From Arenibacter sp. 6A1 (GTDB taxonomy: Bacteria; Bacteroidota; Bacteroidia; Flavobacteriales; Flavobacteriaceae): DNA of 64,000 nt. This document shows positions 1-64,000 of the stretch, in pieces (within the stretch, counting starts at the first letter, position 1; the number at the start of each line of letters is the position of its first letter). The notes beneath the pieces were generated by a model that did not search any database, was not told the origin of the DNA, and saw nothing but the letters and a program-made list of their open reading frames with translations. The position numbers and the translations under genes were made by a program. The DNA lies in the NCBI RefSeq assembly GCF_012272855.1, contig NZ_JAAXCQ010000019.1, positions 1 through 64,000 of the forward strand, in the 5' to 3' direction.

Positions 1-105
1 AATATAGGAAGAATGGCCCCTACCTCATATAGTGGCAAAGTATCCTTATTAAACCCTGATCAAAGAGAAAAACTCGTTATCTTTAATAATGAAATTAATA
101 TCTAA
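1..105 (+). CDS. 3' end of a truncated gene, function unknown
   Basis: Frame 1 is open from the window edge to a TAA at 103-105 and gives 34 residues ending KLVIFNNEINI. The start lies outside the window. The fragment shows no motif that I recognise, so no function is proposed. That it is a real gene is inferred only from the open frame and from the intergenic repeat that begins right after the stop. Confidence 0.4.
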   Translation, partial: NIGRMAPTSYSGKVSLLNPDQREKLVIFNNEINI

Positions 106-109
106 AACC

Positions 110-164
110 GGTCAACGCTAATCAGGGAAGTACAAAACGGTCAACTCTCATCATGGAAGTTCAT
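110..164 (+). repeat. Two tandem copies of short dispersed repeat 'C'
   Basis: Two copies about 30 bp apart, of the form GTCAACnCTnATCAnGGAAGT, lie between the truncated gene and the toxin-antitoxin pair. The same word, often followed by TCATG or ACATG, recurs at about 22643-22667, 22984-23004 (reverse), 23015-23040 (reverse), 53608-53630 and 53743-53767. Here it stands alone, without the larger composite element that carries it elsewhere. Confidence 0.6.
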
Positions 165-226
165 AAATCAGTTCTATTGTCATTAGGACTTAGCACTAAT
201 TTTTAATCAGAATATTGTTATTACAG

Positions 227-234
227 TAAATTTG
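227..234 (+). promoter_or_regulatory. Possible -7 promoter element of the toxin-antitoxin operon
   Basis: TAAATTTG matches the Bacteroidota -7 consensus TAnnTTTG exactly and lies 27 bp upstream of the preferred ATG. No well-spaced -33 TTTG is visible (the nearest TTG is only 9 bp away), so the call rests on the -7 element alone. Antitoxins of this family usually repress their own promoter. Confidence 0.4.
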
Positions 235-261
235 CTGTATCTTAACAGTAAATTGATTGTT

Positions 262-771
262 ATGGAGGTTAAAGACCAAAAATCAGAAAGCAAATCTTTT
301 GATCCAAAAAAAAGTATCCAGCGTGCAAGAGCGGTTAGAAATAAAAAGGACCAAAAATGGTCTATTAAGACTCCCGGAAACACCTATGCTTGGAGTAGCA
401 AAATGGACAGAGTTTCCCTTATAAGAGCAGGATTACCCTATGAATCTATTGAATTTATAAGCGATAAGTCAAATTTATCTATCAAACAGCTTTTGCATTT
501 ATTGGATATGCCCCAAACCACGTACAATAAAAGAAAGCGAGATAACCATCTATTAAGCGGGAGAGATAGTGAGATAATTTTAGTCTTAACAGAATTGTTA
601 GAATTTGGTCTAGACGTTTTCAATGATGAAAAAGAAAAATTTCACCGTTGGTTACAAAAGCCCAATATTTCATTAGGCGGAGCTACGCCAATAAGTCTAT
701 TCGACTCCTTAACAGGAATCCAAGAAGTTAGAAATAGTTTAAATAGACTCGAATACGGAAACTTAGCGTAA
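262..771 (+). CDS. Xre/MbcA/ParS-family antitoxin (DUF2384)
   Basis: A 169-residue antitoxin of the RES/Xre type II toxin-antitoxin class. The middle (SNLSIKQLLHLLDMP and following) looks like the Xre-like helix-turn-helix. The C-terminus has the typical DUF2384 pattern: F-x-RWL, then PN-x-x-LGG-x-x-P, then a helix ending in LNRLEYG. I chose the ATG at 262 over the in-frame TTG at 232, because that TTG is part of the -7 element. The first 50 residues are basic and polar and may be an extra DNA- or toxin-contacting arm. Its TAA overlaps the ATG of the toxin gene (TAATG), which indicates translational coupling. By family knowledge it binds and blocks the RES toxin and represses the operon. Confidence 0.85.
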   Translation: MEVKDQKSESKSFDPKKSIQRARAVRNKKDQKWSIKTPGNTYAWSSKMDRVSLIRAGLPYESIEFISDKSNLSIKQLLHLLDMPQTTYNKRKRDNHLLSGRDSEIILVLTELLEFGLDVFNDEKEKFHRWLQKPNISLGGATPISLFDSLTGIQEVRNSLNRLEYGNLA

Positions 772-1244
772 TGAGGGTCTTTAGAATAGAAAGAAAAAAA
801 TATCTTGAAACCACCTTAAAAGGCCTTGGAGCTGCTCGCTCCAATGGTTTCAGGTGGAACAGTCATAATACATTTTTAGTATACACCTCAGAGTCAAGGG
901 CCTTAGCCACTTTGGAGGTTTCAGTACATCTTGATCTAAACGAAGATTTACCTACAGATCGCTATTATGTGGAGATTGATATCCCTGATGATATAGAAAT
1001 ATTAGAATTAAAAAATAAAGACTTACCTGAAAATTGGTATTCAAATCCTCCAATTCTTGAAACACAATTTATTGGTGATGATTTTGTGGCTGGCAATGAA
1101 GCTGCCGTTTTAAAAGTACCCAGTAGCATTGTAATGCCTGAATTTAATTATCTAATAAACCCAAATCACGCTGATTCTAAAAAAATTACAGTTGTTTCTA
1201 AAAAACCTTTGAAATTTGACCAACGTTTTAAACAAGTCAAATAA
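771..1244 (+). CDS. RES-domain toxin (NAD+-depleting family)
   Basis: A 157-residue RES-domain protein. The three residues that name the family are visible: Arg at about 28 (FRWN), Glu at about 49 (ALATLEVSVHLD) and Ser at 118-119 (VPSSIVMPEFNYLINP). Characterised relatives (MbcT, ParT, the Pseudomonas Res toxin) degrade or transfer ADP-ribose from NAD+ and so stop growth until the antitoxin neutralises them. The length is normal and nothing is truncated. It overlaps the antitoxin stop by one base. The next genes downstream are nadA and nadB, which make NAD; a functional link is not shown and may be chance. Confidence 0.85.
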   Translation: MRVFRIERKKYLETTLKGLGAARSNGFRWNSHNTFLVYTSESRALATLEVSVHLDLNEDLPTDRYYVEIDIPDDIEILELKNKDLPENWYSNPPILETQFIGDDFVAGNEAAVLKVPSSIVMPEFNYLINPNHADSKKITVVSKKPLKFDQRFKQVK

Positions 1245-1298
1245 ATTGAAAATATATAGTGCACCATACCCCCACCAAATAACATTCTTTCCTAAGTT

Positions 1299-1348
1299 AT
1301 ATTAAAGGACTTTTTTATCCTTTAATATGACTTTTGTCATTTTTTTAG
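1299..1348 (+). terminator. Hairpin after the toxin gene
   Basis: A perfect 11-bp stem (ATATTAAAGGA at 1299-1309, TCCTTTAATAT at 1318-1328) with an 8-base loop, followed by T-rich sequence up to 1348. It sits 54 bp after the toxin stop and before nadA, so it probably ends the toxin-antitoxin transcript. Confidence 0.55.
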
Positions 1349-1395
1349 CCTTCTAATGCCACTACTTTGCGCCTTTCAAAAATTCTTTAAGGGGT

Positions 1396-2322
1396 ATGGA
1401 TCTCAAGAACAAAATCACCAGGTTAAAACAAGAAAAGAACGCCATCATTCTGGCCCATTATTACCAACGTCCAGAAATTCAGGAAATCGCCGATTATGTG
1501 GGCGACAGCTTGGGGCTTTCCCAAAAAGCAGCCGATACCGATGCCGACATTATTGTCTTTGCAGGGGTCCATTTTATGGCAGAAACCGCAAAAATCCTGA
1601 ATCCCACCAAAACCGTGCTTCTACCCGACCTAAAAGCGGGCTGTTCCTTGGCAGACTCTTGTCCCCCCGTCTCTTTCAAAAAGTTCAAAGAACAACATCC
1701 CGATCATTATGTGGTTACCTATATCAACTGCTCGGCAGAAATAAAGGCGATGAGCGATGTGGTCTGCACCTCTTCCAATGCGGTACAGATTGTAGATGCT
1801 ATTCCAAAAGACCGGCCCATAATTTTTGCCCCGGACAGAAATCTAGGCAAATACGTCGCCCGAAAAACGAGGCGCGAACTATTGCTTTGGGATGGTGCCT
1901 GTGAAGTACACGAAGCCTTTTCGATCGACAAATTACTGACCCTATACCGGGAATATCCAAAGGCCAAAATAATCGTCCACCCAGAATCGGACGAACACCT
2001 GTTAACCATTGCTAATTTTATTGGGTCTACGGCCCAATTGATCGAATACGTCAAAAAATATCCCGAAAACGACTATATAGTGGCCACCGAGGCCGGAATT
2101 TTGCACAAGATGCAAGAGGCAGTACCAAATACCTTGCTGATTCCGGCTCCCGCCAAAGATGATAACAGCTGTGCCTGTAGCGAATGTGCCTTTATGAAAG
2201 TAAATACCCTGGAGAAAATTTACGATTGCCTGCGCCACGGAGCCCCGGAAATAAAGCTCCCCGAAGCCGTCATGGGCCCCGCCCTACTGCCCATTCAAAG
2301 AATGTTGGAACAATCAAAATAA
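1396..2322 (+). CDS. nadA: Quinolinate synthase NadA
   Basis: A 308-residue quinolinate synthase. It condenses iminoaspartate with dihydroxyacetone phosphate to quinolinate, step two of de novo NAD synthesis, using a [4Fe-4S] cluster. Visible signatures are the N-terminal ILAHYYQ, and cysteines in the three places expected for cluster ligands: AGCSLAD (C83), WDGACEVH, and the [13 protein letters not shown] segment. The length is normal. The ATG at 1396 begins [15 protein letters not shown], as in relatives. No clean promoter is seen; a TACTTTG at 1363-1369 is one base short of TAnnTTTG. The stop is only 4 bp before nadB, so the two form an operon. Confidence 0.95.
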
Positions 2323-2326
2323 GCCT

Positions 2327-3922
2327 ATGGAAACCCATACTCTTGTTATTGGTTCCGGGGTAGCCGGACTCACCTTTGCCATTAAAATGGCCACGGAATT
2401 CCCCCATAAAAAGGTAACCATAGTCACCAAGGCAGCAAAAGGCGAGTCGAATACCAAATACGCCCAGGGCGGAGTGGCCGTAGTATCGGATTTAAAAGAA
2501 GATTCCTATCAGAACCATATTCAGGATACCTTAACCGCCGGAGATGGCCTATGCGATCCCGAAATCGTTGCTATGGTCGTAAAAGAAGGGCCATTGCGAT
2601 TGGCGGAGCTGATCCGGTGGGGCGCCAATTTTGATCGTGATACATCGGGCAAGCTCAATTTAGGCAAAGAAGGTGGGCATTCGGAATACCGAGTGGTACA
2701 TCATAAGGATGTCACCGGTTTTGAAATAGAAAGAGCGCTTCTGAAACGGATAGCCCTATTGCCAAACATAGCAATCCTACCCTATCATTTCACCGTCGAT
2801 CTGATTACCGAACATCATTTCAATACCACCGATTCCTCCCCTACAAGCTGCTATGGCGCCTATGTGATGGACGAGAAAAGTGGCCATGTATTCCCCATAA
2901 AAGCAGCGAGTACCCTATTGGCTACCGGAGGAATGGGCCGGCTATATGGGCATACCACCAACCCATTGGTGGCCACAGGCGATGGTATTGCTATGGCCTA
3001 CAGGGCCAAAGCAGATATTGAAGACATGGAATTCATTCAGTTTCACCCCACTGCCCTATACGAAGGCAAAGAAGGTCCGGCCTTCTTGATTTCGGAAGCC
3101 GTAAGAGGATTTGGAGCCTTTTTGCGCAACGGGAAAGGCGAAAGGTTTATGCCAAAATACCACCCCAAAGCAGAACTGGCCTCTAGGGACATCGTAGCAC
3201 AGAACATCGATCGTGAATTAAAAAAATCTGGGGATACCCACGTTTTTCTAGACGTTAGCCATTTAGAAATGACAGGCTTTAAAAAGCACTTTCCCAATAT
3301 TTATAAAAGGTGCCTAGAGGCCGGTTATGCCCTTGAAAAAGACATGATCCCGGTAGTGCCTGCAGCACATTACCTCTGTGGCGGAATTAAGGTAGACAGG
3401 CACGGCAAAACTTCTATCCGCAATTTATTTGCCTGTGGGGAATGTACTAGGACCGGCTTGCACGGCGCCAACAGATTGGCATCGAACTCTATATTGGAAG
3501 CCTTGGTATATGCCCATAATAGTTTTCTCTATCACAAGGCGAACCCACTGCAGCCCTCCCCTCTCTCCCTACCTCCTTGGAAGGACAATGGCAATCCTTT
3601 CCCCGATGATCAAAATGCCATCGAGCAACAATTAAAGGCACTACAAGCCTTAATGCGAACCTCCGTCGGGATCGTAAGAAGCCAAGAACAATTGAAGAAA
3701 GCCGAGGCACAATTGGCGAAGATATACCAAGAAGCAACCACCTTATACAACCACTCTAAAATGAGTCCGCCGCTTTGCGAATTGCGAAATATGGTGAACT
3801 TGGCACATTTGATCATTGGCCAGTCCTTGGAACGCACTACCAATAAAGGCGGCTATTATAACGTGGATTTGATTGGTAACACTGAAAAAATAAGAGATCG
3901 GGAGCCATTGTTGTGTCTATAA
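2327..3922 (+). CDS. nadB: L-aspartate oxidase NadB
   Basis: A 531-residue flavoenzyme that oxidises L-aspartate to iminoaspartate, the substrate of NadA. The N-terminal FAD dinucleotide-binding motif is VIGSGVAGLTFA. Further along are the family segments KYAQGGVAVV, EGGHSEYRVVHHKD, EFIQFHPTALY, RDIVAQNIDRE and GLHGANRLASNSILEA. The C-terminal helical domain is complete. It follows nadA by 4 bp. Co-transcription puts both enzymes of the aspartate branch together; nadC is not in the window. Confidence 0.95.
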   Translation: METHTLVIGSGVAGLTFAIKMATEFPHKKVTIVTKAAKGESNTKYAQGGVAVVSDLKEDSYQNHIQDTLTAGDGLCDPEIVAMVVKEGPLRLAELIRWGANFDRDTSGKLNLGKEGGHSEYRVVHHKDVTGFEIERALLKRIALLPNIAILPYHFTVDLITEHHFNTTDSSPTSCYGAYVMDEKSGHVFPIKAASTLLATGGMGRLYGHTTNPLVATGDGIAMAYRAKADIEDMEFIQFHPTALYEGKEGPAFLISEAVRGFGAFLRNGKGERFMPKYHPKAELASRDIVAQNIDRELKKSGDTHVFLDVSHLEMTGFKKHFPNIYKRCLEAGYALEKDMIPVVPAAHYLCGGIKVDRHGKTSIRNLFACGECTRTGLHGANRLASNSILEALVYAHNSFLYHKANPLQPSPLSLPPWKDNGNPFPDDQNAIEQQLKALQALMRTSVGIVRSQEQLKKAEAQLAKIYQEATTLYNHSKMSPPLCELRNMVNLAHLIIGQSLERTTNKGGYYNVDLIGNTEKIRDREPLLCL

Positions 3923-4172
3923 GATTCGACCGTCATTCACTGCCGAGAAAAGGCACTACAATTCGGCAGCTGTAAGTACGCCAAGTAGTAAAAATCTAAA
4001 CAAGACTATCCTTATTTTATTTAGGAACAGCCTTGGCAAGCATCTTCATAAAACAAGGTTAAATGCCATCACCCCCTCCTATTGGCCGACCTTATACTCC
4101 CATCAACCAATTTATTTTCATGCCCTATTAATTCTCTATAGATTAAAGTATAATCCCTTAAAACGCAGCAAT

Positions 4173-4340
4173 ATGAAAAAAGTTTTACTCATTAAAGAAA
4201 TTTATTTGGAAGCTTTTAAAAATCTAGGACATATTATCCTCAAACAGTATTTTAAGGCCTTTTCCATTTTTTGTTTCTGTTTAATCGCCCTTGTTATATA
4301 CGCTTTCTTGTTTAGAGTCTTTACCGGATTCTCCTTTTAA
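4173..4340 (+). CDS. Small single-span membrane protein (55 aa, possibly DUF6747)
   Basis: A short frame begins at ATG 4173 and reads MKKVLLIKEIYLEAFKNLG..., ending RVFTGFSF before TAA. Residues about 30-49 (FSIFCFCLIALVIYAFLF) form one hydrophobic segment, with an amphipathic, Lys-rich N-terminal part. It resembles small proteins common in Flavobacteriaceae, which I believe are classed as DUF6747; that family name is from memory. It stands alone between nadB and the convergent DUF4837 gene. No function is known to me. The start is the only ATG in frame. Confidence 0.6.
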   Translation: MKKVLLIKEIYLEAFKNLGHIILKQYFKAFSIFCFCLIALVIYAFLFRVFTGFSF

Positions 4341-4534
4341 AAACACTGGAAAGCCATGAACGAATTTAATAGCGCTTTGTTCTAGGACTTGGTGGGAATT
4401 CGCTTGTGCCCTAACGGAACCGTATTTACAACTGTTACCCCAGATGGCAACGGGGCTGATTTGGGAGTTTTAACGCGTATATTTCTTCCCTGCCACAAAG
4501 AATATTGCCGAACATATAATCACGCCTTAAAACG

Positions 4535-4571
4535 GCCTAAAAACAAGTATGGCGCCCATGGGGCGCCATAC
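4535..4571 (-). terminator. Terminator of the pgk / LysM / DUF4837 gene set
   Basis: A perfect 11-bp inverted repeat (GTATGGCGCCC at 4547-4557, GGGCGCCATAC at 4561-4571) with a 3-base loop. On the minus strand it is followed by TTGTTTTTAGG. It lies 27 bp past the stop of the DUF4837 gene. Confidence 0.75.
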
Positions 4572-4597
4572 AAGTAAAGTGTTATAGATTATCTTAC

Positions 4598-5593
4598 CTA
4601 TTTTATATCATCGGTAAAGCGTAGTGTTCTTAGAATTGCTTCGAGTTCGAACATAAAATCCCTTTTCTCGGTAGCCGGGGCAAAGGTAAATCCTTCTATC
4701 ACGATCTTGCGGTCGTTCTTTTCGTCGTTCACAATATAGGTCAGGAAAGGTCCGGCCATAGGATAGCCGTTAATTTCCCATATTCCTTTTACCTCGGCCG
4801 CTTTTCTTCCGCCGATCTCGGCAGGAAAAACATAAGGGGCAAAGGCCTTTTCTGTCATCATATAGGTAGTTTTTCCAGGAACATCGGGTCCGGGAATATA
4901 TAATTGACCAATAGAATCGCGCATCCTTACGATATCTTTTACCAAAGTAGAATCGCTTTTAAACTGATTTCCGGGTACAGAATACGCAATAATGTTCATG
5001 GTTCCTTTTTGGATCTGCCTGTCTATCCAAACAAAGTTGTCCTCTTCTTTCCCCACCTTATAAATAGAAGGAATCGATAGGTTGATCCCAAATTTTTTCT
5101 CTAATACATTTTCCTTGTTAAGGGACTTTAAAAAACGCTTTTGGGCTTCTTGGATTTCGACGGATTTAAAGGCCTCGATAATTTCATCGGATTTGGCATC
5201 CAAATTTTTCATGATTTCTTCTTCGGTAGCTCCTTTGATCACCCCTACTTTTTGCGGCCTTGCATAAAGGTCGCTCTTAATATGGGCCAAATTCAAAGTA
5301 TCCTTGGAGATGTACAAGACCGATCTTGTGTTGATAATAGTTCCGGAAAATACTTTGGAAGGCATCTGATTGATGGTAAAAAGAGGCTCTTCCCAAGAAA
5401 GCCCCAGAACAGGGGCCGCAAAATGCTCTCGTACCTTATCGCCTACTTCTCCTTCCCACAACTGGTTATCCATCACTACGGCCAAAGAATTAATGGCACC
5501 GATAGATTCTGGCAAATACTTTTTCTTCTCTTTGTTATCACAAGAAACAAGGGTCACAAAGACCAACAATAACAGCGTAAATTTTATTTTCAT
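4598..5593 (-). CDS. DUF4837 family lipoprotein
   Basis: A 331-residue predicted lipoprotein. A short signal peptide ends in the lipobox LVSC, so Cys-19 should be lipidated. The body shows DUF4837 features: an early PESIGAINSLAVVMDNQLWEGE-type segment with a conserved Gly-Trp region, and a late block around APYVFPAEIGGRKAAEVKG and FEGFTFAP-like strands (MAGPFLTYIV, VIEGFTFAPATEKRDFM). The molecular function of the family is unknown. It starts 12 bp after the LysM transglycosylase gene, and this pairing is usual in Flavobacteriaceae, so a role in cell-envelope upkeep is inferred only from context. Confidence 0.85.
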   Translation of the reverse strand: MKIKFTLLLLVFVTLVSCDNKEKKKYLPESIGAINSLAVVMDNQLWEGEVGDKVREHFAAPVLGLSWEEPLFTINQMPSKVFSGTIINTRSVLYISKDTLNLAHIKSDLYARPQKVGVIKGATEEEIMKNLDAKSDEIIEAFKSVEIQEAQKRFLKSLNKENVLEKKFGINLSIPSIYKVGKEEDNFVWIDRQIQKGTMNIIAYSVPGNQFKSDSTLVKDIVRMRDSIGQLYIPGPDVPGKTTYMMTEKAFAPYVFPAEIGGRKAAEVKGIWEINGYPMAGPFLTYIVNDEKNDRKIVIEGFTFAPATEKRDFMFELEAILRTLRFTDDIK

Positions 5594-5605
5594 AGTAGTT
5601 TTTAA

Positions 5606-7219
5606 TTACGAGGAACAATCGCACAATTTTAATTTTGTACCCGGTTTGATGTTGTTACCACTAATACCGTTCCATTTTCGTAAATTATCGATAGAAATTC
5701 CAGGATATTTTTTTGAGATGGTCCACAAGGAGTCTCCATTTCGCACCGTATGTACCTTATAGCCTGCGGAGGAGGTCGATTTTCCACTGTTGTTTACTAC
5801 CGCTCCATTGGTTTTAGGATAGATCGTTAATCGCTGTCCTATTCTTAGATTATTACTTCTTAGACCGTTCCACGTTTTTATCTGGCTGATACTAACCCCA
5901 TAACGGCCGGCAATTTTTCCTAGGAAATCGCCACTCTTAACCCTGTACCGTATCTGATCTTCGGCCTGCACTATTTGAGGCAATGGTTTCTCCTTTGCCT
6001 TCAATTCATTTTGTACAAAAGCATAAATGGCCTCCTCATTGGTCACAAATTTTCCCATGGCATCGACAGGCAAACGAAGGGCGTAGTTTTTACCCTTGAC
6101 ATAAGGAATAATCTTTAATTTATAGGACGGATTCAACAGTTCCAATTCTTCGACACTTACATTGACCAAATCCGAAATCTGATCGAAAGTAATGGTGCTT
6201 TTTACATGAATAGTATCGGTCTCAAAATAAGGGCGCTCAACCGGATTTCTTGTAAATCCGTGTTCTTCGGCATATTCAAAAATATACATGGTCGCTAAAA
6301 AAGCGGGCACATACCCTGCGGTTTCCCTAGGCAGGTTTCTTCTGATGTTCCAATAATTTTTATATCCGCCAGATCTTCTGATGGCTTTGTTGACATTTCC
6401 CGGTCCTGAGTTATAGGCCGCTAGGACCAAATCCCAGTCTTCAAAAACTCCGTATAATTTTTTAAGGTACAAACTCGCCGCTTGGGTCGATTTGATAGGG
6501 TCGCTCCTTTCATCGACATAACTGCTCACATTTAAATCGAACATTTTCCCGGTGGGATACATAAATTGCCAAAGTCCGGTTGCCCCTACCCTAGAACGGG
6601 CTTTTGGGTTTAAGGCCGATTCTACAATGGCTAAATATTTAAGTTCCAATGGCACATCCTGGTTGTCCAGTTCCTGTTCGAACATCGGAAAATAGAACTG
6701 ACTGACCTTGAGCATGCGTTCCATTAGGCCCCTTCTGCGGGTCAGGAACATATTGATTACGTTCTCCAAAGAAGGGTTGTAACTGATATTGAAAGGTGTT
6801 TTTTGGTTCAGTGCCTTTAAACGGGCCTTTAGGCTATCGGTATGGACACTTAAGTAGTAGGTAGAATCTACCTCCATGGTCCTAATGTCCTCATAGATGA
6901 TATCGAATAAAGAAGCGCTCTCGTACAGTTCTTTCATCCAAAGGCTATCATAGGCTGCCGCCCGGACATGGTCTTTTAGGTCATAAGAGGTTTGTCCCTT
7001 TAGAATTACCATAGGGTCGTCAGAAAGCTCCTCCTTAGATTCCATTTCTTCCATCAGCTCTCCCCCTTCCATATCCATTTCCAAGGTGTCGATTTCAACA
7101 GGCTTCACCTTTGCAATCGTACGCTTGTTCTTTGGAACGGCATCTTTTTCCTGGGCCATGGAGCTCCCAATAAAACCCAACGCCATCATACCCAGCAACA
7201 TATATTTATATCCCCTCAT
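5606..7219 (-). CDS. MltD-like lytic transglycosylase with two LysM domains
   Basis: A 537-residue exported peptidoglycan lytic transglycosylase. A signal peptide occupies about residues 1-22 (ending SSMAQ). An acidic linker follows (about 45-70). The SLT domain starts near residue 190: the catalytic Glu is in AIVESALNP (E200), followed by GATGLWQFM and AAYNSGPGNVNKAI. Two LysM peptidoglycan-binding domains lie at about 423-470 and 487-532, each with GD and NGL/NGI cores. It cleaves glycan strands in the periplasm to form 1,6-anhydro ends. It lies between pgk (126 bp upstream) and the DUF4837 gene (12 bp downstream). It resembles MltD in domain order but is a distinct Bacteroidota lineage, so no symbol is given. 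Confidence 0.9.
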   Translation of the reverse strand: MRGYKYMLLGMMALGFIGSSMAQEKDAVPKNKRTIAKVKPVEIDTLEMDMEGGELMEEMESKEELSDDPMVILKGQTSYDLKDHVRAAAYDSLWMKELYESASLFDIIYEDIRTMEVDSTYYLSVHTDSLKARLKALNQKTPFNISYNPSLENVINMFLTRRRGLMERMLKVSQFYFPMFEQELDNQDVPLELKYLAIVESALNPKARSRVGATGLWQFMYPTGKMFDLNVSSYVDERSDPIKSTQAASLYLKKLYGVFEDWDLVLAAYNSGPGNVNKAIRRSGGYKNYWNIRRNLPRETAGYVPAFLATMYIFEYAEEHGFTRNPVERPYFETDTIHVKSTITFDQISDLVNVSVEELELLNPSYKLKIIPYVKGKNYALRLPVDAMGKFVTNEEAIYAFVQNELKAKEKPLPQIVQAEDQIRYRVKSGDFLGKIAGRYGVSISQIKTWNGLRSNNLRIGQRLTIYPKTNGAVVNNSGKSTSSAGYKVHTVRNGDSLWTISKKYPGISIDNLRKWNGISGNNIKPGTKLKLCDCSS

Positions 7220-7344
7220 AACTCTAATACTTTTAAAATTGGAGTAGCCAAAAACCGTTCCTTTTTTTAAATTATAAAATATATTTTAAAAAAGCGCAGC
7301 GATTTTTGGCTATCCTATAAACTCACCCCTAAAAAAGGCTGTAA

Positions 7345-8535
7345 TTAATCTAAAATTGCAGCAATACCAGGAAGAACTTTCCCTTCAAGGCTCTCTAACA
7401 TTGCACCACCACCGGTAGATACATAGCTCACCTTGTCTTCGAATCCGAATTGTTTTACTGCCGCGACAGAGTCTCCCCCACCAACTAATGAAAAAGCGCC
7501 TTTTTCGGTAGCTTCTACGATATAGTCACCAATGGCAATGGTACCTTTGGCAAAGCTTTCCATTTCAAAAACACCTACTGGTCCGTTCCATAAAATGGTT
7601 TTGGACTTTAGGATTACTTCCTTGAAAATTTCCAATGTTTTAGGACCGGCATCCAAACCTTCCCAACCTTCAGGAATAGTGGTTACATCTACGACCTGGG
7701 TCTTGGCATTGTTGTTAAAGTCGTCAGCAGCGATTACATCTACAGGAATATGCACCTGTACACCTTTTGCAGCTGCCTGTTTTAGGATATCCAAAGCAAG
7801 CTCCATTTTATCGTCCTCACAAATAGAGTTTCCTACTTTTCCTCCTTGTGCCTTGATAAAAGTATAGGTCATTCCCCCACCGATGATCAGGTGGTCTACC
7901 TTGTCCAATATGTTTTCTATAATGGTAATTTTTGAAGATACTTTAGAACCTCCTAAAATAGCGGTCACCGGTTTTTCGCCAGTACGCATAATTTTTTCGA
8001 TAGCTTCTATTTCTTTGGCCAATAAGAATCCAAAACACTTTTTATCTTCAAAAAACTGGGCAATGATCGTTGTAGAAGCATGAGCTCTGTGCGCTGTTCC
8101 AAAGGCATCGTTTACATAAATATCGCCTAATTTTGACAATTGTTCTGCAAAAGCCTTATCTCCTTTTTCTTCCTCGGCATGGAACCGTAGGTTTTCTAAC
8201 AACAATACTTCCCCGGTTTTCAATTCCGCAACTGCTTTTTCGGCTTCTGCACCTACACAATCAGCAACAAATTTTACGGTTACCCCTAGTACTTCAGATA
8301 CCTTGTCACAAAGGTGTTTTAAGGACATATCCGCATTCACCTGGCCTTTTGGCCTACCCAAATGGCTCATCAGTACGGCACTACCGCCATCTTCTAACAC
8401 TTTAATTATAGTAGGCTTGGCAGCTTCAATCCTATTATCGTCCGTTACGTTAAAATCTGCATCCAAAGGAACATTGAAATCTACTCGGATTAATGCCTTC
8501 TTACCTTTAAAATTAAAATCGTTGATGGTTTTCAT
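7345..8535 (-). CDS. pgk: Phosphoglycerate kinase
   Basis: A 396-residue glycolytic kinase that transfers phosphate between 1,3-bisphosphoglycerate and ADP. Signatures are RVDFNVP near the start, [28 protein letters not shown] and the C-terminal GGGDSVAAV / STGGGAMLE loop. The length and both lobes are complete. A -7 element lies 27 bp upstream of the ATG. The enzyme is cytoplasmic. The downstream neighbour is the LysM transglycosylase, after a 125-bp gap with no clear hairpin. Confidence 0.97.
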
Positions 8536-8561
8536 ATATAATATTGATTTTTAGAGAAACG

Positions 8562-8569
8562 CAAATGTA
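8562..8569 (-). promoter_or_regulatory. -7 promoter element of pgk
   Basis: On the minus strand the sequence reads TACATTTG, an exact TAnnTTTG match, 26 bp before the pgk ATG. No TTTG is seen at the usual 17-23 bp upstream, so the -33 part is weak or absent. Confidence 0.5.
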
Positions 8570-8789
8570 AAGATTTATGAGATGGGTGTAAAGCCACTTT
8601 GTCAATTATTTAGACATTCCTTTAGTAAACCTTCATTAAAAAATAAGAAATTACTTTTAATAGGCAGGTATTTCTTGTTTTTAACGGTCATTCTTCGGCT
8701 GCGCTCAGTACAGGTATCTAATTCGCATAACTGAATTCATAGTTGCCACAATTTTTCGGTCTTGCTCATTTCATAATTATTAAAACCGC

Positions 8790-8797
8790 TATATTTG
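8790..8797 (+). promoter_or_regulatory. -7 element directly in front of holB (leaderless start)
   Basis: TATATTTG matches TAnnTTTG exactly and ends 4 bases before the holB ATG at 8802. A TTG at 8762-8764 lies 25 bp upstream of it, rather long for a -33 partner. If this element is used, the transcript would start at or very near the ATG. Confidence 0.5.
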
Positions 8798-8801
8798 AAG
8801 C

Positions 8802-9953
8802 ATGCTATTTAAGGATATTTTAGGGCTTTCCCATATTAAAAATCATTTGACTTCCAGTACCGATGCCGGCCGTATACCACATGCCCAGCTTTTTGTTGGT
8901 CCCGAAGGTTGCGGAACCCTGCCATTGGCCATCAGTTATGCGCAATACATTCTCTGTGGAAATACGGGGGGTGAAAACGATAATGGCAATCAAGCTTGCA
9001 ATGTAAAGGTCAATGCCTTGTCGCATCCCGACCTGCATTTTGTTTTTCCGGTTGCCAATTCCGAAAAAGTAAAGAGTCACCCCGTAAGCGACCTGTTTAT
9101 ACAAGAATGGCGACAGTTTGTTCAGGAACAACCCTACGGCAACCTTTTCGATTGGTATAAAACAATAGGAATAGAGAACAAACAAGGATTGATAGGGGTA
9201 GATGAGGCCCACGACATCGTAAAAAAATTAACCTTAAAATCCTATGAAGGAGGGTATAAGGTAATGATTATTTGGATGGCCGATAAAATGAATACCAGTG
9301 CGGCCAACAAGCTTTTAAAATTAATAGAAGAGCCTCCCCACAAAACTATCTTTATCCTAATTGCCGAAGAAGAGGAACAGATATTACAGACCATCCGGTC
9401 TCGCTGTCAGGTATTGCACTTCCCTCCCCTGGCCGAGGAGGATATTGCCCAAGCCTTGACCGAAAAAGGAATGAGCAGACAGGATGCCTTGGGGGTTGCC
9501 CATGAAGCCAATGGCAACTTTAACAAGGCCCTCGATTTTATGAACAACGAATCGGAGGATAAGGTGTTCGAAAAATGGTTTGTACAATGGGTGCGAAGTG
9601 CCTTTAAGGCCAAGGGAAACAAAGCGGCCATACACGACCTAATTGGCTGGAGCGAAGTGGTTGCCAAAACAGGTAGGGAAACCCAAAAGAAATTCTTGAA
9701 ATACTGCCTGTCCGTAATGCGCCAAGCCCTATTGATCAACTACAATACGGAATCCCTGGCCTATATGCAAATACATGTGGAAGGGTTCCAGATCGAGAAA
9801 TTTGCCCCCTTTGTGCACGGCAATAATATTCTGCCCATCGTTCAGGAATTGGAAGATGCCATTTACCATATTGAGCGCAACGGGAATTCTAAGATCATTT
9901 TAATGGACCTCTCCATTAAGCTCACCCGCCTCCTACATAAAAAAGCAGTATAA
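8802..9953 (+). CDS. holB: DNA polymerase III subunit delta' (clamp loader)
   Basis: A 383-residue delta' subunit of the clamp-loader complex, which opens the sliding clamp at primer ends. The AAA+ fold is visible: GPEGCGT (33-39) stands where a P-loop would be but lacks the lysine, as expected for an ATP-inactive delta' subunit. Next come GVDEAHDIV and the SRC motif (IRSRCQVLHFP). Only two cysteines (CGN and QACN) remain where many delta' proteins have a four-Cys zinc module. The C-terminal helical collar domain is present. A DoxX-like gene follows after 29 bp and may be co-transcribed. Confidence 0.9.
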   Translation: MLFKDILGLSHIKNHLTSSTDAGRIPHAQLFVGPEGCGTLPLAISYAQYILCGNTGGENDNGNQACNVKVNALSHPDLHFVFPVANSEKVKSHPVSDLFIQEWRQFVQEQPYGNLFDWYKTIGIENKQGLIGVDEAHDIVKKLTLKSYEGGYKVMIIWMADKMNTSAANKLLKLIEEPPHKTIFILIAEEEEQILQTIRSRCQVLHFPPLAEEDIAQALTEKGMSRQDALGVAHEANGNFNKALDFMNNESEDKVFEKWFVQWVRSAFKAKGNKAAIHDLIGWSEVVAKTGRETQKKFLKYCLSVMRQALLINYNTESLAYMQIHVEGFQIEKFAPFVHGNNILPIVQELEDAIYHIERNGNSKIILMDLSIKLTRLLHKKAV

Positions 9954-9982
9954 TATAACCTAAAACCAAATAATTGAAGCTT

Positions 9983-10378
9983 ATGGAATATTTGTACAAC
10001 TACGCCACGGAATTGCTTTTATTACTTTTCCTATTTATAACTTTTGCCCAAAGCGCCATTGATAAAACCTTGGATTGGAAGGGCAATATAACATGGTTAA
10101 AAGGGCATTTTTCCCAGACGCCGGTTAAAAACATAGTGCCTGCATTATTGGCCATTGTACTGGTTACCGAAATATTTGCCGGAGTGCTTTGTATCCTTGG
10201 ATTTTTCCAGATTGCCATTCAGGGCGAGAATACTTTGGCATTTTCCGGGGCGGTCATTTCTTGCCTAACTTTATTGATGTTATTGTTCGGGCAGCGCTTG
10301 GCCAAGGATTATGAAGGCGCCAAAACCATTGCCGTTTATTTTATCCCCGCTATATTTTTAGTGTTCCTATTGCAATAA
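9983..10378 (+). CDS. DoxX-like small membrane protein
   Basis: A 131-residue protein with four hydrophobic segments (about 8-25, 50-72, 82-102 and 113-130), in the size and layout of the DoxX / DoxD-like family. I placed the start at ATG 9983 (MEYLYNYATE) and not at the in-frame TTG 9 bp upstream. Family members are poorly defined; some are linked to quinone or thiol redox reactions in the membrane. It lies 29 bp after holB on the same strand. The family call is by general pattern and not by a decisive motif. Confidence 0.65.
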   Translation: MEYLYNYATELLLLLFLFITFAQSAIDKTLDWKGNITWLKGHFSQTPVKNIVPALLAIVLVTEIFAGVLCILGFFQIAIQGENTLAFSGAVISCLTLLMLLFGQRLAKDYEGAKTIAVYFIPAIFLVFLLQ

Positions 10379-10486
10379 TACACTAAGAACCATTCGCAGG
10401 CCGGGAAGGCGACTATTTTAAGTTGCAATTAAAGAGCATATCTTTATTATCTAAACCCTTTCCCTAGGTTTTGCAAAAAGCGTAAG

Positions 10487-10536
10487 ACAGGCTTTGTTGA
10501 GTTACCAAAAAGGTAGTTTGACAAAGCCTGTTTTTT
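10487..10536 (+). terminator. Terminator after the DoxX-like gene
   Basis: An 11-bp perfect stem (ACAGGCTTTGT at 10487-10497, ACAAAGCCTGT at 10521-10531) with a further inner pairing (TACC/GGTA) in the loop, followed by a T run. It lies about 110 bp past the stop codon. Confidence 0.75.
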
Positions 10537-10735
10537 ATGCGAATAATTTTATAAAACGTAAACCTTTTCGCGGACTCCCTAGTGGCAACAAGGCTAAAGA
10601 TGCTGCGGTACAATGGACAGGTATTTTGTGCCCCAGGACTTTATAGCTCATAGCATCGGGCAACTGATTAAAGAAGGATTTTTCCATTGCTCCTTGTCTA
10701 TTGATTATTTGTCCATAGTTCCTTGAAAATAATTT

Positions 10736-11218
10736 GGGCGTTCCCCTAGCGGGTCAGGCCCTTGGCTATATCCCTTGCGATGCTGCGGGGATGCCGCCGC
10801 GGTCCTTAACGCGACATTCAATAAACAATTATCAAGGAAACAACTTTTTAATGTTACCATTAGAAAATGAGCTCACTTCAATATTTGTACATGGTTATTG
10901 GTGAATATGGGGGTATTGTTATTACCTCGATAACAAGATAACCTTATAACTGAAATCTTTGTTTATTGAAATTGGCTTTCTCTGTTTCAGCACTCCAATT
11001 CATAGTTATACAGTCTATTCTCTCTTCTCTTTTCTTTCTTCCAATTGCTTATTGCTTATTGTACATTGATTTAGCCCCTTACTACAAATGCAAGTCGTTG
11101 CATTTCCAAAGCGGTCCTCTCTTTTCTCTTTTCTCTCTTCTCTCTTCTCTCTTCTCTCTTCTCTTTTATCCAATTGCTAATTCGTCCACTTAAAAAGCGC
11201 TCCCTTAGGGAACGCCCC
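10736..11218. repeat. Composite inverted-repeat element, copy 1 (483 bp)
   Basis: The left end is block A (10736-10812): it begins GGGCGTTCCCC, contains CTTGGCTATATCCCTTGC and GGGGATGCCGCCGCGGTCC, and ends TAACGC. The right end (about 11196-11218) is the same block inverted but cut down to its two tips, AAGCGCTCCCTTAGGGAACGCCC. Inside are block D (10836-10911, around TTAGAAAATGAGCTCACTTC) and block B (11074-11127, GCCCCTTACTACAAATGCAA and GCGGTCCTCTC). Block B runs into a CT microsatellite (about 11106-11165). No coding frame is conserved among copies. Copies 2 and 3 are at 22555-23177 and 53468-54001. The rest of the gap (10537-10735, 11219-11251) shows nothing further. Confidence 0.8.
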
Positions 11219-11251
11219 AAAAATAACCGTACAATTTACAGCTCTTGTTAC

Positions 11252-11291
11252 TACAAAAAAAAAGTCCCGACAACCAGGTTATCGGGACTTT
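11252..11291 (-). terminator. Terminator of the Skp-like gene
   Basis: A perfect 10-bp stem (AAAGTCCCGA at 11261-11270, TCGGGACTTT at 11282-11291) is followed on the minus strand by a run of nine T. It begins 22 bp past the stop of the Skp-like gene. Confidence 0.9.
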
Positions 11292-11313
11292 AGTATTTAG
11301 AAAAAATTACGTT

Positions 11314-11820
11314 TTACTTCTTGTAATTTTCGTTTAATATTTTCACGACCGCATCGGTTACATCATTGGCGTCCGTTCCGTAAAGAACACTACCGCCTTC
11401 GCCCCCGCTCAAAATAAACGAGTATCCGTTTGCTTTTCCGTAGGCCTTGATTTCTCTTTTTACATTGCTTACCAAGCTATCCATTTCTACCTGGCCCTGC
11501 ATTTGTAACTGCTGCTCTTCTTGCTGCAATTGCTGCCCTATTATCTGACTGCGTTGTTGCAACTTTCCGTATTCTTCTTGAGCTTTGGCTTGAGACATTT
11601 TTTCTGCCCTGCCCTGAAAATCCTGTGCCTCTAACTGAAACGCCTGTGAGATACTATCCCTCTTTTTTCCAAAAGCTTCCGACTTCGTTTTAAACCTGGC
11701 TTCGATATCTAATTTCTCCTTATAGGATTCCATCAACTTCACATTATCTACAAAACCTATTTTTTCTTGTTGGCACGATGCGAAACCGATTAGGGCCATT
11801 ACCAAAACTATTTTTTTCAT
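11314..11820 (-). CDS. OmpH/Skp-family lipoprotein
   Basis: A 168-residue OmpH/Skp-like protein. The start is the internal ATG at 11820 (MKKIVLVMALIGFASC): it gives a clean lipoprotein signal with lipobox GFASC, while the longer frame adds an implausible leader that covers the promoter. After Cys-16 comes IGFVDNVKLMESYKEKLD, typical of Skp strand 1. A long Gln/Glu-rich coiled-coil arm follows (about 35-120), then a C-terminal strand (YSFILSGGEGGSVLYG) that closes the trimer body. Skp chaperones hold unfolded outer-membrane proteins in the periplasm; a lipid anchor would tether this one to a membrane. It is monocistronic, with its own promoter and terminator. Confidence 0.85.
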   Translation of the reverse strand: MKKIVLVMALIGFASCQQEKIGFVDNVKLMESYKEKLDIEARFKTKSEAFGKKRDSISQAFQLEAQDFQGRAEKMSQAKAQEEYGKLQQRSQIIGQQLQQEEQQLQMQGQVEMDSLVSNVKREIKAYGKANGYSFILSGGEGGSVLYGTDANDVTDAVVKILNENYKK

Positions 11821-11844
11821 TTTAACTTTATTTATAAATTTTAT

Positions 11845-11852
11845 CAAAAATA
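11845..11852 (-). promoter_or_regulatory. -7 promoter element of the Skp-like gene
   Basis: The minus strand reads TATTTTTG, an exact TAnnTTTG match, 24 bp before the chosen ATG. It supports the internal start, because the longer frame would run across it. No clear -33 element is seen. Confidence 0.45.
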
Positions 11853-12116
11853 GAAAAGGTTTTTTAATAACTGGAAAAATTATTGGCAATCCTTCATCCT
11901 TTTAATTTTTTGGTTGCTGCATTCCAAATGAAGGGCACCCCTCAAAAACAGCCCTGAAACTATTATAACAAAAACCTATGGTAACCCCATGGTTCCATAA
12001 GCCTTAGGTATAAAGATCGGCCTTTTAATACACTTGTTTTAAGCGGAATCTCAATTTTTTAATATTCCTATATCTCCCCTTAGTAGAAAATCGCGCAAAA
12101 GGGCTTAAAATGCGTT

Positions 12117-12944
12117 TTAGCTCCTTTTTAGGACATATATAAGGGAAGAATACTCTTTGGTGCGCATAGCGGACAGATTAGACCAGAGTCCGACCAAAAA
12201 TGCCTTGATCGGGTTTTGTTTTCCCGACTTGTATTTTTCAGAAAGCAAGGAAACATAAAAGGCGTCGAATATCATGGGCTTGGTTTTTACCACTTCCATT
12301 CCTTGGGCAGAAAAAAGTTGCCGTATACTTTGTCTAGAAAAATGCCAAAGGTGTCTGGGCACATCATAGGCCGCCCAATATTTTTTATAGTGGGCCGCAT
12401 CATAGGATTTAAAATTGGGCACGGCGATTACCAAGGTACCGGTCTCGGAAAGGAGCCCGACCAATTGTTGAATCTGTTCTTCCAAGTTGGGCAAATGCTC
12501 CAACACATGCCAAAGGGTGATGAGTTCGTATTTTTTCCCGGGCAACGCCCCTAGCTCGCTATAGAGTGTCAATCCTTTTTCTGCGGCTTTCGCTTTTGCC
12601 AGATCGCTAGGCTCTACTCCGTCTGTCTCCCAGCCGTGTTTTGTTGCCAGGGCCAAAAAATCGCCCGTCCCCGCCCCTACATCCAAGACCGATTTCTTAT
12701 CGCCGGCATAAGAAGTAATGAGGGCAAGCTTGCGATCTAGGTTGTACCCTTTGACGGCCTGGTACATTTTTTCGAACCAATTGTTCTTGGCATCGGTATG
12801 GGAAATATAATCTTGGCTCTCGTAATACTTGGCCAGGTTTTCTGGTTGGGGTTCCGTCACCAGCATGTCCTTTTCCAGATCGTGCATTAATTGAAACTGT
12901 TCTCCCGTTAGGGTATAATCTTCACTGTTTAAATAAAACTTCAT
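12117..12944 (-). CDS. Class I SAM-dependent methyltransferase
   Basis: A 275-residue methyltransferase. Motif I is VLDVGAGTGDFLA (about 90-102), the acidic end of strand 2 is TDGVEPSD, and the motif after strand 4 is LITLWHVLEHLPN. Together these place it in the Methyltransf_11/12/23 superfamily, which often acts on quinone, lipid or polysaccharide precursors; the substrate cannot be told from sequence. The N-terminal 80 residues (YLNSEDYTLTGEQFQLMHD) are a flavobacterial extension containing a short DYISH segment. Its start overlaps the end of the lipoprotein gene by 23 bp, so the two are probably translated from one mRNA. Confidence 0.85.
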   Translation of the reverse strand: MKFYLNSEDYTLTGEQFQLMHDLEKDMLVTEPQPENLAKYYESQDYISHTDAKNNWFEKMYQAVKGYNLDRKLALITSYAGDKKSVLDVGAGTGDFLALATKHGWETDGVEPSDLAKAKAAEKGLTLYSELGALPGKKYELITLWHVLEHLPNLEEQIQQLVGLLSETGTLVIAVPNFKSYDAAHYKKYWAAYDVPRHLWHFSRQSIRQLFSAQGMEVVKTKPMIFDAFYVSLLSEKYKSGKQNPIKAFLVGLWSNLSAMRTKEYSSLIYVLKRS

Positions 12945-13470
12945 GGTTCTGCTGCGTGACTAAATATTCGTTCTTCAGATTACGAAGATACTTTAAAACG
13001 ACAGTTCTTGAAAGCGAATTTTCAAGCAGGCAATCTTCTTCAAAATCGCTGTAGACTTCTATCCCGATATAGTAATTATCCTTCCTAATTTCTTCCGGAT
13101 CCCTTTCTTCCCCCTCTTGGATATTTAGGGCTGCGTTAAAGAAGGAATCGAACAGCAAGGGAAAGAAATTTATATGCTTGGTCGGAATCTGAATTTCATA
13201 AAAGGAAAAGAAATATTGATCTTGAGCAATGGTAAATGGAACGTCGTCCATCACATTTTCGTCCCCTAGTTGAAACTTGGAATTGACAAAATTATAAAAT
13301 GCAGTAGCCTCTTTTGGATCTTGGAATAAAAACAACTGCCGCTTGGGCAAGCCACGTTTAAATTTCTTCCCTTGGCTAATTTTATAGTCTTCTATCCTCG
13401 GGGCAATCCGCAAAGGGATACAGGAAAAACACAGACCCCCTATCAATAAAACTAGCAGTATTCTTTTCAT
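12922..13470 (-). CDS. Predicted lipoprotein, function unknown
   Basis: A 182-residue protein with a lipoprotein signal (MKRILLVLLIGGLCFSC; Cys-17 is the likely lipidation site). The rest is soluble and rich in Phe and charged residues (FKRGLPKRQLFLFQDPKEA, FFPLLFDSFFNAAL), with no domain that I recognise. The 3' end overlaps the methyltransferase start by 23 bp on the same strand, which suggests coupled translation. Envelope location is inferred from the lipobox. Confidence 0.75.
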   Translation of the reverse strand: MKRILLVLLIGGLCFSCIPLRIAPRIEDYKISQGKKFKRGLPKRQLFLFQDPKEATAFYNFVNSKFQLGDENVMDDVPFTIAQDQYFFSFYEIQIPTKHINFFPLLFDSFFNAALNIQEGEERDPEEIRKDNYYIGIEVYSDFEEDCLLENSLSRTVVLKYLRNLKNEYLVTQQNHEVLFKQ

Positions 13471-13676
13471 AGGTAGTTCCTATTTGTTTTTTTATCGGCC
13501 CTATGTCATTCGCATATCCTTGGCCCTGTTTTGGACCGGCTATCGGTCGTGCTCATTTTATAATGGCAGCTTAAAATCGCCCATCAACAAAGAGCGAAAT
13601 ACCCGTTTGAAAAAGGTCGCCATCCCCTCTTCTTCCGCACCGTTTCCAATGGAAATATCCCCACAAAAACCAAGCC

Positions 13677-13718
13677 GTAAAAAAGGGCATTTACTTCCTT
13701 TTAAAAGTAAACACCCTT
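13677..13718 (-). terminator. Terminator downstream of mnmG
   Basis: A 7-bp stem (TTTACTT at 13690-13696, AAGTAAA at 13705-13711) is extended after a 2-by-2 internal loop by AAGGG / CCCTT. On the minus strand it is followed by CCCTTTTTTACGG. It lies about 110 bp past the mnmG stop and beyond the parS-like palindrome. The rest of 13471-13824 shows no gene that I can support. Confidence 0.6.
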
Positions 13719-13776
13719 CTTATTAAAGTGGTCTTATCGGGCTTTAAAAAGCACCGAACACCATATGTTGTTTCAG

Positions 13777-13798
13777 CAATGTTCCACGTGGAACATTG
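13777..13798. promoter_or_regulatory. parS-like palindrome, site 1
   Basis: A perfect 22-bp palindrome whose core is TGTTCCACGTGGAACA (13780-13795), flanked by CAA and TTG. The core differs from the common ParB site TGTTTCACGTGAAACA at two symmetric positions only. It lies 27 bp past the mnmG stop codon. ParB sites spread ParB and recruit SMC near the replication origin; here that role is inferred from sequence, as parA and parB are not in the window. Confidence 0.7.
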
Positions 13799-13824
13799 TA
13801 AAATGCTCTACGCCTCCTTCCTTA

Positions 13825-15693
13825 TTATCGGCCCATAAAGACCAACAAAACGCTGATATCGCTAGGAGATACTCCGCTTATTCTGGACGCCTGTGAAATA
13901 CTCACCGGACGTATGCTCTGCAGTTTTTCGCGCGCTTCGAACGACAGGGACTTAAGTTTGGTGTAATCAAAATCCTCAGGGATTTTGATATTCTCCAAGC
14001 GCTGAAGCTTGTCCGCATTGTTCTTTTCCTTGGCGATATAACCCGAGTATTTTACCTGAATTTCTGCCTGCTCCATCACCTCTCTGTTCAGTTCATTTTC
14101 CTTCACAAAAGAGGATACCGAGTCTAACTGCATCATGTGATCCATGGTTACCCTTGGCCTGGAAAAAACCTTAAATAACTTGTCCGGTTGCTTCACTGTA
14201 GAAGACTCCACACTCTCTAAAATCGGATTTATTTCGTCCGGTTTAAAACTGGTTTCCCTAAAGAAATTCACGAAAGATTCGGATTTTGCCTCCTTCTCCT
14301 CCATTCTTTCCAAGCGTTCTTTAGTGGCCAATCCAATTTCAAAACTCTTTGGTGTTAATCTTAAGTCGGCGTTATCCTGACGTAAAAGGGTACGGTATTC
14401 TGCCCTAGAAGTAAACATTCTATACGGCTCTTCGGTACCTTTTGTAATCAGATCATCTATCAAAACACCAATATACGCCTCGTCTCTTTGTAGCACAAAA
14501 GGATCTTTTTCGTGCACTTTTAGGTGGGCATTTATACCTGCCATCAACCCTTGGGAAGCGGCCTCTTCATATCCTGTGGTACCATTAATCTGTCCCGCAA
14601 AAAACAGGTTCTCTATAGATTTGGTCTCCAGGGTATGCTTCAATTGTGTAGGTGGAAAGTAGTCGTATTCTATGGCGTATCCAGGTCTAAAGAACTTGAC
14701 GTTTTCGAATCCACGAACAGACCTCAATGCTTTAAACTGCACATCTTCGGGCAAGGAAGTAGAGAAGCCGTTTACATAAACTTCCACCGTATTCCATCCC
14801 TCTGGTTCTACAAAAAGCTGATGGCTATCCTTGTCCGCAAAACGGTTGATCTTATCTTCTATAGAAGGACAATATCTAGGCCCTAAACTCTTAATTCTAC
14901 CGTTGAACATAGGGGACCTATCAAAGCCTTCGCGCAACAAATCGTGCACCAAAGCAGAGGTATGCGACATATGGCAATCGCGCTGATGTGTCAGGGCCTT
15001 GGTATCCATATAGGAGAATTTCTCGGGCACAACATCTCCTGGCTGTGGTATCATCACCGAATAATCTAGCGATCTTCCATCTACTCTAGGAGGCGTTCCC
15101 GTCTTCATTCTTCCACTTTCGAACCCTAAAGATGTTAGCTGTTCCGTGATTCCGGTTGCGGCCTTTTCTCCGGCCCTACCCCCGCCAAACTGCTTGTCGC
15201 CAATATGGATAAGCCCGTTTAAGAAGGTACCATTGGTAAGGACAACCGACTTGGATCTTATTCGCAGACCAAGGGAGGTAACCACCCCCGCTACCCGATC
15301 GTTTTCTATGATCAGCCCGGAAACCATATCCTGGTAGAAATCACAATTCGGGGTGTTTTCCAATGCTATTCTCCATTCTTCTGCAAAGCGCATTCTATCG
15401 CTTTGGGCACGTGGACTCCACATGGCAGGCCCTTTGCTTTTGTTCAGCATTTTAAACTGAATGGCACTTTTATCGGTAATAATACCGCTGTAACCGCCCA
15501 GAGCATCGATCTCTCGAACGATCTGTCCTTTGGCAATTCCGCCCATGGCCGGGTTACAGGACATCTGTCCTATATTCTGCAGGTTCATGGTCACCAACAA
15601 GGTGCTAGAACCCATATTCGCAGCAGCTGCCGCCGCCTCGGCTCCGGCATGTCCGCCACCAACTACTATAACGTCGTACTGTGTATCAAACAT
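13825..15693 (-). CDS. mnmG: tRNA modification enzyme MnmG (GidA)
   Basis: A 622-residue FAD protein that works with MnmE to place the 5-carboxymethylaminomethyl group on U34 of certain tRNAs. The FAD-binding motif is VVGGGHAGAEAAAAAA near the N-terminus, followed by NPAMGGIAKGQIVREIDALGG (two parts), TGTPPRVDGRS, and the GTTGYEEAASQGLMAGINA segment that binds FAD. The C-terminal helical domain (MnmE/tRNA contact) is complete, ending RISGVSPSDISVLLVFMGR. It is flanked on both sides by parS-like palindromes. It follows ybeY by 5 bp in an operon with the DUF4175 gene. Confidence 0.97.
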   Translation of the reverse strand: MFDTQYDVIVVGGGHAGAEAAAAAANMGSSTLLVTMNLQNIGQMSCNPAMGGIAKGQIVREIDALGGYSGIITDKSAIQFKMLNKSKGPAMWSPRAQSDRMRFAEEWRIALENTPNCDFYQDMVSGLIIENDRVAGVVTSLGLRIRSKSVVLTNGTFLNGLIHIGDKQFGGGRAGEKAATGITEQLTSLGFESGRMKTGTPPRVDGRSLDYSVMIPQPGDVVPEKFSYMDTKALTHQRDCHMSHTSALVHDLLREGFDRSPMFNGRIKSLGPRYCPSIEDKINRFADKDSHQLFVEPEGWNTVEVYVNGFSTSLPEDVQFKALRSVRGFENVKFFRPGYAIEYDYFPPTQLKHTLETKSIENLFFAGQINGTTGYEEAASQGLMAGINAHLKVHEKDPFVLQRDEAYIGVLIDDLITKGTEEPYRMFTSRAEYRTLLRQDNADLRLTPKSFEIGLATKERLERMEEKEAKSESFVNFFRETSFKPDEINPILESVESSTVKQPDKLFKVFSRPRVTMDHMMQLDSVSSFVKENELNREVMEQAEIQVKYSGYIAKEKNNADKLQRLENIKIPEDFDYTKLKSLSFEAREKLQSIRPVSISQASRISGVSPSDISVLLVFMGR

Positions 15694-15698
15694 AATCT

Positions 15699-16118
15699 CT
15701 AATGTTCCACGTGGAACAATTTAATTTTTTCGTTTTCTTTTTCTCTCATCAAAGCGGCCTCCTGCTCGCTTTTATCCTTATACCCCAAAAGATGCAGCAC
15801 CCCATGGGCCATAACCCTCAACAACTCCTGATCAAAATCGACCCCGTATTCCTTAGCGTTCTCCCGCACCCTTTCCACGGAGATAAAAATGTCCCCAGAA
15901 ATACTGCTGCCCTCGCTGTACTGAAAGGTAATGATATCGGTATAGGTGTCGTGATCTAGATACTCCTGATTAATTTTCAAGAGGTATTCGTCATCGCAAA
16001 AAATGTACTCCAAGGGCCCACAAGAACTGTTTTCCGAAGCCACTATTTGGGTCAACCAATCCGCATATTGCTCCTTGTTAGGGATACTAAACTCGCACTC
16101 GTAATGAAAATCAATCAT
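15699..16118 (-). CDS. ybeY: Endoribonuclease YbeY
   Basis: A 139-residue metal-dependent endoribonuclease that acts in 16S rRNA 3' maturation and ribosome quality control. The signature is AHGVLHLLGYKDK: H105 and H109 match the first two zinc ligands, but the third place, His in E. coli (HGxLHLxGYDH), is Asp-115 here. Asp can bind zinc, so activity is not excluded. The DTYTDIITFQYSEG and GDIFIS strands are typical. The gene start overlaps the DUF4175 gene by 8 bp, and the stop is 5 bp before mnmG. Its last codons form parS-like site 2. Confidence 0.92.
   Translation of the reverse strand: MIDFHYECEFSIPNKEQYADWLTQIVASENSSCGPLEYIFCDDEYLLKINQEYLDHDTYTDIITFQYSEGSSISGDIFISVERVRENAKEYGVDFDQELLRVMAHGVLHLLGYKDKSEQEAALMREKENEKIKLFHVEH
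15703..15718. promoter_or_regulatory. parS-like palindrome, site 2 (inside the 3' end of ybeY)
   Basis: TGTTCCACGTGGAACA again, identical to the core of site 1, 9 bp upstream of the mnmG ATG. On the minus strand it encodes the last residues of YbeY (FHVEH), so the site overlaps coding sequence. Two identical 16-bp palindromes 1.9 kb apart around one gene are very unlikely by chance. Confidence 0.7.
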
Positions 16119-19100
16119 CTGTCTTAAAATATTCCTTTACCTTATTTTGAAAATGTTGCTGCAAAGGTAATGCTTGTCTATTTAAAATTTCTATTTCCTG
16201 ACGATAATTCTCTAGGAATGAGGGTTTGGTAAGTAGCGGATTCTGAAAGCTTTTGGTGTTTGTAGTGCTTTCTCGTTCCTTCTTTTGCCCTTGGCGCTGG
16301 GCAGCATTTTCCATTTTTAGCAGTTCGTAGTTCAATTGCCCCATTTTGTTCATGGTTTTTGGGGTGAGCCCGTTTTCTAAAAGACTGTTCTGAAAATCTT
16401 CCATTTGTTTTAATATTTTCTCCCCTAATTGACGTTCGTCATTATTGATCAGGTCCTTTAATTGCTTTTCAAAAGCCTCACGAATTCGCTGTTGCTCCTT
16501 ATAAATTTCATACAGTTCCCCTAATTGTTCATCGCCCATTTCGCCCGTTCCAGCACCTCCGGGAGGCTTCCCGTTTTTGCCATTTTTACCCTTTTCCTGC
16601 CCTTCTTTTCCATCATTGTTTCCTTTGCCATTTTCCCCAGACCCTCCTTCTTTCTCCGATTCTCCCTTGCCCTGGGTGCCATTTCCCCCGGGCTTTGGAT
16701 TGCTCCCCTGCCCCATTTGAGACATCTTTTCTTTTAATTCTTCCTGACTTTTTATGATATCTGGCAACTGCATATCTCCGGCCCCTTGTCCTTTCCCAGA
16801 GCCAGCTTTCAGATTGTCCTGCATATTATCTAGCATATTCGCCAAGAAATCGGACAAACTATTGGCCGCATTCAACACGTATTTTTGAAAAGAACCCCCT
16901 TCGAACATTTGACTATCGGCCATACTTTCCAATGCCCTATCGGTATTGTAATACACTTCGGTGATTTGTTCGTTCACGAATTCAGCGATTTCCGCCTGTC
17001 TTAAAGAGAGGGCAAAAAGACTATCATCTACATGTACAAACAGTTCCCGTAATTCCTGTTGCTCCTTCAGTTTGCCCATAAAGAAACTACTTTCCCTGTC
17101 CGAGCGTCCCAAACCGTTATACAACAGTTCTTGCTTAAAGGAAAAGGTGATTAGATTGTCCAAGATCTGTCGCAACATTTCGGCATCCTCGGCCAGGGTT
17201 TCGCCTCCGCTTCCCGAGGCAGATTCCTGCATCCCCTTGCTCATTTCCTTCATTTTCTGAGCAGCGGATTGTTGTTTTTTGGTAATCTTGTCTGCAGAAG
17301 AATTGGTAGCATCTGGAGAACTATCAGGTGCTTTGTCCCCTAATTTCTCCAATTCATCCAAGGCTTCTTTCATGTCCTTCTTCACCCCTTCCTCCTTCTC
17401 CTTTTCAAATCCCAAGGGCATCGGTTTTTGTAAACTTTGGTTGTCTTTTTTAAGTTCTTCCATTTCCTTGCTAAGGGCATCGAACTTTTCGTTCAATCTC
17501 TTTTGTCGTTCATCCCTTAGTTTTTCGAACAGTGTTTTTTCGGATAATAGCTGTTGCTCTTCCGCCAATTTTTCCAAATCTTTGGATATTTGTAGTGCCT
17601 TTTCACTTACATAATACCGTTTGGTCAGTTCTAGCAACTGCTCTAAATTACGTTCCCTGTTTTTCTGTTTCTTCCCTAATTCCTCCAAACGCTGGGTAAG
17701 TTCTTCCTTGGAAATCTTATCGGCAATTTTCTTAAGCTCTTCCAGTAGTTTTTCATTTTTCTGAGCCTCCTTTTCTTGACGTTCCAAACGCTCCTGTAAC
17801 AATTTATTTAACTTGGCATCCCGCCCTGCTTTCTCCAGGTTATCCTTTAATTCCTTGCTAAATTTTTGCATTAAATTTTCCTGTTCTTCCTGCTTCCGAA
17901 GAAAATCTCGAACCTTGTTTTTATCATTAAACCCAAGCTGACTTTTTTCTTTTTGTTCCTTCTCCATTTCTTTTAGGGCAGCATCTTGTTGTTTAAAGTT
18001 ATCCAAGGTATGATCCATTTTATCAATAATATCTTGCCGTACTGCCAATGCCCTATTCTGTAACTCACTACTATCTAGTACTTTCATTCTAAAGACTTGA
18101 CTCTTAGCAGTTTTACCACCGTGTAGCTGATCATTATCTTTAACTTCAAAATAAAAAGAATACAATTCCCCCTCTTTTAAGCTCAAACCAGCCGGAAAAG
18201 TGTAGTAAAACTGCTCATAATTCTTATTTGGTTTACCCAATTCTAACCGTTGTTGGGCATCTTTATTGGTATCTGGATAGCAAACCAAGCTGAGACTACT
18301 AATTTTATAATCATCGGTAGATTCTCCTATATAGTACCGGATATTTGGTTGCAAGGAATCGAGCACTTCCTTTACTTTTATCCTTGGAAAAGCATCTTTG
18401 AGCACTGAAAACCGAAAGCCAAGAGATTCATAATACCGAACGTTCTCATTAGAGGTGACCACCTCATAATCCATATCGGAATAGACCTTTTTTGCATAGC
18501 TGAATACTTTTCCGTTTTTGTTAAAAGCAACAGTACTATCGGCTGTCCTTAAGTTAATCCGCTCGGTATTTTCTCCACGGATAGCCCATTTTACCTCGGT
18601 CCCTTCAGGAAAAGTCGCATTTCCCGTGCTCAGCAAAGTGTCGTTGCGCTTCTCCAAATATCTAGGATATTGCAAGACCATCCTAAAGTCTTCTATAGAG
18701 GGCACCTTTAATACCTTTAGTTGGTATTCTTGCGATTTTATACCATTTGCTTTAAAGTAAAAATCAAGGCTTTCAAAAGGAGGCGTCATCACATATTTAA
18801 AAACATCCTTTTCCTTTTGCAGCACCACTTCCCTATTTCCCATAACCAAGGATACATTTTCTGGTTTTATATTTCCAACCGTCGTAACCGATAAAATATA
18901 CTCTTTGGTTTCATAGACTTCCAGGCTATCGGATAACAGCCTAAACTCAAAAGGTGCTGGAGGTGCATAGGCCATGTCGTAATTGACTACGCGTTTATAA
19001 GAATCAAAATAGGAAACAATATCCCCAGACACCCACATCAACAACAAAAGAACAAAGGGTACCAAAAGGTATTTAGCATTTTTAAAACTATCTTTAATCT

Positions 19101-19533
19101 GAATGGCCTTGGAAAAAGGAATCGGGGCCAAATTATTGGCTCGTTGCTCTATACTGGCCAATAATAAATCGGACTGTTCGGTATTTTCTGCCAGGTCCAA
19201 TAAATTGTACAACTTATCATCTACTTCAGGAAAATGTTTCCCTATCAGTAGAGAGGCCTCTTTATCGCTTAATCCTCTTTTAATTTTAAACAAATAGAAT
19301 AATGGGGTCAGCACCAGTTTAAACAACAGAAAACCTTCTACCCCAAGAAATATAAGCAGCAAAAGCAGTCGGCCGGTAGAGCCCAACCATAAGAAGTACT
19401 CCACCCCTAAAATTACCAACATAAAAAGCACGCCAAAGGCAATAAAAAGCAATCCACCCTTTACCAATATTTTGGTATAGTATTTAGTCGTAAAGGCATT
19501 TAGCTTTTTTAAGATGTTATGGTATGTAGTCAA
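16111..19533 (-). CDS. DUF4175 family large membrane protein
   Basis: A 1140-residue protein. Two hydrophobic segments lie near the N-terminus (about residues 25-50 and 52-80) and a third at about 150-170. Then come a periplasmic-looking beta-rich part (about 190-500) and a very long Lys/Glu/Gln-rich coiled coil (about 520-760). The last part has Gly/Asn/Lys-rich low complexity (around GKGNNDGKEGQEKGKNGK) and more coiled coil. This is the DUF4175 pattern found in Bacteroidota; its function is unknown. I placed the start at TTG 19533 (MTTYHNILKKLN), because no ATG fits and relatives begin about 12 residues before the KYY-x-x-x-L-x-KG segment. The TTG start is an inference. Confidence 0.8.
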   Translation of the reverse strand: MTTYHNILKKLNAFTTKYYTKILVKGGLLFIAFGVLFMLVILGVEYFLWLGSTGRLLLLLIFLGVEGFLLFKLVLTPLFYLFKIKRGLSDKEASLLIGKHFPEVDDKLYNLLDLAENTEQSDLLLASIEQRANNLAPIPFSKAIQIKDSFKNAKYLLVPFVLLLLMWVSGDIVSYFDSYKRVVNYDMAYAPPAPFEFRLLSDSLEVYETKEYILSVTTVGNIKPENVSLVMGNREVVLQKEKDVFKYVMTPPFESLDFYFKANGIKSQEYQLKVLKVPSIEDFRMVLQYPRYLEKRNDTLLSTGNATFPEGTEVKWAIRGENTERINLRTADSTVAFNKNGKVFSYAKKVYSDMDYEVVTSNENVRYYESLGFRFSVLKDAFPRIKVKEVLDSLQPNIRYYIGESTDDYKISSLSLVCYPDTNKDAQQRLELGKPNKNYEQFYYTFPAGLSLKEGELYSFYFEVKDNDQLHGGKTAKSQVFRMKVLDSSELQNRALAVRQDIIDKMDHTLDNFKQQDAALKEMEKEQKEKSQLGFNDKNKVRDFLRKQEEQENLMQKFSKELKDNLEKAGRDAKLNKLLQERLERQEKEAQKNEKLLEELKKIADKISKEELTQRLEELGKKQKNRERNLEQLLELTKRYYVSEKALQISKDLEKLAEEQQLLSEKTLFEKLRDERQKRLNEKFDALSKEMEELKKDNQSLQKPMPLGFEKEKEEGVKKDMKEALDELEKLGDKAPDSSPDATNSSADKITKKQQSAAQKMKEMSKGMQESASGSGGETLAEDAEMLRQILDNLITFSFKQELLYNGLGRSDRESSFFMGKLKEQQELRELFVHVDDSLFALSLRQAEIAEFVNEQITEVYYNTDRALESMADSQMFEGGSFQKYVLNAANSLSDFLANMLDNMQDNLKAGSGKGQGAGDMQLPDIIKSQEELKEKMSQMGQGSNPKPGGNGTQGKGESEKEGGSGENGKGNNDGKEGQEKGKNGKNGKPPGGAGTGEMGDEQLGELYEIYKEQQRIREAFEKQLKDLINNDERQLGEKILKQMEDFQNSLLENGLTPKTMNKMGQLNYELLKMENAAQRQGQKKERESTTNTKSFQNPLLTKPSFLENYRQEIEILNRQALPLQQHFQNKVKEYFKTDD

Positions 19534-19742
19534 AACAATAATTATTTTACACCAAGTTACAGCATAGTACAAAGATTTACATCAAAATACTGTTAAAAAG
19601 CAGCTATTCGCAGCTAGATAGAAGCTAAGGCGAGCATCCCTTTTTTTACTCTCTCTAAAAAACAATCGATTTTTGTTCCTAGCACCACTCCTTCCCTACC
19701 CTTTTAAAAAACCACAACATACCGAGTATATCTTGTATCCTC

Positions 19743-19773
19743 TTTGGGAGTTACGGGGCTTGCACTATCTTTG
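19743..19773 (+). promoter_or_regulatory. Promoter of gltX
   Basis: TTTG (19743-19746), 19 bp spacer, TATCTTTG (19766-19773): a full match to the Bacteroidota sigma factor consensus (TTTG-N19-TAnnTTTG). The gltX ATG is 18 bp downstream. This is the cleanest promoter in the window and shows that the in-frame TTG at 19744 is not the start codon. Confidence 0.85.
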
Positions 19774-19791
19774 CGTACAAAATTAAAGTCT

Positions 19792-21303
19792 ATGAGTAAG
19801 AAAGTACGTGTTCGTTTTGCACCCAGCCCAACCGGAGCGCTGCACATCGGTGGCGTTCGAACCGCCCTATTTAATTATCTCTTTGCTAAAAAACACGGAG
19901 GAGATTTTATCCTTAGAATAGAAGATACCGACCAAAATCGCTATGTAGAAGGAGCGGAACAATATATTATAGATGCCCTAAACTGGTGTAATATTCCGTA
20001 CGACGAAGGTCCAGGAAAAGAAGCCGGATTTGGTCCTTATAGACAAAGTGAACGCAAGGATCTATATAAAAAATATGCGGACATACTGATCGAGAAAGGA
20101 CATGCCTATTACGCCTTTGACACTGCAGAAGCCTTAGATGAGAACAGAAAGGAATACGAGGTCAACGGCAAGACTTTTATCTATAATTGGCACAATCGCT
20201 TACAGCTGTCCAACTCCCTTTCCTTAAGTAAGGAAGAAACCCAGGAAAAATTGGCTTCTGGCGAAGCATACGTCATCAGGTTTAAATCGCCACAAGACCA
20301 AAAATTACATCTAAAAGACCTTATTAGGGGTAGTATACATATAGACACCAATATTTTGGACGACAAAGTATTGTTTAAAAGCGACGGAATGCCTACCTAT
20401 CACCTAGCTAATATTGTCGACGATCACCTTATGGAAATTACCCATGTTATCAGGGGTGAAGAATGGCTTCCTTCTATGGCATTGCACCAACTGCTTTACA
20501 GTGCTTTTGACTGGGAGGCTCCAGAATTTGCCCATTTACCTTTAATTATGAAACCCGTAGGCAAGGGTAAATTGAGTAAAAGGGACGGGGAGAAATTAGG
20601 ATTTCCAGTATTTCCACTTTCTTGGAAAGATGCCAAAGGGTACCGCGAAGAAGGGTATTTCCCTGAAGCCGTTGTTAACTTTTTGGCCCTTTTGGGATGG
20701 AACCCTGGTACGGAGCAGGAAATTTTCAGCCTAGAAGAACTCACTGATATCTTCAGTATAGAAAGGGTAAACAAATCAGGAGCTCGCTTCGACCCAGATA
20801 AGACCAAATGGTATAATCAGCACTATATGCAAGAAAAAAGCAATGCTTCCCTCGCAGAGGCCTTCAAACCGATTTTAGAAGCCAAGAACTTACCGATAGC
20901 CGACGACCGTACATCCGAGGCGTATATGACCCAAGTGATCGCCTTAATTAAGGAACGCGCAGGCTTTATAGCCGATTTATGGGACTTAAGCGACTACTTT
21001 TATGTTGCACCAAATACCTATAACGAAAAAGCCGTTAAAAAGCAGTGGAAGGAAGATACCGCGGACATTATGGGACAATTGGTAGTTGTCTTGGAAGGCA
21101 TCACCGATTTTAGTTCTGCCAATGTAGAAACGGTTGTAAAAGAGTGGATCGCAGCACAAGAACTTTCTTTTGGGAAGGTGATGCCACCACTTAGATTAGT
21201 GATTGTTGGAGATATGAAAGGTCCTCACATCTTCGATATCGTTGCTATGATAGGGAAGGAAGATAGTATACAAAGAATAAAAAATGCTATCGCTGCCCTA
21301 TAA
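19792..21303 (+). CDS. gltX: Glutamyl-tRNA synthetase
   Basis: A 503-residue class I synthetase that charges tRNA-Glu. The HIGH motif is APSPTGALHIGG, followed by RTALFNYLFAKKHGG and the RIEDTDQNRY segment. The KMSKS motif appears as GKLSKRDG. The C-terminal anticodon-binding helical domain is present. The start is ATG 19792 (MSKKVRVRFAPSPTG), after the promoter. A separate glnS is also present, so Gln-tRNA is made directly. A strong terminator follows, so the gene is a single transcription unit. Confidence 0.97.
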   Translation: MSKKVRVRFAPSPTGALHIGGVRTALFNYLFAKKHGGDFILRIEDTDQNRYVEGAEQYIIDALNWCNIPYDEGPGKEAGFGPYRQSERKDLYKKYADILIEKGHAYYAFDTAEALDENRKEYEVNGKTFIYNWHNRLQLSNSLSLSKEETQEKLASGEAYVIRFKSPQDQKLHLKDLIRGSIHIDTNILDDKVLFKSDGMPTYHLANIVDDHLMEITHVIRGEEWLPSMALHQLLYSAFDWEAPEFAHLPLIMKPVGKGKLSKRDGEKLGFPVFPLSWKDAKGYREEGYFPEAVVNFLALLGWNPGTEQEIFSLEELTDIFSIERVNKSGARFDPDKTKWYNQHYMQEKSNASLAEAFKPILEAKNLPIADDRTSEAYMTQVIALIKERAGFIADLWDLSDYFYVAPNTYNEKAVKKQWKEDTADIMGQLVVVLEGITDFSSANVETVVKEWIAAQELSFGKVMPPLRLVIVGDMKGPHIFDIVAMIGKEDSIQRIKNAIAAL

Positions 21304-21336
21304 TAACAGGCAAAAGAAACTTTAATACTTTTATAT

Positions 21337-21380
21337 AAACTGGTAGGCGGTATACACTTTACAGCCTACCAGTTTTTTTT
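21337..21380 (+). terminator. Terminator of gltX
   Basis: A perfect 12-bp stem (AAACTGGTAGGC at 21337-21348, GCCTACCAGTTT at 21364-21375) runs into a tract of T. It lies 34 bp past the gltX stop. Confidence 0.92.
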
Positions 21381-21469
21381 ATACCACATAGAATAAAATA
21401 TTAAGGCACAAACCCCTAGCCGTTAAGAAAGTCTTTTGTAAATTCAGTACTTAATTCTAATTTACAATT

Positions 21470-22402
21470 ATGGATCCATTTTATTTACTATCGCTATTAT
21501 TTATAGGGGTCATTCTGCTCTTGTCTTCCCTATTTACAGTAAAACAACAAACTGCCGCCATTATAGAACGCTTTGGAAAATTCCACAGCATTCGAACTTC
21601 TGGTTTACAGTTTAAAATTCCGATTATAGATCGGGTGGTTACCCGGGTTGGACTAAAGATTCAGCAATTAGATGTGATCGTAGAGACCAAAACCTTAGAC
21701 GATGTTTTTGTAAAATTGAAGGTGTCCGTACAGTATGTTGTCCTTAAAGACAAGGTATATGAGGCCTTTTACCAATTAGAATATCCGCACGACCAGATCA
21801 CTTCCTACGTTTTTGATGTGGTTAGGGCCGAAGTTCCCAAAATGAAATTAGATGATGTTTTTGTAAAGAAGGACGATATTGCCATTGCCGTTAAAAAAGA
21901 ACTGCAACAAGCGATGTTCGACTATGGCTACGATATTATCAAAACCTTGGTTACCGATATCGATCCCGATGCCCAGGTTAAGGAAGCTATGAACCGCATT
22001 AATGCCTCTGAACGCGAAAAGATTGCCGCTCAATTCGAAGGGGATGCCGCTAGAATTTTAATTGTAGAAAAAGCCAAGGCCGAGGCCGAAAGCAAACGAT
22101 TACAAGGACAAGGTATTGCAGACCAGCGCCGCGAAATTGCCCGAGGACTAGAAGAATCCGTAGAAGTGCTGAACAAAGTAGGCATCAATTCCCAAGAAGC
22201 CTCTGCCCTGATCGTGGTAACACAGCACTACGATACCCTACAGTCTATAGGCGAGGCAACCAACACCAATTTAATCCTATTGCCCAATTCTCCACAGGCG
22301 GGAAGCGATATGTTAAACAATATGGTGGCCTCTTTCACCGCCAGTAATATGATCGGTGAGTCCATGAAATTAAAAAATACAGAGAACGAAGACGAAAAAT
22401 AA
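21470..22402 (+). CDS. SPFH/Band 7 (stomatin-like) membrane protein
   Basis: A 310-residue stomatin/prohibitin-type protein. An N-terminal membrane anchor (about 5-24, LLSLLFIGVILLLSSLF) is followed by the SPFH domain: QQTAAIIERFGKFHSI-type entry, GLQFKIPIIDRV, and KLKVSVQYVV. A helical, Ala/Glu/Lys-rich stretch (about 185-240, with ILIVEKAKAEAESKRLQGQG) drives oligomer formation in this family. Such proteins form microdomain scaffolds in the inner membrane and often protect or control proteases. It has its own terminator and no obvious partner gene (no NfeD-like gene adjacent). Confidence 0.9.
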   Translation: MDPFYLLSLLFIGVILLLSSLFTVKQQTAAIIERFGKFHSIRTSGLQFKIPIIDRVVTRVGLKIQQLDVIVETKTLDDVFVKLKVSVQYVVLKDKVYEAFYQLEYPHDQITSYVFDVVRAEVPKMKLDDVFVKKDDIAIAVKKELQQAMFDYGYDIIKTLVTDIDPDAQVKEAMNRINASEREKIAAQFEGDAARILIVEKAKAEAESKRLQGQGIADQRREIARGLEESVEVLNKVGINSQEASALIVVTQHYDTLQSIGEATNTNLILLPNSPQAGSDMLNNMVASFTASNMIGESMKLKNTENEDEK

Positions 22403-22422
22403 GCCTTTAATTACCACTTAGT

Positions 22423-22469
22423 AAGCCTTTTGATGTTTCCTTTACCAGAAGATCAAAAGGCTTTTTTTA
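22423..22469 (+). terminator. Terminator of the SPFH gene
   Basis: A perfect 12-bp stem (AAGCCTTTTGAT at 22423-22434, ATCAAAAGGCTT at 22452-22463) is followed by a T run, 21 bp past the stop. Confidence 0.92.
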
Positions 22470-22554
22470 TGCTTCATATTTAGGTGTCATCATAAACACG
22501 CTACAATTTTCGGTTCCATAGTCATAATTACTATACCAATAAGTATTTAATCTT

Positions 22555-23177
22555 GGGCGTTCCCTCCTCCGTCGGGCGGGCTCTTCGCTGTATCCCTTGC
22601 CATGCAGCGGGGATGCCGCTGCGATCCCTAACGCAGGAACCAGTCAACCCTAATCAGGGAAGTCCATGATCAATGTGAAATGAAACAATTTTTCAATGTA
22701 ACCATTAGAAAATGAGCTCACTTCAATATTTGCACATGGCCATTGGTGAATTTGGGGCCTTTGTTTAAAGGTAGCACCCCCGATTACCGATCCCCTATTT
22801 TAAACCTTGCTTATTGCTAATTGAAAATGACTGCAGCCAAGGCCAACGCGCCAGCTGGCCCCTTACTACAAATCCAAATTGTTGAATTTTCCGTGCGGTC
22901 CTCTCTTTTCTCTTCGCTCTTTTCTTTTATCTAATATCTAATTGGTTATTGTTCACTGTATTTACAGCTTGCCCTTTTGTTGAACTACTCTGATTAGTGT
23001 TTACCATTTTTAAGCATGAACTTCCCTGATTAGTGTTGCCCGCATTTAAGCATTGTTTATTGCTAATTGGTTATTGTTAATTGAAAAAGCGTTAGGGATT
23101 GTAGCGGCATCCTTTTTTAGGAGGCAGGGCCTTTTAAAAAAGATATAGCGGAAATACCGACCCATAGGGGAACGCCC
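22555..23177. repeat. Composite inverted-repeat element, copy 2 (623 bp, most complete)
   Basis: Block A forward (22555-22634) and block A inverted (23089-23177) form the ends; the outermost bases are CTT-GGGCGTTCCC and GGGAACGCCC-AAG. Between them lie repeat C (22643-22667), block D (22682-22757), block B (22857-22910, with a CT-rich tail), and two inverted C copies (22984-23004 and 23015-23040). Short AT-rich words (TTATTGCTAATTG, TTGGTTATTGTT) separate them. No open frame of useful length is shared with the other copies. The element fills most of the gap between the SPFH terminator and the DUF6327 gene. Confidence 0.82.
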
Positions 23178-23294
23178 AAGAAAACAAGGGTGTAATAGTG
23201 CTGAAACTTTTATTCACGAACTGTATAGAATACGACCGCTACCCTTCTGAGACGGGTCCGTAAAAGGTGCCTAGAATAAAAATAACAATTGGTT

Positions 23295-23513
23295 TTATCT
23301 TCTTATCTTTTTAAGAATCTTATTGATAACAAAGGAAAGAACGGCCTTTTGCACCATTCCCCCTGCCCCTCCTAATAGATTTTTAGGAGCGACAGAAGAT
23401 TTGGCCTTGTTTACATTAAACCTGATCAATTCTTTATTGATATTCTTTTGCAATTTCAGAACCTTCAATTCAGTATCAATTTCCTCAAAGGAATTAAAAG
23501 AAGTCTTTCTCAT
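23295..23513 (-). CDS. DUF6327-like small protein
   Basis: A 72-residue protein starting MRKTSFNSFEEIDTELKVLKLQKNI, a pattern I associate with DUF6327 in Flavobacteriaceae (family name from memory). The N-terminal half is a charged helix. The C-terminal half has a Gly-rich turn (LLGGAGGM) and an amphipathic helix ending KILKKIRR. It is the last gene of a three-gene set with the holin-like and YtxH genes, 3 bp after the holin-like gene. Function unknown; an envelope-stress role is suggested only by its neighbours. Confidence 0.75.
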   Translation of the reverse strand: MRKTSFNSFEEIDTELKVLKLQKNINKELIRFNVNKAKSSVAPKNLLGGAGGMVQKAVLSFVINKILKKIRR

Positions 23514-23516
23514 AGT

Positions 23517-23864
23517 CTATTCCTCAAAATAATATTTAGAAAACTTTTTTAGGATAGGTTTATCCAATTTGTGTCGGAACCAATAACACATTAATCCGAC
23601 CAGGATATAAAATAAGCCCACAAATAAAAACCCTAAAAAGGTATTTTCAAGGGCTTGGCCAATGCCGAAGGCCGCCGCTAGGGACAAGATAAACAATGCC
23701 AAGAGCGCCACACCGCCCACCAGTAAAACTTTGGCCATTGTCGCCACTCCCCGCATAAATAATTTAAAGCTCTTCAACTTATAATACTCTGCGGTATTAT
23801 CTACATAGGAACGAAGGTTTTTTTCGGCCTCCGATAAATTTTCTTTTAATTCCTCTATGGCCAT
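23517..23864 (-). CDS. Holin-X-like membrane protein (DUF1469 type)
   Basis: A 115-residue protein with a cytoplasmic helical start (ELKENLSEAEKNLRSYVDNTAEYYKLK) and two strong membrane segments (about 42-66 and 72-95), then a basic tail. This is the layout of the 'phage holin family' / Actinobacterial Holin-X (DUF1469) proteins, which in most genomes are chromosomal and not phage genes. It lies between YtxH and DUF6327 genes with gaps of 11 and 3 bp. No lysis genes are near, so a real holin role is unlikely. Confidence 0.82.
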   Translation of the reverse strand: MAIEELKENLSEAEKNLRSYVDNTAEYYKLKSFKLFMRGVATMAKVLLVGGVALLALFILSLAAAFGIGQALENTFLGFLFVGLFYILVGLMCYWFRHKLDKPILKKFSKYYFEE

Positions 23865-23875
23865 AATCTTATTTC

Positions 23876-24205
23876 CTATTTGTGAAGATCTGCATTCTTT
23901 TTCTTTAAATCGGCTAATTTAGCTTCTAAGGCGCTGATAATATCATCGGCCTTATAGCTCATATTGGAGATTGTTTCATCTAGTTTGTGCTCAAAGTCCA
24001 CTTTCTTAGCATTTGCCGTTTTGGTAAGTTCATCTTTGGCGTGGGAAAGCCTAGAACTGAGATCGTCTGAGGTTTTTTTTGCCTTCTTTCTAATTTTTTT
24101 ACGGGTTTTCTCCCCCTTTTCGGGAGCGTATAGAATTCCAATACCAGCCCCAATGGCGGCTCCGGTTAGTAAGGCTAATAAAGTATTTCCACTGTTGTTC
24201 TGCAT
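23876..24205 (-). CDS. YtxH domain protein
   Basis: A 109-residue protein. The N-terminal Gly/Ala-rich membrane segment (TLLALLTGAAIGAGIGILYAP) followed by EKGEKTRKKIRKKAKK is the YtxH (GvpP-like) signature. The rest is a charged helix (about 40-109). In other bacteria YtxH proteins belong to general-stress regulons. It is the first gene of the leftward three-gene set. No TAnnTTTG element is visible upstream. Confidence 0.85.
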   Translation of the reverse strand: MQNNSGNTLLALLTGAAIGAGIGILYAPEKGEKTRKKIRKKAKKTSDDLSSRLSHAKDELTKTANAKKVDFEHKLDETISNMSYKADDIISALEAKLADLKKKNADLHK

Positions 24206-24513
24206 AATCTGTGTTTTTTTAGTTAATAGTTCTTACATCCATTAAGATACGGTAATTAGCGCATAATACGTGTTAATACTTGTTAAAAGTAAGAAGAAGT
24301 CGTTGTTGCGCTAGATTGGGGCTCCTATAGATTGGAAATCATCACAATCTCTATTTTTACGCTTAGACCGCTCCAAAAGAAGCCATGCTAACAAAAAGAT
24401 TGTCCCAAAGCCGGCCAAAGCCATGAAAAATACATTTTACACCAGATTAAGTCAACTAAACCTCATATAAGAACTCCTCACGAATTCTCATACCTCGGGA
24501 GATGGAAATATAT

Positions 24514-24565
24514 TGCCAAAAAAAGAAACCACCTCAAATACGCTGTAAAGAGGTGGTTTTTAATA
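24514..24565 (-). terminator. Terminator of glnS (possibly two-way)
   Basis: A 10-bp stem (AAACCACCTC at 24526-24535, GAGGTGGTTT at 24550-24559). On the minus strand it is followed by CTTTTTTT; on the plus strand by TTAATAAAAAA, which is weaker. It lies 52 bp past the glnS stop. The stretch 24206-24513 upstream of the YtxH gene shows nothing else that I can support. Confidence 0.85.
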
Positions 24566-24610
24566 AAAAATACCAATAGTTATATTGATATCGATAAGCT
24601 TATTCTATGC

Positions 24611-26296
24611 TTAGTTTTTTTGTTGAATTTTCGCCCAACTGTCCCTTAAACCAACCGTTCTGTTAAAAATCAGTTTTTCGGAAGTAGAGTCCTTGTCCAC
24701 ATTAAAATATCCGGTTCGCTGAAATTGAAAACGATCTTCAGGGACTGCATTTTTTAAACTTGGCTCTACAAAGGCATTAATCACCTGTAGGGAATCCTTA
24801 TTGATAAATTCTAAAAAGTCCTTGTCTTTATGACTATCTGGCGTTTCATCCATAAAAAGTCTATCGTACAAGCGTACTTCGGCCTCAACGGCATGAGGGG
24901 CAGAAACCCAATGCAAGGTCCCTTTTACCTTTCTAAGGCTTTCCTCGGTACCACTACCACTTTTACTTTTTGGGTCATAGGTACATTGTACCTCTGTAAT
25001 ATTCCCATCGGCATCTTTTGTACAGCTCTCGGCCATTATAATATAACCGTTCTTAAGTCGCACTTCTCCCCCTAATTTTAACCTAAAGAATTTCCTGTTG
25101 GCTTCTTCTTTAAAGTCATCCTTTTCTATATAAATTTCCCTTGAAAAAGGTAGCTGCCTAGATCCGGCCGACTCGTCTTCCGGGTTGTTTTCTGCTTCTA
25201 ACCACTCTTCTTCTCCTTCTGGGTAATTGGTAATGACCACTTTTAAAGGATCTAAGACCGCCATAACCCTTGGGGCAATTTTATTTAAATGTTCCCTGAC
25301 ATGAAATTCCATCAAGGAAACATCGACTACGTTATCTCTTTTGGCAATCCCAATGGTATTGGCAAAGTTGATCAGCGATTCTGGCGTATACCCTCTTCGT
25401 CTCAATCCAGAAATGGTAGGCATTCTAGGATCGTCCCATCCAGAGACCAATCCCTGTTCTACCAATTGCAGAAGTTTACGCTTGCTCACCACCGTATGGC
25501 TAAAATTCCTTCTAGCAAATTCGCGCTGTTTTGGTCGTACCTTATTTTCATCGACCACCTGATCTAAGAACCAATCGTACAATTCTCTGTGCATGGCAAA
25601 TTCCAAGGTACAGAAAGAATGGGATACCTGCTCTACATAATCGCTCTCCCCATGGGCCCAATCGTACATCGGATAAATACACCAATCGGTATTTGTACGG
25701 TGATGCGGACGGTGTAAGATACGGTACATCAAAGGATCGCGCATCAGCATATTAGAAGAGGTCATGTCTATTTTCGCTCTTAAAACATGCTCGCCTTCCT
25801 TAAATTTCCCTTCCTTCATCGCTTGAAAAAGCTCCAGGTTTTCTTCCACAGAGCGATCTCTGAACGGACTTGGTTTTCCGGCCTCGGTCGGGGTTCCTTT
25901 TTGGGCGGCTATTTCTGCAGACGATTGACTATCTACATACGCCTTGCCCTGCTTGATAAGGACAATGGCCCAATCGTATAATTGTTGAAAATAATCTGAT
26001 GCAAAACATTCTGTTTCCCATTGGAAACCCAACCATTCTACATCTCTTTTGATAGCATCGACATATTCCTGCTCTTCCTTGGCGGGATTCGTATCGTCAA
26101 AACGAAGATTTACCGGAGCTTTATACCGTAAGCCCAATCCAAAATTCAGGCAAATAGAACTAGCATGACCAATGTGCAAATACCCATTGGGCTCTGGCGG
26201 AAAACGAAAACGAAGCTTCTCTTTTGCAAAACCATTGCTTAAATCTTCCTCTACAATATGCTCTATAAAATTCAGCGATTTTGACCCTTCACTCAT
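24611..26296 (-). CDS. glnS: Glutaminyl-tRNA synthetase
   Basis: A 561-residue class I synthetase that charges tRNA-Gln. The HIGH motif is FPPEPNGYLHIGHASS, the specificity region holds RFDDTNP, and the KMSKS equivalent is VVSKRKL, as in other GlnRS. GWDDPRMPTISGLRRRGYTP follows, and the C-terminal beta-barrel anticodon domain is complete. I used the ATG at 26296 (MSEGSKSLNFIEHIVEEDL); the longer frame starts with TTG inside the promoter. A -7 element and a terminator bound the gene. Confidence 0.96.
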   Translation of the reverse strand: MSEGSKSLNFIEHIVEEDLSNGFAKEKLRFRFPPEPNGYLHIGHASSICLNFGLGLRYKAPVNLRFDDTNPAKEEQEYVDAIKRDVEWLGFQWETECFASDYFQQLYDWAIVLIKQGKAYVDSQSSAEIAAQKGTPTEAGKPSPFRDRSVEENLELFQAMKEGKFKEGEHVLRAKIDMTSSNMLMRDPLMYRILHRPHHRTNTDWCIYPMYDWAHGESDYVEQVSHSFCTLEFAMHRELYDWFLDQVVDENKVRPKQREFARRNFSHTVVSKRKLLQLVEQGLVSGWDDPRMPTISGLRRRGYTPESLINFANTIGIAKRDNVVDVSLMEFHVREHLNKIAPRVMAVLDPLKVVITNYPEGEEEWLEAENNPEDESAGSRQLPFSREIYIEKDDFKEEANRKFFRLKLGGEVRLKNGYIIMAESCTKDADGNITEVQCTYDPKSKSGSGTEESLRKVKGTLHWVSAPHAVEAEVRLYDRLFMDETPDSHKDKDFLEFINKDSLQVINAFVEPSLKNAVPEDRFQFQRTGYFNVDKDSTSEKLIFNRTVGLRDSWAKIQQKN

Positions 26297-26314
26297 ATTC
26301 TTTTTTTTGTTGCA

Positions 26315-26322
26315 CAAATGTA
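26315..26322 (-). promoter_or_regulatory. -7 promoter element of glnS
   Basis: The minus strand reads TACATTTG, an exact TAnnTTTG match, 18 bp before the chosen ATG. The TTG of the longer frame is the last part of this element. Confidence 0.5.
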
Positions 26323-26575
26323 TATAAAATGCAGATAAAGCGTACTATAAAAAGCGTATACCATACAAGAAAGCCCTTTTCACAACACATTTATTTAGCC
26401 TTACAACTTAAACTTTAATAAGCCTTGTCCATTCTCCATATTTGTTAGGCAACAGCGAGAAAATCGGGGATACAGTTTTTTTTGCTGCCACCATGGACCC
26501 CAAACCACTGCCCATGGTTTTCTGTAGATAATGCTACAAACGATTCGCCAACAGTGGCCCAAACCACCATAAAGT

Positions 26576-28831
26576 ATGATACCGACCCTAAAAAATAGCC
26601 TTCCGTTCCTCTTTCTTAGCTACCTTTTGTTAGTTGCTGCCCCCTTGTTTGGGCAAACATTGAACAAACCTACTCCGGCAGATAATCCTAATATAGCCGG
26701 GAATTCTATTTGGACGGCCGCCTGTGCTTCGGCAGATTTTAACGAATACTATGTAAATTTTACCTGGTTGCCAACCGTAAACGCCGATAACCAGTTTATT
26801 TTAGAACTCTCCGATGCATCTGGCAATTTTGGTTCACCCACCGAATTGGCGAAGATTTCTAATAAAAATACGAATTTTAACTTTGACATCAAGTTTTCCT
26901 TGCCCACAGATACCCGTGGAGAAGCCTATAGATTTAGAGTGCGAAGTACTAGTCCGGCTAAAATAAGCCCGCCTTCGGATTCCTTTGAGATGTATTATAT
27001 AGATTTTAAATCTTCCCTGCTTATCAGTCAAAACGCTAATGGCAATATTCCCTCTGGTGGCCGTATAGACCTATGCAGCGGAAATAACATCACCCTAGCC
27101 GTACATAACGTCAGTCACCCTGGAAATTATCAATATAAATGGTATCGCAGCGGTACTTTGTTAAGCGAAAAAAGCAGTGTTATTACCATAGACATACCTG
27201 GAATTTATATGGTAGAGGTAGACTACGGGACCAGTTGTTCCGGATCGGCCAATACCCTATCTAATAGTATAAAAATAAAAAAAGGTAGTAGCATGGGGAT
27301 TGCTATAAATCCTCCTGCAAAAACTTTATTGTGCAGCGGTGAAACCCTAACCCTAGAAAGTAATATTAAAGACCAAGGCTTTACCTATACCTGGTACAAG
27401 GATGGTATCCCTATAACATCGCCGATTGTAGATGCCTCTAGCTATACCGTAGATGCCAATTCAGTAGGGTTTGAAGGGGAATATTCGGTTGAAATAGATG
27501 GCGATGACATTTGTATGGAACGTTCTACAGGAATCAATATCAACTTAGAAGAAGATTTTTCGGTAACGATAGATCAGACCGGGCCTCTAGTTTTATTACC
27601 GGGAAAAACGAGCGTACTATCGGCCACTACCGATGCCAATACGCCCACTTACCAATGGTACAAGGACAATACTGCCATTCCCGGGGCTACCGACAAAACG
27701 TATTTGGCCAATGCTATTGGGGAATACTATTTGGAAGTAACCCAAACCGGAGGTGCTTGTACCACCAGCAAGAATTCAGAAAAAATTCTTATAAGCCCTC
27801 CTACCGCCTTTGAACTAAGTATCGCCTACGCCACAGAATATACCGACTGTAATAATACTAGCATCGTCTTGGAGGTCGACACCATTACCGCGATTTTTCC
27901 CAATGGTACAAGGGCCGATGTGACCTTGGAGCTACTTAATTCTTTTAGCTATCAATGGGAAAAAGACGGAATGCCGCTAAGTAGTGAGACAGGAAAAAAT
28001 ATTAGCCTGACCACTTCTGATGAAAATGGAAACTACACACTGGTGGCAACCTTAGACGGTTATAATCCCACTTCCAATACCCTGGATGTAATTCTTATGA
28101 CCAATGAAGCCCTTACCATAAATACTGGAACAACGGTACTTTGTAACGATAGTTCCGAAATTAGTATCGGTACAACAACCGATCTAAATGGAGCCACATT
28201 TAACTGGTTGAAAGATGGCAAAAACCTAAACCAGACGAGTACCGTTTTAACCGTAAATAGCCCGGGAACCTATTCTCTTGAGCTTTTAAAAAACGGGTGT
28301 ACTTTGGTCTCCAATTACATCTCCGTAACGCCTATGGACGAGTCCTTAATTAGCCTGAACATCGCCAACAACGAAGTGGTTATTAGGGAAGGGAGCAGTA
28401 AAACCATCACCGCTAGCGGGGCCGATAGTTATGCTTGGTATGACAAAGACCAAACATTAGTGAGCAGTACATACGAAATTGACCTTAGTAGAGAAGGGAA
28501 TTATACCTTGTTGGCTACCCTTAATGGCTGTCAAATAAGCAAGGGCCTTAGGGTAACTTACCAAGATACATTTAGCATCCCCAATGTTGTTACGGCAAAT
28601 GGGGACGGCTATAACGATCAGTGGGTTCTTCCCAACACCTATACTAAAGACCCAGAGATAAACGTTATTATTTATAACCATAAAGGAGAAGAGGTTTTTA
28701 ACCAATTTCAATACAATAATGACTGGCCACAAGCCACTACCATCTTCCCTAAACAAAACATGGTGTTTTACTATACCATTAAAAAAGCCAAGAAAACTTT
28801 AAAACAAGGTACTATAACCGTTATTCGTTAA
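26576..28831 (+). CDS. sprC: SprC-like surface protein with Ig-like repeats and T9SS type B signal
   Basis: A 751-residue exported protein. A signal peptide (about 1-26, ending PLFGQ) is followed by a fibronectin/Ig-like region. About six beta-sandwich repeats then show a conserved Trp or Tyr core (YKWYRSG, YTWYKDG, YQWYKDN, YQWEKDG, FNWLKDG, YAWYDKD). The last 88 residues (from SIPNVVTANGDGYNDQWVLP) form the gliding-motility-associated C-terminal domain, the T9SS type B secretion signal. In Flavobacterium johnsoniae, sprC and sprD precede sprB and sprF in one operon and help SprB function; the order here is the same. The symbol is based on gene order and domain type, not on close sequence comparison. 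It is followed by the sprD-like gene after 6 bp. Confidence 0.75.
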   Translation: MIPTLKNSLPFLFLSYLLLVAAPLFGQTLNKPTPADNPNIAGNSIWTAACASADFNEYYVNFTWLPTVNADNQFILELSDASGNFGSPTELAKISNKNTNFNFDIKFSLPTDTRGEAYRFRVRSTSPAKISPPSDSFEMYYIDFKSSLLISQNANGNIPSGGRIDLCSGNNITLAVHNVSHPGNYQYKWYRSGTLLSEKSSVITIDIPGIYMVEVDYGTSCSGSANTLSNSIKIKKGSSMGIAINPPAKTLLCSGETLTLESNIKDQGFTYTWYKDGIPITSPIVDASSYTVDANSVGFEGEYSVEIDGDDICMERSTGININLEEDFSVTIDQTGPLVLLPGKTSVLSATTDANTPTYQWYKDNTAIPGATDKTYLANAIGEYYLEVTQTGGACTTSKNSEKILISPPTAFELSIAYATEYTDCNNTSIVLEVDTITAIFPNGTRADVTLELLNSFSYQWEKDGMPLSSETGKNISLTTSDENGNYTLVATLDGYNPTSNTLDVILMTNEALTINTGTTVLCNDSSEISIGTTTDLNGATFNWLKDGKNLNQTSTVLTVNSPGTYSLELLKNGCTLVSNYISVTPMDESLISLNIANNEVVIREGSSKTITASGADSYAWYDKDQTLVSSTYEIDLSREGNYTLLATLNGCQISKGLRVTYQDTFSIPNVVTANGDGYNDQWVLPNTYTKDPEINVIIYNHKGEEVFNQFQYNNDWPQATTIFPKQNMVFYYTIKKAKKTLKQGTITVIR

Positions 28832-28837
28832 CCAACC

Positions 28838-30919
28838 ATGCGCAGCAAAAACTATCTTATACTATTCCTTTTCTTATTGGCCCTTGCTAAGCTAGGCGCC
28901 CAAGAAGAAAACCCTACTTTAAAATATAATGTCCCTTCCCAGAATTTATTAAAATTCAACCGGTTTTTAATCAACCCTACTTTTTCCACGGTGCGGGAAG
29001 ACAAGTCGTATATCAACCTTTTGCATAGAAACCAATCGGTATCCTTTAGTGATAACAATCAGGATTATTTTTTGAGTTATAGTGGTAGAATGAATGATAG
29101 AAGCGGCTTGGGGCTAAGCCTTTTTTCCCAAAGAGAAGGTTTGATATCCAATTATGGGGTCATGGCCAACTATGCTTATGGAATTAAGCTCGCCGACAAC
29201 AGCAATTTTACCTTTGGGGCCAATCTGGCGTATTATAATAGCGGTTTCGACCGGGGGCGTGCTAATGCATTGGACCAGAACGATCCTGCCTTAAACGGCT
29301 TGCAGGAAGGTTCCCTGCTTAGTTTTCAACCTGGGTTTAACCTTTCCTTTAACCAATTTGATTTTGGTGTTTTTGCCGAAAATTTATTCGACTATAACAT
29401 TAGCGAAAATATTTCCAATACGCAGTTTAAGGAAAAAACATTCTCTGCCCATTTACAATATACCCATCAGTTTAAAAATGAGGGTGGACTTCTTCATGAA
29501 GCTCGTTTAATGCCTTTGGCCAGAGTGAGGGCCATGGGAGAAGAAGAGGTAGTTTTAGGAGGAAGCCTTATCCTCGATTTGCCAAAATTAGGATGGCTAC
29601 AAGGGGGCTATGATAGCTTCTACGGCGCCTCGGCAGGAATAGGGTTTAATCTAAACCGAAGAGTATCGATCGGATATACCATGGAAAAAGGATTGACCAA
29701 TAATTTTGACAACCTAGGATTGACTCACGAAATATCCTTTGCCTTTTCTATAACCCCTACCCTAACCGAAGACAGGGTTATGCTCGAAGATAAAGAGGAT
29801 GAGCTTGTTGCCCAAGATAAAAATACCGATGAAGTTCCAAGCTTGCGCGATTTGGAAATAGAAAAACTTAAAAAAGCATTGGCCGAAAATGATGAAATAT
29901 TGGCAGAACTGATGTTTCGACAGGATTCCCTAGAGGAAAATCGCCAAAAAGACCTAGAACGCAGGTTCGAATTGGTCATGAAAATGGTAAAGAACGAAAC
30001 CCAGGGAAAACGCCCCGATTTGGAAAACAAGGCCCAAGAGATCTTTTTATTTAATGCTGCCGACAAAAACGCAACCTTGGCCAAGAAAAACAATAGCACA
30101 AGCAAAATACCGAACAGTATAGTAAAGGCTAGTATTCCTAAGGATATAGTAGCGGCCAAATCCGATATCAAAAAAGATCATCCTTCCCAAAACAACAACT
30201 TAACGGAAGCGGACGAATTCACTGAAATTGCTAAAAAACATCAGATAAAAAGTAAAAAATTCAGGGATCTCCCCGGGGTAAGCGAAGGCTATTACCTAGT
30301 TGCCAATGTTTACAAAGGCGAGAAATACCTAAACCAATTTGTCAACAGCCTTACCCAAGAAGGTCTTAGGGCCGATTACTTTGAGAATCCTAGCAATGCC
30401 CTAAAATATGTATACCTAGAACGCTATAATACCTGGCAAGAGGCCTTAGCGGCCCATAAATCAAGTTTGGATGGTAACTATACAGGCGATATGTGGATTA
30501 TGAACGTAGACAATAGCAGCTATACCGATAAGGCCTATGTAAACAATGTTCACAAAATAAAGGAAAAATCATCGCGCTATAGCTCCGATCAATTACAGAA
30601 AAACGTAGTGGTAAAAGACAAGGTGAAAGCAAACGATCCCAAAGCAAAAATGTTTAAGATAAATGGAGTAGGGAGTGGTTATTACATTATTGTAAATGTA
30701 TTTGCCAATGCCAACAATGCCAATAAATTCGTAAAACTACTCAATGCCCAAGGACTAAGCGCCAGCTATTTTATAAACCCCGATAATAACTATCGGTATG
30801 TTTACTTAAAAAAACACGAATCCTGGAACAATGCCCTGGTGTCCTATTACTCTAAACTCAATGACACCTATTCCGAAAAAATGTGGATTATGAGGGTGAC
30901 CCCCAATGGTATCACTTAG
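28838..30919 (+). CDS. sprD: SprD-like PorP/SprF barrel with two SPOR-like C-terminal repeats
   Basis: A 693-residue protein. A signal peptide (about 1-21) is followed by a PorP/SprF-type outer-membrane barrel (about 22-305; alternating strands such as FTFGANLAYYNSGFD, GWLQGGYDSFYGASAGIGF). Next is a charged, partly coiled-coil linker (about 325-470). Two homologous repeats end the protein (about 478-556 and 610-690), each beginning G-V-x-x-GYY and ending MWIM; their form (strand, helix, FENP/FINP, YVYL, TW/SW, MWIM) resembles SPOR domains, which bind denuded peptidoglycan. A barrel tied to the cell wall would suit an anchor for the SprC-like cargo. The gene lies 6 bp after the sprC-like gene. 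The symbol rests on synteny. Confidence 0.75.
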   Translation: MRSKNYLILFLFLLALAKLGAQEENPTLKYNVPSQNLLKFNRFLINPTFSTVREDKSYINLLHRNQSVSFSDNNQDYFLSYSGRMNDRSGLGLSLFSQREGLISNYGVMANYAYGIKLADNSNFTFGANLAYYNSGFDRGRANALDQNDPALNGLQEGSLLSFQPGFNLSFNQFDFGVFAENLFDYNISENISNTQFKEKTFSAHLQYTHQFKNEGGLLHEARLMPLARVRAMGEEEVVLGGSLILDLPKLGWLQGGYDSFYGASAGIGFNLNRRVSIGYTMEKGLTNNFDNLGLTHEISFAFSITPTLTEDRVMLEDKEDELVAQDKNTDEVPSLRDLEIEKLKKALAENDEILAELMFRQDSLEENRQKDLERRFELVMKMVKNETQGKRPDLENKAQEIFLFNAADKNATLAKKNNSTSKIPNSIVKASIPKDIVAAKSDIKKDHPSQNNNLTEADEFTEIAKKHQIKSKKFRDLPGVSEGYYLVANVYKGEKYLNQFVNSLTQEGLRADYFENPSNALKYVYLERYNTWQEALAAHKSSLDGNYTGDMWIMNVDNSSYTDKAYVNNVHKIKEKSSRYSSDQLQKNVVVKDKVKANDPKAKMFKINGVGSGYYIIVNVFANANNANKFVKLLNAQGLSASYFINPDNNYRYVYLKKHESWNNALVSYYSKLNDTYSEKMWIMRVTPNGIT

Positions 30920-31550
30920 GGAATTATAGCGTAGTGGAACTTAATAATCCAAAAACCAACCTAAAAATTGAAATCTAAAAAACCGACCAATCTTTTAATA
31001 AATTTTAAACTATTACCCCATTGAAAAAGTAAAATTCAAAGCCAACACCTTTTTTAAAAATTCAAGACCATAATTCATTTGTAATACATCTGATTGTTTT
31101 TATATGCAGAAAAACCAAGGTCCCGATCCATGCGAAAACTTCTAATATCGCCAAGGCTTTTTCATTAACCCGATGAAGCGCAACAAATTATGGATAAAAG
31201 GGCCTTTTTTCATTTTTAAAAACCCAATACTCTTATTATCAACACATTACAAACAAACACAAATCTTCAAAGTGGTCTTCAAAGTGATTTCAACATGCCT
31301 AAATATGTGTGAGAAAAAAGCCATCACCATACAAAAAATGGATTTCACAACAGAAATAAACCACGCTACAACAATAACTTCTTGCCCTCAGGATTAAAGT
31401 CAATATTTGTTATTGAACGCCAAGCGTTTGTAACCAAAACGAGAATTTTCACAAAGAATTCCACCTCGGTTACTGAAAACTAAGATTCACAAGCCTTCAC
31501 GGTTTTTGAAAACGCATATCCCAAATTAAGAGCCTTAACCTTCTTGTACA
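30920..31550 (+). other. 631-bp leader region before sprB
   Basis: No gene is supported here; the one 74-codon frame (31173-31397) lacks any recognisable feature. The plus strand is A- and C-rich and G-poor between about 31210 and 31400. No hairpin terminator with a T run is visible after the sprD-like gene, so transcription may run through to sprB, or sprB may have its own promoter here. No exact TAnnTTTG element was found; AATATTTG at about 31402 differs at one position. Confidence 0.45.
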
Positions 31551-34500
31551 ATGAAATTAAAATTATTCTCCAACTTAATTCTGGCTACGGTAATCCTCTT
31601 GAGCTATACCGGTATTTCACAAGAGTACAATTCCTTTGAAGTACGTTATCAAAACAATCTTAAAGGCGATCTAACCTTTATTGCCAACAATATTCTGAAT
31701 AGGGATGGCGGCAGTAATTCTACCAGACCGAATCAACCTTATAATACGACTGGCAGCTCTTCTCAGTACAACGATAATTTAAATATGCAATACATTGATG
31801 TGGATGGAGACGCATCGACCTTTAGTTCTAGTAGTGCTACCCTCACCTATCCGCAGGCCGATTGTAATAGGATTGTTTATGCCGGCCTCTATTGGTCTGC
31901 TACCTACCCTAGTGAAAGGGCCGGTCAAAGTATAGGTACCAATAGGCAATCAGATTTTAACCAAGTAAAATTAAAGGTGCCAGGAGGCACCTATGTCGAT
32001 ATTACCGCAGACGAAGTTCTTTACGATGGTATTACAAGCGGAAGTTCGTCCATGAGAGACAACAGTCCCTATGCCTGTTATGCAGATATTACTTCCTTAA
32101 TAACCGCCATGGCCGATGCCCAAGGAGAGTATACCATTGCCAATGTAAGAGCTGTTAATGGTAGCTTAAGTGGAGGAGCTTCCGCTGGTTGGACCATGGT
32201 CCTTGTTTATGAAAATCCAAGCCTCACGGGAAAATCAATTACTACCTTCGATGGTTTTGCACGGGTTAATAGCGCTAACCCAAATGTAAACATAAACTAT
32301 TCAGGATTCGAAACGATTCCAGCAGGACCCGTAAACGCCCATATCGCTGCCGCTGCCTTAGAAGGAGACAATAGAATTACGGGAGATGAATTATATATTA
32401 AGGCCGCAAGCAATCCAACCTACACCCGCTTAAGTAACCCCACCAATCCTGCCAACAACTTTTTTAACAGTAATATTACCATTAATGGTGTTTTAACTAC
32501 CAATAGAAATCCAAATAGTACCAATACCCTGGGCTACGATACCGATATCTTTAAGCTGGACAACCCAGCCTATTCTGTCATACCCAACTCCGAAACAGCA
32601 GCATCCCTTAGGTTTACCTCTACAGGAGACCAATACTATCCCTTCTTCAATTCCTTTAATATTGAAGTAATAGAACCTACCATAAGTCTGCTTAAAAATG
32701 TAGAGGATGTCAACGGAAACGATATTGCCAATGCCGATGTGGTGCTGGGACAAGAAATGTACTATATGCTACGCTTCCAAAACACCGGAAATGATAATGC
32801 TCAAAATTTTACCCTTCGGGATATCTTACCTGCCAACGTAAATTTTCTGCCTAGTGATCTAGTCCTGCCTGCCCCTGTAAACGGCCAGGCCATTACCTAT
32901 ACCTTTGATCCTATTACCAATGAGATTAATTTTTCCATTCCAGATGTATTCGTAGAAAAAGGAGATCCCCAATACACCATTAAACTAAAGGTGAAGGTCG
33001 TTGAAGATTGTTATAGCCTTCGCGACGCCTGTTCTAATATTATTAGAAATACCGCCTATGCCACCTATCACGGCCAGTTTAACAACAATGTTATTTCGGA
33101 CGACCCTAGTGTTCCCGGTTATGACAGTTGTAGTTTTCCCGAGCCGGGAGCCACCAATTTCTTGGTCAATTTAGACGAATGCGACTTTTCTAGGGAACAA
33201 TACCTATGTGGTGCCAATACCACATTATCTGCCGGAAACGGTTATGACGCTTATGAATGGCGAGATGAGAATGGTAATATCGTAGGAACCCAACAAAACT
33301 TGGTAGTAACACAACTAGGAACCTATACCGTTTACAAAACAATACCCGCACCTTGTGTTAGTAATTCCGAGGTTATAAAAGTGGTTCCCTTTGATAATAC
33401 CACCCCTAATCCGGTAATTCCCTATGCCGATGTTGTGGATACCTGTCCGAATGACGGTTCCAAATTGCCGAAAATTTTTCTTTGTGGTATCAATGATGAG
33501 CGATTTATTGAAACTACTTTTACCGATGCTGTTTCCTTTGCTTGGCAAAAATTGGACGAGGCCAGTTGTACCGCCCAAAGTTCGGAGAACTGTGCCAATA
33601 CCAATAATACTTGTTCCTGGGTGACTGTGGCCACCACAGAAGATTTTACCGCTACGGATCCTGGAGAATATAGGTTTATAGTATCTTATCAAAACGGCTG
33701 TTCAAACAGATTTCCTTTTAAAGTTTATGAGAATGTATTGGATCCTCAAGTCATAAAAAAAGATATTACGTGTAACAGTCCTGGAAATATTACCATTACC
33801 AATGTTCCGGGAAGTTATGAATATAGCTTGGATGCCAACGATTGGAGCGCCTCTAACACCTCAGGTGTTTTTGATATTACTGCGCCCGGATCTTACAATG
33901 TATATATCAGACAACAGAATGTAGCAACCAATCCATGTGTTTTTGTAGCAAGCAGTATCGATATTTTTCAACGTAATTTTACTGTTGACGTAACGACTAC
34001 AAACCCTGTTTGTTTCACCGATTTGGGAAGTATCAGCGTTTCTGTGAACGATGTAGACCCACAGTATTATTACGAGTTGAGACAGGGAGCAACCCTTATA
34101 GATAATTTTGGTCCTTCTTCGGATAACAACTTTACCTTTAATGATGTCGCTATTGGAGATTATACCCTGATAGCTACCACAGATGATGGCTGTACTTACT
34201 CCGAAGATGTATCCATTATTGCCAGCACCACCCTAGCCTTAACTACTTCGGTTAGTCAGCACATAGGTTGCGAAGATGGCAGTATCCAAATGAACCCTAG
34301 TGGCGGAAAACCCAATTATTCCTACGCTATTTGGAGTTATGTAGATGCCGCCGGGAATGGAGGCCCCTTATATGCGAACGTAAACGATATACCCGCTTCC
34401 GAATATTTTAATACCACCTCGTTTTCCCGAACCTTGGGCCAAGATGGCACCTATATATTTGTAGTGGTCGATGACAATAACTGTAGCGCCCTTTCCAATG

Positions 34501-37500
34501 AGGTTACCATTAATTCAGAACCAGCACCGGTGTTCAACATCACAAAAACAGATGAAAGTTGTCACGATGAAAAGGATGGAACCATTACCATTACGGTAAC
34601 CAATACCAATGGATATACCCTTAGCTTTAGCGAGGACGGAAACAATTTTAATAGCCAACAGAGCTTTATAAACCTTAAACCAGATACATACCCAGTTACC
34701 GTAAGAGCCGTAAAAGGAGGCGAAACCTGCGAATATGTTACCGATATAACCATTGGCGAGGCTAGCAAAATAGATGCCGATGCAGTTATAATCACCAATT
34801 ATTCCTGTACGAACGACGGGGTTATAGAAGCCCAAAATGTCACAGGGGGCACCGCCCCTTATTCCTATAGTTTAGACGGCACCAATTATGTAACGGGCCC
34901 AGGAGCCGAGCGTTTTTCGGGCTTGGTAGATGGAGATTATGAGATTCGGGTAAGAGATGCCAATGGCTGTGTTTACAAAACCAAAAAAGTAAAATTTAAA
35001 AAGGTAAAAAAACCAAATAGACTTCATGTTAGAAAAATGACCGAAGCCTCATGTCCGGACGAAACTTCAGATGTAACCCTGCACGTGCATGGAGGAGAAG
35101 ATCCATATACCTATCAAATAATATCCCCTTCGATTATTCCGTCTACTTCTGTTGACGATGACGAGGTTTTGTTCGCCGGACTATCGCCAGGTACCTATAT
35201 CGCTCAAGTAACAGACGACAATGGCTGTACCTTTGAAGATAGCTTTACCATAGAAGCCGTTGAAAAAATTATCGCTACCCCACAGCTTATCAGTAACGTA
35301 AGTTGTGTTGGTGCTTCCGACGGGGAAGTTCTGTTTACCATTTCTAATTTTGAGAAAAAATATGAGTATTCCATCAACGGGGTACTTATTGAAGACAAAG
35401 AAGATGATGAAGATATCTCCCTAAGCGGACTTACCGCAGGAGATTATACCATTCTGGTTAGAGACAGGGAAACCGGTTGTACCAGTACTGCGACCGTTAC
35501 AGTTAACGAACCCCCTACAGCCGTAGACTTTACCGCTAGTATTTCTCCCATAACATGTTCTTCTAGTGGCGCAATTACCATTAATGCTACTGGTGGATGG
35601 GGCTCCTATGAATACCGATTAATACAACCGAACGGTTCTAATGTAGGTCCTCAAAACAGTAATGTGTTTAGCGGTCTTACTCAATTGGGCGATTATAATA
35701 TTACCGTCAGAACCGCCGATGGCTGTACAGTTTCTAAGACAATTACCTTAACAGCCCCTGTAAATCCGACCGTTACCCTAGCTGCTACCACAAATTTATG
35801 CTATAGCGGAGCTGCCGGTGTAAGCCTGACTGCTACCCCTGCCAATGGTGTTGGTCCTTATGTATTCAGTATAAACGGAGGTCCAAACCAAAATAGCAGC
35901 GTATTTAACAACCTAACTCCTGGAAACTATCAGGTGACCGTTACCGATTCTTACGGATGTACCGCCATATCGAATACCGTTATTGTTGCCCCGCAACTAA
36001 GGGCAACGGCCACAGTGAGCAAGGAACTTACATGCTCCGCTCCTACCGGTGCCCAAATTGATATTGCAATCAATGATGGGTATGCCGATTATAGCTATAG
36101 CGTCAATATTGACGGAGCCGGATATGGGCCTGCTACCGCTTTGGGAGCAGGTGTAAATACTTTTTCCTATACCGCCACTGCCGCTGGAACTTACAGATTC
36201 CAGATTACTGATGACGAAGGCTGTATTGCCCAAACTGCAGAGATTACCATCGCCCCCATCAGCAATCCACAAGCCACAGAAAGCGTGGCCGATACTAGCT
36301 GTAACGGCGGGAACGATGGTAGGGTCGATATAATATTCGATGCCAATTTTGGAGCCGCTCCTTATCAGGTGGCCTTTAATGGAGGTGGCTTTAGCAACAA
36401 TATTACTTATTCTGGATTGGCCGCTGGTACCTATTCCTATACCGTACAGGACAGCAAGGGCTGTACCGTGACAAATTCTGTTACCGTAAACGAACCGGCA
36501 GCCATTAGTTTTGATGCCGTACAGATCTTGGACTATACTTGTATCCAAGATGCCAGCGTGGAAGCACAGAGTGTCGCTGGTGGTACCGCCCCTTATACCT
36601 ATAGTATTGATGGTATTAATTTTGGAGCATCCATTACTTTTGCTGGACTTAAAGACGGGAATTATACCCTTACAGTAAAGGATGCAAATGATTGTACCGC
36701 TACTAGGCCGATCACTATAGATCCCCTAACACCACCGACCGATATTACTTTTAGTGCTACGGCACCTAATTGCCCTTCACAAACTTCCGATGTGACCCTA
36801 TCGGTTACTGGAGGAAGCGGGGTTATAACCTATGAGATTATTTCTCCAGCCGCTGTTGCCAATGGCAACAACAATGTATTTACTAATCTTTCTCCGGACA
36901 CCTATACCTTTAGGGTTACTGATGCTGATGGTTGCTTTTACGACGAAAACTTTACTATAACGCCAGTAGCTCCTATGACCGTAAGTTCACAGGTCATTAG
37001 CGAGGTAAGCTGTATGGGTGGCACTGATGGCGAACTACGCTTTACCATCAATGATTTTGCTACTACCTATGAGTATGCTCTTACCGATAGCGCTATGACA
37101 GTGGTTCAAAGCGGAACTGCCCAATCGGGCACTATCCAAGACTTTAGTGGACTTAGCGCAGGGGATTATACCATTACCCTTACCGATAATACCACCAATT
37201 GTAATATAAGCAATACCGCTACGGTTTCAGATCCGCCAGCGGCCTTAAGCTTAAGCCATACCCTAACCCCATTGACCTGTACTGCCGATGCCTCGGCAAC
37301 CGCAACTGCGACTGGCGGATGGGGCGGCTACCAATACCAATTATCCGAAGCCACTTTAGGAGTTGTGTATGCCTATCAAAATAGCAATGTCTTTAATCCT
37401 ATCAATACTGCCGGAGATTATACCATTACCGTTAGGGATGCCAACGGATGCGAAGTTTCCAATACTTTTTCGATCGCAAATCCTCAAAGTCCAACTGTTT

Positions 37501-40500
37501 CTCTAGCCGCAACTACAGACCTTTGTTATGTTCCGGGGACAGGTGTTAGCTTGACCGCTACTCCTGCCAATGGAGTTGGCCCCTATGTGTACCGTTTAAA
37601 CGGAGGTCCAAACCAAAACAGCAACGTATTTAACAACCTAACCCCAGGAAACCACCAAGTAACCATAACGGATTCTTACGGTTGTACTGCCCTATCGAAT
37701 ATCATTACCGTTGCCCCTCAACTCAGCGCGACGGCCACAGTGAGCAAAGAACTTACATGCTCTGCCCCTACCGGTGCCCAAATTGATATTGCCATCAATG
37801 GTGGGTATGCCGATTATAGCTATAGCGTCAATATTGACGGAGCCGGATATGGTTCTACTACCGCTTTGGGAGCCGGTGTAAATACTTTTACCTATACCGC
37901 TACAGCAGCTGGGACCTACCGATTCCAGATTACCGACAACGAAGGCTGTATTGCCCAAACTGCGGAGATTACCATTGCCCCCATCAGCAATCCACAAGCC
38001 TCGGAAACCGTTGCCGATGTTAGCTGTAACGGAGGAAACGATGGAAGGGTCGATATAACAATCGATGCCAATTTTGGAGCCGCTCCCTACCAAGTAAATT
38101 TTAATGGTGGTGGATTTAGCAACCAGATTTCCTATAGCGGATTGGCCGCTGGCACCTATTCCTATACCGTACAGGACAGTAAGGGATGTACCGTAATAAA
38201 ATCAGTGACCGTAAACGAACCGGCAGCCATTAGTTTTGATGCCGTACAGATACAAGACTATACCTGTACCCAAGATGCCAGCGTAGAGGTCCAAAACCTA
38301 ATTGGAGGCACTGCCCCTTATACCTATAGCATTGATGGTATTAATTTTGGCGCCAATACTTTTGCCGGACTTAAGGCCGGGAATTATACCCTTACCGTTA
38401 AGGATGACAACGGATGTACCGCTACGCGAAACATCACTATTGACGCTCTTACCCCGCCGACCGATATTGCTTTTAGTGCTACGGCACCTAATTGCCCTTC
38501 ACAAACTTCCGATGTGACCCTTTCGGTTACTGGAGGTAGCGGGGCCATAACCTATGAGATTATTTCTCCTGCCGCTGTGGCCAATGGCAGCAACAATGTA
38601 TTTACTAATCTTGCTCCGGACACCTATACCTTTAGGGTTACTGATGCCGATGGTTGCTTTTACGACGAAAACTTTACCATAACGCCAGTAGCTCCTATGA
38701 CCGTAAGTTCACTGGTCATTAGCGAGGTAAGCTGTATGGGCGGCAATGATGGCGAGCTACGCTTTACCATCAATGATTTTGCTACTACCTATGAATATAC
38801 CCTTACCGATAGCGCCATGACAGTGGTACAAAGCGGAACATCCCAATCTGCCAATACCCAAGATTTTACTGGCCTTAGCGCCGGGGATTATACCATAACC
38901 GTAACCGATAATACTACCAATTGTATCATAACCAGTACTGCTACGGTTTCAGATCCGTCAGCGGCCTTAAGCTTAAGCCATACCCTAACCCCATTGACCT
39001 GTACGGCCGATGCTTCGGCAACCGCCAATGCGACTGGCGGATGGGGAGGCTACCAATACCAATTATCCGAAGTTTCTTTGGGTATTGTGTATGCCTATCA
39101 AAATAACAATGTTTTTAACCCTATCAATACTGCCGGGGATTATACCATTACCGTTAGAGATGCCAACGGATGCGAAGTTTCCAATACTTTTTCGATCGCA
39201 AATCCTCAAAGTCCAACTGTTTCCCTAGCTGCAACCACAGACCTTTGTTATGTGGCAGGAACCGGTGTTAGCCTAACTGCTACCCCTGCCAATGGTGTTG
39301 CCCCTTATGTATACAGTTTAAACGGAGGCCCTAACCAAAACAACAACGTATTTAACAATCTAACCCCAGGAAACCACCAAGTAACTATAACGGATTCTTA
39401 CGGGTGTACGGCTATATCGAATATCATTACTATTAACCCTCAATTAAACGCAACGGCCACAGTGAGCAAGGAACTTACATGCTCCGCTCCTACCGGTGCC
39501 CAAATTGATATTGCAATCAATGGTGGGTATGCCGATTATAGCTATAGCGTCAATATTGACGGAGCCGGATATGGTCCTGCTACCGCTTTGGGAGCAGGTG
39601 TAAATACTTTTTCCTATACCGCCACTGCTGCTGGAACTTACAGATTCCAGATTACCGATAACGAAGGCTGTGTTGCCCAAACTGCGGAGATTACCATAGC
39701 CCCCATCAGCAATCCCCAAGCCACAGAAACCGTTGCCGATGTTAGCTGTAACGGAGGAAACGATGGAAGGGTCGATATAACAATCGATGCCAGTTTTGGT
39801 GCCGCTCCTTATCAAGTAAATTTTAATGGTGGTGGATTTAGCAACCAAATTTCCTATAGCGGATTGGCCGCTGGGACCTATTCTTATACCGTCCAAGACA
39901 GTAAAGGTTGTACCGTGACCAATTCAGTGACCGTAAACGAACCGGCAGCCATTAGTTTTGATGCCGTACAGATCCAAGACTATACTTGTACCCAAGATGC
40001 CAGTGTTGAGGTTCAAAGCCTAATTGGAGGTACTGCCCCTTATACTTATAGTATTGACGGGACTAATTTTGGTGCATCCAATACTTTTGCCGGACTTAAA
40101 GACGGGAATTATACCCTTACCGTTAAGGATGCCAATGATTGTACCGCTACTAGACCGATCACTGTAGATGCCCTTACCCCACCAACCGATATCGCGTTTA
40201 GTGCCACTGAACCTTATTGTATAGCAGAAACTTCAGATGTTACCCTAACGGTTACTGGAGGAAGTGGGGCTATCACCTATGAAATTATTTCTCCTGCCCC
40301 AGTGGCTAACGGTAACAACAATGTATTTACTGGCCTGGCCCCTGACACCTATACCTTTAGGGTGACCGATGCCAAAGGCTGTTTCTACGACGAAAACTTT
40401 ACCATAAACCCAGTACAAAAAATAAATGTATCCGGAATAACGACTCAAAACGTATCTTGCTATGGCAGTGCCGATGGTGTCATTCAATACAACGTAACCG

Positions 40501-43500
40501 GATTTTCCGGAAACTACAGCTTTACCGTAACAGGTCCAACAGCAATAGTCCCACAAAACGGAATAACGACAGATCCGTTGAATTTTAGCAATCTTTTGGC
40601 CGGCGATTATACCATTACCGTTACCGACGATACTACCAACTGTACCGATACGGCTACTGTTACCGTTAACGAGCCAGTAGCGGCCATGGCCTTTACGCAT
40701 GTAGTTACCCCTAAAACCTGCCTCGATGATGGTTCCGTGACTATTACGGCTACCGATGGCTGGGGAAGTTATGTCTATGAAATTGAACAACCAGACAGCA
40801 CCGTTTTAGGTCCACAAGCTAACAATACCTTCACTGGACTTAGCCAAGATGGAACTTATACCATCCGCGTAACCGATGCCGGTGGATGTGTCTTAACAGA
40901 TACTTTTGATATTACAACTCCTGTCAATCCCGTTGCCAGTATAGATGCCACATCTGATCTTTGCTATTCCTCCTCTAAACTTGCTACAGTGGTGGTAGGT
41001 GCCAGTGCAGGAAAAGCTCCGTATTACTATAGCCTAAACGGCGGGCCTACCCAGACTTCAAATACTTTTGCAGACTTAACCCCTGCTACTTATGACTTTA
41101 CAGTTATGGATAGCAATGGTTGTACAGATACTGTACAGTTCACAATTGAACCAGAACTTACTGCCAATGCTGTGCTTACAAAGGACCTTGACTGTTCTGT
41201 TAGTCCAAATGCTGAAATAAATGTAACTGTAAATGGTGGCTATCCTGCCTATTCTTACGAAGTTAATGTAAACGGTGCCGGTTATGTCGCCTATGCAGGT
41301 GCCTTCCCATACAGTACCTCAACTGCTGGAACATATCGATTTAGAATAACCGACTCCAGAGGTTGTATTACGCAATCTAATACCGTAAGCGTGACAACGG
41401 CCAACAATCCTGTTATTACCAGCGTAACCCCTACCCATATTCTTTGTAATGGGGACAGCACAGGAGCTTTGGATATTGTTGTAGATACCAGTGTTGGTGC
41501 AGCTCCATATACCATCAATATATTGGAAACTAATTCCACTACCGATTATGGCAACCAGACCACTGGTTTACCAGCGGGGGATTACCAAATTACCTTGACC
41601 GATGATAAAGGTTGTTCTGTAGTAACCAATGAAACAATTACAGAACCTACGGCAATAAGCCCAAATATTACCCATACTAATTTATCTTGTTCTGCTACCT
41701 CAAATGTCATGGGTACCATAACGATAGATGCCAATGGTGGGGCTTCCACTTATGTATATGAAATAAACAAAAGTGATTATTCCTATACCGATTCCTATGA
41801 TACGGCATCCGGGACAAATAACCATACCTTTACTGGACTCGATTTTGGTGAGTATACCATTAGGATTATTGACAGCAATGGTTGTGAAAATACTTCTACA
41901 GTTACGATCACCACCGGTCCTGATGTTCTTATTACCACCGCGGGTGCTGCTGGATGTCTTCCTGGAAGTGGTGAAATGTTGGTAGAAGCTGCTGCAAGTA
42001 ATGGAACCTTAGGTACGGGATCCTTCTATTTTGCCATCTTTCCGGCACCGCCATTTAATGCAGCCGACCCGGCTTGGTTCCCTGAAGACGCCTTTCCTGC
42101 ACCGGATAATTCCCATAATTTTACGGGCTTAACTCCTGGGGTTACCTATACCTTTGTGGTGTACGATACCGATACTTCTTGCGAATATACCCAAGAAGCT
42201 ACAGTTCCTGTTGCCTCTAGTTCCACTTTAAATTCAACCGTAGATGCCAGTACCAATGTAAGTTGTTTTGGTGCTGCGGACGGTACGGTAGAATTTACTT
42301 TTGACAGTTATACCGGAACTCAGGTAGACTATGAAATTTTTGATGCCATTACTCATACTTCCACAGGCATTACAGGTAGTTCTACAGCCATTATACCAGG
42401 TGCCTCAACGACCAGAACCTTGAGCGGTATTGCTCCTGGAGACTATTATATTTTATTCACCGAAGTTAATGGTGCTGGATGTGTAAGCGCCTCAGATCGC
42501 TTCACAATAGAACAATCTCCTGCCTTATTAGAGATTACGGCTACGGCTACCAATGCCAATAGTTGTAAAAATAATTCAGGCACAATTACAGCTAAAGCTA
42601 AATATGGGCAGGGCCCATACTTATTCCAACTAGAATTGGCCTCGGCAGCGGCTCCTACCGCAACAACATGGACCGGAACCAATACCACAGGAATATTTAA
42701 TAGAAATGCAGCAGCCTATAGGGTATATGTAAAAGATGCTAATAATTGTATACAATTTGTTCCTATCACCATTGTTGAAGATCCTACGCCGGCCATTAGT
42801 TTATCGGTACCGAACCAATGTGCGACGGTAGAAGGTGATTTTACTATTGAAGTGGAATTGGCCAATGCTGGAGTACAACCGTATTTCCTTAGCTTAGATG
42901 GTGGTGCATTTCAGCCAGTGACCTTCTCCGGCGCTCCTGCAACATTTAGTTTTACCGGATTGAGTTCTGGTACCCATACCGTAATCATTAGGGATGCCAA
43001 TGGTTGTGGTAATACTGAAAATATAGAAATCTATACCCCTACATCCTTATCGGCCGAAGTAACGGTAACTCCATCCTGTGATGCCCTGCTAATGGATGAC
43101 GGCGAAATTAAGGTAAATGCCTATGGTGGTACTTTATTTAATTACAGGTATGAACTTAGGGATTCATCAGATAATATCATTCGTCCAAAGCAAATATCTT
43201 CTACATTTAGTGGCCTTACCCCAGGCACTTATACAGCCTATGTTTATGATAATGTGGCTACAGGCTGTGATGCATCTATAGATATCACCTTGGAAGTACC
43301 AAAAGCCGTAGTTGCCGCTATTGGGGAGAAAAAAGATATCAGTTGCCATGGTGCCAATGATGGTTCAATTATCGTCAACCTCGGCCCTGGCATGAACAAT
43401 CCGCCTTACACCTACCAATTATTTAATAGTACAGGTTTGATCCCATTATCTTTGCCAAGGTCTTCCAACACTTTTAAAAACCTATCTCAGGGCGATTATA

Positions 43501-46500
43501 TCGTACGAGTTAGGTCTATCAGACTTTGCAAAACGGACCTTCCTTTCACTATTAACGAGCCTACCGAATTATTGGCCAGCGCTAGTGCCACCGATTTTGC
43601 CTGTGCAGCCGACAATTCCGTATCACAAGCGGTGATTACAGCCGATATTCCAACAACAGGTACAGCTCCTTATACATACAGTATTGATGGCGTAAATTTC
43701 TTTACAAACAATACTTTTAATATCACCGATACCAATGCCGTTCAGAACATTACAGTTACCGTGAAAGACGCTAACGGATGTACCGATACGGATACGGTGA
43801 CTATAAATCCATTACCCACTATTACCGATGTAACCGTAACACAACAAACTGCCATCACTTGTACCAACGATGAGGTGGCAAGAGTAACCGTTACCGGAGG
43901 ATCGGGCGACTTTACCTTTGTACTGTTACCTAGCGGACCATCGCAGAGTTTGACCAGCCAAACGGCCGACTTTAACCTTGCGAGCCCAGGAGATTATACC
44001 TTTAGGGTGACCGACAATGTTACTGGTTGTTATTTCACTACGGTACCGTATACAGTAGCTCCTTACGATCTGATTGATGTAGTGGCCACCGCCATTAGTC
44101 CAGTAAATTGCTATGGAGATTCTGATGGAGTTATGGAAATCCAAGTAAATAATTACACGGGGAATTATGACTATCAAGTCTTTGATAGTAGTGGAACTAA
44201 TATTACGGCAGTAATAAGCACGGATACTTCAGCAAATCCAAGAACGATTTCTGGGTTGCCCGCAGGGAACTTCTATGTGGTACTTACCGCTACAAATACA
44301 CCCTTCTGTGACGATACCACAAATACTGTGACCATTGCTTCTCCGGCTGCCGCCTTGATCCTGGTAGAAACTAAAAATATCAATGCCAACTGTACTATTG
44401 GAGCCCAGGTGACCGTAAAAGCAAGTGGTGGAACTCCGGCCTATACCTATGCTTTTGTTCAGGATGGTGCTTCTCCTGTCGGAAATTATACCGCTAGCGC
44501 TAGTGCTGTCTTAGATCCTGCTACAAACCTTAACTGGGATGTGTGGGTAAAAGATGCTAATGACTGTACCTATAAAATAGATGTGGTTGTTGCAGAAGAT
44601 GCTATGCCTACCGTTACCGCCCCAGCTTTAGCAGTAGACCAGTGTGCTTCTAACGGCAATTCTTATAGCTTTACCGTTGCAGGAAATGGTAAAGCCCCAT
44701 TACAATACAGTATTGGTGCCGGATTCCAATCGAGCCCTTCCTTTACCGTATCGGCCCCAGGAACTTATACCGTAACCGTTAAAGATGCCAACGGATGTAC
44801 CGCTACCGATACCTTGGTGATTCATCCTCCTTTAGAGGTGCACTCTCAAGTGAGCGCCCAGACCTCTTGTGACAATAATGATGGGGAGATATCCGTGACC
44901 GCCAATGGTGGATCTGGGAACTACGAATACGAATTACAGGATGATTTAGGAGCTACCTTAGTAGCCCAAGGTCCTTCCAATACCTTCCCTAACCTAAGTG
45001 CAGGGGACTATACAGTGGTGGTACACGATACTACTTCAGGATGTAACAGCAGTACCGATATTTCTTTGGAGGTTGCCACTCCGGTAAGCTTCACATGGAA
45101 CAAGGAAGACGTATCCTGTAACGGAGGTACCGATGGTTCTATCGAAATTATCTTGGATGCTTCCAATGATAATCCGCCATACACCTTTACCATGGACGAT
45201 GGCACCAATCCGCCCTTCACACAAAACAGTAATGTGTTCACTGGATTAAGTGCTGGCACCTATAATATTACCATAACATCGGATAGAGGTTGTACCCGTA
45301 CGGAATCCATTATCATTGATGAAAATCCGGTCCTAACCGCTACGGCTACGACTACTGATTTTGCCTGTGCCGCAGATAATAGCGTGTCTACGGCTACTAT
45401 TACTGTTACCGCTACAGGAGGCACCGCTACCTATACCTATAGCATCGATGGGACCAATTTCCAAACCAGCAATACCTTTACAGTATCCGATACAAAAGCC
45501 GTTCAGAACTTTACAATTACCGTGAAGGACAACAACGGTTGTACAGAGACCACCAATGTGAGCGTTAATCCATTGCCAAAAATCACGGATGTGACCGTAA
45601 CACAACAAACTGCCATTACTTGTAACAACGATGAGGTGGCACGGGTAACGGTGACCGGAGGATCGGGCGACTTTACCTTTGTACTGTTACCTAGCGGTCC
45701 ATCGCAGAATTTGACCAGCCAAACAGCCGACTTTAACCTGAGCGCTCCGGGAGATTATACTTTTAGGGTAACCGATAATGTGACAGGTTGTTATTTCACA
45801 ACAGCACCTTATACGGTCGCTCCTTATAACACCATAAAGGTTAACGCTACCGCTACGCAAGCAGTAAGTTGTTTTGGCAGTAATGACGGTGCCATGCAGA
45901 TTAACCTAAGCGGATATACAGGAAACTATAGCTATGAGGTATTCTACAGCAATGGAACCTCAACTACGATTACCAATACAGGGGTTGCCCCTGGTGTATT
46001 GGCTATTCCGAATATGAGTGCCGGTAATTATTATGTAGAAATTACCGCTACCGACACTCCGTTCTGTGATACTGTTTCTAATACTGTGACCATTGCATCT
46101 CCGGCTGCAATGCTAGACTTGGTAGTGACCAAAAACATCCCTGCCAACTGCAACATTGGAGCGCAAGTAACCGTAAAAGCAAGTGGTGGAACTCCGGCCT
46201 ATACCTATGCCTTTGTCCCCTCAGGAAATTTTGTCATTGCATCGGATTATAATGCTAGTGCGAGTACAACTTTAAACCCTGCAACCTACCCAGCGGATTA
46301 TGATGTGTATGTTAAAGATGCCAATGGATGTGTTGAAATAGAAACGATTACGGTAAACGAGGACGCCATGCCTACCGTAAGCTTGCCAACATACGCTGAT
46401 GACCAATGTACCTCTAACGGAAACGCTTATAGCTTTACCGCTACTGGTAATGGTGTAGCCCCATTACAATACAGTATTGGTGCCGGATTCCAGTCGAGCC

Positions 46501-49500
46501 CAACCTTTACCGTATCGGCCCCAGGAACCTATACCGTAACCGTAAAAGATGGCAACGGGTGTACCGCTACCGATACTATTGATATTCTTGCTCCTTTAAC
46601 TGCAACGGCAGTGGCCGCAGTCCAGCCTTCTTGTGACAATAATGATGGGGAGATATCCGTGACCGCCAATGGTGGATCGGGGAACTACGAATACGAACTA
46701 CAAGATGGTTTAGGAGCTACCTTAGTAGCCCAAGGCCCTTCCAATACCTTTACAAACTTAAGTGCAGGGGATTATACAGTAGTGGTGCACGATATTGCTT
46801 CCTCTTGTGAAAGCAGTACCAAAATCACCTTGGAAACACCTAGCCTGGTAGTGTTTACATATACTAAAGAAGACGTCTCCTGTAACGGAGGTACCGATGG
46901 TTCTATAGAAATTATCTTGGATGCTTCCAATGATAATCCGCCATACACCTTTACCATGGACGATGGGATTAATCCGCCATTCACACAAAACAGTAATATG
47001 TTTACTGGATTAAGTGCCGGTACTTATGACATTACCGTTACTTCGGATAGAGGCTGTGCTTATACGGAATCCATTATCATTGATGAAAATCCGGTCCTAA
47101 CCGCTACGGCTACGGCTACTGATTTTGCCTGTGCCGCAGATAATAGCGTGTCTACGGCTAGTATTACCGTTACTGCCGCAGGAGGCACCGGTACCTATAC
47201 CTATAGCATCGATGGAACCAATTTCCAAACCAGCAATACCTTTACAGTATCCGATACCAAAGCCGTTCAGAACTTTACAATTACCGTGAAGGACAACAAC
47301 GGTTGTACAGAGACCACCAATGTGAGCGTTGATCCATTACCTAGGATTACGGATGTGACCGTGGCACAACAGACTGCCATCACTTGTAACAACGATGAGG
47401 TGGCACGGGTAACGGTGACCGGAGGATCGGGCGACTTTACTTTTGAATTGTTGCCAGGTGGTCCATCGCAGAATTTGACCAGCCAAACGGCCGACTTTAA
47501 CCTTAGCGTTCCGGGAGATTATACTTTTAGGGTAACCGATAATGTGACCGGCTGTTATTTTACTACGGCTCCTTATACCGTTGCTCCTTTTAACACTATT
47601 AAAGTAACCGCTTCCGCTACGCAAGCAGTAAGTTGTTTTGGAGGAAATGACGGCGCTATGGAGATTAACCTAAGCGGATATACTGGCAACTATAGCTATG
47701 AGGTATTCAGAAGCAACAACACCTCAACGGGAATCACCAATACAGGGGTTGCCCCAGGTATATTGACCATTCCGAATATGAGTGCCGGTAATTATTATGT
47801 AGAAATTACCGCTACCGACACTCCGTTCTGTGATACTGTTTCTAATACTGTGACCATTGCATCTCCGGCTGCAACCTTAAATCTGGTAGCGACTAAAAAT
47901 ATCAACGCCAATTGTACTATTGGAGCACAAGTAACAGTAAAAGCAAGTGGTGGAACGCCAGCCTATACCTATGCCTTTGTACAGGACGGTATGGCCCCGG
48001 TATTAGCGAACTATACCGCTAGCGCTAGTGCTGTCTTAGATCCTGCTACAAACCTTAACTGGGATGTGTGGGTAAAAGATGCTAATGGATGTACCTTTAT
48101 GATCGATGTGGTTGTTGCAGAAGATTCTATGCCTACCGTAACGGCTCCAGCCTTTGCTGCAGATCAGTGTACCTCTGGCGGCAATTCCTATAGCTTTACC
48201 GTTGCAGGAACAGGTGTAGCTCCGCTACAATACAGTATTGGCACCGGATACCAGACTAGCAATACCTTTACCGTATCGGCCCCGGGAACCTATACCATAA
48301 CCGTTAGGGATGCCAATGGATGTACCGCTACCGATACAATCGATATTCTTGCTCCTTTAACTGCAACGGCAGTGGCCGCAGTCCAGCCTTCTTGTGACAA
48401 TAATGATGGGGAGATATCCGTGACTGCCAATGGTGGATCGGGGAACTACGAATACGAACTACGAGATGGTTTAGGAGCTACCTTAGTAGCCCAAAATTCT
48501 TCCAATGCCTTTACAAACCTAAGTGCAGGGGATTATACAGTGGTGATCCATGATACCGCTTCAGGATGTAACAGCACTACCGATATTTCTTTAGAGGCTG
48601 CCACCCCGGTAAGCTTCACATGGAACAAAGAAAACGTATCCTGTAACGGAGGTACCGATGGTTCTATCGAAATTATCTTGGATGCTTCCAATGATAACCC
48701 GCCCTACACCTATACAATTTTTGATGGTACAACCACTACCACCCAAAACAGTAATCTGTTCAACGGATTGACTGCGGGCAATTATGATATTACCGTAAGA
48801 TCTGATAGAGGGTGTGTGCTTACAGAAAGAATTATAATTACAGAGCCATTACCGCTTTCCATGACTACTAGTCAAACCGATTTTAGCTGTAATGCCGACA
48901 ATTCAGTATCTCAGGTAACGATTACGGCAAGCGCGAATAACGGAACCGCTCCTTATTTCTATAGCATTGATGGTATCAATTTCTTTGCTACCAATAGCTT
49001 TAAGATAAAAGATACCGGAATGGTCCAAAATATTACCCTATCGGTAAAAGACCAAAACGGTTGTATGGTCACAGAGAGTTTAACGGTTAATCCATTGCCA
49101 AAAATTACGGCAGTAGACGTTGCCCAAATCACTGCAATAAGCTGTACTAATGCTGAAACAGTTCGTTTGACGGTTACTGGAGGATCGGGCGACTTTACAT
49201 ATGAACTGTTACCTAACGGTCCGTCGCAGAATGTGGTGAGCCAAACGGCCGACTTTGATCTAACGACCCCAGGGACCTATGTTTTCCGAATCACCGATAA
49301 TAGTACTGGCTGTACCTTTACCACGGCTCCTTATGAGATAGAAGCTTATGATACCATCGATGTGTTGGCCACGGCCACAACACCAGTAAGTTGTTATGGT
49401 GGTAATGACGGTGCCCTAGAAATAAATATTAGCGGTTATTTCGGTGCCTATTCTTATGAGGTCTATACGACTGCAGGTATTCAAATAGTAGCGGCAACGG

Positions 49501-51866
49501 CTGCCAATACCAGTACGAATCCGTTAACCATCGGTGGTATCCCGGCAGGAAATTATAGGGTGATCATTACGGCTACAGAGACTCCTTTCTGTACCACCAC
49601 ATCCAATACGGTCACTATTGCATCGCCAAACAGAGCCTTAGCAATATCGACCAATATTTCGGCGCACTTAACCTGTACCGAGCTTGGTGAAATTACGGCC
49701 AATGCCAACGGGGGATGGGCCAATTATACCTATGCTATTGCGCAGGGAACAGCGCCAGTGGCCTCCGATTTTACTACAAATAATGTGTTTAGCGGACTAT
49801 CGGCAGGCACCTATGAAATCTATGTCAGGGATCTAAACGGCTGTGAAGTATTTAGGACAGAGACCTTGGTACAACCAGCCCCTATTACTGCCACGGCCAC
49901 GGTAAATGCCAACAATTTATGTACAGGCGATTTCGCTGGCTCTATTACCGCCAATGTTTCTGGAGGAGGAAGACCGGCCATAGATGCTACGGCCACTTAT
50001 AATTATATCCTCAACTATTTGGACATGGGGTCCTCCTCTGCTCCACAGTTGACAAATACCTTTACTAATTTGCCCGCCGGTAACTATTCTGTTACGGTAA
50101 CCGATGGTTGGAACTGTGATGTTACCACTTTAGCGGTACTCATTAGCGAACCGGCAAAAGTAAGGGCTTCCCTTGCCATCACCAATGTAAACAGCTGTAC
50201 GGTAGGTGCAGACCTTAGGTTGACGGCAACAGGAGGAACAGCTCCTTATAGCTACAGCACAACCGCTTCTGGAGTATTTACCCCAATGGCCGGAAATTCC
50301 GTAAATATTACAAATCAAGCCGTTGGTTCGTACCAATACTTTATAAAAGATGCTAACGGATGTGTTTCTACAATTTCAAATAAAGTGACCATAGATGCCA
50401 TTCCTAGCTTGCAAATTAAAGCAAGCTCCGTAGTCGATGTAAGTTGTTTTGAAGAGACTACCGGTGTAATACAGGTAAAGGCCATTGGAGGTTTGGGCAG
50501 TTATACGTACTCCCTATTGGCTCAAGACCAATTGACGGTTGTAAGAGGTCCGCAAACCAATACCATCTTTAATAATTTGGCCGCAGGCACTTACTATATC
50601 CAAGTAGACAGCAAGGATTGTACAGATAGGGTACAAGTGGCTATTAGCGAAGGAAATCCTTTGACCACCAACACCCCTATTGTAACCAATCCTATGTGTG
50701 ACGATGGTTATGGAAGTATTGAAGTAGGTTTAACGGGCGGAACCGGCGTGTACCAATATGCCATATCCCCAAATTTAAACCAGTTCGATACTAAAAATAA
50801 ATTCACTGATCTGGCACCGGGATCTTATACGGTCATTGCCCAAGATTCCAAAGGTTGTAAACCATTTGTCTTCAATTTCGATATTGTGGCGCCCCAACCA
50901 TTAGAAATGAGCGCAACTGCGGTAGCCCCAGAACTATGTGTAGGCAGTGAAGACGGTTCTATTACGGTTAACATCCAAGGTGGTACGGCCCCATACAGAA
51001 CCAGTATCAATTCTATGTCAGAAAGCGACTTCGTGGTGGGCAGAACCCAGTTTAGCAATTTGGCCAGCGGTACCTATGCCATCCTTGTTAGGGATGCTCA
51101 GGGATGCGAGACCAATATAGCGGTGACCATAGAAGCAGGCGTAAATTTAAATGCAGCCATCACCCCTTCTTATGGATGTGAGGACAACGGTCCTACTAAC
51201 GCTATTTCCTTGATGTTAGAGGACCCAAGCGTTGCTCCTGAGGTTATGTATGCCCTAGACTCCACAGATCCGGCAGACATGGTCCTAGAGCCTAATTTTG
51301 CCAACATGACCCCAGGGAAGCACTATATAGCCATAGCCCATAGCAATGGATGTATACAAACGATCGATTTTGAAATAGACCAGATAGATCCTTTGACACT
51401 CGCGTTGGAACAAAAGACCATCAACCAAATTACGGCCAGCGCCAGTGGTGGATACCCAGAATACACTTACCTGTTCAACGGTAAGGAAAGTAGTAGCGGA
51501 AACACCTTCTACATAAGGGAAACAGGGACTTATACGGTGACGGTGATCGATGATAACGGTTGCGAAACCTCTGCCGATATCTTTATGGAATTCATTGATA
51601 TTGAAATCCCGAATTTCTTTTCGCCAAATGGCGATGGCCAAAACGATTTCTGGGCACCGAGGAATTTAGAAGGCTTCCCAAAAATACTAACAGTAGTATT
51701 TGACCGTTATGGTAGGAAGGTTTACCGAATGGGTGCCAATGATAAAGGTTGGGACGGACTTTATAAAAATACCGAACTGCCATCAGGAGATTACTGGTAT
51801 ATCATTAAACTCAAGGGAGAAAATGACGATAGAGAGTTTGTAGGCCATTTTACCCTGTATAGATAA
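31551..51866 (+). CDS. sprB: SprB-like giant gliding adhesin (6771 aa)
   Basis: One unbroken frame of 6771 codons, similar in size to F. johnsoniae SprB (about 6500 aa). A signal peptide (about 1-24) precedes an N-terminal region (25-375) containing [13 protein letters not shown] and [13 protein letters not shown], then a DUF11-like domain (about 377-545, [21 protein letters not shown]). Dozens of SprB-type repeats of about 70-85 residues follow, each with a Cys early (e.g. VSCNGGNDG), a YTYSIDG-like strand and a G-x-Y-x-V/I-x-V-x-D-x-x-GC end. The last 88 residues (from [16 protein letters not shown]) are the T9SS type B signal. In gliding Flavobacteria SprB filaments move along the cell surface on a helical track and give adhesion and thrust. 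Two regions consist of very long, nearly identical units, listed separately. sprF follows after 21 bp. Confidence 0.93.
35766..40928 (+). repeat. Array 1 inside sprB: three units of about 1.72 kb
   Basis: Units begin near 35766, 37491 and 39213 (spacing 1725 and 1722 bp, about 575 codons). Each starts PTV-T/S-LAATT-N/D-LCY and carries [20 protein letters not shown], then the [13 protein letters not shown] module and several more SprB repeats. DNA identity is high across long stretches, including silent positions. A fourth, clearly diverged unit starts near 40929. The pattern indicates recent duplication or gene conversion of multi-domain blocks, not only old single-domain repeats. Confidence 0.88.
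43841..49121 (+). repeat. Array 2 inside sprB: three units of about 1.76 kb
   Basis: The anchor ACAACAAACTGCCAT recurs at 43841, 45602 and 47366 (one base changed) and in diverged form near 49122: spacings 1761, 1764 and about 1757 bp (about 587 codons). The encoded anchor is [20 protein letters not shown]. Each unit also holds a [11 protein letters not shown] repeat, a CFGxNDGAM repeat and a [19 protein letters not shown] repeat. The units starting at 45602 and 47366 are almost identical. Similarity extends left of the first anchor to about 43330. Confidence 0.88.
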
Positions 51867-51887
51867 AGAATTTAATTTTCAAGACTA

Positions 51888-52838
51888 ATGATCAAAAGAG
51901 TAATACCCCTGATGTTTCTTTTAAGTATCCTAATCTCATCAGGACAGGAACTTAATTCGCCCCAACTGTCGCAATATTTAGCGGACAACCCCTTTGTGCT
52001 CTCCCCTACCTATGCCGGAATTGGCGATCATATAAAGATCCGAATAAATGGCCTGGCACAATGGGTAGGGATTAAAGATGCCCCAAGGACCCAATCTTTT
52101 GCGGGCGATATGAGGCTTGGGGAAAAATCTGGGGTAGGACTCTTTTTATACAACGATTCTAACGGTTATACCAAACAAAAGGGAGCCCGACTTTCTTTTG
52201 CACACCATTTGACCCTAGACCGGTACGAGGACGAATTTTTATCCCTTGGTGTCTCCTATAATTTTAACCAGTTTAGGATAGATATAGAAAAATTTACCGA
52301 TGCCGGCTTCGATGCCGCAGTAACCAATGATAGGGCTACCAACAACCACAATTTTGATATAGGAGTCCTTTATCGCAAAAACAACTTTTATTTTAGCCTC
52401 AATGCCTCTAACCTTATCAATAAGGACATCGACCTCTTCGATCCCATTTATGAACCAAATGGACTCAGGAACTATTATGCCTATACCGGATATCGTTATA
52501 GAGAATCCAAGGCCAGTAATTTAGAAATAGAACCTTCCATACTCTATAAGCTTTTTGAGAGCGATGGTAGGTCCGAAGCAGATTTAAACGTGAAATTCAG
52601 ATGGTACGATTTTCAAGATTATTACTATGCCGGTCTAAGCTATCGGTTTTTGAACGACCAGATAGGAAAACCACACTATGTGGCCCCTCTGGTAGGCCTT
52701 AAAAAAAACAATTTCTACTTTGGTTACTCCTATCAAATTATTTTAAACGAAATTTTAGGATATAGCACCGGAACCCACGTTATTACCATCGGTGTAGATT
52801 TATTCCAAGGTATTAGCAACTGTAGGTGTACTTATTAA
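51888..52838 (+). CDS. sprF: SprF-like PorP/SprF family outer-membrane protein
   Basis: A 316-residue PorP/SprF family protein. A signal peptide (about 1-20, ending ISSGQ) is followed by the family entry LNSPQLSQYLADNPFVLSPTYAGIG, then antiparallel strands (VGLFLYNDSNGYTKQKGARL, YAGLSYRFLNDQ) and a C-terminal strand. SprF is needed in F. johnsoniae to deliver SprB to the surface; family members are shuttle or anchoring proteins paired with type B cargo. It starts 21 bp after the sprB stop on the same strand. It lacks the long C-terminal extension of the upstream SprD-like protein. Confidence 0.9.
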   Translation: MIKRVIPLMFLLSILISSGQELNSPQLSQYLADNPFVLSPTYAGIGDHIKIRINGLAQWVGIKDAPRTQSFAGDMRLGEKSGVGLFLYNDSNGYTKQKGARLSFAHHLTLDRYEDEFLSLGVSYNFNQFRIDIEKFTDAGFDAAVTNDRATNNHNFDIGVLYRKNNFYFSLNASNLINKDIDLFDPIYEPNGLRNYYAYTGYRYRESKASNLEIEPSILYKLFESDGRSEADLNVKFRWYDFQDYYYAGLSYRFLNDQIGKPHYVAPLVGLKKNNFYFGYSYQIILNEILGYSTGTHVITIGVDLFQGISNCRCTY

Positions 52839-52909
52839 GAGCAGCTAATAACAAGTCTAGCCTATTTTAAATTAGCGCATTTTATGACCCACAACTAAAA
52901 GGATTGCAG

Positions 52910-52917
52910 TAAGTTTG
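52910..52917 (+). promoter_or_regulatory. -7 promoter element of folB
   Basis: TAAGTTTG is an exact TAnnTTTG match, 17 bp before the GTG start of folB. No -33 TTTG at normal spacing is visible. Confidence 0.45.
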
Positions 52918-52934
52918 TAAAAATTTTTTGTAAC

Positions 52935-53291
52935 GTGGGAAAGGTAGAAGTTAGTAATATAAGGGTATATGCCCATCATGGCTGTTTAAAGGAAGAAACT
53001 ATAATAGGGAGCGATTACCGTGTTGATGTTGCCGTTAAGGCCTCGCTAAAAAAGGCTTCGAAATCTGATGAACTGGTACACACGGTCGATTATGTGCTGA
53101 TCAACCATATTGTAAAGGAAGAAATGAAAGTCCCTTCCAAACTTTTAGAACATGTGGCCGAAAGAATCATAAAAAGAATTTTCAAGGAAAGTAAGATGGT
53201 AACGAGGGCCAAAGTAGCTGTTACCAAGATAAATCCGCCTATCGGAGGCGATGTTGCCGAGGTTACGGTAACAATAAAATCTAAAAGATAG
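52935..53291 (+). CDS. folB: Dihydroneopterin aldolase
   Basis: A 118-residue FolB that converts dihydroneopterin to 6-hydroxymethyl-dihydropterin and glycolaldehyde in folate synthesis. Visible signatures are VSNIRVYAHHGCLKEE near the start (the family's Y-x-x-HG), TVDYVLINHIVKEE, LLEHVAERI and the end AVTKINPPIGGDVAEVTVTI. The start codon is GTG at 52935; no ATG upstream is in frame and relatives begin MGKVxVxNIRVYAHHGC. The tRNA-Cys gene follows with its own promoter. The folB and tRNA-Cys pair next to glnS is, from memory, a usual Flavobacteriaceae order, with the spr genes lying between. Confidence 0.93.
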   Translation: MGKVEVSNIRVYAHHGCLKEETIIGSDYRVDVAVKASLKKASKSDELVHTVDYVLINHIVKEEMKVPSKLLEHVAERIIKRIFKESKMVTRAKVAVTKINPPIGGDVAEVTVTIKSKR

Positions 53292-53303
53292 TGATTTTAA
53301 GTT

Positions 53304-53332
53304 TTTGATAGTTAAAAAAATTATTACATTTG
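53304..53332 (+). promoter_or_regulatory. Promoter of tRNA-Cys
   Basis: TTTG (53304-53307), 17 bp spacer, TACATTTG (53325-53332), 11 bp before the tRNA 5' end. It matches the Bacteroidota consensus with slightly short spacing. Confidence 0.75.
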
Positions 53333-53343
53333 CAGAACGAAAG

Positions 53344-53414
53344 GGCATTGTGGCCGAGTGGCTAGGCAGAGCTCTGCAAAAGCTTGTACAGCGGTTCGAA
53401 TCCGCTCGATGCCT
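53344..53414 (+). tRNA. tRNA-Cys (anticodon GCA)
   Basis: A full cloverleaf is visible. Acceptor GGCATTG (53344-53350) pairs with CGATGCC (53407-53413) with one G-U. D-stem GCC/GGC (53353-53355, 53365-53367). Anticodon stem GAGCT/AGCTT around loop CTGCAAA, so the anticodon is GCA at 53376-53378. T-stem AGCGG/CCGCT with loop TTCGAAT. The discriminator is T at 53414, as in tRNA-Cys. CCA is not encoded. Confidence 0.96.
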
Positions 53415-53418
53415 CTCT

Positions 53419-53452
53419 AAAACCTTAACTTTAATTAGTTAAGGTTTTTTTT
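53419..53452 (+). terminator. Terminator of tRNA-Cys
   Basis: A perfect 12-bp stem (AAAACCTTAACT at 53419-53430, AGTTAAGGTTTT at 53437-53448) with a 6-base loop leads into a T run. It starts 4 bp after the tRNA. Confidence 0.93.
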
Positions 53453-53467
53453 ATGCCTTTATTTTAT

Positions 53468-54001
53468 GGGCGTTCCCCTATCGGGTCGCTCTTTCCGCTA
53501 TATCTTTTTTAAACGCCTGCACCGTCCAAAAAAGGATGCCGCTGCAAAAGCTAACGCGACAATCAATGAACAATAATCAATTTGGCAATAAACAATGTTA
53601 AATGCGGGCAACACTAATCAGGGAAGTTCACTGGATAAAAGAAAAGAGAAAAGAGAGGACCGCTCGGAAAATGCAACCACTTGCATTTGTAGTAAGGGGC
53701 CAAATCAATTTCCTATAAGCAGTAGACAATGCTTAAATGAGGGCAACACTAATCAACCAAGTACATGATATTTGTTAGGAAGTTATTTTTGTTATCGATT
53801 ATGATGGATGAAGGGTGGGTTCAGTGAACTTTAACCAATCGGTACATTTTCACATTGCTACATTAAACAATTGCATTTTTCACATTGTTAATTACTAATT
53901 GTTTATTGTTCACTGAAAAAAGCGTTAGGGACCGCGGCGGCATCCCCGCAGCGCAGCAAGGGATATAGCCAAGGGCCCGCCCGACGAAGGAGGGAACGCC
54001 C
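53468..54001. repeat. Composite inverted-repeat element, copy 3 (534 bp)
   Basis: Block A forward (53468-53557, a variant with CTATATCTTTTTTAAACGCC and AAAAAAGGATGCCGCTGC) and block A inverted (53922-54001) form the ends. Inside are repeat C (53608-53630), block B in the opposite orientation to copies 1 and 2 (53641-53700), and a second C copy (53743-53767). Block D is missing. The region 53768-53921 is AT-rich, with TTACTAATTGTTTATTGTTC just inside the right end. The two end blocks differ more from each other than each does from an end in another copy, so ends may be exchanged between copies. Confidence 0.8.
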
Positions 54002-54107
54002 AAATAATAATGCTGAAAACAAGGGGAGCAGGAGAAAAAAGGACGGATTTAGAACAGCGCGACACCTTCCTTCTCAACTAGGAAACAGTGGCGAACCCTA
54101 CCACCTA

Positions 54108-54773
54108 TTATTCTTTCATGAGTTCTATTCCTTTTTCGATATTTAATTTGTCCTTGGGCAAGAATCCCTTGACAATCAATACCAATCCACAGAGGATCAA
54201 TATAATTCCCAGGCCTTTTTTTACCATAAGGATTCGTTTTGAAGTCAGGTTTTTACGCAGTTGTTTTGCCAACAATATTTTTACGAGATCGGTAATAAAA
54301 TAGGACGCCAGCATAGCGCCAAAAAATACCCAGATACGTTTGGGATCGTTGTCCAAACTCGGTCCTACGACAATAATAATTCCAAGCCAAAACACCAAAA
54401 CGCCGATATTGATAAAGTTCAATAAAAACCCTTTGACAAACAAACTGACATAATCGCCTTTGGTAACCTTTATTTTTTTGTCCTTGTGCTTGGCAGTTTT
54501 CTTTAAAATATTGGTGAGTCCGTATACCAGTAAAATAACCCCTCCAAAAACATACAGTCCCGGTTGATTGCTCAGGTTTTCCAACAGTTGAAAACTACTA
54601 AAATATGCCGCTGTTATAAAAAGAACGTCGGCCACTATCACTCCTATATCAAAACAGAGGGCTGCTCTAAAACCCTTTGTTGCACTCGTCTCTAGAAGCA
54701 CAAAAAAAACAGGACCCACCATAAAACTTAAAAAAAAGCCTAGTGGTATCGCTGCCTGTACATCTTCTATCAT
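54108..54773 (-). CDS. LysE family exporter
   Basis: A 221-residue membrane protein with six hydrophobic segments. The N-terminus (AAIPLGFFLSFMVGPVFFVLLETSATKGFRAAL) carries the GPVFF motif of the LysE/RhtB family of amino-acid exporters. A basic loop (NILKKTAKHKDKKIKV) separates the third and fourth segments. The substrate cannot be inferred. It starts 14 bp after the DUF2807 gene on the same strand, so the two are probably co-transcribed. Confidence 0.87.
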   Translation of the reverse strand: MIEDVQAAIPLGFFLSFMVGPVFFVLLETSATKGFRAALCFDIGVIVADVLFITAAYFSSFQLLENLSNQPGLYVFGGVILLVYGLTNILKKTAKHKDKKIKVTKGDYVSLFVKGFLLNFINIGVLVFWLGIIIVVGPSLDNDPKRIWVFFGAMLASYFITDLVKILLAKQLRKNLTSKRILMVKKGLGIILILCGLVLIVKGFLPKDKLNIEKGIELMKE

Positions 54774-54787
54774 AAAATTTAAATTCT

Positions 54788-55471
54788 TTACATTTTGGTT
54801 ATTTTACCACCAAAAACGGTTTTCTCATCCATTTTAGCGGGTTTCCCGTACACCAAAACCTCGCCTCCAGCTTTTACGGTAGCCTTTACATAGTCCGTAG
54901 CAAATACGTCGGCCCTAGAACCAGCATTGACATTGACGGTACTGAATTTTGTATTGAAATTTTTCCCGTAATAGCTACCGCCAGTATTTATTTGGATATC
55001 CTGATTGTACGATTTTCCACTGGTTGTAATAATTCCCCCGGTAACCGCTTTTATCAGTAATTGTTCTACTTGGGCATTTATATTTAGCTCTCCCCCTTCT
55101 TGTGCCTTTAGTTCTAAAACCTTTTGTTTTATAGGCAGTTCACAAGAAATACGGGCATCTTCATTGACGTCGATAACCAGCAATTCCCCCGTATAGTACA
55201 AGTTTACAAAGGTACGATAACCACTAAAAATTTTCCCTACCTCCATGCGGAGTTTTAAAACGCCCTCATTGTTTACGATGGCTACCTTGGTGGTATTGGC
55301 CCCGGTTATGACGGCCTTGTTCACATCTGCTTTAATGAGGTTTACGGACAAGCCATCAAAAGCTTTTATTTCGGAGAAGGCTTGTAATTCCTGAATTACT
55401 TTTTCATTTTGGGAACAAAGGGTTTGAAGACCACACCCAAGGGCTAAAAAACATACGATTATTTGTTTCAT
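54788..55471 (-). CDS. DUF2807 (head GIN domain) exported protein
   Basis: A 227-residue exported protein. A signal peptide (about 1-20, MKQIIVCFLALGCGLQTLCS) precedes a right-handed beta-helix-like domain of the DUF2807 / 'head GIN' family: repeated short strands such as VNLIKADVNKAVITGAN, LKLRMEVGK, AQVEQLLIKAVTGGIITTSGKS and NVNAGSRADVFATDYVKATVKAGGEVLVYGKP. Members sit in the periplasm or outer surface; their function is not established. A strong hairpin lies upstream, between this gene and rnr. Confidence 0.88.
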   Translation of the reverse strand: MKQIIVCFLALGCGLQTLCSQNEKVIQELQAFSEIKAFDGLSVNLIKADVNKAVITGANTTKVAIVNNEGVLKLRMEVGKIFSGYRTFVNLYYTGELLVIDVNEDARISCELPIKQKVLELKAQEGGELNINAQVEQLLIKAVTGGIITTSGKSYNQDIQINTGGSYYGKNFNTKFSTVNVNAGSRADVFATDYVKATVKAGGEVLVYGKPAKMDEKTVFGGKITKM

Positions 55472-55541
55472 CTGCTTAAATCTATAGTTTTAATAAGCCG
55501 TAAACCCAAAACGTAGTTTACGACCAATCTGCTGTAGACAT

Positions 55542-55582
55542 CACCTGGAAACAAGATGTACTAAAAAATCTTGCTCCAGGTG
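55542..55582 (-). other. Stem-loop between rnr and the DUF2807 gene
   Basis: CACCTGGA (55542-55549) pairs with TCCAGGTG (55575-55582), and inside it CAAGAT pairs with ATCTTG, giving about 14 bp with one small bulge. On the minus strand no T run follows, so it is not a standard terminator. It may be an mRNA stabiliser, a processing site or an attenuating hairpin. Confidence 0.5.
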
Positions 55583-55622
55583 TAATCCTTCCATTTTTAA
55601 ACAAATTCTATGCGAACAAAAT

Positions 55623-57812
55623 TTATTTATTTTTTCCTAGAAGCGAAAAATCTAAATGTCGTTTAATTAGATCGGAGTTCTTTACCATCACGATTACCTC
55701 GTCTCCTAATTGGTAGGTTTTTTTGTGTCTTTCCCCTACAATGGCGTATTCCTTTTCATCAAAGGTATAATAATCATCTTTGATATCCCTAATGCGGATC
55801 ATTCCTTCGCATTTATTTTCTATAATCTCTACATAGAGTCCCCATTCGGTGACCCCAGAAATTACGCCAATAAATTCTTTGTCCTGGTGATCTTGCATAA
55901 ACTTGATCTGCATATATTTTATAGAATCGCGTTCTGCATTGGCGGCCAAACTTTCCATGTCTGACGAGTGTTTACATTTATCTTGGTAAACATCTTCCTT
56001 TGCCGAAGCACCCCCATCCAAATAATGTTGCAGCAATCTGTGTACCATCACATCTGGGTACCTTCTAATGGGCGAAGTAAAATGGGTGTAATAATCAAAG
56101 GCCAATCCGTAATGTCCAATATTGTCCACGGTATAGATTGCCTTGCTCATACTTCTAATGGCGAGGGTATCGACCAAGTTTTGTTCCTTGCGTCCCTTTA
56201 CATCTTCCAGAAGCTTATTTAGAGAGCTGCTAATAGATTTTCTATCTTTAAAGTTAAGGGAATGTCCAAAACGGGATACAATGCCGTTAAGGGCCATTAA
56301 TTTATCTTCATTGGGTTCGTCGTGCACTCGGTAGACAAAAGTTTTTTCCGGTTTTGGCTTTCCAATAAATTGGGCAACTTTTCTATTGGCCAATAACATA
56401 AATTCCTCGATCAGTTTATTGGCATCCTTGGCTTCTTTAAAATATACGCCTACCGGTTCGCTATTTTCGTTCAGGTTAAACCGCACTTCTACTTTATCAA
56501 AAGAGATGGCTCCTTCACGCATGCGTTCCTTCCGCATAATTTTTGCAAGTCGGTCCATGGTCAAGGTTGCCGCAACGACCTCTTCACTGACACTGTATGC
56601 TTTTTCGCGAATCGAAATTTCTTCCGGAATATTTCCGTTTTGATTTTCGATAATATGCTGCGCCTCTTCGTAGGCAAAACGTTCGTTAGAATTAATGACC
56701 GTTCTTCCAAACCACTGATCTTTTATCTGGGCCTTGTCATCAATTTCAAAAATTGCGGAGAAGGTATATTTTTCCTCATTGGGTCTCAGCGAACATGCAT
56801 TGTTCGATAAGACTTCCGGGAGCATGGGTACTACCCTATCGACCAAATAAACCGAAGTGGCCCTGTTGTAGGCTTCCTCGTCCAAAATAGAATCTGGCGT
56901 TACGTAATGGGAAACGTCGGCAATATGGATTCCGATTTCATAATTTCCGTTCTCCAAAATTTTAAAGGAAAGCGCATCGTCAAAATCCTTGGCATCTTTT
57001 GGGTCAATCGTAAAAGTAAGGGTGTCTCGTAGATCCCTTCTTTTTTCTATTTCCTCTTTTTTAATGGAAGTGTCCAACTGGTCCGCGAACCTTTCTACTT
57101 CTACCGGAAATTCATAGGGCAAACCATATTCTGCCAAGATGGCATGGATCTCTGTATTGTGCTCCCCTGGTTTTCCCAACACTTCGGTGATGGTCCCAAA
57201 AGGAGAATCGGCCTTGTCTGGCCATTCGTCAATTTCTACAATGACCTTATCGCCATTTTCTGCCGTCCCGATTTTTTCTTTTGGAATAAATATATCGGTA
57301 TACATTCTGTGATCTGTGGGACGTACAAAGGCAAAACTTTTTTGCATCTCTACAATCCCCACAAAAACCATTTTATTGCGACTTACAATTTTGGTGATCT
57401 CGCCTTCTAATTTTTTTCCTTTTCTCTTTGGAAAAATATACACCTCTACGGTGTCTTTATGAAAAGCTTTTTTTAATTTATTAAAGGGAATAAAAACATC
57501 TTCATCCAATCCCTCTACAATGATATAGGCATTTCCTCTTCCGGTGATATCTACCCTACCGGTATGGTACGATTTTGTAGAAGCAATTGCCTTGTAATTT
57601 CCACGGCTTTCTTCTACGATTCTTTTTTTCTCTTTTAGCGACACCAATTTTTTGATCAGATCATTTCTGTCCTTGGTATCGGTAAGGCCAATTTTAGCAG
57701 CGATTTGTTTATAGTTAAAAGACTTTCCCGGTTCCTTTTCAAGAACAGTAAAGATTCCTTTTGTTATTTCGTTGCTTTTATTGTTTTGACCCTTCTTTTT
57801 TCTCTTCGACAT
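55623..57812 (-). CDS. rnr: Ribonuclease R
   Basis: A 729-residue 3'-5' exoribonuclease of the RNB family that degrades structured RNA. A basic N-terminus (SKRKKKGQNNK) and helix-turn-helix-like region (about 12-70) precede cold-shock domains (about 80-210). The RNB catalytic site holds the Asp cluster TIDPKDAKDFDDA (D270-D279), and YTHFTSPIRRYPDVMVHR is typical of the same domain. An S1 domain ends the protein (about 640-725). The length is normal. The gene is divergent from rpiB across an AT-rich 750-bp gap. Confidence 0.95.
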   Translation of the reverse strand: MSKRKKKGQNNKSNEITKGIFTVLEKEPGKSFNYKQIAAKIGLTDTKDRNDLIKKLVSLKEKKRIVEESRGNYKAIASTKSYHTGRVDITGRGNAYIIVEGLDEDVFIPFNKLKKAFHKDTVEVYIFPKRKGKKLEGEITKIVSRNKMVFVGIVEMQKSFAFVRPTDHRMYTDIFIPKEKIGTAENGDKVIVEIDEWPDKADSPFGTITEVLGKPGEHNTEIHAILAEYGLPYEFPVEVERFADQLDTSIKKEEIEKRRDLRDTLTFTIDPKDAKDFDDALSFKILENGNYEIGIHIADVSHYVTPDSILDEEAYNRATSVYLVDRVVPMLPEVLSNNACSLRPNEEKYTFSAIFEIDDKAQIKDQWFGRTVINSNERFAYEEAQHIIENQNGNIPEEISIREKAYSVSEEVVAATLTMDRLAKIMRKERMREGAISFDKVEVRFNLNENSEPVGVYFKEAKDANKLIEEFMLLANRKVAQFIGKPKPEKTFVYRVHDEPNEDKLMALNGIVSRFGHSLNFKDRKSISSSLNKLLEDVKGRKEQNLVDTLAIRSMSKAIYTVDNIGHYGLAFDYYTHFTSPIRRYPDVMVHRLLQHYLDGGASAKEDVYQDKCKHSSDMESLAANAERDSIKYMQIKFMQDHQDKEFIGVISGVTEWGLYVEIIENKCEGMIRIRDIKDDYYTFDEKEYAIVGERHKKTYQLGDEVIVMVKNSDLIKRHLDFSLLGKNK

Positions 57813-58561
57813 TAATACTTATTATTTGTGGAAAATTACGAATTATAATCCATTGTCCTATCAATACGGAATCAACTTACCGTAAAACTTCTGCAACGTT
57901 CTTATCAACAATTATATAATACACTATTTTCTTTTTATTAAATTTAAAAAAAAACTGGTGGATATTATAGTTTGTTAATAGTTGCAATAAAATTATGATT
58001 GGAAATTTGTTTTACAGTATCTTTGGACTTTATTGACAAGTTATCCGATAGGACTTTTATTATAAATCAAGTTCTTAACACAGTTATTAACATGTGTTGA
58101 TAACCTATATTAACATGAATTTTTTAATAAGTAAAGTTTAAATAATTGTTAACTACGAAAGCTTATTGTTTCATAACTTATTATTAGATTTTGAGAAGTA
58201 AATTATATTATGATGGTTTTGTTTTCTATAGGGAAATATAATCGAGAAATCAAAATTTACTATTTACTTTTTATCATCAGCTTGTTAACATTAGTGTTTT
58301 AAGCTTAAATAGCTAACTAACAAGCTTTTTCAGATTTTACAAAAATTATGATGTTAACAACCCTATTTGTGTGGTGAAAATGGACTTAGTTGTATATTAG
58401 TAATCAGCACATAACATCAAATAACGGCCTATTCGGCGCCTTGTCAACCATAAATGAATGGAACATAAAAAAGGCCCAATATCTACAAAATATACGGTCT
58501 TGGAGCATTGTTAATATCTCTCAAAAAATCTTATTCCAAAACATAAACGAGTACATTAAAA
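57813..58561. other. AT-rich divergent gap with DnaA-box-like words (candidate oriC)
   Basis: A 749-bp gap between divergent rnr and rpiB with very low GC content. TTATCAACA, one base from the DnaA box TTATCCACA, occurs at 57902-57910 (plus) and 58095-58103 (minus), and again past rpiB at 59142-59150 (minus). TTTTCCACA is at 57827-57835 (minus). Weaker forms (TTATCCGAT at 58041, TTATCATCA at 58271, TTATCAATA at 59167) and many GTTAACA words are also present. No credible gene lies here; the 63-codon frame at 58390-58581 overlaps rpiB. Origin function is an inference. Confidence 0.4.
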
Positions 58562-58993
58562 ATGAAAATAGCCATCGGTAACGATCATGCGGGTACAGCA
58601 TATAAACATGCCATTGTCGAACTATTAAATTCGATGAAAATAGAGGTCATTAATTATGGGACAGATCAATCGGAAAGTGTTGATTACGCGGATTTTGTAC
58701 ATCCGGTTTCCAAGGATGTAACAGCGGGAACAGCCGATCTTGGCATCATCATTTGTGGTAGTGGAAATGGGGCCTGTATGACCGCTAATAAGCACCAAAA
58801 GGTAAGGGCGGCCCTTTGTTGGACAACTGAGATTGTAAAACTGGCCAAAGAACACAATGACGCCAATGTATTGGGAATACCGGCAAGGTATGTCTCTTTG
58901 CCGCAAGCACTGGATATGGTTACTACCTTTATAAACACTTCTTTTGAAGGGGGCCGTCACCAAAACCGTATAGAAAAGATTCCTTGTTTATAG
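58562..58993 (+). CDS. rpiB: Ribose 5-phosphate isomerase B
   Basis: A 143-residue RpiB/LacA/LacB family sugar-phosphate isomerase that interconverts ribulose 5-phosphate and ribose 5-phosphate. The start MKIAIGNDHAG contains the conserved D8-H9 pair. The catalytic base Cys-65 is in LGIIICGSGNGACMTANK, and VRAALCW follows as in the family. The ATG at 58562 is clear. A strong hairpin follows the gene. LacA/B-type galactose isomerase activity is less likely, since no sugar-utilisation genes are adjacent. Confidence 0.93.
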   Translation: MKIAIGNDHAGTAYKHAIVELLNSMKIEVINYGTDQSESVDYADFVHPVSKDVTAGTADLGIIICGSGNGACMTANKHQKVRAALCWTTEIVKLAKEHNDANVLGIPARYVSLPQALDMVTTFINTSFEGGRHQNRIEKIPCL

Positions 58994-59072
58994 CGTATTA
59001 TAGATTTAATAAACTGATATACAGTTCTTTTGTGTCGATTTGATTTAAAAGAATCGTTCTGATAAAATTTAC

Positions 59073-59112
59073 AAATGGGGTTCCCAGCTTTAGCGGGAAC
59101 CCCATTTCTTAT
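59073..59112 (+). terminator. Terminator of rpiB
   Basis: A perfect 13-bp stem (AAATGGGGTTCCC at 59073-59085, GGGAACCCCATTT at 59095-59107) followed by a short T-rich stretch, 80 bp past the stop. Confidence 0.85.
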
Positions 59113-59699
59113 TTATGCTTATTCCTTATTGTTTTTAACCTTGTTGATAACCTGTTAATAAGGTGATTATCAATATGTTGCAACAGTTAATTCCACTGTG
59201 GTTAAATTCGGATGTTTTCCTATATATATAGGTATGCGATTAGATTTACTACCTTAAATAAGTTCGAAATTTCATTTCCTTTAAGCCCTTACAACCGCTC
59301 TTATCTTCTTTCTAGAGGAGGTATCCTATACAGTAAAAGGATAACTTTTCTGTGATACAATTATAGTTTTAAAGGTGTTTCCCAACCTATGGAATAGCCT
59401 GATAAACAGCCCTTGTTTTTAAACTTTTCCTTAGATTCAGTACAGGTTAATAGAAAGAAAATAAACCGATATTTAAGGTTTTTATTGCCTTAAAACCTAG
59501 TATAAAATCACCTCTATTTAATGCGCTTTTACCATCGAAACATGCGTTATTTAAAGCTTTTTTCTATCTATTTACGGGATATATTTTAGGTGTTTTTAGA
59601 TGGAATAAACCACAATAAACAGTCCGTTTTTTGGTTAAAAATTGGCGTTATTGTGGCGCTGGTTTGGGGCTGTTTAAAGATTGTAAATGTTATTTTTAT

Positions 59700-62400
59700 A
59701 TACCAATTTTTGCAAAATTTAGCCTGGAATAGACGGATGATTTAGGGCCGTTTTAAGGAGATAATAGGAGGAGGGAAGCTGTAAATTTTGACGGGTATTG
59801 GCATTTATATTCAGTAATAATTTGGCTGTATGCCATTATTATTTTGTTTTAAAAACTAGATTTTAAGGGTAGTCTGGGTGGATTTAAAGGTATATTTTGC
59901 CATAAATAAAGAGTTGTATTTTTCCTTATAAAGCTTGGATGTGATGTATACTTTTAAAATTTAAGAAAGAATTTTGGACAGATATAGATGAATTTTTTAT
60001 AAAAATATAATCTAATTATATTTAGTTTTTTATCAATTTTTAAACAATCTGTAGGTTCTATAGAGTGTGTTTCCAGCTTTTAAAAAGTTGTACAAAAGAA
60101 ATTTTTTGGGCTATAAACGAGGCTTATTATTGAATAAATATAGAAACTATTGCTTGGTGATTCTACAAATAATTATGACATATTGACGGAAATTATCCTT
60201 CTGTATTTCACTTTTGTGGTTGATTTTTACAATTATTTTAGGTCGATTTTGGCGGTAAATGGCCTTTAATAATCCTTTATTTATATCCTTTTTACCAGGA
60301 TTAAGAACGCATTTTTTACTTAAATACAGCAAGTTTTTATACCTATAATTGGCGCTATTTATCCCTAAAAACATCCCCATTTCATAAAATTCTTGGTGCT
60401 TTTTGAGCCTTAAAAAATATTATTTTATGCTAATTTCATGGAAGAATAGCACTGTTTTTACTAAGAGTTTGCCGCCAAAAATGGCCGAATTAGGAACATA
60501 TATTGGACTAAAATTTATTGTAAAAAGCTTATTTTCGAAGCTTATATTGGCCTTTTTTTAGGTTGGATTGTGGCAATTCTGGGGGGAATTGTGGTGTTTT
60601 TTACAGGGATTTTAAGTTGTATACAATGGAATTAATAGGTGTAAATTTGGGCAAAAAATCGCCTTGTGGTTCCAATTTTGGTGCGTTGTTTTGAGGAAAA
60701 CTAACTATTAATTTTAGTTCATTTTAAGGTATTTTGACCTTTAAATAAGTTGAAAATTTATGTTCATATAGCTGTTTTTTTATCCAAAAAACTGCTCGCA
60801 TAACGAATTCTATTTTTCAATTTAAGCACTTTTTTAAAGCTATAAGATCTCAAAAATCTGGTCATTTTTAGTTCATATTTTAAGGAGATAAGTATGGTTT
60901 TTCGGAAAAATATTAGGTTTGAATAAGCTTTTTTTTAGGGTTGTATATATAAATTAAGAGAGTTCTAAAGCTTGGTTTTTATCCCAATTTTTGCGTTTTA
61001 AACAGTTTTTTCTTGGGCTGTTTTACGTAAAATGAACCTTAATTGTTAGTGTTTTTTAGGGTAGGTTGGGCGTAATATAAAGCTAAATTTTATGTTTGTA
61101 CCGCTGTTTCTACATCGGAAATATTCTTTATTTTATTAAAATATCTGCTCAAATGAGCACTATTTTTAGGCTAAATATCCCCTGAAATAGGATCATTTTC
61201 TGTCCTTATTTTGGTTGAATAAGGGAAGTTTTTTAAGTGAGGTTTAGGTCTAATTATGGCTTTTTATAACGGTTGTATTTATAAAATAAATGAATTTCAA
61301 TGGTTATATTTTATTCAAATCTTTAAGTTTAATACTGTCTTTTCTTGGGCTGTTTTAAGTAAAATGTACCTTAATTGATAGTATATTTTAGGGTAGGTTG
61401 GGCGCAGAATAAAGGCAAATTTTATGTTTGTACCGCTGTTTCTACATCGGAAATATTCTTTGTTTTACTAAAAATTTTGCTTAAATAGGCACTATTTTTA
61501 GGCTCGATGAACCCTGAAATGGATGATTTTCTGTCTTTGTTTTCAATGAATAAATGAAGTTTTTTAGATGATATCTAGCTCTAATTATGGCTTTTTATAA
61601 CGGTTGTATTTATAAAATAAATGAATTTTAATGGTTTTGTTTTATCCAAATCTTAGCGTTTTATACAGTCTTTTCATGGGCTGTTTTAACTAAAACGAAC
61701 TTTAAATTCAAGTATATTTTGGATTGGTTTTGCCTTAAAAAGAGTTGGAAATTTATGTTCCTACAACTGTTTTTACAGTAGAATTCTTTTTTAATATTTA
61801 TCAAAATAAGGTCTCTTTTAGGGTTAAGTTACCTCTGGATTATAGTTGATTTTCGTTCTCATTTTTGATAAATACAAGAAATAATTTAGAAGAGGTTTGG
61901 GTCTAAACAAACAATTTTTCTAAGATTTTATTTATGAAATACGGATATTTTTGTTTTAGTTTTTGATCTAATTTGTACGAGTTAAAGGCCATTTAAAAGT
62001 TCTAATTTAATAAATGAGAGCTGTGATTACCTTCAAATTATGGCTTAAGTTAAACTTGAATTGAGGTATATATTAATGTTAAGACAACTAAATTCGTAGC
62101 TAATATTTTCCCCGTTCTTTATGTTTTTTTTAAAATGGGACTAAATTTAGGTTCGTAAATACTTAAATTAAGCCTAGGTTTATCCTTTTTTAAGGAATAG
62201 GCATGGAGTGAAGGATCAATGCCTATTTTTTTACCGTACACAAAGTTCTTTGATGTCGACAATTGTAAAATGATCTAAATTTTTGGCCATAATTTTTTAA
62301 AAGAAATCAATACTGTCCTAAATAATATTTAGATGATATAGAATTATCCATTCTAGGGCTAAGCTGTATCTAGAAAATAAGGATGGGTGTTCTTAGGGTA
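59700..62400 (+). repeat. Decayed tandem array, period about 320-360 bp, non-coding
   Basis: Within the 3.78-kb geneless gap (58994-62777), an anchor related to TATTTTTAGGCT recurs near 60101, 60452, 60811, 61161, 61493, 61812 and 62141 (steps 351, 359, 350, 332, 319, 329). Units at 61011 and 61343 are the best preserved: both carry TCTTGGGCTGTTTTA, a shared word from TTTATGTTTGTACCGCTG on, and a shared ATGGCTTTTTATAACGGTTG block; the unit at 61674 starts TCATGGGCTGTTTTAA. Similarity fades outward. All frames have many stops. The plus strand has more G than C and more T than A throughout. Outside the array (59113-59700, 62400-62777) I see only AT-rich sequence. Confidence 0.7.
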
Positions 62401-62783
62401 GATTTGTTTGCATTAATTTTAGTAATAATTATTTCTTTTTATTGGGCTTGCCCTTACTTTTAAATGTAACTGAAATTAAATGAGAAAATGTCCTCATTCC
62501 CAAAATTGTGCAGGTTTATGGAACCATTTTAGAATAGTTCCTAAGATTTTAATAGTAATAAGGGGTCAATTCATGAAATGTTTAACCTTGGAGTGATGTT
62601 ATATGAAGGAAAAAATAAGACGCCTTGCGAGATAGTTTTGCACAAAATAAGGATATAGGAAAAAAAAGATCAGCATTTAAAACCTGGAATTCCAATTTTA
62701 GTAGCTTTATCATCTGATTGGTTAGAAGTAAAAATTTGGATATCATGAAACAGCTTATCTGTACATATATATAAGGAGTGGTT

Positions 62784-63224
62784 ATGGAAATAGATATAAA
62801 AACGTTTAGTGATTTAAATACGGACGAACTGTATGACATCTTGCAATTGAGGTCCGAAGTTTTTGTGGTAGAACAAGATTGCGTATATCAGGACCTGGAC
62901 GGGAAGGATAAAAAGGCCCTGCATATTATAGGGCGTAAAAATGATGTCATAGTCGCGTATACCCGTGTATTTAAGGCTGGGGATTATTTCGAAGAGGCCA
63001 GTATTGGTAGGGTAGTAGTTAAGAAGAACCAACGTTCTTATGGCTACGGGGAAGTAATTATGAAAGCCTCTATAAAAGCCATAGAAACTTATTTTGACAC
63101 CAAAACCATCAGAATTTCTGCCCAGCAATATTTGATGAAATTTTATAATTCCTTGGGCTTTCAAGTTTTTGGAGAAGGCTATTTGGAAGACGGAATTCCG
63201 CATATAGGAATGAAAAAAAAATAG
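62784..63224 (+). CDS. ElaA-like GNAT acetyltransferase
   Basis: A 146-residue GNAT-fold N-acetyltransferase of the ElaA type. The start region holds LNTDELYDILQLRSEVFVVEQDCVYQDLDGKD (two parts), a pattern typical of ElaA. The acetyl-CoA-binding segment follows: SIGRVVVKKNQRSYGYGEVIM, with Q/R-x-x-G-x-G/A in the form RSYGYG. The end has ISAQQYLMKFYNSLGFQ. I chose ATG 62784; an AAGGAG lies at 62773-62778, a real Shine-Dalgarno, unusual in this genome. The substrate is unknown. It converges on the next gene. Confidence 0.88.
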   Translation: MEIDIKTFSDLNTDELYDILQLRSEVFVVEQDCVYQDLDGKDKKALHIIGRKNDVIVAYTRVFKAGDYFEEASIGRVVVKKNQRSYGYGEVIMKASIKAIETYFDTKTIRISAQQYLMKFYNSLGFQVFGEGYLEDGIPHIGMKKK

Positions 63225-63260
63225 CCCTTATTTACTCGACAGGGAATAATTAAAGGGCTA
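63211..63260 (-). terminator. Terminator of the 63340-63714 gene
   Basis: TAGCCCTT (63222-63229) pairs with AAGGGCTA (63253-63260); on the minus strand the hairpin is followed by a run of eight or more T, which overlaps the last codons of the convergent acetyltransferase gene. It may serve both genes, but the T run favours the minus strand. Confidence 0.7.
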
Positions 63261-63339
63261 ATACTAAATCTTATTGTTGTATGGCCCAAAAAAAATACTT
63301 GGGCAAAATGTGTACAATTAGGGGAAATGCGGGAATCTA

Positions 63340-63714
63340 CTAAATTTTAATAGGCGTTTTATCGCTTAAATTAATATCCTCGAGCATATTATCGGTAAAC
63401 TTGTAATGGCCTTTGGTCGTAATAATTTTAAAATGATTAGATTTCATACGGCTCAACGTATCTAAAAACAACCATTTAGATTTTAGAAGAAGTGGTCGGC
63501 TGGATTTTAAGCTAATCTCAAAATAATACTTTTTACCATTTTTAGTGGCCACAATGTCCGGCGTGATTTTAGTGTCACTGCCCTTTTTTAAATAAGATTT
63601 AGGGATGTCATATCCTTCTAAATCTGCTTTGATCTTCTCAAAACCGTGTGCTTCTAAATGCGTTATCGATTTTTTTAAGAATGCCGCGTTTTCTTCTCTT
63701 TCTACTTGTACCAT
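63340..63714 (-). CDS. Unknown protein with a nuclease-like strand pattern
   Basis: A 124-residue soluble protein. No family is recognised with certainty. The middle reads KITPDIVATKNGKKYYFEISLKS: an Asp, then a beta-strand with Glu and a Lys three residues later. This recalls the PD-(D/E)XK nuclease core, but the spacing (E-I-S-L-K in place of E-x-K) is off, so it may be an inactive relative or chance. The C-terminal part (FKIITTKGHYKFTDNMLEDI) would fit the last strand and helix of that fold. It has its own terminator and no same-strand neighbour in the window. The stretch after it (63715-64000) shows no gene. Confidence 0.65.
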   Translation of the reverse strand: MVQVEREENAAFLKKSITHLEAHGFEKIKADLEGYDIPKSYLKKGSDTKITPDIVATKNGKKYYFEISLKSSRPLLLKSKWLFLDTLSRMKSNHFKIITTKGHYKFTDNMLEDINLSDKTPIKI

Positions 63715-64000
63715 TGATTGTTTTTTAGTGAACTTCTAATTTAATTAAATTTACGTCCAATTCCTAATTTAACAGATTCATTAACAACACTTTAGTATCT
63801 GGTTTTATTTAATGCAAAAAAGCAGTTTCTCGGATGCCTTGCCATTAGCCTCCCATAAAAGAATGTGGCTAAGGACCTTAGGATATTAGCAGTATTTATC
63901 TTGTGCTTTTACCTATAGTGATCCCATGGTCTTAGGCTAATTAGGGCTGATTTTAGGTAGGTAGTAAATAGGTACTATTTTTTATTGAGCTCTTCCTAAA

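What the first reader, a model, noticed from the sequence alone, without database searches (positions are those of the whole stretch)
10736..54001. Three copies of a 0.48-0.62 kb composite element bounded by inverted repeats of about 80-90 bp
Seen: at 10736-11218, 22555-23177 and 53468-54001, the same block A stands at both ends in opposite orientation, starting GGGCGTTCCC and ending GGGAACGCCC. Between the ends are shared modules B, C and D in variable order and orientation. Block A tips can also pair with each other (GCGTT with AACGC), so each end could fold alone. The right end of copy 1 is reduced to its two tips, as expected after a hairpin deletion. All copies lie outside genes, next to terminators. 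This resembles a MITE-like or REP-like non-autonomous element, possibly mobilised by a transposase elsewhere, or a structured RNA family. I do not know a described element with this layout.
Basis: partly seen in the sequence, partly recalled or inferred. Interest (0 to 1): 0.85.

Follow-up and report, generated by a model that had tools for sequence, protein, structure and literature searches.

The report
Paired Flavo-1 hairpin repeats in Arenibacter
The repeated block is a larger, folded form of a known but unexplained Bacteroidota motif (Flavo-1), present about 200 times in this Arenibacter genome and often set as two different copies facing each other, an arrangement that looks like the paired intergenic repeats of E. 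coli more than like a jumping composite element.

Summary
Block A is Rfam Flavo-1 (RF01705) plus a basal stem (GCGTT/AACGC) and a side hairpin that the Rfam model leaves out. It has two subfamilies, A1 (80 nt) and A2 (88-95 nt). The Arenibacter genome holds 209 exact GGGCGTTCCC tips against 2 reversed. In a capped list of 150 units plus 4 added, 15 pairs lie within 1 kb: all join A1 to A2, 14 with tips outward. Of 90 units none lies in an ORF of 100 aa or more; convergent gaps are favoured. Covariation across orders supports the fold. In 97 kb aligned with A. nanhaiticus both genomes hold units at the same 5 sites; units are 95% identical, flanks about 63-79%. Interiors are unrelated in 2 of 4 compared pairs, partly shared in one, shared in one. 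Module B also occurs alone; C, D and E were seen only with units. Sixteen other Arenibacter lack the copy-2 unit. The C58 RAYT array in this genome has another repeat. Best reading: a BIME-like system of paired DNA structures, spread once and now static. The dispersing enzyme and function are unknown.

The parts
10736..10812 (+). unit A1 (77 nt), left end of copy 1; outer tip GGGCGTTCCC, inner tip AACGC
   Evidence: 71.5 bits
10813..11196 (.). interior of copy 1 (repeat modules; unrelated to the interior at the same place in G009)
11071..11116 (-). module B, a dispersed repeat that also occurs alone
11197..11217 (-). remnant of a second unit, tips only; full A2 in the sister genome
22555..22634 (+). 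unit A1 (80 nt), left end of copy 2
   Evidence: 74.8 bits
22635..23088 (.). interior of copy 2 (unrelated to that of G009)
22856..22900 (-). module B
23089..23177 (-). unit A2 (89 nt), right end of copy 2; Flavo-1 at 40.4 bits (below the gathering score of 42)
   Evidence: 80.5 bits
53468..53557 (+). unit A2 (90 nt), left end of copy 3; Rfam Flavo-1 match 53480-53565 on the minus strand, 44.9 bits
   Evidence: 84.9 bits
53558..53921 (.). interior of copy 3; 91% like 298 nt of the interior of the pair at contig position 79132-79752
53658..53703 (+). module B
53922..54001 (-). unit A1 (80 nt), right end of copy 3
   Evidence: 71.1 bits

Best explanation
A BIME-like system of intergenic DNA repeats. 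Each block is one unit of a Bacteroidota family whose single strand folds into a three-way junction: basal stem P1 (GCGTT/AACGC), a variable side hairpin P2, and a long hairpin P3 with fixed internal loops, whose inner part is the Rfam motif Flavo-1. In the ancestor of this Arenibacter species and A. nanhaiticus, two subfamilies (A1, A2) were amplified to about 200 copies by an unidentified trans-acting machine (inferred). Copies settled between genes, above all between convergent genes, often as one A1 and one A2 with GGGCG tips outward. They hardly move now but are kept in sequence and fold (conservation shown; selection inferred, gene conversion not excluded), while the DNA between two paired units turns over in part of the pairs. 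I think the paired units act at the DNA level, as binding or folding sites at the ends of transcription units, as BIMEs do in E. coli (inferred; weakest step).
For: Family: Rfam RF01705 match; 209 tips. Fold: A1 98.3% and A2 98.7% of cells paired, covariation score above all 500 shuffles; alignment of 24 units from two orders 92.3% paired against 79.1% shuffled, 15 of 25 pairs with changes on both sides, slid controls at most 51.2%. P1 around the core in 15 of 20 loci (20 of 114 matches) of three other Flavobacteriaceae genomes, 0 of 20 in control stretches. Pairing: 15 pairs within 1 kb, 15 of 15 A1+A2, 14 of 15 tips outward; on the capped top-150 list alone 12 pairs, 11 tips outward (p 2e-6), these 11 of 11 A1+A2 (p 1e-4). 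Context: 37 of 75 in convergent gaps against 41 of 253 gaps (p 2e-8). No transcript-relative orientation: solo units in tandem gaps 12 against 15. Insertion: no unit in the orthologous copy-2 gap of 16 of 16 other Arenibacter. Static: in 97 kb of blocks aligned with G009 the same 5 sites in both and no private unit; 9 of 9 sites in long G009 stretches occupied. Kept: positions 11-74 of A1 94.8% identical between species, outer 20 nt 75%, inner 20 nt 63%, ungapped (n 21).
Against: No protein was shown to bind or move the units. No target-site duplication could be shown. For 14 of 22 A1 loci at least one non-orthologous G009 copy is as close as the ortholog, so gene conversion may explain part of the similarity. 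The number of further pair types is not above shuffles in any of the three alignments, and P1 never varies. P1 was absent in 9 of 9 top family hits looked at. Pairing is not general in Flavo-1: in three other genomes one neighbour within 1 kb among 114 matches (A1-like partners would escape the Rfam model). One pair has tips inward (C5), and the rule fades beyond 1 kb. In one of four pairs the interior is kept with the ends, and modules C, D and E were seen only with units. The 16 empty relatives are 61-81% identical around the gap, so loss in them cannot be excluded. Flavo-1 lies before sufS-like genes in several genera (by reading), which could mean an RNA role.
Confidence: 0.45

Rival explanations
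1. Structured RNA elements: each unit acts in a transcript (3' UTR stabiliser, attenuator, terminator or small RNA), as the Rfam entry supposes.
For: Covarying fold; Rfam lists it as sRNA; a place before sufS-like genes in several genera (by reading); A2 and some A1 copies have a T-tract on the inner side, so termination of transcripts entering from outside is possible for these.
Against: Solo units in tandem gaps show no orientation bias, 12 against 15. A published transcriptome of Flavobacterium psychrophilum found Flavo-1 hits indistinctly sense or antisense to transcribed regions, and many outside them (PMC9723704, passages read). The consensus flanks of A1 carry no U-tract after the hairpin on either strand.
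Confidence: 0.25
2. MITE or other non-autonomous composite transposon bounded by A and A', moved by a transposase elsewhere.
For: Inverted ends; lineage-specific insertion at copy 2; copy 3 shares 298 nt of interior at 91% with the pair at contig position 79132; modules C, D and E seen only with units; 209 tips here and 197 in G009 against 2-19 in 16 other Arenibacter, several of them no higher than their reversed controls.
Against: Interiors unrelated between species in 2 of 4 compared pairs with shared ends; module B also alone; no private unit in 97 kb of aligned blocks; most listed units are solitary; ends are two subfamilies, each palindromic; no duplication found.
Confidence: 0.15
3. REP elements of a RAYT (TnpA-REP) system.
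For: Paired inverted palindromic intergenic repeats; RAYT genes in the genome; Flavo-1 presence goes with RAYT presence among 397 family genomes (odds 2.7, p 3e-6; at 5 or more matches odds 1.7, p 0.014); Bacteroidetes RAYT subclass 2.6 is reported with atypical structures (PMC6006769, passages).
Against: The C58 RAYT sits among its own repeat GGCACGAGCGTGACCCTCGCGCTAGCG. G009 has 197 tips but no RAYT over the cut-off. No association for genomes with 9 or more Flavo-1 matches (p 0.52; counts saturate at 11). No Flavo-1 or R1 hit beside 4 of 4 RAYT genes fetched from other genomes. No GT[AG]G foot.
Confidence: 0.1

Closest known systems
Flavo-1 RNA motif (Rfam RF01705)
   Same: A2 matches the covariance model; same P3 hairpin and internal loops; present in 236 of 397 family genomes searched.
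   Different: The Rfam model covers P3 and is typed as an sRNA gene. Here the unit has P1 and P2 too, two subfamilies, no strand preference, and inverted A1/A2 pairs. Two A1 units scored 31.8 and 34.7 bits, below the threshold.
BIMEs / REP doublets (REPINs) of E. coli and others
   Same: Two subfamilies of imperfect palindromes in inverted pairs, intergenic, variable filler between (REP and BIME facts partly from PMC6006769 passages, partly recalled).
   Different: Units are 77-95 nt three-way junctions, not 21-65 nt hairpins; no GT[AG]G foot; pair gaps of 85 to 966 bp; no cognate RAYT found.
MITEs
   Same: Short, repeated, inverted ends, no coding capacity.
   Different: Ends belong to two subfamilies, no target duplication shown, no mobility seen between sister species, interior not always inherited with the ends.

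Membership tests
Flavo-1 (RF01705) | score at or above 42 bits with the Rfam model | tested here: met
   A2 at 53480-53565, 44.9 bits; 49 of 68 listed matches in the genome over the cut-off. Not met by the A1 units of the window nor by the A2 of copy 2, 40.4 bits.
Flavo-1 (RF01705) | acts as an RNA | not testable with these tools
   no transcript data; orientation is not biased relative to genes
REP / RAYT system | GT[AG]G tetranucleotide at the foot of a 21-65 nt hairpin (PMC6006769) | tested here: not met
   unit is 77-95 nt with GGGCGTT/AACGC base; A1 flank consensus TAGnATAnTAATTT
REP / RAYT system | cognate units flank the RAYT gene | tested here: not met
   C58 RAYT flanked by another repeat; no unit beside the C30 RAYT within the locus; one unit of a third kind lies at the far end of the C58 array; one decayed RAYT copy lies on the inner side of an A2 but carries its own repeat
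BIME | two subfamilies alternating in inverted orientation | tested here: met
   15 of 15 close pairs A1+A2, 14 of 15 tips outward
BIME | built of REP units, bound by gyrase, IHF or Pol I | not testable with these tools
   no binding data; the REP foot is absent
MITE | target-site duplication and empty sites | tested here: inconclusive
   16 of 16 relatives lack the copy-2 unit, but at 61-81% identity no exact boundary or duplication can be read
MITE | ends and interior move together | tested here: inconclusive
   of 4 pairs compared with G009: interiors unrelated in 2, partly shared in 1, shared in 1

The most novel reading that the evidence does not exclude
Flavo-1 is not an RNA gene but the core of a Bacteroidota-wide DNA site that folds into a three-way junction, and in Arenibacter two versions of it work as a matched, oriented pair of boundary elements at convergent gene ends and at rRNA operons, kept by selection while the DNA between them can turn over.
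Probability: 0.2. Interest if true: 0.8.

Novelty: new variant of a known kind. Interest (0 to 1): 0.55.

Why it matters
Flavo-1 was described in 2010 as a probable RNA (PMC2864571, table seen) and a 2021 transcriptome paper found no real clue to its function (PMC9723704). Showing that it is a fragment of a larger three-way-junction unit, without strand preference here, static between two species, conserved, and able to form matched inverted pairs points to a DNA-level role and gives concrete tests. It would also be a BIME-like system outside the REP/RAYT family.

Tried and rejected
Composite transposon as the only reading: interiors do not always travel with ends and module B occurs alone. 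RAYT as mover: not supported for this genome's RAYTs. IS200-like gene about 0.5 kb from an A2 at C11:318 kb: no second unit beside it, left open. Integron attC: tips run GTT...AAC, the reverse of attC; the attC layout is recalled, not looked up. Intrinsic terminator: A1 consensus flanks lack a U-tract, but A2 and some A1 copies have inner T-tracts, so this is not excluded for those. Promoter in the conserved outer flank TAGnATAnTAATTT: resembles but does not fit TAnnTTTG (PMC9723704); untested. Gene-3'-end oriented element: not supported by tandem gaps, 12 against 15. Exchange of interiors between loci: the G009 interiors of copies 1 and 2 have no match longer than 97 nt in the part of the G000 genome held.

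Errors caught: one search used a P1 register off by one and was repeated; marks C11:61531 as different only because its flanks were trimmed (present); one search lists one false tip in coding DNA (L045), not counted among the pairs.

Literature looked for: searches. None of the listings showed a paper on paired Flavo-1 units or on repeats of this kind in Arenibacter. Read as passages only: PMC9723704, PMC2864571, PMC6006769, PMC12306157; all others as listings only.
Full report
What is there. The three places hold five full units and one remnant. Each unit starts GGGCGTTCCC at its outer end and stops at AACGC at its inner end. There are two subfamilies. A1 is 80 nt (77 in copy 1) with a GC-rich upper stem; A2 is 88-95 nt with a TTTTTT/AAAAAA upper stem and a variable top. 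The Rfam scan names the A2 of copy 3 as Flavo-1, RF01705, 44.9 bits.

Organism. The genome search calls G009 the same genus as the window genome. G009's contig lengths 303549, 104151 and 136180 equal those of Arenibacter nanhaiticus CGMCC 1.8863 records. The window genome is therefore taken as an Arenibacter; its species was not shown.

Copy number. GGGCGTTCCC occurs 209 times, against 2 for the same letters reversed. G009 has 197 and 16 other Arenibacter have 2-19; in several of these the reversed control is about as high, for example 10 against 9 in G012 and 2 against 3 in G013.

Fold. The common structure is P1 (GCGTT/AACGC), a side hairpin P2, and a long P3 with internal loops. Pair counts: A2 98.7% of cells paired against 95.9% shuffled; A1 98.3% against 96.5%. 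Within each subfamily few pairs vary: 2 of 26 (A2) and 3 of 24 (A1) have changes on both sides, which shuffles reach in 500 and 31 of 500. The stronger test is the mixed alignment of A1, A2, three other Flavobacteriaceae genomes and Marinifilum: 92.3% paired against 79.1% shuffled, 15 of 25 pairs changed on both sides (0 of 500 shuffles), no slid register above 51.2%. The number of further pair types is not above shuffles in any of the three. P1 never varies there, so it is supported by conservation and not by covariation.

Beyond Arenibacter. In 20 Flavo-1 loci (of 114 matches) of three other genomes, 15 have GCGTT and AACGC around the core; the stretch where P2 should be folds with negative energy in 12 of these 15, in 7 at -13 kcal/mol or lower. 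0 of 20 control stretches have both tips. In 9 of the 10 top family hits looked at (L120 left out) P1 was absent in all 9, so P1 is not universal in Flavo-1. With R1, 29 of 198 genomes drawn across the phylum match (stricter filters). Marinifilum is in the order Marinilabiliales, Arenibacter in Flavobacteriales.

Pairs. Merging the capped list with four units known from other calls (three of them complete known pairs, the fourth is the A1 of copy 1) gives 15 neighbours within 1 kb: 14 with tips outward and one with tips inward, all 15 A1+A2. Copy 1 is not among them because its right end is a remnant. Without the four added units there are 12 pairs, 11 tips outward (binomial p 2e-6 against one quarter), and these 11 are all A1+A2 (p 1e-4 against 44%). 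Random placement gives 5.2 pairs on average and at most 14 in 2000 trials, so the number alone is only moderately high. Between 1 and 3 kb there are 8 more neighbours, of which 5 have tips outward and 2 are A1+A2: the rule fades with distance. In three other genomes one pair of neighbours within 1 kb is found among 114 Flavo-1 matches, with tips outward.

Place. Ninety units from the loci in hand were typed for context: none in an ORF of at least 100 aa, 37 convergent, 33 tandem, 5 divergent, 15 at a locus edge. Background gaps of contigs C10 and C11: 41 convergent, 164 tandem, 48 divergent. Convergent excess p 2e-8. These 90 are not a random draw: most came from ranked or contig-ordered search lists, and the ORF caller was a simple one. 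Solo units in tandem gaps face the upstream gene 12 times and away 15 times.

rRNA operons. Seven contig ends that share the 16S leader carry an A2 whose inner end faces the operon. These ends were picked because a unit lay near them, so the share is not known. On the 5S side three picked ends carry a unit; two ends seen without such choice (C30 start, C32 end) do not. The 16S and 5S assignments are by reading, with one Rfam match to 16S and none to 5S.

History. In 16 other Arenibacter the gap that holds copy 2 is 30 bp or less beyond the alignable ends in 10, 51-109 bp in 3 and 238-551 bp in 3, and none holds a unit. In G000 the same stretch is about 790 bp. Against G009, five aligned blocks (97 kb of C10 and C11) hold units at the same 5 sites in both genomes and no private unit; two of the blocks were chosen for synteny with the window, three lie in stretches chosen around G009 tips. 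In all long G009 stretches 9 of 9 G000 sites are occupied. Adding loci that were fetched because they hold a unit gives 22 of 23 with the same orientation, a figure biased towards occupied; at the one exception (L023) G009 shows the opposite orientation in a much longer gap.

Interiors. Four pairs could be compared with G009. Copies 1 and 2 have unrelated interiors (only 20-29 nt matches), the pair at C10:79132 shares 142 nt at 79% with a large length difference, and the pair at C23:306959 shares 249 nt at 84%. Of 24 module hits in 478 kb, B (18) lies 4 times inside a pair, 5 times on the inner side of a unit and 9 times far from any; C, D and E (2 each) lie only inside pairs or on the inner side; none lies on the outer side; module S gave no hit. 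Two hairpin losses are visible: A2 of copy 1 in G000 and A2 of copy 2 in G009.

Conservation. For 21 A1 orthologs, positions 11-74 are 94.8% identical (tips left out because exact tips were used to find them). The outer 20 nt are 75% and the inner 20 nt 63% without gaps, or 79% and 71% over 30 nt with gaps for 24 units; the region around is about 90%. Changes gather in the apical loop (columns 47-49) and in columns such as 28 and 70, which covary. One orthologous A2 pair (L029) shows a compensatory change in the top stem. Orthologs are on average closer (95.7%) than other copies (91.2%), but in 14 of 22 loci some other G009 copy is at least as close, so conversion is not excluded.

Mover. The genome has four Y1_Tnp matches; of three proteins scanned two are RAYTs and one is IS200-like. 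The C58 RAYT sits in its own 147-bp repeat array with a different palindrome. G009 has only two weak RAYT matches. Over 397 family genomes RAYT and Flavo-1 presence go together (125 both, 111 Flavo-1 only, 47 RAYT only, 114 neither; p 3e-6) but not for genomes with 9 or more Flavo-1 matches (p 0.52; counts saturate at 11). I therefore do not name a mover.

Reading. The parts and their fold are shown. That the units spread in the ancestor of two species and then stopped is supported by a modest number of compared sites. That they work as DNA rather than RNA rests on absent strand bias and on one published remark (PMC9723704). That pairs act as boundaries is inference by analogy to BIMEs.

Noticed in passing
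G000 contig ends C59, C56, C32, C8, C30, C31, C29 (16S side); C7, C46, C23 (5S side): Units lie at rRNA operons with their inner ends facing the operon. The ends were picked because a unit was near; two unpicked 5S-side ends (C30, C32) have none.
   Followed up: partly
window 11071-11116, 22856-22900, 53658-53703; C11:326924-343814: Module B is a dispersed imperfect palindrome, 21 hits in 478 kb at a loose threshold, eleven of them on the same strand within 17 kb of C11 near two similar 204-aa ORFs.
   Followed up: partly
L134:4280-7760 (C58:246.3-249.8 kb): A tandemly duplicated RAYT gene within 147-bp repeats carrying their own palindrome; a third kind of unit closes the array.
   Followed up: partly
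C58:256108-256883 (L024): A decayed RAYT copy with its own repeats lies on the inner side of an A2 unit.
   Followed up: partly
L122, L123, L128, L129: In several Flavobacteriaceae genera a Flavo-1 copy sits directly before a sufS-like gene (by reading of the start of the gene; no search made).
   Followed up: no
L232, L242, L246, L257, L271: Marinifilum carries single units with the same 27-nt outer arm as Arenibacter A1 but another core.
   Followed up: partly
L139:27-106: Group II intron domain match at the end of a small contig.
   Followed up: no
outer flank of A1 in G000 and G009: Conserved AT-rich flank TAGnATAnTAATTT before GGGCG in both genomes; target preference or promoter, unresolved.
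   Followed up: partly
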